Below the pieces are notes generated by a model. The model was not told where the DNA came from and did not search any database. It was given only the letters and a program-made list of their open reading frames with translations. A stretch of DNA of 64,000 nt, from the NCBI GenBank assembly GCA_963924555.1, contig OZ004582.1:5580001-5644000 (forward strand), read 5' to 3'. The position numbers and the translations under genes were made by a program. The DNA is from Crambe crambe (Eukaryota; Porifera; Demospongiae; Poecilosclerida; Crambeidae). Below are positions 1 to 64,000 of this stretch, one piece after another. How positions within the stretch are numbered: position 1 is the first letter of the stretch; each line of letters begins with the position of its first letter.

Positions 1-1602
1 TGGGTTCAAGTCATAGTTTAAGATCATTCACTGAACGCTGCCTTCATGATAAGCCTCATGAGCGACCTCATGCATCACAAGCTGTTCAGAAATTTTTTGG
101 AAAAATTAATGCTTCACCTCCACCTTTCACAAATGCTCTTCAAATGATTTTTCATATTAATGAGTTATCCAGTGAAACTAGACGGTTAACTGACAGAGTT
201 CAGTCTCTTGAAAGAGAGAATAAGGATCTTACGGCTTCAGTCGAAGTACATGCTCTAGAGATGGCATGCAATTCATTGGCTCTAACATCCTCAGTGAGTG
301 GGATTGCAAATGGATCTGGGGGGGAAGCAGAAGTCAAGCAAGATCATACTCGAGTCACACGTAGTGAAAGTATGTGTTTGAAGAATGAAATCATTGCTTT
401 GAAAGAGAAAATGAGAGATAAAGTAAGAAAATGAGTCAGTGGTTGCTATGGTAAAGTGTGATCTAAGTATAAGGTAAAGGGTCATCAATTCTAAAAGAGT
501 CCTCTTAGTATAAGGTAAAGGGTCCTCAAATTTTTCTGTAGCTATAAGAGCAACGTGTGATTTTTTTGATATTTTGCGGGGATTACTTCGAAGCAATTTG
601 CCCCATAAAATTTCATGTTAAAGCTATGATATGTCATTGGTCATATAATTACTCTAAACAACATTTTAGGTTGTTCTATTGGAGCCTGAAGCAACAATAG
701 AGTGGGCAGACTGTCCTCCTCTCCCTCGACCAAGAAAACACACCCAAGCTGTCGAATTTAAAGGTAAAGTGTATGTAGGCTCTGGATACAGCACTGACGA
801 TGATTCCTCTCACCTTCTCTACTGTTACGATGTGGAAAAGAAAGAATGGAGTGATTGCCCAGAGAGTAAGACACGATACTTTGCCATGACAGTCTTTAAC
901 AACTCCATATTGCTGATCAGTGGGAAGGAAAAGGACAGTGGAAAAGCTATAAACGGAATCCAACATTTGAGCGAGGGGAATAAATGGGTCTTCTACAATA
1001 GTGACGAAATGATGGACATCAACACTGCTAGGATGGGAGCAGTTGCCGTTTCATCAGCTTTGAATATTGTAGTAGCTGGAGGCTTCAATGATTCTGGAAA
1101 TCGAATGAGTAGTGTTGAGGTTTATGACAATCTTTCAAAAATGTGGTTTTTCACATCTAAGCTTCCAGCACGGTGTGCCGAATTAAAGTCTGCTCTCGTG
1201 CATGGTGACCAGTGGTACCTTCTGGGTGGTGCTAATCAGTTCAAAAATGTTTATAAAGCTTCGCTGAAACAGCTTGCTAAAGATACAACAGAAGAGTGGA
1301 CTTTGTTGCCTCAAGTCCAATACGAATTTTCCTCTGTTGCTATATTTGGTGGTAATCTGATAGCATTTGGAGGTGGAAAGGATCGATTAACCGGATATAA
1401 CCATTACTCTGAAATGTATGTGTACAACAAGTATAAGAAGATGTGGGTCCATTTTGCTGACTTAAAAGAGCCTGTTAGTAAATCCACTGGTTTAACTCTT
1501 GGTAATGGAGAACTTATGATTATCGGTGGTCGAAACAGAACAAGTCAAGAGTTGAACTCAGTGAAGATTTGTTCCTTAGTGTACCATGATGAACAGAATT
1601 AG
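1..1602 (+). CDS. Kelch-repeat protein with N-terminal coiled coil (5' partial)
   Basis: Two exons are visible. Exon 3-422 is open from the left edge of the window and ends at a GTAAGA donor in phase 0. Exon 670-1602 follows an ATTTTAG acceptor and ends in a TAG stop. The first exon has a heptad-like charged stretch (LTDRVQSLERENKDLTAS, later IIALKEKMRDK), read here as a coiled coil. The second exon gives about 310 residues with roughly six kelch blades, shown by recurring VGSGY, LLISG, VVAGG, YLLGG, IAFGG and MIIGG strands, each followed by a W-containing strand (EKKEWSDCP, LSKMWFF, EEWTLLP, YKKMWVHF). This predicts a beta-propeller scaffold or adaptor. No BTB/BACK sequence is visible, and the true N-terminus lies upstream of base 1. 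The gene is unrelated to the Calx-beta units downstream. The kelch call is firm; the function is unknown. Confidence 0.85.
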
Positions 1603-3378
1603 TGATATACAATATAGCTTTGATAAACAGGTGAAAGTACTACCATATACTGTTATTGTTGTTGTCATTGTACAAAAAAATGATTTTATACTGCTAATGT
1701 GCATGCTATTTGGTTTTTCTATGTGTGAGTTCAGGGTGGCAGTGATTTAAATGTATTGGCTATTTAAAATTCCTACATCACTTATTGAGTCATCTCAACT
1801 GAAGAAAGCACCATGAAGCGCTAAGAAGCCAGCCATTTCACACTATCATCCGCCAGATCAATTTTAGTTCTGCAACTAAGCTTACTAACTACTATCATTC
1901 AGAGACTCAGGTATTGCTGTTTCACCACAGGTATTTCAAGGCATTGGGAGGTATATTTCAAGGTATTTCAAGGTATCTGCAGGTATTTCAACCTTCTTTT
2001 ATTGATGCTCTTGTTTTAGTAATTGCACATGCTTATTATTATTATTGTTGTTTTTTTCAGAAGAAGTTGTTATTGAAACAAAAAAACGAACAAACTGATA
2101 AATAATTATAAATAAATATAAATTATTTATATTAATTTATAATAATTATAAATAATAAATAAAAATAAGCTATAAGTGCAGAACACTACATCACCAGCAA
2201 ATTAATAATGATGCACTTTACATGCATGAATATATTTTAGGTATGACAATGCTGGATTGAATCATCTAAAAGGACTCTCTTTCAAAGATCTGGTGCTTAA
2301 AATAGATTTTTCACTGGATAGAGTGGCTGGTTCCCTCAATTTTTCAACATTCAATGTTTCGCCAAGCTAACTCTCATTCACTATTACACATTAATGAGTC
2401 ATTTATTAATTGTGTTGGTCTGTTATCAGTTAATGTATAATTATACCAATGGCACGCTTGTATTCTGACCTGTGGGACTATACCCAACTCATACCTTGCA
2501 TATTATTCATTCTAACTAATTTGTCCTTGTGGGTATTCATTCTTGGGTGCTGACATCGATCACTACGTATGTACCTCAGTCAAATGTTTATCTGATGATT
2601 AGCTAGTAATTATGGCATCACAGGGGTGTATCCACCACTCCAGTTGATCTGGTTTTCACCGGACACTTTTTATTATCCAATAATGATATTCTATCCCATG
2701 CCTGTAGAGTTAGCTAAGTGATTATGTGTATATGAAGCACCATGACCTTCAAGAATCATGATCACACTAGCATAGCTATACCAAAACTCCTTTTGATAAG
2801 TGGGTGAAGGATAAAATGGGCATGGCGATCCAACACACAGGCACACCGGGCCACTCAAAATTCTGTGGATACACCCCTGCATCAGATACATGTAACAGAC
2901 TACAGTGTGAAAGCTGTCAGAGTTAGCTAACACATCTCATTCTTGTCAGGTGATTACAACATGAAACAGCAGCAATGCTCCTGAGGGTATATAGGAATTA
3001 TCATTGGCCCTTGGGTATCCTTGGGCACTAGGGCTTCTACAACATTTAATTCTGAACTGTAACTCGATTATGAACCCTCTAACTGGTCAGTATGTTAAGG
3101 TCCCACCGTTGCTAATCTCCACATTATAGACGTATTCAACCTTAGCATTTGTTCCAAATGTGACACTACTGGATAATGATCATAAATATTATAAGTGTCA
3201 TAGGAACTCTAAATGAGTGTTAAATGGTGATACCATATGCAGTTCAAAGAGTGTTGACTTACATAACACTGCATGTTCATAGCTAATTAGCTATGCCTAA
3301 CTACAGTTGGACTCTCTCAATCATAACATAAAATGATGTGAATACTTTGGAGATCTAAACAAGGTAGAATTTAGGAAT

Positions 3379-3424
3379 GGGGGGGAGGGAGGGGGAGGGG
3401 GAGGGAGGGAGGGAGGGAGGGGGG
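3379..3424 (+). repeat. G-rich tract with quadruplex-forming pattern
   Basis: Many GGG runs separated by single A residues over 46 bp fit the pattern of a G-quadruplex-forming sequence. A related GGGA tandem lies at about 17708-17742 inside the duplicated flank of unit B. No function is claimed. Confidence 0.6.
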
Positions 3425-3886
3425 AGCTACCAGACTATGGAATTCTGTCCCAGGTGAGCTGGTTGATTTGTATTCAGACTTAAAGCTTGGTTTTCAAATG
3501 CAAGCTGAGGCACTATCTCACCATTGCTTAAACTTGCTTTAATAGCTACCTCACTCTCTTGTCACTCTCTATTTGTTGTAGATCATCTGTTCAATTAACT
3601 CCAGCTGGTCCTGACCTTTGTAGCTAATATTTCTCATTGTATATATAGAGAGAATTTTTTTCACATGGACCCCCCAATCAGAACGCTATATATTCCTACA
3701 CAGTGTCTAGCTATGACTGTAGTGGTATATATTTTGTGAGATCGGAAACTCATTAGCTTAAAATATGACACAAAGTACATAGCTATAGAGAGTTTACTCA
3801 GACTTCTGTTTTGACTGATCATGAGACAATTTGAAATGCATCGAGGTTAGGTGTTGTTACTATAGAATGCAATACCATTGTTGTAC

Positions 3887-3955
3887 CTGTAGCAACATCA
3901 GCAATGAGCAGAACAGTGACATTTGAGGTGGCTGCGGCATTACCTCCTGAATCAT
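3887..3955 (-). other. Possible isolated 69-bp exon on the minus strand
   Basis: On the minus strand a CTTGTAG acceptor and a GTACAA donor bracket 69 bases. These are open in the phase-1/phase-1 frame and encode DSGGNAAATSNVTVLL followed by IADVATG. The beta-strand-like DSGGN...SNVTV pattern resembles the end of a cadherin-like or Ig-like extracellular domain, but it is too short to assign. No partner exon was seen nearby, so this may be a relic or chance. Confidence 0.22.
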
Positions 3956-4777
3956 CTACAAGATCAAATGTTATAGAGACAAAATATGAATGAAGACATT
4001 TCAACCAGTATAGCATCATAGTTTGGGTGTCTACGTATAAGGCATAAACATTTCTGTGAAATGAAAAAAAGAAAAAGAAAAAAAAAAGGAGATGACCATT
4101 GCTCTAAAAAGCAAACAAGGAGATGAAGGATTAGCAAGTCGCATATTATAGCTACATAATATCAATCTGGGGATCATGCAAGTCTAGCTACTGTTGAATC
4201 TATTATGAACTATTGCCCCAGGGGGTTGCAGCTATGTTACTTACGTGCTAGTTATCCCATCACATCAACTACTCCCATAAATATATAGCAGAACATGCAG
4301 TAGAATCACCCTAAGATCCCTCATGACTCAAACTGCTTTAAATATCATTCACTATAAATACTGTGATATAATAGCTGGCTATAAGTGGCTAGTTTACTTA
4401 TGAACCTCACTTTACATAATAACTTCTGCAGCTAAATATATAAGCTAGAAAATAATTAAATTCTTCTGACCACAGGTGTGTGCATATGCATAAGCACCCA
4501 TGATATCTGTGAAACCATAACAATAATGAAGTACTGGGTGATGCACGTGTGGAAGTGAACTTAGTTCACCTAAATGTTGATGTGCACTATGCTCAAATGA
4601 CTGAGGCTATACAGGTTAGTAACTAGCACAATAGTAGCTACAGCTGGCCACACACGATAAAAAAAGAATTGATATAATTTAAAATAATACCTCAGACGAT
4701 TTGCTTCCTACACCTATATTATGAGTATGAGATAGAATTTTGAGGCTCAGGCAATTGTTATACTATCTTTACTACAG

Positions 4778-4971
4778 GTGAGACTGATCTCAGTACTAAT
4801 AATGTACAAATAACAATTCCTAATGGTACTATTGGGACTTTTGCCATAAGTGTCAACATAGTGACAAATGATGATGAAGGGGAAAGCAGTGAACGTTTTA
4901 GCCTGCTTTCCTTCACCATTTTTTTATCCTCAGTTTCATCTGCAGTATAATCATAATTCTTGATAATGATG
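4778..4971 (+). pseudogene. Decayed Calx-beta C-half exon
   Basis: After an ACTACAG acceptor the sequence reads like the second exon of a Calx-beta domain: DLSTNNVQITIPNGTIG, then VTNDDEGESSERFSLLS, which matches the DD..xE..E.F core of the functional exons. Near 4947 the frame breaks: the expected frame hits TAA, while the next frame gives the normal ending IIILDNDG. The usual donor after DNDG reads GGTGGG. No matching N-half exon is seen upstream. It is best read as a dead exon left by an older Calx-beta gene 5' of unit A. Confidence 0.6.
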
Positions 4972-6524
4972 GTGGGTTTATGTAGCTACGTATGATCTAA
5001 TAATCAAAGAGCAGTAGAGTACAATTATTGTACATATACACTAAGTGAGTGTATATTATGTCTGCTATAATAACAATGTTAGTCCTTCGCATGAATTTAT
5101 TTATGTGATGTTCAACAGCACTTGCAGTACTTCTCAAAAATGAAAGTGTTACCACAGAGGGCTTTATAGCATTCCTTAGATGGTACCAAATTATCATGAC
5201 TATTCTCCATACTTACATAACTAAGCTTAGCTCACTAGTTTTCATCCACAGCGAATAACAGAAGCCATGCATGCATGATTCTACATGCCTCACAGAGATT
5301 CCTTACCAATCATGGCTTCACACCACTTAAGCTTAGCTACACTAATTTCCATCCACAGCGGAACTGAATGAACAACAAAAGCCATGTATGACTCTACATG
5401 CAACCTATGCAGCAAGTATGAAGCCATGGGGGTGTGAGGCCTCCTAGGGGGAGGGCCCAGGAGGGAGAGGACTGTCTCATAATACATAATGGTAAAACAG
5501 TCAGAGTTACTTTCTGGGACTATTCTGGCCCTTCTGAGACAGCTGGCAACTGGGAAGTTTAGATTCAGCCCTTGAATTTCTGGTCTTCCATTTCCTTGAA
5601 CATTTCCTGTAGCTCTTAATTGAATGATCACAGAAAAGAATAGGCCTACGTTATTTGCGATTCTAGTTTCTTTATACATGCAAAATATAGCTATGAGGTG
5701 GATCACCTGACCTATATGATTACATCATACCCCCCCCCCCCCCCCCCTAATACTTGGGAGTTACACACTATTGATCATTAATTGTAATGCTCTGACCATG
5801 ATGATGAAATATTTTATGCTTGGGTATCTTCTACCTGATGGACTCGTACTTTCAGCTGGAGGTTGCATATTATTCTCCTGCTGGAAGTTGCCATCCACCT
5901 TTCCTCACTGCTTCAATATTCAAGTTGCCAGGGCAGTGCACTGCTTTCAACAGAGATATATTCTGAGTCACATATGTACTTGCTGCTTCAAATGACCAAA
6001 TGTACCCTTAAATGGTACCAGATCAAACCTGCTAGAAAGGTTTCTTTTGCTTCCTCGACCATATCTCTGACTACAAGTTTTAATGGCTGTGCTTGTTTAT
6101 ATGTATATACACCCCATATACTTCACTCAAAATACTGAAGCATTATAAGTAGCTACCAGAATGGTAATCCAAAATAAAGATTATGGCTTCCAAGCTGCAT
6201 TACATAGCATTTGCTAGTAATAAGGTTAGTTGCTATAACCACGCATAGCTATGCATAATGCATTCTTTCTTTCAGGATAATATCTACGTATGCAAGGGTG
6301 CATGGGATTATATAAGCTACCAGCTCTGTTTATCACTATATACTGTTGTAATCTCAGTATATAATTATTGTATAAAGAGCTAATACTGATTGCTCAAGCC
6401 AATAGCTATAGTTGTACTTGTATTGTGTGAAGTACATAACTGGTTAAGATCTACAGTAGCAGTTTGTGTGAATCGATCTTCACGAGCTGCAAGTGCTAGC
6501 CATTGGTGGCTATATCTGTTCAGC
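4972..6524. other. Upstream region of unit A
   Basis: No gene is supported. About 5326-5400 has a counterpart upstream of unit C at 32160-32260 ('cctatgcagcaag' and flanks). A poly-C tract lies at 5731-5747. From about 5487 the sequence is alignable by eye with 15975 onward, upstream of unit B. The 3' part carries the conserved promoter-like block at 6371-6404. Confidence 0.6.
6371..6404 (+). promoter_or_regulatory. Conserved promoter-like block, unit A
   Basis: TATAAAGAGCTAATACTGAT followed by TGCTCAAGCCAATA lies about 120-155 bp before the signal-peptide ATG. It combines a TATA-like word with a CCAAT box. Related blocks occur at about the same distance before the B and C signal-peptide exons, although the TATA word is TATAGAGA there. 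The transcription start was not determined. Confidence 0.4.
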
Positions 6525-6591
6525 ATGAGAAAACTCAAAGTTTTGGCTTTTCTCTGGTTTTTGATTGGAAGTATCAAGTCACAGGCAGAAG
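6525..6591 (+). CDS. Unit A exon 1: signal peptide
   Basis: Encodes MRKLKVLAFLWFLIGSIKSQ then AE: a basic N-terminus, a hydrophobic core and a small-residue cleavage region, so a classical signal peptide. It ends in phase 1 at donor GTATTT. An in-frame ATG exists upstream at 6390. I chose 6525 because the MRKL start is shared by all three copies and directly precedes the hydrophobic core. Confidence 0.78.
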
Positions 6592-9500
6592 GTATTTGTC
6601 ATTGTATGAAAAATGTTTATAGTGTTAATGATATAATATGAAATATCAGATTCTAGCTATGTATGTATGTATATAGCATAAATCATTGCTACATGGATAG
6701 CTAGATCAATGGCAATTAAAGGCTAATAGGCTAGGGCTAAACAGTGCATGCATGTCTACGTGATTTGTTGGAGGGTGGTTAGCCTGCATTGCCTATATTG
6801 GTAGCCCGGCAACAAGTCTACTTATCAACTACTATGTGCATGCATACATGTTTTTCAGAATCTTATATTCATGGAAATAGCTATCCATTTTGGAAATAAT
6901 ATGCATTTTAGATTTTAGTTGTTTGATTCTTACTTTGACATGGCCCTTCTGGGCCACCATATTATACTCCATGCGCCGATCTACCTCCATATTCAAACCT
7001 CTATATTTTAATGGTCCTAACGTGTCCACTATAGAGAGGTTCCACTGTAGCTACATAAAAAGGGGGGAGGAGGGCAAGAGATTCAGGCTGTCCTGATTTT
7101 TTATGGTAAAATTTAAAATTTGAAATTAAAACATGAGGCTGATAGTGAGTTGGTTATGAAATTGAGTCAACTAGAACAACAGATTTTAGTTGTTATATAT
7201 AGCAAGGGGGTGGGTGGGGGACTCTAAAATAACCTCGAATCCATGCTGTAAAAATGGGCCTGGGTATGAGGCTAGCTTGAATGTAGTGATGAAATGTAAG
7301 ACAAACTAAATATGTAAGCAAACTAGCTAGTTAGCTATTTAACTAACTGACGAAAAATCTTAATTCGTTTTGATGGCACTAAAATAGGATAGTAGCTATA
7401 TATACAGTTTTACAAGTCACACATCATGTTTATTATCAGCATCAGAGCACTAATCAAGTGTATCAAGTATATGTACATGCAGCTTGTTATAAACTGTATA
7501 ATTATGTAGATATGAGCTCCATCAGCATTTGTCCTTCCAGATCAGATGCATGCAATCAGGGTTTCATCTAAGGAGGGGGGCGCAGGGGAAGCTTCCCCTC
7601 CAAACAGCTCAACTTCTCTCCCAAACTGACCCAGCTTCCCCCCAAGATATTGCCAAAAGAAAGAGTTTTAGGATAAAAAATACTTCTAAGTAGTATATTT
7701 TTAGGATCCAACCATTAAAAAAAAATACTTCTAAGTATTATTTTATAATTTAAGCATTTTTGGCTTCACGCTCTGCGCAGGAGGAGGCACATCCCTCTTC
7801 CACACCCTCCCCCCAACGTGACCTCATGGCCACACATTCCATGAGCTTCCCCTCCAAGGTGAAATTCCTAGATGAAACCCTGACAATATTATGATGAAAC
7901 CTCCAATGAACTACATAGCTACAATACAGAACTTTAACTTGGATAACATCCAGTTGCCAATAATTGAATGTGCATATAAATTAACATAATTATTAATTAA
8001 TTGATTATTATAAATTTATAAACATCCAGTTGCCTATAATTGAATGTGCTTATAAAAACTGCATATGAAATATCGATGCTTAAGTTGAAATATCTCAATC
8101 AATATGTTTCAGCTGTACTCATATGAAACTGAAAAGCCTACATGGCTCTATTGAAGAGAGGTCAGATTTGATTACTTTAGCAAGCAAAGTTACAATACAA
8201 ATGACCGTTGCATTATAATTATGCCTTGGGAAACCTCAGGCTAGCTATGACAATTAGTGGTATGATAATTAGTGGTACAATCAATGCAAGTGAAGGTGTG
8301 CAATTGAAATGGTGCTCCATGGATAGCCTGGTTTAAGCTAAGGAGCTCTTTGTGTGTATCTCTTGCTCTTTTTCCAAGTGGAACCATATAGCTACCAAGT
8401 AGCTATTATAATACAACTATTTTTCTACATGGTAGCTATGTACAGTAATTTACAATTAACTATTGTTCTCTTTATGCAGTGACTGTTTTTTGGAGAGGAA
8501 GTAACATAACAGGCATTCCAACACTGATATATCATGATGAGGTTGAAACTGTTATCTATTCACCTCCACCAACACTCAGTAATCCTACTGGTCCTGGTGG
8601 TCTACTCTGCAGCTCTACAGTTGGCCCTATTGCTTGGCATCCAGGAAATGGTGCAATGACACAGTTTGATACTAATATTGGTTCAAGGGTCCTCTACCAG
8701 ATAATACCTAATGGGAACCTCATGGCCCAAATTGTCCGTGATGGGAGAACTCTGGATCTTTCAAATTCTGATTTTCATAATGGATTGTTTACTTGTCGAC
8801 GGAATGGTGATATTTCAACAGCAGTTCCTGTGGGTTTTTATCAAAGAGGTGGTGAGTTAATTTGTGTCTACTGTAAGATGACATGAAATACAAAATGAAA
8901 TTGTCAATGGAGCTTGCTTCACTCACTCCACACCAGGGAAATTTCTAACATTGGAGTTTCTTTGCATGATAATCTTGGGTAAAATGAGCACATGCACTCA
9001 TCCCATAATGCCATTTCCCTAGTGTCTGAATGGATTATGAAAGAAGCTCGCAAACCTAATGCCAAAGGTTGTGAGTGGTGCAATGTAACCTGTACAGGTA
9101 TATTGAATTGCATGCAGATACACTCCATCCTTATGGTGTATTTTCATGCACATCCATTACACAAATTGTAATTAATTCTGAGACCTGAGTCAGCAACTGA
9201 CAGCTAGTTAGCTAGAGACTGTTCTGGTACGCTAAATTCAACTCACCCCTCACTCTCAGCCTGACTGGAGCTATTTTTCAACTGTAGCATGTACAAACAC
9301 GCTTCAATGCCATTATAGCTATAGCCTACCATAGCACCCACAAAAGGCTATTTCGACCAGCAGTTTTTGTCAGTCTAGTTTGCACACTCTTCAAATTTCC
9401 TGTGCAGCAGCATGCTAGCAGACATGCAGAATTATCAAGATAGTTGGTGTCGAGTATAATAGCTATCTAGACTGGAGTCATGTTCAAGCCTAGTTCTGCA

Positions 9501-12318
9501 ATAACAAGTAATTCTCTAGTGAGTCCATACAGTACTCCAGTCCAGTAGTCCAGTGGTCACAATATTACTATCATAAGTTTCCGTGTGATACAATGAAATG
9601 TAAAAAGTATTACACTAACCAAAATTTGCATACAGCTATTATCTGAATAAGTGAACAAAATTATAGAGGGATTTATTCATATCTCACCTAGGATTTCAGA
9701 TAGCAATGAACGCTTCTGTAATTTGTAGAGAAAAGGGCTAAAAGAAGTAGCTAGTTGTAATCAACCAAAAATCAGCTACTGAATTGAATTGGTGAGAAAT
9801 AAATTTAGCTATATCTTGCCATTATAGAGCTTCGTATCTCGGGTAAGAATTGTTATTTTTCTCCTTCCATTTCCATAGTGGATGGGTTGTCAGAGAACTT
9901 TTGCTATTTGGTGATTTAGGCTATTTTTTGATCTAGTGGAGCAACTAAATTCACTTAACAACAATGCACTCATTGAGAATCTCTAATCATAAAAATATTG
10001 ATAAAGATAATATCTCGCATAACTACGTATGCTTATTACGTAGCTACATGTACATCATGAACTATAATTATGTACTCATTCCATAGAGACCACAGGCCAC
10101 ATATAAGTTCTTACTGCTGTGACCAATAGGTCGAAATAGTCCAAGCATGCAGTTAGCTACCTCTTCTAATTATTTAGCTAATCACTAAAATTAATGTCTT
10201 CACATACAGTACAAGTAGGGGAAAAAACATTTCCGTGAAATAAAAAAAAATAGGAATGATCATTGCTCAAAAAAGCTAAGGAAACAAGAGTAGGGATGAT
10301 GGAAATGGGATCAATCTTTGTTCTGTAAATCCTTATTTCAGTCCAAGTAACCATCTTCCTTAATGTTTTGGTTTAGTTTTAAGCTATCAGGACTCTCTAA
10401 GTAGGGATGACAGGTCAAAGGTCATAGGATTGTATAAACTAAAAACTCTTCTTTCTTATTCTATAGGTTCTCAGAAGGCTACAGTGAATCATTACATCTA
10501 CAAAGAAGAGAGAAGAATATTCAAAGATCTAAAATTCATTTGCTAACATAAGAAAAAACGATATCTGAAATTGACTTTTGTTCTATTATAATAATAATAA
10601 ATAAGATTGACGTACTGACTTACTGGCTATAGTCATCAGAATTCTGTTCGGGCCATCTGTTAGAGCGGCATCTAGAGGCTGATCTTTTGCTATTAGTTTT
10701 CACTACAGTTCCATTTTAAGGCATTGTACACTGTTTTTTGTCATCCCTACATCAACTTTCTTTTTTTTTTAAATGTTTTTTTTCCTTTAGCTACTTGTTA
10801 TTCGCTATTATGAACAAACTGAACAAAAGTCAATTTTAGAAATCATATGTTAGTGAATGAATTTTAGATTTTTGAACATTCTTCTCTCTACTGTGTAGGT
10901 GTAATGATTCTCTGTAGCCTTCTGAGAACCTGTAGAGTAAGGGTAGAAGAGAAAGAAGAGTTTTTAGTTTATACAGTCCTATGACCTTTGACCTGCCATC
11001 CCTAGACTTAGAGAGTGCTAGCGCACTCTCTGATGTACATAGGGATAGTAAATTGATCCCATTTCCATCCTTCATCCCTACCCTTGTTTCCTTTTTTTAA
11101 GCAATCTGATAATCATCTATAACTGAATAGCACAGGCCACATATTAAGTGCTTTCAAAAATGTATAATTCATGCAAAACAGTCCAAGCACTTTCTCCAGC
11201 TGCAGTTTAGCTCTTCAAATTCATAATAGAAATGTGGGTCTCATCCCCACATGCACACAGAGCATAGGATCACCTGTTTTACTGCTACGTATTTAGCTAC
11301 TTGTATTCGGTATGGTTTATTTCTCCAGTACGTGGTGTTATTAGAATCACTAGAGTAAGTATCACATCTAATTCATTCATGGCTGCCCCCCCATCCTTCA
11401 CTCTGGCTGGTGATACTGAAAATGGTCCTCCTGAAGCTTACACTTGGACAAGAAATGGTGTACCCATCATTAATAATAACTCATTCAGCATTTCCATTGG
11501 AGTAAATGGTGTAACTAACCCGAGTGCATATGACAATAGTCGCTATCAGAGCGCACTGACTGTGACTGGGACACTACCTGGAGTCTACCAGTACTCTGTC
11601 TCCAATAGAGCCACACTCAACACTCTCACCTCCAGTATTAATATAGAAGGTATGTAATTGTGATTCTTCTAGAATGTATGTTCATAATAATTATAGGTGC
11701 AGGGGTCACAGCTCCTAGTAACCTTTCAGCTCAACAAGCTGGAGTGGAAATGGTATTAGTCTCATGGACTTTACCATCTCTTCGACCTGTTGATGGGTAT
11801 CGAATAGCCACAGGATCGCCCCCAGATTTCTCTGCTGGTATTGATGTTGATGTTGGTCGTGATGTCTCTTCACACCAAATTAGACTAACACCAGGTATGC
11901 ATTCAGTTAATATAATGGCTCGTTCCCGGCACTATCCTGGTATGGTGGTGGGACCAGTGACTGTCACTGTGCTAGGTAAGGGAGAGATTTATGACTTATA
12001 ATATATTTTTATCGAGAGTCTACTAACATCATTCAGCATTTGAAAGGCCAATTATTATGCCACCATCAGTAACAGCCAATTCAGTCACGCTCTCCTGGGC
12101 CCAGCCTGAAGGTACTCTGCCATCTGAGAACTATACTATATCCCTACAACGTGGAACTAACCAGCCATTTTGTTCTGATGAAACAGACAGCAGGCAACTG
12201 ACCACCAATGATCAGTCGGTTGTTTTCTCTGACCTATGTGGAAGCAGTTCCTACACTGCCACTGTCACTGCCACAGCATTTGGTATTTCTATGATGATGT
12301 CACAAGAGTTCACGACAC
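6525..12318 (+). CDS. Unit A: secreted Ig/FN3 protein gene (3' end not found)
   Basis: Five exons: 6525-6591 (signal peptide), 8480-8851 and 11329-11649 (Ig-like), 11697-11975 and 12037-12318 (FN3). All junctions are phase 1 and the joined frame is open for about 440 residues. The last exon ends in a strong GTAAGT donor at 12319, so more exons must follow, yet none is recognised before the next signal-peptide exon at 17167. The 12319 donor could join phase-compatible to 19997, the first Calx-beta exon. The product should enter the secretory route and resembles a cell-adhesion ectodomain. Introns 11650-11696 (47 bp) and 11976-12036 (61 bp) are tiny, while the other two are long and carry transposon copies. 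Confidence 0.72.
7557..7882. mobile_element. Short inverted-repeat transposon, CAGGGTTTCATCTA family, copy 1
   Basis: A 326-bp non-coding element in intron 1 of unit A. It starts CAGGGTTTCATCTA and ends with the inverted equivalent TAGATGAAACCCTG. It is flanked by GCAAT/ACAAT, a near-match to the 5-bp duplications seen at the other copies (19333, 30330, 52195). Confidence 0.8.
8480..8851 (+). CDS. Unit A exon 2: Ig-like domain
   Basis: A 124-codon phase-1 exon after a TTTATGCAG acceptor. A Cys in GGLLCSSTVGPIAWHP and a Cys in HNGLFTCRRNG would form the Ig disulfide, with W in the C-strand position. The last-strand pattern is LFTCRRNG rather than the usual YxC. Donor GTGAGT at 8852 was preferred over GTGGTG three bases earlier. 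The domain is a divergent V/I-set-like Ig; I give no ligand. Confidence 0.7.
10211..11100. mobile_element. Inverted-repeat transposon block in unit A intron 2
   Basis: The left end has ACAAGTA.GGGAAAAAACATTTC, related to the hairpin element at 43264. The stretch 10290-10550 (including 'gtcaaaggtcatagga', 'ttctcagaaggctacag') recurs inverted at about 10840-11085. A hairpin GAGAGTGC-TAGC-GCACTCTC lies near 11012-11033. An inverted end-like sequence near 10765-10802 suggests two overlapping or nested copies. No transposase reading frame is visible. Confidence 0.65.
11329..11649 (+). CDS. Unit A exon 3: Ig-like domain lacking the cysteine pair
   Basis: A 107-codon phase-1 exon. The Ig pattern is seen in PPSFTLAGD...AYTWTRNG (B and C strands with Trp), YQSALTV and GVYQYSVSNRATLNT (F strand), but the B- and F-strand cysteines are absent and the exon encodes no Cys at all. 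The fold would have to be stable without the disulfide. The donor GTATGT opens a 47-bp intron. Confidence 0.65.
11697..11975 (+). CDS. Unit A exon 4: fibronectin type III domain
   Basis: A 93-codon phase-1 exon. The FN3 pattern is clear: APSNLSAQQAG, then VLVSWTLPSLRPVDGYRI (B-C strands with Trp and Tyr), SSHQIRLTPGMHSVNIMARS (F region) and a G-strand VTVTVLG. FN3 domains usually act as spacers or ligand-binding units in adhesion proteins. Confidence 0.82.
12037..12318 (+). CDS. Unit A exon 5: fibronectin type III domain
   Basis: A 94-codon phase-1 exon. PPSVTANSVTLSWAQPEG and ENYTISL mark the B-C strands, VVFSDLCGSSSYTATVTATA the E-F region, and QEFTTR the G strand. It ends at donor GTAAGT (12319), so it is not terminal. 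This is the last coding exon recognised in unit A. Confidence 0.82.
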
Positions 12319-12433
12319 GTAAGTTTGATCAAGCCAATTGACTGGAAAGTTAAGCATGCAACAGGATCTATCCACACACTTGGGACATATGTACTCCACT
12401 TATTATTCTCTGGCCTGAAGGCTTGTACAAGTA

Positions 12434-12981
12434 CTAGCTTCGTACCCAGGCTCTAGAATTATGTGGAGTCGAGAAATAGAGCCGGCCTGGTACCCACTGT
12501 TTGCGCATGCGCCAAAAATTTCATGCGCCTATTACACTTTATGATGGTGTGTGATGTCATAGCATGTAACTGCGTGTATGAGCATGCGCTATAAGATACC
12601 AAGAAAGCTGAAATTCTCTGTAGAAAAGAAGACAAGACTGGCAAAAATTGGCAAGAATTTTCTTATCCATAAGCCACTCTCCCTTAAAGAGATGATCACA
12701 GCCTCAGCTCTGCACTATTCCAATGAATGGAGAGAATTTTTGCTGCTGCTCCTTGTTCAGTACTAAGTGGGGTTGTCCCAGCTGAGATAGAGTGTAAAAC
12801 AAACACACCAAGAACTGTAGTTATCTACTGATTCAGCAGTATTGCGTCATGTATCACAGAAGATTGCAGAGAGATTATAAATTCCCCGAATCATGGGGAA
12901 TTTTTGGCGCATGCGCAAACAGTGGGTACCAGGCTCTTTTGTCTGCCTCTGCAAAATTTTAGAGCCTGAGGACGAGGCTAG
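12434..12981. mobile_element. hAT-like non-autonomous inverted-repeat transposon
   Basis: A 548-bp element flanked on both sides by the perfect 8-bp duplication TACAAGTA (12426-12433, 12982-12989). The ends are CTAGCTTCGTACCCAGGCTC and its near inverse. A longer internal inverted repeat holds GGTACCCACTGTTTGCGCAT on the left and its inverse near 12930. An 8-bp target duplication fits the hAT superfamily. Reading frames inside are short and look non-coding. Confidence 0.85.
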
Positions 12982-13616
12982 TACAAGTACAGGCCCTACT
13001 TATTAAAGTGAAGGGGAAAAAATTTAAAAAGGCCATTTTGGGTTAGTCTGTACTTTGAACTATAGCAGTTTCTGTGAACAAACATCAAAATTATGCTGCC
13101 TTCAATAATAATTCCTACATCACTGCCTCCCACCAAGCTGCTTTAACAGTGTAAAAGTGTCCTGCTTGGTTTAGTGCATGTCTAGTAGGTTGGAGGGTGG
13201 TGGTCTCAAATTCACTGTCTTTTTTTCGAGTGATTCTGAAGAAAAGTTACTTGTTTCTATGTAGTTAGTTTGCAAAGTGAATTTTTCCATTCTTGCAATT
13301 TCTCTTACCATGAAGAGCAAAATAGCTTGAAAATGGCAAGATTGGAAACGGTAAGATTGAAATTGGCAAGATTGGAAAGGTAGTTAGCTAAGATTGAATA
13401 AAACAAGATGGGAAATGGTACGTAAGATTGGAAATGGCAAGATAAGAAATAGCAAGATGGAAAAGTTTAATTTGCAAACTAGCTATTATTTCTATCTATG
13501 CGGAGGAGTAAGCAGTGATCCAATAACATGAACTTAGGCACACAAGCTTTTTCAAAATGCTCCAACCTAGCTATGTACATAACTATAGATCACATCTTTC
13601 TAGCTAGCCTATATTA

Positions 13617-14888
13617 CGGTGGCCCATAAGGGCCATGTCAAAGTAAGATTTTTCATTTTCCAAACTGAATATTTCTATTTTCTGAAATGAGTATTTCTAA
13701 AATGCACATTTCCAAAATGCGCATTTCCAAAATGCAAAATGTCTAGCTACAATTCCACTACACGGTGGAACCATACTTTGCCACTTACCTAGGCTAGCTA
13801 TACATGAATAATTTTAGCCAGATAAATGGCTACTAAGCTAAAGCTACCAGTGCATATTAGTTGGAGGGTGTGGTCTCATTCAGTGTAGTTTTTTTAGAGT
13901 GATCCTGAAGAGTATGAAGGCTAGGCTTGCTGGAAAAGTGTTACACGATTCTATGTAGCTATATAGGTTGGAATTTGAAAAAGCTTGTATGCATGCTGCC
14001 TAGCTAGCTGCATGTAAGTTCATGTTTGGATCACTCTGTTTCTAATCATGTTGCTCACTCCTCTGCATTAAATATAATTTTATAAGGATACAGTTTAAGT
14101 GTGCCATCTACCCACTCCTCTGCATAGACAGCAAGCTATATAGCTAGCTATAGTCTTTGCTATTTCCAACCTTGCCATTTCCAATCTTACCATGAAGAGC
14201 AAAATAGCAAGATTGAAAATGAAATGGTAGCTAGCTAGCTAGCTAAGATTGAAAATAACAAGATTGGAAATGGTAAGATTGGAAATAGCAAGATTAGAGA
14301 TAGCAAGAATGGAAAAGTTCACTTTGCAAACTAGCATAATAGCTAATATTATGTGGAGGAGTAAGCAACATTTAGAAAGAGAGTGATTGAACTTAGGCAC
14401 ACAAGCTTTTCAAAACACTCCAACCTACATAAAATCATCAACTGAATGTGACCACACCCTCCAACTAGCCTATTAATTTGAGCCTGAGTTGGGTAGATTG
14501 TCATTGATGTATAGCCATGTAGCCTAGGTAGATTTAGCTATCTATATAGCTATTTATGATCTCAAAGGAACAACAGAAACAAAGCTTAGGTTGATAACAC
14601 TTTACCTATCTGAAAATCTTTCAGTTGATGCATTATAGATAAACATTTTTAGTCATGTTAATTAGTAGTTATATGCATAAACCTAGTATCCAGGCGAGGC
14701 TGCATTGCCTATAGTCTCTATAAATTGGTATACCCAACAAGACTACCTATCAATTACTATCTAGCTATGTGCATGCATGTTTTCAGAATCTTATCGATTT
14801 TGGAAATGTAATACTCATTTCAGAAAATAGAAATGTTCAGTTTGGAAATTGAAAATTCTTACTTTGACATGGCCCTTATGGGCCACCG
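13617..14888. mobile_element. TA-flanked long-inverted-repeat element
   Basis: 1,272 bp between TA dinucleotides. The left end CGGTGGCCCATAAGGGCCAT is matched by the inverted right end ATGGCCCTTATGGGCCACCG. The arms stay complementary for roughly 95 bp. TA flanks suggest a Tc1/mariner-type non-autonomous element. Isolated ends of the same family occur near 6960, 15352, 15700 and 17620. Confidence 0.75.
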
Positions 14889-15939
14889 TACTATATAGCC
14901 CTGACTTCATGCTCTCAAAAACGACACTGAAAGAGACCACACCCTCCAACTAGCCTGATCTATAGCTAAAATTATCCATGTAGCCTAGGTAGATCTAGCT
15001 ATCTAGCTAGCTACCTATGATCTCAAAAGAATAACACAAACAGAAACAAAGATCACTTTGCCTACCTGAAGTCGTAGATAAGCCTTTAGCTAGTCATGAT
15101 CGCAAGCTTGATTAGTAGCTAGTAAGTTGTATGCATAGCCTATAGTATCTAGGGGAGGCTGCATTGCCTATAATCTCAATAAAATATTGGTAGCCAGCAA
15201 GCCTACTTATCAACTACTATCTATGTGCATGCATATATGTTTTTTAGAATCTTGTTCATTTTGGAAATATCCATTTTGGAAATATGCATTTTAGTTAGTT
15301 GTTTGGAAATTGAAGATTCTTACTTTGACATGGCCCTTCTGGGCCACCGTAATGCAGAGGAGTGAGCAACATTTAGAAACAGAGTGATCCAAACATGAAC
15401 TTACATGCAGCTAGGCAGCACACAAGCTTTTATCAAAATTCCGACCTAGTTACATAACTTTTTCAGCTGGCCTAGCCTTCGTACTCTTCAGGATCACTCT
15501 AAAAAACTACGCTGAATGAAGCCACACCCTCCAACTAACATGCACTAGCTTAGTTAATTAGTAGCCATTTATCTGGCTAAAATTATCCATGTAGTGGAAT
15601 TATACATTTTGCATTTCGGAAATGTGTATTTTGGAAATATGCATTTTAGAAATACTCATTTCAGAAAATATTCAGTTAGGAGATTGCCCTTCTGGGCCAC
15701 TGTATAATTAGCTATGTGCTAGAAAGCTATTTCTTGGAGAGGAAAGAAAATAGAGGATGTCTTTCTCTTGGCCATGTTGACAAATAGACTGTAGCTCACT
15801 TAGTTATGATATAATACTACAGCATGATTATAGTATTCAACAATAAAGTGCACAAGACCATGGAATGTGTACATTCATTATTGTAGCTAAGTTGTTAATT
15901 ACACACTACAGTGGTTATTTCTTCTGTTTATAAAATATT

Positions 15940-15973
<34 letters not shown>

Positions 15974-16971
15974 ACTGGTAAAACAGTCAGAGTTACTTTC
16001 TGGGACTATTCAGGCCTTTCTGAGACAGCTGGCAACTGGGGAGTTTTATATTCAGCCCTTAAATTTCTAGCCTTCCATTTTCTTGCATGAACATTTCCAG
16101 CAGGCAGCTCAATGGGCTTGAGCCCCCCTTATGGATATCTTAGTCACACAATTTATCACTTATGCATGCATTAGTTTCCTTAATCAATATTATAACCATT
16201 TTTATTTCATACGCATTGAAAATATCTTAGCTGAGTAACACCAATTAATTATCCTCCTGAGCCATCCCTTTCCTGAAATCCTGGCTACAGGCCTGTTATT
16301 TACAATCCTAGTTCTTTATACATGCACAATACATGAGGTGGATCACCTGACCTGTATGATTACATCATAACTGTAAAGATTAATGATACCCCCCCCCCCA
16401 ATACTTGAGAGTTACATACACTAAATTATAATGCTCTAACCATGATGATGAAATATTTTACGCTTGGGGTGCTTGGGTATCTTCTACCTGATGGACTCGT
16501 ACTTTCAGCTGGAGGTTGCATATTATGGAAGTTGCCATCCACCTTTCCTCACTGCTTCAACAGGGCAGTGCACTGCTTTCAACAGAGATATATTCTGAGT
16601 CACATACATACTTGCTGCTTCAAATGATCATTGTACCCTTAAATGGCACCAGATCAAACCTGCTGGAAAGGTTTCTTTTGCTTCCTCAACCACCATATCT
16701 CTGACTACAAGTTTTAATGGCTGTGCTTGTTAGGGATCCCATATACTTCACTCAAAATACTGAAGCATTATAAGTACCAGAATGGTAATCCAAAATAAAG
16801 ATTATGGCTTCCAAACTGCATGATTACAGTAACCACGCATAGCTATCTGGTGTAGGCACATAATGCATTCTTTCTTTCAGGATATGTATCTACGTATGCA
16901 AGGATGCATGGGATTATATAAGCTACCAGCTCTGTTTATCACTATATATTGTTGTAATCTCAGTATATATT

Positions 16972-17008
16972 GTATAGAGAACTAATACTGACTGCTCAAG
17001 CCAATAGC
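16972..17008 (+). promoter_or_regulatory. Conserved promoter-like block, unit B
   Basis: TATAGAGAACTAATACTGAC followed by TGCTCAAGCCAATA, about 160-195 bp before the MRKL start codon. The CCAAT-containing half is identical to that of unit A; the TATA-like word is changed (TATAGAGA). Confidence 0.4.
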
Positions 17009-17166
17009 TAGTTGTAGTTGTATTGTGTGAAGTATAGAGTTATACATAACTACGTAGGTGATAACTATTAGATCTACAGTAGCAGTTTTGTGTGAATCGA
17101 TCTTCACGAGCTGCAAGTGCTAGCCATTGTCTCTCTCCTCTGGCTGGTGGCTATTACCCGTTCAGC

Positions 17167-31522
<14,356 letters not shown>

Positions 31523-33841
31523 GTAAGTAGCTGTACAATTTCTTAGTAGTGTGAACACTTTAATTCTGAGAGATTATAAAATAAGTTCCTGGTTGAAAGG
31601 CAGTCATTATTATGATTATAGATTATTATTTGATGGTATCTACCTTCTACTGGGGCCATAGAGCTTAGCCCTGAGATATAGTTATTGGATGGTTTGGGAC
31701 CATAGAGCTTAGCCTTGAGATATAGTTCACCTTCTATGGGGCCATAGAGCTTAATTAGCCCTGAGATATAGTTATTTGATGATTTGACCTTTTACTGGGA
31801 TCATAGATCTATTAGCCCTGAGATATAGCATACAATAAAGGGGTTGGTAATACTGCAGAGCCCATCCCCCCAGAGTGGCCTTGGCCGTCCTGCCTACAAT
31901 ATTGGAATGACCTGCACTCATAGGCCACGGCTGTCCATAATACACAATTGGCTCCCCGGCCTAAATATACATAGGCCACCCAAGCACTGAGAGTTCATAT
32001 CCTGATAGCAAATTGTGACTTGGCCATCGAACTGGCTCTGACCAATCTCACCCGTCAGTTGATGTGCATACATAAAAAGAGTGCGGGCCCTCAAAATATA
32101 GCCGTAACTCATTTGAAGATTCATTATTTACTCAGTGACTGTGCTTCACACTTAATAACTTAAGCTTTTCATTTTCATCCACAACGGAAATGAATTAAAA
32201 ACAGAAGCCATGCATGATTCTACATGTAACCTATGCAGCAAGTGTGAACCCATGGAAGGGACTTAACATTAAAGGAAGTTCGGAGTCAATAGGCCTTTTA
32301 GTGTTTGCAGAATTGCAGTTGCTATGATAATTTGGCTTATTTTTGTTTCATTGGGCAAGTAAAGTGAAGTGAAATGTCCATTGTACTTAATTTTACAAGT
32401 AAAGTAGGGATGGCTGTGTGCGGTTCAAAAAGTTCAGCAACAAGAGAGTGAACTTACCCATTACCAATATTATACCAAACTACGAGCTAACTATTCCTAC
32501 TTCACTCCCATGACAGGCCAAGATGAGATCGAATGAAGTAGGAATAGTTAGCTCGTAATTTGGTAATAATGGGTCTTTATGGCTACTTAGCTTTGCTTCT
32601 TTTCAACAATGAGCATGCACATGTATACAGCTACATATGGCAAACTAGAGACAAAATTAATTAACATGAGCACAAAAAATTTCTTCTAAAGAAAAGGTGA
32701 AGTAGGGATAGCCATAAAATTTACTATTCCTATCACTCATATCCCTCCTAATAGCAATAACCACATCCCTACTTCACTCCCCCTTGAGCAACAAGTTGAG
32801 TCAAGTAACTCCCCATCACCAAACTCAAGAACCACAGCAATATTACTATTCCTACTTCACTCCTAGGCCTCCTAATTTCAATAACCACACCAACTTAAGC
32901 AAACTATCCCTACTTCACTCCCTCCATGAAGCTGGAGAGAAGTAGAGATAGTTTACTTAAGTTGGGTGATATGTATATACACAACATCAAAATTAGATGT
33001 CATTTTTATAAGTGCCTATACATAACTACAGTTAGAATCTCTCAATGTGATGATAAAGGATAAAGACATGGGCATTATTATTATGAGGAGGAAGATGTTT
33101 GTGGAGATGGTTAATTGTGTTAGGGGTTGGGGATGACTATCAAACTCACAGTCAAAGCTATACATTTCTGGGACTATTTTGGCCATTCTGGCAACAGGAA
33201 ATATTTTGATTCAGCCCTTAAATTATTCTCAATTTTCTTACATTAGCATTTCCTGTAGTTCCAGTGATTGAACTGTATACACAAGTTTTATGAGAATTCA
33301 AATGGACCTACATACGTACATATGCTGGGTACTACTTAATAAGGTTTCTAAGCTATTTAGCTAATAAGTTGCAAACACGGAAACACTAACCCTCAGCACA
33401 TTAATCAAATAATAATAACTCACAGGAAACATGAGTCAGTCCAAAAACACGCCATACACATGTATGGTATGGTACACACACCTGCTTGATAATTACATTT
33501 CTTGTGTAGGCAAACTTGCTCCATTCTTCATTGCATTCTTTCTTTAAGGATATGTATCCATGCAGCAGTGGGATATGTACATATAATCAGGGACAAATTT
33601 TTGCTCAGTAATGTATAGAGAGCTAATACCGATTACACATCAGAAGCTCAAGCCAATAATAATTATGATTTGTAGTTAATTTTGCACTAAGTAGCTTTAA
33701 TAAAATAGCTTAGGCTATAACCAGTATTAGTTACATGTGATTCCTCACTAGCTGCAAAGAGTTGACACTACATACATTGCTAGCCATTGTCTATTTCTCT
33801 CTTCTGGCCTGGTGGCTATGAGAACTGGATATCTGTTCAGC
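31523..33841. other. Non-coding stretch between units B and C
   Basis: No coding exon was recognised. It holds a degenerate tandem repeat built on 'ccatagagcttagccctgag' (about 31640-31830), hairpins with 'tactattcctacttcactcc'-type arms (32459-32572, about 32895-32968), a segment resembling the unit A upstream region (32160-32260), and the diverged third copy of the duplicated promoter region (about 33150-33841). A short terminal exon for unit B could hide here. Confidence 0.55.
33612..33660 (+). promoter_or_regulatory. Conserved promoter-like block, unit C
   Basis: TGTATAGAGAGCTAATACCG, then a short insertion, then GCTCAAGCCAATAAT, about 180-230 bp before the MRKL ATG. It retains the CTCAAGCCAAT core of copies A and B despite general divergence of the region. 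Confidence 0.38.
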
Positions 33842-33899
33842 ATGAGAAAACTGGTATTTCTCTGCTTTTTGATTGGCAATATTCAGGCACAGGATCAAG
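33842..33899 (+). CDS. Unit C exon 1: signal peptide
   Basis: Encodes MRKLVFLCFLIGNIQAQDQ, a short classical signal peptide whose cleavage would fall near IQAQ. It ends in phase 1 at donor GTACCA. The MRKL..FL..FLIG pattern is shared with the exons at 6525 and 17167. Confidence 0.8.
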
Positions 33900-36800
33900 G
33901 TACCACAGATCCTCATATTGGCTTAGAAGATTAAATGCTGCAGGCAGACAGATTAGTAGATGGATCTCCAGGGTTCTTTCAGCCTCGTGTATGGTCGTAT
34001 GACCTAGCCTCATCATAATTTTCCCATGGGGAGTGGCCCACCTTGATTGTTAATTACATTAAAGAGGACTTTAAATCTTATAGATGTCTAAGACAAATTG
34101 TGCACATGAATTTTATTTAACTATAGCTACATAATAATCATGCCAATTATGAGTACACATAACTATTATAAACTTGTATCTACTCCAGGTCCAATGGCTG
34201 AAATAGTGATTCGACCCAACAGCTCCACAGAAATTCCAGGATGTGAAACCTTCGTAGCCAGTTGCACTGCTATTTTTGTATCTGAAGAGGATATCATGTT
34301 CACACGAAATGGAGTCAGACTGACAAATGACATGTTTACAACAATCAATGTCACTCAGATAGTATCAGACAACAACACTTTCACTGTGGCAACCTTGCAG
34401 ATATGCTCAGTTACGCAAAATATAAATGGAATGTATGAGTGCGTAGTCAGCAATGCCTTTAGTAACGACTCAGCAACTTTCAACGTCAGTGTGATCAATG
34501 AAGAAGGTACGACTAGAGTCCCTAAGTACATATAGTTTTTGATCAGTCTAGTTGTCCAGTTAACCAACATCAAGGGTTCACATTCATAATGAAGGTCATG
34601 TAGGGATGGCTTAAAATGCTGAGGAAGAGATTATGCTAGGCCGAATTAACCAGTCATCCCTATTAATGGATAATATTGACCTATAATAGTGGTAGTACCT
34701 GGATATTATAATCATTACATAATCCGTAATCCTATTGTATAGAATAATATAGTATCCTATCAAATGTATGGCTGGCTTTTTAATGTCCCTTAAGGGTGGT
34801 GGCACATCCCGCCCACACATGGTTGCTAAGGGGTCATATCTCCAAAACTACTTGCACCATAGACTTTAAACTGCACATGGCCATAGAGCAGCTTAGTAAT
34901 ACTACACACACAAAAAAGAAGAAGAAAGGTCAAGTCCTGCAGGTGCTATAAACAGTTTTCAAATTCAAACTAAAAAGCATTACTTCTCACCAACCACCAA
35001 ACTTCACTGGCTGATTTTTGGTTTGTAGCTTTCTAGCACCACTCTCTAAAAAATTACAGAAGGGTTTATTGATATCTATTTTATTTCTTGATTTAGCCCA
35101 GGAACTTAAAATACTCACTTTTGGAAAGTCAAAAAGTAAAGTAGATACCAACAAATCCTTCTGTAATTTTGTAGCTAAGAAGCTTTAGGCCAAAAATCAG
35201 CCACTTAACTCCAGCGGTCAGTGAGAAACAATGCTTTTTATCTCTAAAGAGTAAAAAGACTCATATCACCTAGCTATAAGAATTAACCTTTTTTCTTCAT
35301 TTTTAGTGTGTGTATTAGTGATTATACTACCTTATAACTCTGTGCAATTTGAAGTCCATAGCTATAGTAATTTTGGAGTTATTAATATTTAATTGTTAGC
35401 ACGTGCGTTGCTATGTGCCACCACCCTTAAGTCTAAGGTGGATGTCTTTGAGTGAAGTCACTGGCAGTAAGTGGTTGGCTTGCACTCTAGGCTTATAAAG
35501 CAGGCTCTTAAAGTGGCTGATCATGAGTTTTGGTCCTGCCAGTGATAATATTATGGTGTTCATCAATTCATTCACTAGTTCACTAGCATTAATATCCATC
35601 CATACTACCAGTCCACCCAGCTGGAAATTGGTACTGGATTTTCCATGGTGCAAGTCCACTGGCTATCTCTCAGTATCAGCTGTGGTTCAGGTGGGATTTC
35701 AGATGCCCACATCACACACTGTCATATCAGGTTGGGACTTCAGGTGCCCACATCACAGAGAAGAAATAGTCAGTCCTCGTGCAAGTTCCTAGCCAGGCTC
35801 CAGGAGGTTGCAAGCACTGGCTCCCAGTGTCTGTTTAGTGCACAGGCATCCTGGCTTGACCAGGTGCTTCGGCAGCAATATGATTTGCAAGGTGGATGAA
35901 AATTGCAACTGTTATTAGTAATAGGTGGCATCTGTAATATCCGGAACATGATCAGATCATGTGTATTTCCGTGTTTATAGTTATGTGCATGTGTATACAC
36001 ACTATCAAATTTCATGCCACATTGGCTAGGCTTCTGTCTGTCTCTACCTGCAATAGCTAGTTTTGTTGAATTTTGAAATTTGATATCATTATAGCTAGCA
36101 AAAGATAACAGCAACACTAAAATAACGTAAGAAATAGTACAAAATATGGGGAAAGGGGGATGGGCCGCAACAGCATAGCATTTCTCTGAAGTGATCTCTC
36201 CAGCCATATCGATATTATGCTTTGTTCATGGATAAAATATTGCATTTGTCGATTTGTTGATCACAGAAGAGTCCAAGAGCCTTGACTAAAGGCATTTCAG
36301 CTAATATGAAGCAGCTGCAGTATAACTAGTGTGGTAATATTTCATGTTTTTTGAAGAAGACCACAAAATACATGAAATTTCACCCCTTAATTATTCCTGC
36401 TAGCTACATATATGTATTGTATTCATTGTTGCATGTCTTACATTATGTTAACAGTGACAATTGGAGTCAATGGACCAACTTCAGTCTCAGTTCCCGAAGG
36501 AGGGGTCACTACACTGTCCATAGAAATCCTAAATGGACGGCCTTCACTTGGATTTGTATTGGAAGCATCTGCATCACCAATAGATTCAGCATCATTAAGT
36601 GAGTCAGAAGAAGCCTTGAACATTTGCCAGAATGATTCTCATCATCCTATAATTGTATGAACTGAATTGACCTTTGAAAGTAACCTTTCTCACAGTGAAT
36701 CTCTTTATATATATTTTTGCTTGTTTTTTCTTACCTACACCCACAGGTGATTTTCAGTTTACTCCTTCCTTTCATACCTTTTCCTGTGAGTTTTTTATGA

Positions 36801-39800
36801 ATAATATCACAATCACCATACCGGACAGAGACTCCATCCTTCAAGGAGAGAGAATGTTCAACTTATCATTAGCCTTTCCATTTGGAGTGGATAGCAATGC
36901 CCAAGTGATCTTGGATCCTGCTTCAGTTATCTTCACAGTCTTGGATAATGGTAATTTTAATGGCCTACACTTGAATATTCAAAGGGAGCAGCTTCTTGAA
37001 TGATGGAGCTCATAACACCATTTTCGGACTTTGTATATCATTTTGTATTGATCCTATACTTCCACAGTCTTAGATAATGGGAAAACTTGATAGCCTACAA
37101 TCACAGTGGGAAATATTTGAAGCCTGAAGGGTAAAATTTTGTGGTCTTGCAAGAAAATCCACAAAAATATTACCCCATAGAAATAATAATGTGAATTATG
37201 TATTGCATAATCAGTTTTATTCCTAGGAAGATGGGAAATATCATGCTCACTCATGACAATGATCTCTATCATTTTAAGGCTGCTTGTTCGTTGCCCATAT
37301 AAGTGGTCACATTAGGCTGATTTACTATCTATCATTATGTATATGTATTTTACTAACTCAGAATTAGCTTAAAAGTGGCAGGTTTATTGTTAGTAGCAAG
37401 TACTTATTTCATGTTGACATTATTATTATTATTATTCAGAAATAGCTGAAATTGTTACTGAACCCAACAGTATAAATGGAACGCAGGCATGTCAAACCAT
37501 ATCATTCACTTGTGAGGCAACTGGAGTGAACCTGCAGAACATCAGCTTTCGTCGCGATGGCATGGAATTGAACAATAATACTCTCTTGTCTGTCAGTGTA
37601 TCGGAAACTACCTCAGCTACCTCCTCTCTCGTCACAGCAGTCCTTCAGATTTTTTCTGTCACTCAAGAAACCTCTGGAGAATACGAGTGCTTTGTCAGCA
37701 ATAGTATAAGCAATGACTCTTCCACTTTTACCATTAACCTGCTAAATGAAACAGGTATAGCTTTATTAGCTACAGCAGATGTCCCCATGACAGCTAGCCT
37801 CCCAGTAGTATGGGACAATTAGTGCACATCATTCAACTCTTCAACAAATATCTGTGCTGCAGTTTTTAACTCTTCAAAAATGTCTATGCTGCAGTTATTA
37901 CTGCTAGCTATAGCCATACCAACTAGAATTATTATTTTTACATAAATATTGTAGTGACGATTGGCTGGAATGGAACGACAAGTATATCACTGATGGAAGG
38001 AGAGACTACCACTCTCTCTCTGCAGATTTTGAGTGGCAATCCAGCCTCTGATCTTCCAATACTAATTATTGTTGCATCACAATCATTAGGTAACTACACT
38101 ATGTGTACACATGTAGCTAAAACGTCATCATCACATAATAGATGGAAATTTTATAAACTATCTGACCAACTTTCTGTTTAAATTTCTCTTTTTTTTCCCC
38201 CTTCAGATGTGGGACTCTCCCAGGAAATGTTTACTTTCAACTGTCAAAATAGAGCACACTCTGTTAATGTTGTCATCCTTAATGATATCTTATTCGAGCT
38301 GAATGAAACTGTCTTTTTGCAACTCGTGCAACTCATACAACAGGTCATGGAACCTGGGAGTCCATCACCTTCTCCTTCTCCTTTTTTGACACTGGAGCCA
38401 TCTAGATTTGAAATTGTCATTATTGATGAAGATCGTAAGAATTTAATATAGCTATGGTGAACATACTTATTGGTGTATAATTAGAGGGAGGGAGGGGGAT
38501 TATCTACATAATAATAATATGTAATGATTATTGAATTGGCCAAGAATGTTTCATTTAGTATGCAGAGAGGATAAAAGAAGAGAAGGATATAGCTACATGG
38601 ATGAAGCTTAAATACTATGATTTTGCAGCATTGATTCCAATTACACAATGATATATTTGCAGGTTTGGATGATGTCATTCTCGGACTAGAAGTGAACCCC
38701 AGTACCGTGGATGAAGGGGACAACGTAACAGTGTGTATAACAGTCAACAGAACTTTAGTGGCCTTCCAGTTAGACCCACTATTTGCACTTGCTGGTGCTG
38801 ATAGTGAAACAGGTTAGTAATAATAATTATTTTCATTAATTGGTATGGTTAAATGAGGTTAACAATGCACATGGTCACGCCTCTCAGTTGGAGCATGCGC
38901 AATGCTAGACACTCACTCCCCAAGCTGGAGGGCTGCCTAAATGTGTCTGAATAAGGCGCTGTTGGGCCATGTCCCCTGGCAAGGTGTATTCTAGGCATTG
39001 GTGTGGGATCTGGGCGCTTCCTAGGTTGGTGTCTCACACCCTAACATCTAGTAAGGGGCTCCTTATGTATAGGCTTAGTTCACTAGTTGGACTGGTTCAG
39101 CTACATATTTCATTCTTGTTTGTGAAAAGGAGCCAGGTAATTATAATATTTGTGAAAACCTATATAAGTAAATACTTTGGCAACGAGACAGAGAGATCTA
39201 TGAGGGCCCTGGGCAGTTGCATGTCAAGTGCAGTGAGGGCACCACTTAGGACCCAAGGGTTTCTAAATACTATAGATCCTGCAGTGCCTCAGAGGGCCCC
39301 GGGCAGTTGCATGTCAAGTGCAGGGCACCACTAAGGACTCAAGGGTTTCTAAAGTAGATCCCTGCAGTGCCTCAGAGGGCCCTGGGCAGTTGCATGTCAA
39401 GTGCAGGGCACCACTAAGGACTCAAGGGTTTCTAAAGTAGATCCCTGCAGTGCCTCAGAGGGCCCTGGGCAGTTGCATGTCAAGTGCAGGGCACCACTAA
39501 GGACCCAAGGATTTCTAAATACTGTAGCTAGATCCCTCAGTCTCGCTCAGTGCCTCAAATGTCCTGAGTCAGAGTTAGTTAGCTGGTTTGAGATTTACCA
39601 AAACTTAATTAGTGCCCTTCTCAGTGTAGCTACACTAGTCAAAGAATCCATCAGAATACTCTATTCTGCCCATATCTTAATTTGGCAGAGAATAATTAAA
39701 AAAAAATATTTATAGCCAAGGTTAAAATTTTCATGGATCTGAAAAAAATACCAAAATCATAAAATCTGCCTCCTGAAAGTTTATTGCTCTATGGTTATAG

Positions 39801-42800
39801 TAGCTATTAAGTTGTGATTGCTATCACTATGTACAGTGCATGGACTGGACTTCAGACTTCGTGATCAGACTCCATTTATCCCACCTGGTGAATCAATGGT
39901 CTGCACTGTACTTGAAGTGATCAATGATGATCTTTCCAACCCTGAATACACCATTGCTGTCGAACTGTCTGAGGCTGTAGTGAATCAAGCAGTGACTCAA
40001 ACCTTTGTAGATGGAGGTCCAAGAAGGAAAAGAAGAGCTGTGTCAGGAGAGCAAGCTTTATCAATAGAAGGCTCAATGATACCTCAGAATCGACTGCTGA
40101 TCACTGTGGATGATGATGCAGGTATATTACCTATGTAGGATACCAGTGTATTTTCGTTTGGGAAACTGGGGCAAGTGGATCAACCTAATATTGGAGATGG
40201 ATGAAAGTAGAAATGGATTCTCACTCAGAAACTGGAAAATCATGTTATTTAATGCTGCAGTAGCTATAGATGGCTACGAGGAATGCTTAGCATCATAGAG
40301 ATTTTGATTACCTGGCAATATAACATGTATGCAATACTGTATAGCTAGTGGTATAGCCAGTGGGTAAGTTTGATCAATTAAAATAATTGTGGATTTTATG
40401 ATTTTCAAAACCACGAATTTTCACCCCATGAAAGTTTGTGCTATTATTTAAAAGTTCGAATGATATAATCTTTTTCAATGAAATTTGCAATTGATACTTC
40501 ACAGGGTTTAATTCTATCTATTGACAGTCTATTATTAATGTTACAGATGATAATTTTCCCCCTGGCCCTCTACGAAGTCCTGAACTAGGCAAGTTATTTA
40601 TGTGGCTATAATAATGTGATGGTCCCAGGTAAAAGAGCATTCTGGGTTTAGCTCTTCATAATGACTTAAGTGGGGATGATTTGCTTAGTCAACAAGAGCA
40701 ATCGTAGATTTCATACCCTGCGTGAATTTTGCATGCCATATAAATTTTGTAGTAGGTACGGAGCAAATTACATACGTTTAATTAGAACTTGTTAGGTAAT
40801 AAACTAATATATAAGAGGCAAAAAAAGGTTCTACGTACCAGGGACTTGTGTATTATCTAATGTAAAAACATTTAATAGATCGACTGCTTTCCTATGGGAT
40901 AAACATGGGAGACAATATTTTCCCACTGCTTGGTGATGGATCTGTTAGAGTGGACTTACCTAACCCTTTTCGCTTCTTTGGACGGAATTCTTCGAAACTT
41001 TTTGTATGATTATTAGCTATTATTAAGTGTATGCTAAGCAGTAATGCTGTGAATTATTACAGTGGGACCTACACTCTGAAAGAGGACAAACCTCTAAGTG
41101 CCTTGTATAAACACACAACATAATTAACCTCCAAAAGAGGATGATCTCTCTAGAAAGGATAAAAGGATGGGTCCAATGTGTGTCCATTATTTGGATGTTT
41201 CACTGTATAAGAGTAATAGCTCACTCAATTGGTAATTGGGGAATAAGGAGATCTAAGAATGTAAGCCTCTCTAAATTCTATCAAGGGGAGACACTCCCTT
41301 CTTGGTGGGGTTATGGGTAGGGCCAGCAAGTAGATGGGTCATGTGAGCCTACAAGAGGTAGAGCACAGAACATCAGCTGCTACCAGTGATCGGTCCCAGA
41401 GCCTTTCTGCCAGAGCCAATTGTTAAACTGTCATTCATGTTTCATACATTGTTGATTTTTGTTCCTTTAGGTCAATTCTAATGGTGTGGTATCATTTGAT
41501 GAGGAATTCACTGAACCCAGTCAATTATCAGGAACTCCCAGAAATACATCCTTATTCATTGCTCCTTACTGGGCTGACGTGGACATTACAACATTTGGAC
41601 AAATATTCTACAATTCTGTGAATGACTCACAACGAATGCAAAAAGTGAATTCCTTAGTTAGCTTCAACTTCGATGTCAGCTTTAGTGCAACATACATCTT
41701 TCACGCCACATGGGACAGGGTTGCCGAGCTTGGCTCTTCTAATCAAACTGTAAGTTAGTGTTTTAAGTCTAGCTATAATTATTATAGTGTTTCTGTAAGG
41801 TAAAGTGGGGCTATTTCGAATGGTGGGGCTATTCCGTAGGGTCAAATATTTTCAAAACTCCTCGACCTTATGAGCTCTATTTTGAAAGGTATATTCTACT
41901 ATTATAGTAGATGATATCCTCCAACATTGAGCTCAGAAGCTTCAGTAGTTTCAGAAATATTTGAAAAATACGGAATTACCCGCCGTTCGAAATAGCCCCG
42001 CTTTACCTTACCAGATAAAATCCCAGGTCAAAATCCAACAACTTAGGTTATGTTAATTAAAATTTTTTTTATACTTTGATAAACTTAACTTGATAGCTAC
42101 GTAGCTATAATATGAAGAAGTGATCCAACATGAAATGTGTCAAATCTATCTGAGACCAGCTAGCTATCACAATTGTAGTGAAGTGATTTGTCTGTCACAG
42201 GCTTCGTTTGCACATTAGCTAATTTAAGTATGTAGCTACTGGAATCCTGCATGGCCAGTATTTCAGACCAAATCCTTGAATAGTAATAACTATACGTATA
42301 CACTTAGCTAGATCTTCAGTTTTGGAAACTTGAGTACATTGACAGTATTTGTAAGGGGAACTATATGAGCAATACAAAATAGTTTCAGCTAGCTACCACT
42401 GTGTAGCTACTGCTAAATTGATCCTTTAATCTGGACTAGCTAATTCTATTATAAATTTTCGGTAAGGGTACTGCTGGCTATAGCAGGGATAAATGATGAC
42501 CCCTTACCTTACCAAGCTTGCAAGATTTGTGCAACTTTTACTGTGTGTAGCCAACCCAAACTACTGCGTAGTTACTATTACTCTTGTTAATAGGAGCAAA
42601 ACACATTCCAAGTGGTTCTGGCTAGTGATGGACAGCATTCATATGTGAGTTTCATTTATGGTGTGTTGCTGTGGGGAGCAGAGAATGCATCCATTCGTTT
42701 CCAATTCGATGGCAATTCTTTAACCCCTGGCATTCTCAGTGATATTGGAACTGTAGCATCACGAAGTAACATTGGAGTAAATGGAACATATCTATTTCAG

Positions 42801-45800
42801 ATTAATGATGGCCTAGTCGAACCTCCAGGTAAAAAAAAATTAGCTAATCACTTCTTAGCTATACAGAGGAACCTCTCTACATATATTTAGTGGCCACCAT
42901 TAGGGGGTGAAGTTTTGTCCTTTATAGAGGGGTGTCTCTATCTCAGGGTTTGTTGTTTTTTTCCCCCAAAGTACTACACTGAATAGTAATGCAGTCAGGA
43001 CCGAGGAGAGTGGCCACAATAGGCAAGGTGGTCATCATGAGGGGTTTCACTGTAATAGACTGCCAGGATATTTGTTTCCATGGTCATGAAAAGAAAATAG
43101 CATTAGCTACAAGGAATGAAAGAAGACCATAATTAAATTTGCTGCACTTCACAGTGTGTACTTTAATTTTAATGGGTGAAACACTCTTTCTTGTGTGTCA
43201 ATTTTTCAAACTACAAAAATTAATTTGATCCTATAAAAATTTCACAATAGACAGTATTATAATAACAAGTAAGGGAAAAAGCATTTCGTGAAATGAAAAA
43301 AGATGTAGGGATGACCACTGCTCAAAAAAGTAAGGAAACAAGAAGGATGGAATCTTTGTTCTGTATATCCAGCCAACAATCCCTACATATACGTCGGGTA
43401 GCTTCAGATTATAGTGTAGTAATGTACGTATATGTAGGGATTGTTGGCTGGATATACAGAACAAAGATTCCATCCTTCTTGTTTCCTTACTTTTTTGAGC
43501 AGTGGTCATCCCTACATCTTTTTTCATTTCACGAAATGCTTTTTCCCTTACTTGTTCCTGGTCTTTTTTCCTCTCTTTTATGGTTTTAGCTATGTATAGA
43601 GTTCATTCTTCTATGTGTATGCAGGGACAGATGAAAGAAGAATAGTTCTCCAATAGCATACCAGCCCAATCATTATCAACGAGTCAAGGTGGAGGTAGAA
43701 GATGCTGAAATAGAGTCTACCTTGTTGAATCTAAATCCCCGAGTCGATACAGTAGTCTATCATCATCATCATTATTCTAGCTACATATACCTATACCTAG
43801 GACCTAGCTAGCTAGCTAGAGGCAGCTGAGTAATATTATAATTTCGAATAATTGGATATCAAATACATGCGCATGCGTATTATAGAAAAGATGGCTTCCT
43901 AATTGAATTAGTCGAGTGCTGTGCTCCTTAGTGTCTCCTTTTTCATCGACTCTTTCGAGGATCAACGAGTAGAAAAGATCTTAGTTCGTAGAATTTGGAG
44001 TGGATTTGTCCAGAAATCATAGCTGTAGCTTGAGTGGTTCGAGAGATATGGTTGTCTAAGAAGAATAATAATAAGAATAATAATAATAATAATAATAATA
44101 ATAGAGAAGAAGAAGAATATAGCGATTTACCTGCTTGCCGTATTTCTGAAACGGTAAGCTCCCTGGTCCTGAAACTTGGTCTGCACATTGTAGTAGGCTC
44201 TAGTAGGCTGGATAATCATTCACAGTAGCTTTTGTTAGGTCTAAGTGGGGGAACTGGAATTTCACTTTTGTATTAGTCTATAGGCGGCGCGCGTGGCCGT
44301 CCGAGTCATCCCTACATAGAGAGTGCTACCGCACTCTCTGATAAATGGATAAGAAATATGATTTTCTTCCTGTTTTACAATGGTGTGGACTAGTTGATTG
44401 TTCAATGTTTCTTTTTACAGTGACAATTGGTTTTACTGGGGAACCAGCAGTGTCTATCACTGAGGGTCAAAGTGCAAGCATATCTGTGGAGTTTCTGAGA
44501 GGCAGTTCATCTTTTGATATTGTTGTTGAAGTGATGGCAGTATTAGGTGAAGGAGCAGAGACAGGTTTGTGTTAATCACAATAGAACCGAAAGGAACATC
44601 TGTAATAGAGATTTTTTTTTGGTCATTGTTTTAATGGGTGGTAGTAATGTTTCATGACAGTAGCTGTACTTATTGCATAACCTTTAAGGAGAGATCATGA
44701 GATGTAATCATCCCATTCATATTCCATTCTATGTTCCATGAAGTGTAGTTGGACTAAGGAGCACAGAATTATACATGCTTGTGTGACTAAAAAATCGATA
44801 TGCAACTACTGAATTTTGAAGTCATATTTTAATTCCTTAATTGTGACAGGTGGATTCATACTTTCCCCAACAACACTCACCTTCAACTTTGCAAATATGG
44901 CAAACAGTATCAACATCATCATACCTGAAGACGCATTCTTTGGAGGGAACAGAACCTTTAGTTTATCACTAGCCTTGTCCAGTCAATCCAATCCTAGTGC
45001 CTCAGTGACTTTGATGCCAAACACAGTTAACATCACGATCATTGATAGCAGTGAGTTTGTAAATTACACACCTTTTGAAATTGCTAGTACTTCTCAACTA
45101 TAAAAAAAAATTACATAGCTACCAAGTAGAAAAAAAAGAAAAGAAAATACGTAATGTAATCTAAATAAATAAATAATCAAAGCACGTTTCTTCCCTGAGT
45201 ACCTCAGCGCTTCGTTGCCATCACGAATCTGTAAAGCAACTTCACTCATCTTCATGCTATTAACTTAGAGCGCCTAACTCTACTTCGTTTCGGACTGCGC
45301 ATCAGGTCAGAAATTGTACTACTATCTCCATGTTGACGATCTTTACCATACAATTTAAGAACACGTGCAAGCTGTAGTAGCGGCAAGCGATGAGACTCTG
45401 CTAAGCAGCAGTGTGTACAGGCATTATGTGGTTCAGGTGAGTATCTAGTCAGCTTTACTATCATCAGTAATTGTACTACTGTCTCCATGTTGACGATCTT
45501 TACCATGCAATCTAAGAACACATGCAAGCAGAGTTCTTTAGCTTTCTCCTGTAGCGGCAAGCCTTGATTGTAGACAGAGATGAGACTCGTTTACAGGCAT
45601 TATGCAACTTTAACTATAATATCATCTGTATTAATATAGCTGACCAAAAGAGTTGGGTTATAATCAACTGCTAAATAATTATCTTTTATAAGGTTATGGC
45701 CTTCCAGCTTCAATCATTTGTGACTTGGGACACTAGTGAGAGCTCCCTGACCTTTCACCTAAAAAATAATATTTTTAAATGATCATTGCCTTGACAGCTT

Positions 45801-48800
45801 CTCTCAGTGACACATCTGTAATGTAAAAAAACATACATTGTAAATATGAATAAGACTTATCGTCTGTTTTTTCTACTTGGTATATGGTCAACTCTTGAAA
45901 AAAAATTGAGAAAGAGGTATAAGATCACTTCACTTTTCTTCTTTCTGACCTTTTCCAGTGCTCATGTAGAAAACAAAATATATTTTAAGAGACCTTTGAC
46001 CTTTAAATGAGTTTCTATGATAAATTGATATAAGATTATGTCTCAATATAGCACCAGCTCAGATTATTCTCCAACCAAATGTATCCATTGAACTGATGGG
46101 TTGTGAAACTCTATTGGCAACTTGCACAGCATCAGGAACCAACTTTCAGAGCTTCGTCTTCACTCACAATGGAGTAGCTCTGTCATCCAATGACAGTGTG
46201 TCGATCAATGTGACAGAAGTATCATCAGGCAATTTCACTTTCACTGTGGCAACTTTGCTGATATGTTCTGTTACACAAGCTGTCGTTGGAGAATATCAAT
46301 GTGTTGTGAGTAATGGGTTTAGTATGGATGCTGCTAACTTCAATGTGTCTCTAACTAATGAATCAGGTAATAAATCCCAGAATGTTAAGCACTGCATGTT
46401 TAATTTGTCAGTATAATTTTGTCAACCGACCTGAAAACTTCTAAATTTTTGTTGAGCAATAATATTTTGTGTTGTTACTATTCATAGTTGTTGTTGGCTG
46501 GGATGGAACCACAACTTTATCACTGATGGAGGGAGAGAATGCAACTCTTTCTCTTCAGATTATGAGTGGTACTCCAACCTCTGAGTTTGTTGTAACTATT
46601 AATCGGCAAGGCAATGCATCATTAGGTATATAATGTTGTATTACCGGGAATATTTCTTTTGTTACTTTGTTATTAAACAAAGAAAATTTATTACGTGAAA
46701 ATAAAATTCCAAAGTGTAAAACTAATTACAGGTAACCTGTATAGAAACACTCTTTCTCTTTTCTCTGTAGATGACTTCCAATTATCTCAAACTGACTTTA
46801 CCTTCAACTGTCAGAATAGAGCACACACTGTTAATATCACCATCCTTAATGATAACTTATTCGAGCAAAACCAAACAGCTAATCTTCAGCTTGTTGCTGG
46901 ATCTGGACAAAGTGCTGGTCCTACTGTCAGTCCTCTGGTACTGCAGCCATCAGCTTTGGAACTAATTATCATTGATGAAGATCGTAAGATCTATGTGAAA
47001 CTTAGCTACTGGACCTACACATAGCAGTTTTTTAAAAGAAAAATACACTCCCTTTTATACTAAAAACACAACATGGATTTATAAAGAGCTACATAGAATT
47101 TTGGAACTACGTAAGACTATACCCTTCAAATACTAAAAGCTGCAGGCCTGGCTCATATTCTGCTCAAGGGGAGGGGGGGGGGGATGTGTGTGAAGAATAG
47201 CCCGTCATAGGGAAAGAAATTGTCCATTCCATTCCATTGCTGGAATGCCTGGTTATTATTGCAGGCATAGAAGACATCATTCTTGGACTGCAAGTGATGA
47301 ATGGTTCCAGCAGTGTGAATGAAGGAGACAATGTAACAGTATGTGTAGTTATCCAAGGAACTACATTATTGGAATTTGGTGCATTTCTAATACCTGCATT
47401 TGCTGGAGATGCTGAAACATGTCAGTGAACATTTCAAATTATCTCTTATTCTCATTTATTACTAGCAATTTTATTTATTATAGTGTTTCAACGGGACTTC
47501 ACTGTAGAAATGCAACAGATTATTATTGATGGCAGTAGTTTTGTTGCACAACTTGCAATGAGAGATTCCATCTGTCTTAATCTTGAAGTGATTAATGATA
47601 ATGAGTTCAATCCGACTTACCAAATCGCTTTTAGACTGCCATTTGCTTTAGCGATCAATCCGATAGATGACCGTCAAATCTTCCTGAATGTTTCAGCAAT
47701 TCCTCCACTGCTCATCACTGTGGATGATTCTCAAGGTAAAAAGCAACAGTATGTTGTAAACCAGGCTATGACGTAACTTGTAAGTAAACTTTAACATCAG
47801 TTATATGTGTAGGTTGTAAACCAGGCTATGTAACTTGTAAACTTTAACAGTTTTAGAAGTGCAATGAGAAATGAGTGAACTGAGTTAGTGGCTGTAAGGT
47901 GGTAAATTTGATTAACATAAGTTAGACTAATAGCACAGTGATTAAAATGACAATAATTTTTTCCAGATTCTTCTCTTCCTCCTGGTCCTTTCAGGGATCC
48001 TGCACTTGGTGAGCATTAAAACACTTTTAGTAGCACCTACATACTTCTATATTTAATGTAGATCGTCTTCTGTCCTTTGGAATTGAATTTGGAGACAATT
48101 TTATTTCACGATTAGTAAATATTGGTACAGCAATTTTTCCAGGGCCTTTCCCCTTCTTTGGGCAAAATTATTCAGATGTTGGGGTAAGTTTGTTTATACA
48201 TTTTTTATGGGGGGGGGGGGGGGGGGGGGGGGGGGAGTTTAGACAACTAGTGAGAAAAACCTTGATAACATACTTACATGAACTAAAACATCCTTTCTAT
48301 CAGTAATATTGTTTCTTGGCCACTCAGCAATAATTAGTACTACATGTATGATAAGTCTCCGGGTTGAAATACTAAGCCCTGTTTACACGAATATTTTAAC
48401 AGGCTTTTAAAACTTGACTGTAGTGTTAATTCACTTTACAAGAGAGGGTGTGTAGACAGAACTCATATCCAGGTTGAATCCGGATTAAATCCAGATTGAA
48501 ATTTACGTATAAATGGGGTAGGCCACTCTTTATTCCATACCTCACAATTGCTAGTAGGATATTTGCACACTGAGAAGTTTGGGACAATTTAATCAAAGGA
48601 CTAATATAAGATTTCTATCTGGGACTGCCAAATACAATCATGATAGTATAACTTTCTGTTATAGGCTGATGCTAATGGTGCCATAATGTTATTTGAAGTT
48701 GATGTGCATCTTGCAATCCTTGATGGATTTAGAATTTCTTCAGGTATTTATCCCTATGCAACTGCAGTTGATCTCACGACAGTTGGACGGGTATTCTTCA

Positions 48801-51800
48801 ACTTAGTGACAGACACTGAGCGAATGCAAACAGTGAATTCCTTGATCAGGATAAATTTTGGTGTTAATTTTACAGCAGGATATGTATTTTACGCCACATG
48901 GGACAGAGTACCCCAGAGGGGTGGTAACATAACAGTAAGTATGAACTTAATATTCAGTACAGTCATGCTACAATATACACACTGGACAAGTATACATGTT
49001 CAGTTTATCGGTATTGAGAAAAGGGGTCTTACAGAACAAAACAGAGTTATTGGTATCATTTTAAAGCTCTTCATCTAAAGTTTTATAATTCAGCGAGCGA
49101 GCTGACTCTCAGGTCATGCATGACTCATTGAAATTGTAGATATACAAGTGAAAGGAAAAAAATTATGCTAAATAAAAAGGCCATGTAGGGTTAGTCTGTA
49201 CTTTTACCTATAGCAGTTACTGTGAGCAAACATCAAAATTATGCTGCCTTCCCTACATCACTAATGTTTTGCACCATACATAAGACCCCTTTTCTGTCAC
49301 ATAATTGATAACTGTACAATGTGAAGTTACTTCACATCTCACTTAAATGACTGTATAGACCTTCATCTTGTTCCTTTGCTTAGGATCAAAACAGCTTTCA
49401 AGTGGTGTTGGCTACTGATGGACAGAGCTCATATGTGGGTTTCATTTATGCTGACTTGCAGTGGGAAGCACAAAATGTAAATATTGGTTTCCGTTTTGAT
49501 GGTGGTAATTCTACGACCCCCAATGTTCTTAATGATACTGGAACACTCACTTCACGAAGTAATATCTTTCAAGATGGATTCTATCTATTTCAAGTTAATG
49601 ATGTGCTCATTGAACCTCCAGGTAAGTCATACTTGTTCTAGGGACCACATAATCTTACTGAATGTGGTGGTTCCAGATATTAGATGCATTCAATTTTTGG
49701 CCAATTCTTGATGTGTCCCCACTATAATAATTATTATTATGAATACTGTGGAGTGGAAATTTTTGTGGGGTAAAATTTTTGGCAGTTTTTCTGCGAAAGA
49801 TACAAAATCCACAAAAAAACTTATCTGAAAAAACATTCCTGCTATAGCTACAGTCCTTAATTCAAGTTGACATTAATATTTATATTCCAGTCAGCACATG
49901 ATTAAAGTTTGGGACAATTTCATCAGCCAATTAATTGAAACTATAACACAATAATTAAATCCCAAGGAGGAAGAGAATCTTGTACTAATTATTATCATTC
50001 ATACAGGGTCATGTGTGAGAGCAAACTTTTCAGGTTGCTGCGATCCACGAACCAATGACTGTCTCGTTAATAACAACTGTTCTTGCTCTCAAGACTGCTT
50101 CAGTCAAGGATCCTGCTGTGCTGATATCACCAGTGCCAACTGTTTTCCAAGTACGTAGGGACATGCGGCTTGGCACCTTAGAAAAGGAAATTTTAAAAAA
50201 TGTTTCCTGATTAGGAGGGTCAGGGGTGGACTATAATATATATCAAAAACGTAGCTTGTTATAAGATATGTGCTCACTGAAGCAATAGTACTTCAGCTGG
50301 CTGAAGCAGAAAAGAAACTGACCTGCTTAATTAGGGTACCAAGAAAAGAATATTCAGCTCTTAATCTGAGAAGTCCTGATTGCACATCGTAGCTAGCTAT
50401 TTACTATTTTAAAATAGCTCTTTAAAAATCCTTTTCCTTCAGATGTGACAGTGACACCAGATCGTGATGAAGTACGTATTGATGCTGAAGATAATGTGAA
50501 TGCTGAGGTTATTTTCACTGTCTCAGGCATTGATCTTCCAGTTCCACTGAACACTCCTCTAAATGTTTTCGTAACCACAAGAGATGAGACAGCTCAAGGT
50601 ACATAATAAAATCAGTGATAAGAGTGTACCTGAAATACCATAGCATGTTGCAGCTGAAGTAGCTAGTGGCAGGCAAGGCCAAGTGAAAATTTATTGGTAG
50701 GGCCAAAGTTCATAAGTGTGTATGGTGTACAATGGGTCTGTAGTTATTCCACTATCAAAGACCATACTACATATAGCTACCTGCCCTTCCAGTCCTCCAG
50801 GCCTGCAGGGTGGGAGTAGGTGGTCATTGCAATCACCTAAAGATGTAGAGCTGCTATGTATCAAGTATATAGTTACAGTTATAGCTATGTAACAGTCTCA
50901 GGTAGAAGTTGTGAAACTAGCTATCATATTTTTCTAGGAAAAAATTGGGTCAGGTTGAAATTGCAGACTGTATGGTAAAAGTCGTAATCATATACATGAG
51001 TTATGGAGAGATAAAAAATGAAATCATCGATAGAGTATGTTGGACTCTCATGTAATATCTATAGCCACTAGACACTCAGTCCATGGGCATAGCAGACCGG
51101 ATCTAAATGCATGCATGCATGCATCCATCCATGCATGCAGAATTATGGTGATTGGAATTTAGAATGATGTGTGGTACAAAAGGATGTCTAAAAGAAACCA
51201 TCATTGTGCTAATTAATTTGGCATGATGAAGCTATAGATACCTAAGAAAATTATGACATCTTTGAGGGTCATTATTTGTATTACAGGGGGTGCTGATTAT
51301 GTTCCGGTGGTGGAGAGCTTCCAGGTGACTTCTGATGGAAGATTTAGGCAGAACATTTCGATTCTCTTTGATGGAGAGTTTGAAGCCTCAGAGACTTTCA
51401 TTGTTGCCATCTCCTACTCATTTCCAATGAGTATTGTTAATAAGACCATAGAAGTTACAGTCATCATTGGTAAGAGGATTTATGGGATTCAGGAATGATA
51501 GACTTATTCTCTGTTCTTTTGAGCTTTTCTGGTGTTTCTTTAAAATTAAATCTTTTAGCTTCAAAGTTACTTCACTTTTTGACTAGAGTTATTAGTCGTG
51601 TGCAGTGCACTATTTAAGATTATTTAACAAAATAGTATAATTTTACTTTATTAGGCAATCTTTTGCCCTTTGGACTTCAATTTGGTGATGAGTTGTTACC
51701 TGTTGTGGATGATGGATCTTCAGTTCCAATACCGAAAAATCTATCATTTCAATACTTTGGAACCAATGAGAGCACGGTGTTTGTAAGTGTGGATGGCAGT

Positions 51801-54292
51801 AGTCTGTAGGTACTTACATGTAGCTGATTGCATGTAGTTGCAATATGGAACAAATGCCAAGAAGAAACCACATGCATGAATTTCTTGTTGACCACTTCAT
51901 ACATGTATTTCTTAGCTCTCCACAGTATAGTCACAGTGTAGACCGTCACAAAATGTGCATAAAAATAGGAAAGCTCTCACTCCCTCTCTAACTCCATGAG
52001 CTCCTTCTTCTAAGATTGTAGCCATAAATTGCTGTTGATAAAGTTGGGCACTGTATCACAAGTTCCTTCTCTTGTCTATATAAGGATCCCTGCCATTAAC
52101 CTTATAAATGTATAGAGTTGTACACTGCATATGAAGTTAGTCTATGGAATATACAGTAAATATCGTACATACATAGAGCTATTGTAACCATAACCAGGGT
52201 TTCATCTAGGAATTTTACCTTGGAGAGGGGGAAGCTCACTGAACATGCGGTGAGGGGGGTGGGAGGGAGATGTGTCCCCTCCTGTGTTGAGCGCAAAGCC
52301 AAAATGCTTATGTAGCTAGCTACATCCTAAATAATACTATAATTATTTTTTGTCCTAGCTAAAATTATTTTGGGGGAAGAGGGAACTGTTTTTTTTGTTT
52401 GTTTTTTGTTTGTTTATTTATTGTTGTTGTTGTTTTTTTTTGGGGGGGGGGGGAACTTCACCTGCACCCCCCTCCTTAGATAAAACCCTGATAACAATGA
52501 TGATCTTTTTGCTTTTGCAGGTTAACTCCAATGGACTTATTTCTTTTCGAATGCCATTCACTTCATTCATCCCTATTCCTTTCCCACTATCTTTCCCGGT
52601 TATCCTCATCGCTCCATTCTGGGATGACATAGACATCCGTGCATTTGGGGAGATCTTGTTTCGTTTCTCCACAAAGCAGAGGCTACTGAATCAAGTATCT
52701 TCTCACATTACCGCAGCATTCAGAAACCAACACTCTTCAGAGTTATTATTCATAGTAACTTGGAATAATGTCTCTGAATTTGCAGGAGATGGAACCGTAA
52801 GTTTATAAATAGTTTCCCATGAGGTAGCCTATTAAACTCTATAGCTAACTAACTTATAACATTTTAACACTTTTATTTTTGTACATAACAACAAATTAAC
52901 TAGGGGCAACATTTGACAGCGAGCAAGCGAGCAAATGTTCCTATGGCTTTTAGCTAGAGCTGATAGGCTCCTAATGGCTCCTAGTGGGCAGATGCATGCA
53001 TAGATAGAAAGCTGTAATGCTTACCACAAAGCACTTAGATAAGTGTTGTGCCTACAATCCACAGACACTTACCACCACCATACCTAGGCCGGGGGGGAGG
53101 GGGGGGGGCATTTTTTGGAGTGTAGACTGAAATATATACAATTTCAATGAGTCATGACCTGCTTGCTTGCTCACTAAATTATAGTAATAACGATGTTACT
53201 TTCTTCTCATTTCTTCTCATTATAAGAGCAATACATTCCAAGCTGTCATATCAGTAAGTGAGTTGGAGTCCTATGTCATATTCCTCTATCGAGACATCAA
53301 CTGGAGCAGTGGAACTGTGATAGGGTTCAATGCTGGAGACAGACAACGTTTTGAAATGATTCCTCGTAACGATTCCTTCACTCTGGGAATTGAGGAGACA
53401 TCTAATATTGGCATAGCTGGCACCTACTCATACAGGGTAGACCTGGACTTAATCATTGAACCTACTGGTACGATCTTGAATATACAGTTAATGCTTACCT
53501 ATAGCTAAATCAAGTGGGTACAATATTCAAAATTTGGAGCAAAAACAAGTTTTGGAGATAACAATCAAATTGTTTTTTTTTTGTGGCTCATTTATGTTAT
53601 CCATGTGCAAGGAATAAGGAATGGCCTATGTACGTGGGTCACCCTTATATCCCCTGCAACCCCTTTATATATTCCACGTATTTAGCTAGCATAGATATAG
53701 TGCTGTGCATGAAGATGTGGCCCTGCTGAGAGTTAACATGAAGAGAAATTGCTGCTTTTTAAAACTTTTATAAGCAGCAGCTATAATATACTCCCTATGG
53801 AGGTGTGCACGACATTTACTGTAACAGTATTTAGATACTTTTCTACAGTCAGTTAATATCTTCAGTCAAGGCGCCTGCAATTCACTAACCTTTGACCTGT
53901 TGCTATAATGTCTTCCTTTGACGATAATGTTGCCAAAAGAGTAAAATGCCTTGACTGAGTGAATTAATTAACACATACTGAGCTTCTATTAATGCCACTG
54001 CAGAGGTGTTTGTGTCCCTGAATGTATCAAGTGAAGTGAATGAAGGTGATACTCTCATGGCCTGTATTGAAGTCCCCACTGGAAGTGTAGAAGGAGCTGT
54101 GTTTGTTAACTTGACAGCCACTGGCCTTACAGGTAAGTAATCTATTACATAGGTAGAGCTATGGTTATAGGGTGAGGTCAATAGTTATAGGTATGTATGT
54201 ACTTAAGTCATTTTGGATCAATGTAAGGATTAAAAAAAAAAACTGCTTATTTTGTAGCCCAAGATAATATTTGTTCTATTATTCTGTCACTG

Positions 54293-54339
<47 letters not shown>

Positions 54340-55460
54340 CTTGTTTGTTAGTTTGTTTGTTTCTTATTGCTTGTTTGTTTGTTTCTTCATTTATTCATTA
54401 GTTCTATACCTACCATTATCTCATACCATTATTATTAGCTTCATCTATGGATTTCATTCCCGTCAGCATGATAATTGAGATATCGAATAACAGTGGTGTA
54501 TGTGTACCTATCACCACTCTCAATGATCAAGAACTAGAGCAGAGGGAGATGTTTGTCGTGTCACTGGTGGCTGCTCTTGGACCAGTTCTAGTCAGCACCA
54601 ACAACATAGCAGTTGTGGCCATTAAGGATACTGATAGTGAGCACCATTTTGCTACTGTAGAACCCCTCATTGTGGACTCAATTTGGAAATTCTCGTGGTC
54701 TCATTCGTTTACAAAAATTATAACAAATTAACAAAAAAAAACCAACTGAAGTACAATAGAATATGACAATTATTTATGATCAGATGGAATGAGGCTGCAT
54801 TATACAGATGAACACTTAGACACGAACACTATAATATTTTTTACGCTGTATTAATTTCATGATTAGTGAACATCAACACCTTTTTTGCAGTGGTGGATGT
54901 CTTCTTCAATCAAAGCTCTTATTCAGTTGATGAGAGAGATGGTGTCCTGATGGTGTGTGTTCGTATCACTCCAGTAGTACTCCAACGACAGATTCTGGTG
55001 GACCTGACTCTGAGTAATGAGGATGGAACAGCCACACGTAAGACAAACTGGGAGCATAAGGCAATGCCTTAGTGAAACACAACAGGCAACACTACAAGAT
55101 TAAACAAAATTTAGTGATAGCTGATTAATGGCACCAACAAAATAATAATATTGATAAAACCATACAGATATAAAGATTGTTACAAGTTTGTCGAGGTGCA
55201 TAATCATCAAATTTTTTTTTACAGCTGGTGAGGATTATGTCAATGATACCTTTACCTTGACATTCTCATCATCTGCAATGGTACTCTGTGAAAGCATCAC
55301 AATCATATCGGATGGCATAGATGAAACCTTTGAGAACTTCAGTGCTGTACTGTCTACCAATGATACAGCAATTGAATTCACAATGTCCAATCCTGTTCCA
55401 ATCACTATTACAGGTAATTCATGCAAATAATACTTTCTTCTATTATAATCATTGAGGTTT

Positions 55461-55496
<36 letters not shown>

Positions 55497-58400
55497 CAGT
55501 GTGTGGTGGTTTCATTACTTTTGCAACATTCCATTGTGGAATTTTAGCTATTTCTTCATACATCAGCTACTGGACTGAAATTTAATAAAGAGAGCTAGTA
55601 CAGATAATCTCATCCAAACATGTTTGAGAAATATAATTGTTACCTCTCTCATTATTTTAATTGTTGTTGTTGTTGTTGCTGTTGTTATTGTTATTGTTAT
55701 TGTTGTTGCTGCTGTTGTTGTTTTTTGTTGTTGTTGCCGCTGTTGCTGCTATTGTTGTTGTTGTCATCATATTTTGTTAGGGTAAATTTGTTATTGTAAG
55801 TGATTCTTGATATTATTTACAATGTGCTCTACATATTATTATATGTGTTATGCATGCAGGCCCAGCTCATATCATAATCCAGCCAAGCAGTGTCTTTGAA
55901 ATCTCTGGCTGTGGAGCCTTCAGTGCCACATGTATAGCTTCTGCTGCATCCCTTCAGAGTTTTAACTTTATCCACAATGGACAAACTCTCTCCAATGACA
56001 GTCGGGCAACAATAACCATCGTTGAAATACAGGATCAGTTTTTTGTGGCAATTTTGCAGCTCTGTATGGTGACAGCAGAAGATACTGGGGAGTATAGCTG
56101 TGTTATTGATGATGGTCGCGATCAAGACTTGGCTAATTTTTCTGTTCAAGTGATCAATGAAGAAGGTGAGGTAGCTATTTGCATGTGAACAAAACAATCA
56201 CTAGGAACATTTCTATCCAGATATTGTGTAGAATCGTAATTCAATTCGGGGGTGGAATAGTATGTGTGTGAGTGTATATTCTGAGTTTTGGAATATTTCA
56301 TGTATCTTGAGAAAAGGTGTAAAGTGGATTCACATTTATTCCCATGTCAGTATATCAACTATATGCAGTAAATATACAGTTTGTGCCTTTATGACTCTTC
56401 TATTTGCTTGATCTAAGACATCAACAGAGAGCATGCATGGGTTTTATAGTGCTGTTTAAATTTGGACATGCAGTAGCTAGTTGAGCAAGCATTCAAAGTG
56501 AAAAATGAATCTTATTTTTATTCAGTGACTGTTGGTTTTGTTGGAGACACCTCACTATCATTGGTGGAAGGTGAAAATGTCACCTTGTTGGTTCAACTTC
56601 TCAGTGGAAGTCCTGCTTCTGGTTTTGTCGTACAAGTATCACCAGTGAGCGGCACAGCAGCATCAGGTAAATAACTATCATTAGAAAATGGTATGCTTTG
56701 ATCTTTAGTCTTTAATCAAGTGCTCAGTCCACCTGTTCTAGTAGTGTGGCTATGTAGGTCCCTTACCTAGTAAGACATGTAAGAACACCTACCCACAGAC
56801 TATTCACCAGTAAGACACCTCACCACAGGCAGATTAAGACACCATTTTCTTATAGAAAACAACATCTTCTAAACAAGTAAAACACTCAACGTGGTTCCTC
56901 AAGGAATTAAAGACCAAGGGTGATGTAAATGATCACCAAGTCAAACTATATACTTATACATAGCTAGCTATTATTTCATGTGGAATTAATTTTACCAAAT
57001 TTGCACCATCCATGACCACTGTTCTTGCTTCTTCCATGTAATTAGTAACTGGGTAGCTGGTTTATACCAACACAGAAAGTTTCCACTATGACCTGCACAA
57101 AAATGGCTGCAAAATGACTTTTGACATAATCATGTTTTAATTTACGGATTTCAATTTAATGTTCCTATGTATCTTCCATCCACTGCAGATGATTTCCAGA
57201 CACAAGATGATCAATTCTTCAGTTTCATGTGTGGAAATTTCATGTATCCTTTCAATGTCTCTATATTGGATGATAGTACTGTTGAGGGGAATCAGAGCTT
57301 CTCCTTGCAGCTGAGCGCTTCCTTTAATGCTGAGCAAGTCAATCTGACCGTGGATCCTGCAATATTGAATGTCATAATAATAGATAATGATAGTAAGTTT
57401 GTGCATTTTAATTGTGTGATCGAATGCTGTCCACCAGACACTCTTCAGCATTTACTGGAGATTTTTGTGCATCCATGTAACTATTTGGATATCCTAGTGG
57501 ATGGTAGACTTTATTGTCCACACTGCAAAAAATTTAGCCCACAAAAAAATTCATGCTATCAATTTAAGGGCTTATTGAGCCACTGTAGGCTTGATACATC
57601 TACACATATTATGTAGCTATTAATTTTGCTGATCTTTGAAATTCAGAATTTTTTTAAAGAAAGTGAATTATGGCTAACATGACCATATTTACTGTGTAGT
57701 TGAGTGCCAAGTGATTAGTATGTATAGTTATTATTGTTATTATTTTTGCAGTGACTAATATTTTCTTCCAATCTGCCACATATGAAGTCAATGAAGGAGG
57801 GTCAGGTGCTGGGCAGTATTGTGTGGAAACTGGAGAGCTTCCTCAAAGGGATATTGTAATTGCATTCCGTTTTACTGCTGGAACAGCTCTAGGTGAGACA
57901 TATGCTTGCTTTATTGTTTGATAACCTGAACAATATTTCATTATTACGTACGTGTGTATATAATTCTGCAGCTGGTGAGGATTACAATGATATTTCTGGG
58001 ACTCTGACATTTTCTCCCACTGGCTCGACTGTGGCCTGTAGAAATTTCTCAGACATTATCATTCAGGACAATCTGGTTGAAGGAGCAGAGGTTTTTACTA
58101 TCCAGTTGGAAACAAATGATACAAGTGTCAATCTCACTCAATCAACCACACAAGTAACCATTGGTGATGACAGTGACAGTAAGTTGAACTATTTTACTAG
58201 ATACAGACTTGGAAATTGTTCAGTCTTAATAATGATGGACAATCTGCTATCATTATTATTTATAGCAGCACCTACATAATAATTATTATCTTTTTCCTTC
58301 AGTGTTTTTCGTGGAGTCTGAATCGGGTGCAGAGGTAGAAGTAGCTGAAGGAGAAAGGATCTTTGTGTGCTTTAACCGCTCCAGTAATCTTGCTCGAATA

Positions 58401-61400
58401 TCCTTCATTTCTTTGACTTCGATTTCCAATACTACATCAGGTAAGATGGATATGAGCACAATTAAGTTTTAGATCTCTTAATATCATGATTAAAGAAAGT
58501 ATAAACTGGGAAATCTTCTTCAGATAATAATGTGTGTTTAGAGTTTTCATGAGCTAGTATTTATATTAATTTCCATAATTGAACATGACCAAATGTACTA
58601 TAGAACAGTTTCCATTAATAATCAGTTCATACTGGATCTGCATTGACTATGTTCATATGTAGGATCAGATTTTGAGCTGTCTTCTGAACAAGTCGTTTTT
58701 TCAAGTATACAAGGTCGAGACTGTGTAGTAGTGGTTGGTGTGCTAGATAATACTGTGGAAGACACAGAATTCTTTAGCTTACTAGTCAGCAGTTCTGACC
58801 CAGCTGCCAATATAGTGAATGATGTCATCATTGTGAGGATCACTGACAGGAGTACAGGTATCAGAATTATTATATTAGCCAGAACACATCATTTCATCAT
58901 TGTAGCTAAATGATAATCAACCTCATGCAGTATTATGTATATTAGACTGTAGCATTTCATTACTGATATATAGAAGTACGGGTATGTCAGTATGATGTAT
59001 GTAGTATTATTAGACTGCATTTGAAACTTTTAATTTGATTTTTCCACAGTCTTAGCTTAACAGTTTCATCTCAGGATTTTCATTTTGGGGGGCCACCTCC
59101 ACTCCCCCCCCCCCCCCAGATGAAATCCTGATTGTAGTAATCCGTTAATAATCTCTAAACATTTCTTCTCCTCATCATTGATAGGAGTATATGAGGGGGG
59201 GGGGGTTTCAAATCCTGTAATAATCTCTAACCATTCTCCTCCTTTACCATGTCGGGCTTAGCTGCATTTGCATTCATCTTTGACGGTGATGCCGTGCGGA
59301 GTGTATCAGAAGGTTCTGAACTGACTCTCTGCCTGCAAGTGCTGCCTCCCTCCATTATTGAACCTGCCACAGCTGCTGCATTTCCTTCCACAAGTCCTCC
59401 AGATCCTATGAACCCTGATCCATCTGTGTCACCACTGGACAGAAATGTGATCCTTCAGATAACCACACTTAGTGATACTGCTATTGGTGAGTTTTGAATA
59501 CCAAATTCAAGATTTTCTCTACATAATAAAAAATTGAAAAATGAAAAAAAAATAATTTAATTGCAGCGAGCGAGCTGACTCTCGGGTCATGACTCATTGA
59601 AATTGTAAATAATCTAGGTCTACACTCCAAAATGCTCCAGGCGTACATACGGTAAGTACGTGTCCCGAATTAGTAGCGCTGTGCGTGCATAATGCGCATG
59701 CTCTAATTGGAATCTAGCTAGATTGTTTTCTACAGCTTTTTGTCATCGTGCTTGGCTTAGGCCACTATTTATAGAATCCTAGTTTTCTGTCCAAGAAGAC
59801 ATCCACAAGTGCTGCGGGCAGGAGGTTATTCTATTCTTGCTTCGTTATTTGTCTCAAAGGTCCTGTCTTCATCATTCACCATGGGCTTTCCCAAAAAGAG
59901 CTGTGTGTGAAGCCAAATGTGTGCGCTCTACTGCGCACATGAGCAGTGGCAGTAATAATATTTTTTTGATGCGGTAACATTTTCAATACGCGGGAACAAT
60001 CATTCTATTAATAGTGGCCTTATCTAAGTGCTTGTGGTAAGTATTTACAGCTTTCTATGTCTGGTTGGAACCATTCTTTAGTGCTATAACTCTTTAGAAG
60101 ATTAGTTTATATGTATTAGATAAGCATAGGTACTCTACAACTAGCAATGTGCAGCTTTAGACAGTGAGCAAGTGAGCAAGAAAAGTAGCTGATAGGCTCT
60201 ATAGTGCTTGATATCGCTGTCAGATAGAGTCATGTACTTGCTTGCTTGCTGTCAAATTGTAAATGTTGCACATTGCCCTAGTAATACAACACTAAACAAC
60301 ATGCAATAGCTATTAGCCTTCCTATACCTTATCTCATGCTAAAATTAACCAGCTATCCACCAAGTACTACAATAAAAAATTCATTCATAGGCCACTAATA
60401 TTGATACTTCTGTCTTATTATGCAGATGGGGTTGACTATGTCAGTGTGAATCGCTCACTGACATTTAATTCGTCTGTCGGTGTCAACTGTGTGAACATCG
60501 TAGCAATACCTGATGATAACCTGGAAGCAGTAGAATCCTTTAGCGTATCAGTCACTTCTGCTGACTCAGCTGTCTTCCTGATAACAAATGAGACTTCAAT
60601 ATCTATCCAAGATACAGGCAGTGAGTTCATTTGCTATAGCAAATAGATAAAACATATCAATCAGTCACTGGACTGGGCTGTAGCTAGTTAAACTATTGAT
60701 TTGTTCTTGAGTGATTTATGATTTTGATATAATAATATACTCTGAAATTCGAAAAAAAAAAGTGATTTTCTGTGAATACATAAAGGCAATATGCATAGCC
60801 CCAGCAGTGAAGTGAGTATATTCTGTTCTTACACTTATAGCTTAACAAGTTACTTAATCTGAATAATAGCGTTGTCCCTGTAAGTTCTGCAAACACAATT
60901 TCATACATGCAGGTTTCCTATAATCATACATACTTGTTGGCATTTATATAGAACACCAGTAAATCCTTCTTTATCTTAAGCACATAGAAAATATGCCTCC
61001 TTGCATATGCTCATTGTGTATTGAAAAGAAAAAAGTGCAATTGTTGTGTATTAACTTCTCAGCCCTGCCAGCGTTTTTCAGCCAGACAAGCTACACTGCT
61101 AGTGAGAGTGAAGGGTTTGTCGAAGTATGTGTCGTGCTCAGTGGAGGCAGGATTGATCGTACTTTGACAGTTAACCTCTTCATAGCTGATGGACCTGCTA
61201 CAGGTAAAAGTCAGGAAATACATGAAATTATAATATTATTCATATACCTGCTAATCTTATAAATTATTTACTTATCATCAGCTCCAGCTGACTACGATGC
61301 TTCAAACTTCCCTAATATGTTCATCTTTGTACCTGACAATGTGACAACTCGTATGCTGTGTAGAAATATCTCTATCATCATGGATGATGTGGTGGAGAAT

Positions 61401-64000
61401 TTAGAGACTTTCTCTGTCCACATAAACTCGTCAGATCCTTCAGTCAATTTCACACAACTCAATGCAATAGTAGAAATCATTGATAACACTAGTAAGTGCA
61501 CTTTATAAAATCTTCCTAACTGCTTTGGGTTATTTGTACACAGTAGAAGATTGTTGTGAGTAAAAAAAAAGAAGTTAATTTCATGATCTTAAAAACAGGC
61601 CATCAGATTCAGACCCAATATAGCTATATACATGATTTTGATTGGCGACAAAATTAGGCTGGACACCCTGCAACACTAAGCTATAATGTTAATACAATAC
61701 ATAATGATAGTATTGTTTGCTACGTAAGCAATGTACTGTGTGACACTGTATCGTATTACAGCTAATTATTGCATTGAAACTATAATTGGATTTATAGCCC
61801 ATTGCCATGGTAACGGACGGATTTACATGGATTTATAAATGTGATACAGTGCATGTAATTGTAGCCTGGGGTGGTGTTTACAGATTGCATTGAAACTATA
61901 ATTGGATTTATAGCCCATTGCCATGGTAACGGACGGATTTACATGGATTTATAAATGCGATACAGTGCATGTAATTGTAGCCTGGGGTGGTGTTTACAGA
62001 TTGCATTGAAACTATAATTGGATTTGAAACCAGTTGTGACCCAAGTATAGTGGTCTGAGACCCATAATTATAATTATATATACAACACTAGTTAAGTATC
62101 TTAACACTATTTTATCAGCACTGCAGGTATTTTTGAATAGAACTAGTGTGACGTACTTTGAGGCAGATGGATCTGTCAGTGGTTGTGTGGTTCTTGAAGG
62201 TGGAAGACTAGATCGCAATGTAATTGTCAACCTCGTAACAGTTGATGGAACTGCAATAGGTACGTTGCTACTTAGAAAATACACAAAACTGAGCAAGCTC
62301 CTTAGCCAGCTTAACCAGAAACCCTTTTCATAACGATTTATAGGTCCACCTCTGGAAGATAAACCATGAGCCTATTAGGCATTTTTTTCATTATTAATTT
62401 TGTACACTGCCAGTAGTAGCAGCTGTTTAATGATAATTGTTGTTATGTTTAAAAGATAATTGAGCATCAAGCATGCTATTATTAGTGACTGTAAGGGTGT
62501 TCTTTGTATTCCCTGAGGGTAAAGTGCCCAGGGTACAATGAGAAGGTGTCATTAAAGGTATCAGTGTATTCCCCCAATCTGAAAGCATAATATTATGTGT
62601 ATAAGAATATTAATCCTTGTATATTATATCGTAACTAGCACCATTGGACTACACTCCCCTCAACGTCCCTGTTTTCTTTTCTCCAAATAATGCTACACAA
62701 CAGTTTTCCTGTGGGATGATTCCTGTTGCGGTGGACAATGTGATAGAAAACACTGAAGTGTTCTTTATCACCTTGACTTCATCCGATCCTGCAGTTGTCC
62801 TCACACCACCAAATAATACCACCATAAATATTCTGGATAGCAGCAGTAAGCCAAGATAATATGCACTTTCCTTAGCATGAAGGTTATATTATGAGATCTA
62901 GCCTTTTCTTTTTTGATTACATGAACAGAGCTAACTGCATCATGCATAATGCTACTTGTAACTGCATGCTACTGCGTGTAATGCTAAATGAATGTTCTAT
63001 CAGTGGTTTAACTGCATTTGCCATGTCCCCAACAGCCAGTTATTTCTACCTCCTTATAAAGTCCACGTTTTATTAGCATGCTATACTGTAATTCTGTCAT
63101 AGCTGTGGAGGCCTCCTTCAATGACATCAGCTTCACTGTTAGTGAGAGTGAAGGCAACATAACTGGATGCATCATACTTTCTGGTGCTGTGCTAGATCGA
63201 GATGTGCAAGTTACGGCTACATCTGTCAATGGAACTGCAACAGGTATGTATGGTATGGAACAATCAATGAAAAGTGTTGGATAATTATGACTCAAGCTTT
63301 TGTATGTTTCTTATTGTTTATGATCAAGTTATTTATTGTTGCTTTCTTGCATGCATATTACTTACTTGCTTGCTTATTTGCTTGAATATTTACTTGCTTT
63401 TGCTTTTTCTTGTTCGTTTATTTGTTTGTTACTTGCTTACTTGTTTGTTTATTTGTTTGTTTACTTGTTTATTTGTTTGTTTGCTTGCTTTACTTTCAGC
63501 TCCAGCTGATTATATTGCCATCACCGATGGCATCATCACATTTTCTCCCAATAATATCATAAATCACATGCTCTGTGGAGATGTCCCTATCATTATGGAT
63601 GATGTGGTGGAAGACACTGAAACATTCTTTACCATTCTCACATCATCTGATCCAGCTGTCAACATCACACAAGACAATGGCACTATTAATATCCTGGATA
63701 ACACCAGTAAGCACATAGCAACAACAACAAATCTATTTCCCTAGTACAAGCTTGAGGTTCGACATGATATACCTAACTATATTGGCTTTAAGTATAAAAA
63801 AAAACATGCATAGTAGGTGACCACTGAGTCAGCTTCTACTGTATTAATTATTATTTTCATATTCAGCTCTGCTAGCATCTTTCAGTCAGACCAGCTACAC
63901 TGCTAGTGAGAGTGAAGGGTTTGTTGAGGTATGTGTGGTACTCAGTGGAGGAAGGATTGATCGTGTTCTGAATGTTAACATCTTCACAGCTGATGGAACT
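33842..64000 (+). CDS. Unit C: giant Ig/Calx-beta/NIDO/SMB ectodomain gene (3' partial)
   Basis: 49 exons give an open frame of over 3,100 residues; exon coordinates are in the domain entries below. Domain order: signal peptide, Ig, Calx, Ig, Calx, Calx, linker, NIDO, Calx, Ig, Calx, Calx, linker, NIDO, SMB, Calx, NIDO, Calx, Calx, Ig, then eight more Calx pairs and a half. Each internal exon has the length demanded by its phases, which supports one continuous transcript. No stop, transmembrane segment or new signal peptide was seen between 33899 and 64000, so the C-terminus is outside the window. The set resembles animal matrix or adhesion proteins: NIDO occurs in nidogen and tectorins, Calx-beta arrays in FRAS/FREM, VLGR1 and sponge aggregation factors. 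No known family has exactly this order as far as I recognise. Splitting into two genes after 42828 is possible but unsupported. Confidence 0.7.
34189..34506 (+). CDS. Ig domain C-Ig1
   Basis: A 106-codon phase-1 exon. Cys in CETFVASCTAIF and in NGMYECVVSN give the B/F disulfide; FTRNGVRL is the C-strand region. The F-strand motif YEC and ending SVINEEG are shared with C-Ig2 and C-Ig4. Confidence 0.86.
34794..35426. mobile_element. TTAA-flanked inverted-repeat element
   Basis: 633 bp between perfect TTAA flanks (34790-34793, 35427-35430) with 14-bp ends GGGTGGTGGCACAT and ATGTGCCACCACCC. TTAA target duplication fits piggyBac- or Kolobok-type transposons. No transposase frame, so non-autonomous. 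It sits in the intron after C-Ig1. Confidence 0.82.
35430..35900. other. GC-richer stretch of unknown origin in a unit C intron
   Basis: Less AT-rich than its surroundings, with an internal near-repeat ('ttcagatgcccacatcac' / 'ttcaggtgcccacatcac'). Open frames exist on both strands but none shows a recognisable domain or splice context. Possibly an old transposon fragment. Confidence 0.4.
36455..36950 (+). CDS. Calx-beta domain C1 (TIG type)
   Basis: Exons 36455-36598 and 36747-36950. N-half VTIGVNGPTSVSVPEGG, C-half IPDRDSILQGERMFNLSL ending FTVLDNG. This TIG-type N-half also opens C2, C4, C5 and C10, and often sits next to an Ig exon. Confidence 0.8.
37440..37754 (+). CDS. Ig domain C-Ig2
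   Basis: A 105-codon phase-1 exon after a TTATTATTCAG acceptor. Disulfide cysteines lie in ISFTCEATG and SGEYECFVSN; FRRDGMEL is the C-strand. NDSSTFTINL and LNETG close the domain. Confidence 0.87.
37955..38434 (+). CDS. Calx-beta domain C2 (TIG type)
   Basis: Exons 37955-38089 and 38207-38434. N-half TIGWNGTTSISLMEGET, C-half FNCQNRAHSVNVVILND and FELNETVFLQLV. It has an insertion PGSPSPSPSPF before the last strand IVIIDEDR. Counterpart of C5 in the second cassette. Confidence 0.82.
38663..40121 (+). CDS. Calx-beta domain C3 with a furin-like site
   Basis: Exons 38663-38812 and 39837-40121. N-half GLEVNPSTVDEGDNVTVC, C-half INDDLSNPEYTIAVEL, then an insertion containing GGPRRKRRAVSG before the ending LLITVDDDAG. 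RRKRR (40022-40036) is a strong furin-type cleavage motif; the counterpart domain C6 lacks it. The intron contains the 83-bp minisatellite at 39205-39530. Confidence 0.8.
39205..39530 (+). repeat. 83-bp minisatellite, four copies
   Basis: Units starting near 39211, 39301, 39384 and 39467 share 'gggcagttgcatgtcaagtg', 'ggcaccacta' and 'cagtgcctcagagggcc'. The last three are spaced exactly 83 bp. The open frame across them is a repeat by-product. A single related unit occurs near 22225-22290. Confidence 0.9.
40547..40588 (+). CDS. 42-bp linker exon with GC donor
   Basis: Encodes DNFPPGPLRSPELG between Calx-beta C3 and the first NIDO domain. It ends at GCAAGT, a GC-AG intron. The counterpart exon 47967-48008 is also 42 bp and encodes SSLPPGPFRDPALG with an ordinary GTGAGC donor, which confirms the exon. 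Confidence 0.78.
   Translation: MIIFPLALYEVLN
40879..42828 (+). CDS. NIDO domain C-N1
   Basis: Exons 40879-41003, 41471-41749 and 42594-42828 (phases 1-0, 0-0, 0-1). LLSYGINMGDNIF and FRFFGRNSSKLF lead into VNSNGVVSFDEEF, IAPYWADVDITTFGQIFYN and the TWDRV strand, then NTFQVVLASDG and SRSNIGVNGTYLF. These are the hallmarks of the NIDO domain of nidogen/tectorin-type matrix proteins. Confidence 0.88.
41797..42009. mobile_element. Small inverted-repeat element in the NIDO C-N1 intron
   Basis: Ends AGGTAAAGTGGGGCTATTTC and the inverse GAAATAGCCCCGCTTTACCT are flanked by TA on both sides, giving about 213 bp. This fits a TA-target (mariner-like) non-autonomous element. It begins about 45 bp after the donor at 41750. 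Confidence 0.72.
43264..43556. mobile_element. Near-perfect hairpin transposon
   Basis: 293 bp folding almost entirely on itself: arms of about 130 bp starting AACAAGTAAGGGAAAAAGCA, with a spacer of about 30 bp. Because of the symmetry, both strands give the same open frame starting MKKDVGMTTAQKSKE, an artefact. End sequence is shared with the block at 10211 and fragments near 4050. Confidence 0.9.
44421..45050 (+). CDS. Calx-beta domain C4 (TIG type)
   Basis: Exons 44421-44564 and 44850-45050. N-half VTIGFTGEPAVSITEGQS, C-half FILSPTTLTFNFANM, then DAFFGGNRTFSLSLAL ending ITIIDSS. It opens the second Calx/Ig/Calx/Calx/linker/NIDO cassette, mirroring C1. Confidence 0.82.
45300..45610. repeat. 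Diverged tandem duplication, about 150-bp unit
   Basis: 'ccatgttgacgatctttacc' and its neighbours occur at about 45329 and 45486, with 'gtagcggcaag' and 'acaggcattatg' following in both copies. The region is less AT-rich than the surrounding intron. The minus-strand open frame across it reflects the duplication; no domain was recognised. Confidence 0.65.
46052..46366 (+). CDS. Ig domain C-Ig3
   Basis: A 105-codon phase-1 exon. Cysteines in TLLATCTASG and VGEYQCVVSN; FTHNGVAL is the C-strand. The sequence FTFTVATLLICSVTQ parallels C-Ig1 closely, so the two are recent relatives. Confidence 0.87.
46488..46983 (+). CDS. Calx-beta domain C5 (TIG type)
   Basis: Exons 46488-46625 and 46771-46983. 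N-half VVVGWDGTTTLSLMEGEN, C-half FNCQNRAHTVNITILND ending LIIIDEDR. The C-half is nearly identical to that of C2 and the first exon has no internal ATG start, so it is easily missed. Confidence 0.83.
47265..47735 (+). CDS. Calx-beta domain C6
   Basis: Exons 47265-47420 and 47484-47735, with a 63-bp intron. N-half IILGLQVMNGSSSVNEGD, C-half INDNEFNPTYQIAFRLP ending LLITVDDSQG. Counterpart of C3, but without the RRKRR-bearing insertion. Confidence 0.82.
47967..48008 (+). CDS. 42-bp linker exon before NIDO C-N2
   Basis: Encodes SSLPPGPFRDPALG, phase 1 at both ends, followed by a 53-bp intron. Together with 40547-40588 it shows that this proline-rich mini-exon is a conserved part of the NIDO cassette. 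Confidence 0.8.
48062..49621 (+). CDS. NIDO domain C-N2
   Basis: Exons 48062-48183, 48665-48934 and 49384-49621, with the same phases as C-N1. LLSFGIEFGDNFI, FPFFGQNYSDVG, DANGAIMLFEVD, TTVGRVFFNLV, ATWDRVPQRGG and SFQVVLATDGQSSYVGF mark it. The usual APFWADVD strand is replaced by YPYATAVDLTTVGRVFFN, so this copy has lost the conserved Trp-Ala-Asp. Confidence 0.84.
48209..48235 (+). repeat. 27-bp G homopolymer
   Basis: An uninterrupted G run in the intron after the first NIDO C-N2 exon. Comparable C or G runs lie at 5731-5747, 15942-15970, 19396-19422, 52441-52453 and about 59105-59117, often inside or beside transposon copies. Exact lengths may be unreliable. Confidence 0.9.
50007..50150 (+). 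CDS. Somatomedin-B-like cysteine-rich domain
   Basis: A 48-codon phase-1 exon with ten cysteines, including FSGCCDP, NCSCSQDCFSQGSCCAD and SANC. The C.C..DC....CC.D pattern fits somatomedin-B domains, which are disulfide knots in vitronectin and ENPP proteins. It occurs once, between NIDO C-N2 and Calx-beta C7. Confidence 0.82.
50443..51469 (+). CDS. Calx-beta domain C7
   Basis: Exons 50443-50598 and 51287-51469. N-half VTPDRDEVRIDAEDNVNAEV, C-half GADYVPVVESFQVT and DGEFEASETFIVAIS ending VTVII. It is divergent, with the final strand lacking the acidic DNDG ending. It precedes the third NIDO domain directly. Confidence 0.75.
51655..53467 (+). CDS. NIDO domain C-N3
   Basis: Exons 51655-51782, 52521-52796 and 53227-53467. 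LLPFGLQFGDELL, FQYFGTNESTVF, VNSNGLISFRMPF, IAPFWDDIDIRAFGEILFRF, TWNNV, NTFQAVISVSELESYVIFLY, then SNIGIAGTYSYRVD. It is the most canonical of the three. A transposon copy (52195-52490) sits in its first intron, 31 bp before the acceptor. Confidence 0.9.
52195..52490. mobile_element. CAGGGTTTCATCTA-family element, copy 4 (reverse orientation)
   Basis: A 296-bp element flanked by a perfect 5-bp duplication ATAAC. The internal sequence is inverted relative to copies 1-3 ('cctaggaattttaccttgg' side first). It lies in the intron directly before the second NIDO C-N3 exon. Confidence 0.85.
52903..53175. repeat. Repeat with GCGAGCAAG-type ends
   Basis: Begins 'acatttgacagcgagcaag' and ends with inverted-like 'catgacctgcttgcttgctc'. 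Related sequence occurs at 49090-49140, 59567-60290 and partly 22930-23190. Probably a family of old non-autonomous transposons; boundaries are approximate. Confidence 0.5.
54004..54636 (+). CDS. Calx-beta domain C8
   Basis: Exons 54004-54132 and 54439-54636. N-half VSLNVSSEVNEGDTLMAC, C-half LNDQELEQREMFVVSL ending VAIKDTDS. The intron holds a CTGT tetranucleotide repeat (about 54298-54345). The N-half is the shortest in the array (129 bp). Confidence 0.8.
54891..55413 (+). CDS. Calx-beta domain C9
   Basis: Exons 54891-55037 and 55225-55413. N-half VFFNQSSYSVDERDG...NEDGTATR, C-half GEDYVNDTFTLTF and SDGIDETFENFSAVL ending ITITG. Canonical split after the GTAT turn. Confidence 0.86.
55660..55770 (+). 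repeat. Imperfect (GTT/GCT)n triplet repeat
   Basis: TTG/GTT/GCT triplets over about 110 bp in the intron before the fourth Ig exon. An (AG)n run lies at about 55467-55493 in the same intron. Similar TTG runs occur at 22573-22640. Confidence 0.85.
55860..56165 (+). CDS. Ig domain C-Ig4
   Basis: A 102-codon phase-1 exon. Cysteines in AFSATCIASA and TGEYSCVIDD; FIHNGQTL is the C-strand and VINEEG the end. It is followed by a TIG-type Calx-beta domain, as is C-Ig1. Confidence 0.87.
56526..57392 (+). CDS. Calx-beta domain C10 (TIG type)
   Basis: Exons 56526-56666 and 57189-57392. N-half VTVGFVGDTSLSLVEGEN...GTAASG, C-half FQTQDDQFFSFMC and LDDSTVEGNQSFSLQL ending IIIDNDS. Confidence 0.85.
57752..58178 (+). 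CDS. Calx-beta domain C11
   Basis: Exons 57752-57892 and 57972-58178, with a 79-bp intron. N-half FFQSATYEVNEGGSGAG...TAGTALG, C-half GEDYNDISGTLTFSPTG and QDNLVEGAEVFTIQL ending IGDDSDS. Confidence 0.86.
58303..58857 (+). CDS. Calx-beta domain C12
   Basis: Exons 58303-58440 and 58663-58857. N-half VEVAEGERIFVCFNRSS, C-half GSDFELSSEQVVFSS and LDNTVEDTEFFSLLV ending RITDRST. Confidence 0.82.
59072..59130. repeat. Remnant of the CAGGGTTTCATCTA-type element
   Basis: Only 59 bp: CAGGATTTTCATTTT at one side and AGATGAAATCCTG at the other, with a poly-C run between. No flanking duplication is visible, so this is an internally deleted, diverged copy. Confidence 0.5.
59262..60620 (+). CDS. Calx-beta domain C13 with proline-rich insert
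   Basis: Exons 59262-59486 and 60426-60620. N-half VRSVSEGSELTLCLQV, then an unusual insert AFPSTSPPDPMNPDPSVSP before RNVILQITTLS. C-half GVDYVSVNRSLTF and PDDNLEAVESFSVSV ending IQDTGS. The N-half exon (225 bp) is far longer than the usual 141 bp. The 939-bp intron holds GCGAGCAAG-type repeats. Confidence 0.82.
61063..61491 (+). CDS. Calx-beta domain C14 (type R)
   Basis: Exons 61063-61203 and 61282-61491, with a 78-bp intron. N-half SQTSYTASESEGFVEVC...ADGPATG, C-half DYDASNFPNMFIFVPDN and MDDVVENLETFSVHI ending EIIDNTS. Close relative of B7. Confidence 0.87.
61771..62026 (+). repeat. 116-bp tandem repeat, 2.2 copies
   Basis: 'gcattgaaactataattgga' starts at 61771, 61887 and 62003, an exact 116-bp period; the third copy is partial. 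Units contain 'ggtaacggacggatttacat' and 'cctggggtggtgtttacag'. It lies in the intron before the 62119 exon. Confidence 0.93.
62119..62845 (+). CDS. Calx-beta domain C15 (type P)
   Basis: Exons 62119-62259 and 62639-62845. N-half NRTSVTYFEADGSVSGC...VDGTAIG, C-half DYTPLNVPVFFSPNN and VDNVIENTEVFFITL ending NILDSSS. Exon lengths and almost all residues equal those of B5 (24517/25076). Confidence 0.88.
63103..63706 (+). CDS. Calx-beta domain C16 (type Q)
   Basis: Exons 63103-63243 and 63500-63706. N-half ISFTVSESEGNITGC...VNGTATG, C-half DYIAITDGIITFSPNN and MDDVVEDTETFFTIL ending NILDNTS. Counterpart of B6, sharing a TTGC-rich intron and the CAA run after the donor. Confidence 0.88.
63867..64000 (+). 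CDS. Calx-beta domain C17, N-half (cut by window end)
   Basis: The exon starts after ATATTCAG and reads SQTSYTASESEGFVEVC to ...ADGT, matching the type-R N-half of B7 (141 bp) almost exactly. About seven more bases of exon are expected beyond 64000, then a donor and a C-half exon. Confidence 0.87.

Follow-up and report, generated by a model that had tools for sequence, protein, structure and literature searches.

Tandem signal-peptide exons and a predicted giant Calx-beta adhesion GPCR gene in the sponge Crambe crambe

Scaffold C3 in the 143.1 Mb assembly of the demosponge Crambe crambe (Poecilosclerida) carries three consecutive units, A, B, and C, each headed by a signal-peptide exon, which raises the question whether these units encode separate proteins or one receptor with alternative starts. 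The window, i.e., the whole stretch of 64,000 nt that was analysed, corresponds to C3:5580001-5644000; local comparisons span C3:5540001-5744000 (204 kb), and positions are counted from the window start also past 64000. C3, C9-C11, C13, and C14 denote scaffolds, and exons C1, C2, and C59-C63 belong to unit C. A sequence-only reading had suggested a single locus with alternative first exons and nested ectodomains. Our preferred reading, to which we assign a probability of roughly 0.6, is one giant adhesion GPCR gene with a re-headed 5′ region, three tandem promoter/signal modules, and nested isoforms. The predicted gene is of the Calx-beta type, resembling ADGRV1/VLGR1.

Gene models and the 7TM end of the locus

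An initial exon-chain model with 413 exons over the locus was dropped, and stricter and forced single-gene models were then edited by hand. Transposon-like exons and exons of the GAIN/7TM part were removed, split exons were repaired, and three exons of the NIDO region were added; one hand-added exon (40547-40588) requires a GC donor, and the bounds of B2-B23 were set by hand in part. Splice-site scores derive from a matrix whose training set was these modelled exons, with donor percentiles relative to 157 modelled internal donors. For genome-wide searches, only the best candidates were scored and listed. The features of the locus are compiled in Table 1. Upstream of it lie a Kelch-like frame (window 670-1599) and, further upstream, a protein-kinase-like frame (about -700 to 431), both labelled from the reading frame only.

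Table 1. Features of the locus in window positions.
Feature	Position	Strand	Remarks
Decayed copy of exon u2	4784..4971	+	Frame broken; DNA match to the C3 inverted paralog
Conserved block upstream of A1 (A 5′ module)	5490..5625	+	Copies at 15976-16103 and, weaker, 33148-33272
A1, putative promoter/5′UTR and signal-peptide exon	6276..6591	+	ATG 6525 (signal exon 6525-6591); donor 6592, phase 1
A2, Ig-V-like exon, C13 origin	8480..8851	+	Labelled by eye from pattern; without Pfam match
A3, Ig-like exon, C13 origin	11329..11649	+	Pfam Ig_3 below cut-off
A4, FN3-like exon, C13 origin	11697..11975	+	Labelled by eye; without Pfam match of its own
A5, FN3 exon, C13 origin	12037..12318	+	Pfam fn3, E 2.5e-10; donor 12319 GTAAGT, phase 1
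Inverted-repeat (MITE-like) insertion, intron 3′ of A5	12420..12995	+	
B1, duplicated putative promoter/5′UTR and signal-peptide exon	16881..17233	+	ATG 17167 (signal exon 17167-17233)
B2-B23, 22 phase 1-1 exons, all open	19997..31522	+	Donor 31523 GTAAGT
C1, third signal-peptide exon	33842..33899	+	ATG 33842; also an in-frame upstream ATG
C2 onward: exons for Ig, Calx-beta, and NIDO, followed by a Calx-beta array running out of the window	34189..64000	+	

The three signal-peptide exons of the sequence-only reading are confirmed, and the locus is larger than the window: unit C ends at ~123,050, about 59 kb past the window edge. After its Calx-beta exon chain come one Ig exon, located at about 111.3 kb, and then exons for a GPS motif and a 7TM region near 118,840-123,046, with a stop after 123,046. 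In case of the hand-joined C tail, Pfam assigns a 7tm_2 domain (E 2e-28, positions 2-250 of 250) and a GPS (E 1e-12), and makes no call for a GAIN domain. A six-frame genome search independently placed 7tm_2 at C3:5702060-5702377, and among solved structures (phmmer, PDB) the 7TM part matches adhesion GPCRs best, with ADGRG2 at the top (E 7e-26). By Pfam, NIDO (E 1.7e-28), one Calx-beta stretch, and two Ig stretches fall within the first 839 aa of unit C, and the final 766 aa of its ectodomain model hold five Calx-beta stretches and one Ig; more Calx-beta exon matches for this unit are located at C3:5643875-5688746. In the hand-edited model, the ectodomain before the GAIN part comprises 8,329 aa in 132 exons; together with the tail, a model-based estimate of roughly 9,200 aa is obtained. 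Judged by its GPS followed by 7tm_2, unit C is a giant Calx-beta/Ig/NIDO adhesion GPCR, and several signal-peptide exons are situated 5′ of this 7TM end on the same strand.

Two identical copies of a 1,420-base inverted-repeat element occur at 90473-91892 and 141365-142784, one of them within a modelled C intron, where it is a recent insertion. A 2.8 kb element, present twice in tandem with 92% identity (72150-77659), fills most of the longest modelled C intron. On other scaffolds, C9:4224783-4225019 holds a Calx-beta match within one uninterrupted open frame (10,128 aa), possibly a giant single-exon gene, and in C10:6556000-6575500 Calx-beta domains are densely arrayed, many of them matched over nearly their full length within single open frames.

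Origin of the signal-peptide exons and of unit A

A1, B1, and C1 are homologous, all end in phase 1, and encode similar signal-like peptides as judged by eye; the three exons had been recognised before, with the B and C positions placed 1 nt too early. Genome-wide, the A1 region with its flank has three matches, all at this locus. The similarity extends well into the surroundings: 5642-7315 of A and 16289-17974 of B share 76%, B and C match at 62% over ~370 nt around the signal exon and at 69% over a 120-nt upstream block, and the block upstream of A1 is 88% identical to its B copy and 70% to its C copy. At its sensitivity, a genome-wide search of this block recovered the A and B copies only. 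With an identity of 76%, haplotype duplication is an unlikely source of the A/B repeat. A1 and B1 differ at 3 of 67 positions, all three of them protein-changing, and the flanks are almost equally similar, so that conservation between A1 and B1 was rejected as a sign of purifying selection. The conserved tract around the signal exons may be promoter sequence.

We infer that A1, B1, and C1 are first exons. The AG one base before each ATG ranks at the 12th, 6th, and 5th percentile, respectively, and acceptor-like sites further upstream are found at 6276 and 16881 (52nd percentile) and at 33549 (4th percentile).

By homology, unit A is a chimera of a local signal exon and Ig/FN3 exons 2-5 from a family on C13. 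In a genome search with exon A2, the best 40 of 77 candidates are this locus, 38 places on C13, and one on C11, and a second search gave 79 candidates, again with 40 scored; A5 matches another 12 places, which all lie on C13 (88-94% for ten of them, 67% for two). For the seven of these 12 places that were returned as loci and compared, homology stops in every case at 12433-12434, inside the left arm of the inverted-repeat insertion, and on its far side only a 19-nt, non-significant C13 match (E 0.21) was found. The C13 genes continue after the A5-type exon with more FN3-like exons, and within the 204 kb four downstream domains from one C13 gene matched nothing convincingly (best E 0.037). Since A2-A5 are homologous but the downstream exons were not found in 204 kb, unit A is a partial chimera and not a full member of the C13 Ig/FN3 family, in which further FN3 exons follow the A2-A5 type.

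The C13 relatives form a large Ig/FN3 receptor-like family on both strands of C13:3134000-4510600 (loci L002-L008, L023-L024, and L026-L040), with variable segments between conserved frames and a mean dN/dS of ~1.2-1.3 within the family. A recognition or immune receptor array is possible; protein kinase domains in the array were absent among the matches listed from the best 121 of 1944 candidates. An AlphaFold prediction of exon A2 alone reached a mean pLDDT of 31.5, and its fold was not used.

Unit B and the connection of the three units

The B model, including B1, comprises 1,324 aa with seven Calx-beta stretches (Pfam). Unit B is under constraint as estimated from codon comparisons. Six B-C exon pairs (340 codons) give a dN/dS of 0.31 (bootstrap 95% 0.20-0.48; 2% of replicates at least 0.5), and four B-B exon pairs (233 codons) a weaker 0.51 (0.28-0.99). 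In a neutral simulation at the divergence of the B-C block, the probability of no stop is ~0.0005 for the whole B ORF and 0.19 for the block itself.

Protein searches with the head and tail exons of B revealed ordered homologs at two places on C14 (1335133-1346500 and 1463652-1486436); homologs of B2-B3 were found on the minus strand at C3:5814839-5815685 and at C11:6840305-6841118. The B23 homolog of either C14 locus (54-55% identical) is internal and followed by exons e1 onward in one predicted chain. Phase 1-1 applies to 23 of the 25 internal exons in the first locus and to 12 of the 15 in the second, and in the first locus the exons after the B23 homolog carry Calx-beta matches (Pfam, E 5e-17). 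No 7tm_2 was among the matches listed near the C14 loci. These two B-like Calx-beta loci are represented by C14:1327001-1347000 and 1455001-1465000 (L041-L043).

The inverted paralog on C3 has the order signal-like first exon, u1, u2, B2-type, B3-type, e1 onward, and C59-C63-like exons, the last being 82-96% identical to C59-C63 and part of the same predicted chain as the B2-B3-type exons. All 27 internal exons are of phase 1-1. Further on, the same strand carries Calx-beta matches (to 5779554) and 7tm_2 matches (5772047 and 5768659), and across C3:5768-5801 kb these domain matches link the chain to its putative 7TM exons. Terminal exons of the modelled paralog stretches are edge effects. On the minus strand, this probable Calx-beta adhesion GPCR extends over C3:5817200-5768600 (5′ part within L044-L046), with a 3′ end ~66 kb beyond the end of the gene described here and a different signal-like first exon.

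In the paralog, u2 directly precedes the B2-type exon. Its relic in the window is 70.2% identical at the DNA level over 188 nt (E 4.5e-26) and reaches E 2e-12 in tblastn, with exon B3 (0.004) as the next best place in the 204 kb; the translation of the relic contains stops and a frame change. Since the relic is situated upstream of A1, the exon A1, the C13 cassette, and B1 appear to sit in the former u2-B2 intron, and relic and paralog order together indicate that B2-B23 were internal exons near the receptor N-terminus. A B23-like relic near 3136-3180 was discarded as too weak (E 0.095, with 0.05, 0.05, and 0.005 in three control stretches). For e1-e11, no match was listed between B23 and C2, and the best ones in the 204 kb (E 2e-4 or worse) concern other Calx-beta exons. 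This stretch has thus been rebuilt, so that a B23-C2 junction would be new, and a 3′ truncation of B is possible. Unit B looks like the re-headed N-terminus of the receptor and C1 like an internal start.

Both donors at the ends of the upstream units hold up as real phase-1 sites, 12319 (CAC/GTAAGTT) at the 83rd and 31523 (ATG/GTAAGTA) at the 97th percentile of the 157 modelled internal donors. The proposed in-frame joins to 19997 and 34189 are correct but uninformative, because nearly all exons are of phase 1-1 anyway (4/4 internal exons of A, 22/22 of B, and 122/131 modelled exons of C). The A5-B2 intron would be 7,678 nt long, longer than all 157 modelled introns, and the B23-C2 intron 2,666 nt (98.7th percentile). 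That no stop-containing exon follows A or B, as had been stated, is not strictly true, given that acceptor-like AGs with short phase-1 tails do occur: 33 in the A gap and 15 in the B gap reach at least the 5th percentile, i.e., 7.1 and 6.6 per kb compared to 6.2-7.7 in four control scans. Under stricter conditions (score 8 or more, tail of at least 5 aa, and poly(A) signal within 600 nt), the A gap contains two candidates and the B gap one (0.4 per kb), four control scans gave 0.4-0.7 per kb, and the reverse strand of the gaps gave none. That A and B lack a clear last exon is therefore a fair statement, not proof.

According to the preferred reading of one re-headed receptor gene, a promoter and signal-peptide exon would exist in three tandem copies (A1, B1, and C1), B2-B23, ancestrally internal near the N-terminus, would now stand behind B1, and C1 would be an internal start site ahead of C2. 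Since a first exon needs no acceptor, a B1 transcript would by default join 31522 to 34189, skip C1, and continue to the 7TM end. Starts at C1 would give a receptor without the Calx-beta array of B, and starts at A1 would add an Ig/FN3 head captured from the C13 family, with A5 (12318) joined to B2 (19997). In the hand-edited model, the nested products would have ~9,200 (short), ~10,500 (middle), and ~10,900 aa (long) and a common GAIN/GPS/7TM end; the promoter activity, every junction between units, and thus all isoforms are predicted from genomic DNA. Read-through past a signal exon, the core of the sequence-only reading, gains support for B into C by comparison, as B-type exons are internal to a longer Calx-beta chain in two C14 loci and in the C3 inverted paralog, and B-C nesting is likely. 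The case for A into B is weaker, since A is chimeric, the A5-B2 intron would be the longest, and the median-strength acceptor 16881 would bring an in-frame stop after 13 codons; A-B nesting is possible. The fullest version of the proposal, in which three duplicated modules make nested receptors and the most upstream one captured a C13 Ig/FN3 head, is tentative.

Alternatively, A and B could encode separate secreted proteins, or decay from such, with hidden short last exons, and C could be an independent receptor gene. Phase-1 tails do exist behind reasonable acceptors at 15467 (16 aa), 13265 (38 aa), and 33510 (11 aa), each with AATAAA or ATTAAA within 600 nt, and in the 204 kb neither the continuation exons expected after B23 from C14 nor those after A5 from C13 were found. 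Such tail sites, however, occur at background density, the longest tail measures 62 aa, and B-type exons belong to a longer exon chain in all three paralogous loci compared, so that we consider this explanation unlikely. Still less probable appears an outcome in which A1 transcripts enter the B1 exon via acceptor 16881 (or 17166), run into an in-frame stop after at most 13 codons, and yield a short secreted Ig/FN3 protein or undergo nonsense-mediated decay, the signal exons thereby stopping the upstream units. AG sites ahead of B1 and C1 indeed speak against nesting in that they could bring in stop codons, at once or within 13 codons upon phase-1 entry from the upstream unit: entry at 16881 reads RYVSTYARMHGII-stop and at 17166 CA TGA, and acceptor 16881 is stronger than that of B2 (13th percentile). 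The equivalent in C (33549) and the AG of C1 rank at the 4th and 5th percentile, whereas C2 reaches the 40th, so that this outcome hardly applies to B into C, and the conserved tract including 16881 may instead be promoter sequence.

A further alternative concerns unit A by itself, which could be a dead chimera, i.e., a 5′ duplicate beside a captured, 3′-truncated C13 piece without a stable product. Besides the common end point of C13 homology in 7/7 loci and the C13 downstream exons missing from the 204 kb, the three nonsynonymous differences between A1 and B1 are consistent with it, and a neutral A ORF would still be stop-free with P 0.08 (simulation at half of A's own divergence). At codons of A3-A5 that are invariant in the seven C13 copies, A has 10 synonymous and 15 nonsynonymous changes, and this branch-specific test is non-significant (ratio 0.50, one-sided P 0.07); the same test of A2 against 15 copies gave 2 and 1, respectively. 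For A2, pairs with A average a dN/dS of 1.10 (0.79-1.54), and pairs within C13 1.23 (105 pairs, 0.62-3.06); for A3-A5, pairs with A average 0.67-0.81, and pairs within C13 average 1.28 (0.91-1.72). Against a dead unit stand the four cassette exons, all of which are open with usable splice sites, and the indels relative to the C13 locus L005, of which 3/3 exonic ones but 2/12 intronic ones are multiples of three. Constraint on A is suggested rather than proven, its changes may partly predate the capture, and a dead unit A is a possibility that we rate as clearly below even.

Relation to known receptor genes

ADGRV1/VLGR1 carries LamG/pentraxin and EPTP repeats besides Calx-beta repeats. The latter are present here in the B model and in the C ectodomain, and no LamG/EPTP match was listed for the scanned parts, which include about one fifth of the 8,329-aa C ectodomain model. 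A very long, Calx-beta-rich ectodomain followed by a GPS and a class B-type 7TM region is common to both; this likeness rests on domain content, with ADGRG2 and other ADGRs as the nearest solved 7TM structures. The gene described here differs from ADGRV1/VLGR1 in its Ig and NIDO domains on the N-terminal side, in carrying three signal exons, and in a head of Ig/FN3 type that stems from another family. PMC3251606 describes Calx-beta as the signature of VLGR1, and ADGRV orthologs are reported from choanoflagellates and filastereans in PMC12716839.

In mouse, RNA-seq data in PMC6667449 revealed adhesion GPCR genes with multiple intronic start sites and N-terminal domain variants, and the same survey includes cases of one gene split by promoters; alternative promoters of mammalian adhesion GPCR genes are reviewed in PMC13197933. 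In these mammalian genes the starts are shown by RNA, whereas here tandem signal exons are read from the sequence. Neurexin alpha/beta and dystrophin have downstream promoters with their own first exon, which is skipped by longer transcripts, and one C-terminus; unlike these, the first exons here are tandem duplicates and one unit contains captured exons. In case of the protocadherins, tandem units with their own starts lie upstream of shared 3′ exons, but the chosen first exon skips the other ectodomains, whereas the isoforms predicted here include the downstream ones and are therefore nested. For the sponge Amphimedon, 40 adhesion GPCRs were counted in PMC4302439, the main text of which does not contain the term ‘calx’. 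Among the papers listed for sponge Calx-beta adhesion GPCRs, sponge VLGR1, and Crambe crambe receptors, none reports this locus, and none of those listed for Crambe crambe receptors contains the species name.

Alternative starts of adhesion GPCRs are a known kind of arrangement; the duplication of a promoter/signal exon together with the capture of foreign exons is unusual. If the fullest version of the proposal is true, a head of the recognition type could signal through the same 7TM end, by an exon capture between two receptor classes that uniform phase 1-1 exons would have enabled. Should the junctions prove real, the locus would provide nested isoforms of a VLGR1-like adhesion GPCR in a sponge, with alternative starts that can be compared to those of mammals. 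It would also illustrate, in a datable case, the gain and swap of ectodomains in animal receptor genes through exons that are uniformly of phase 1-1, a tandemly duplicated promoter/signal exon, and exons captured from an unlinked, fast-evolving family.
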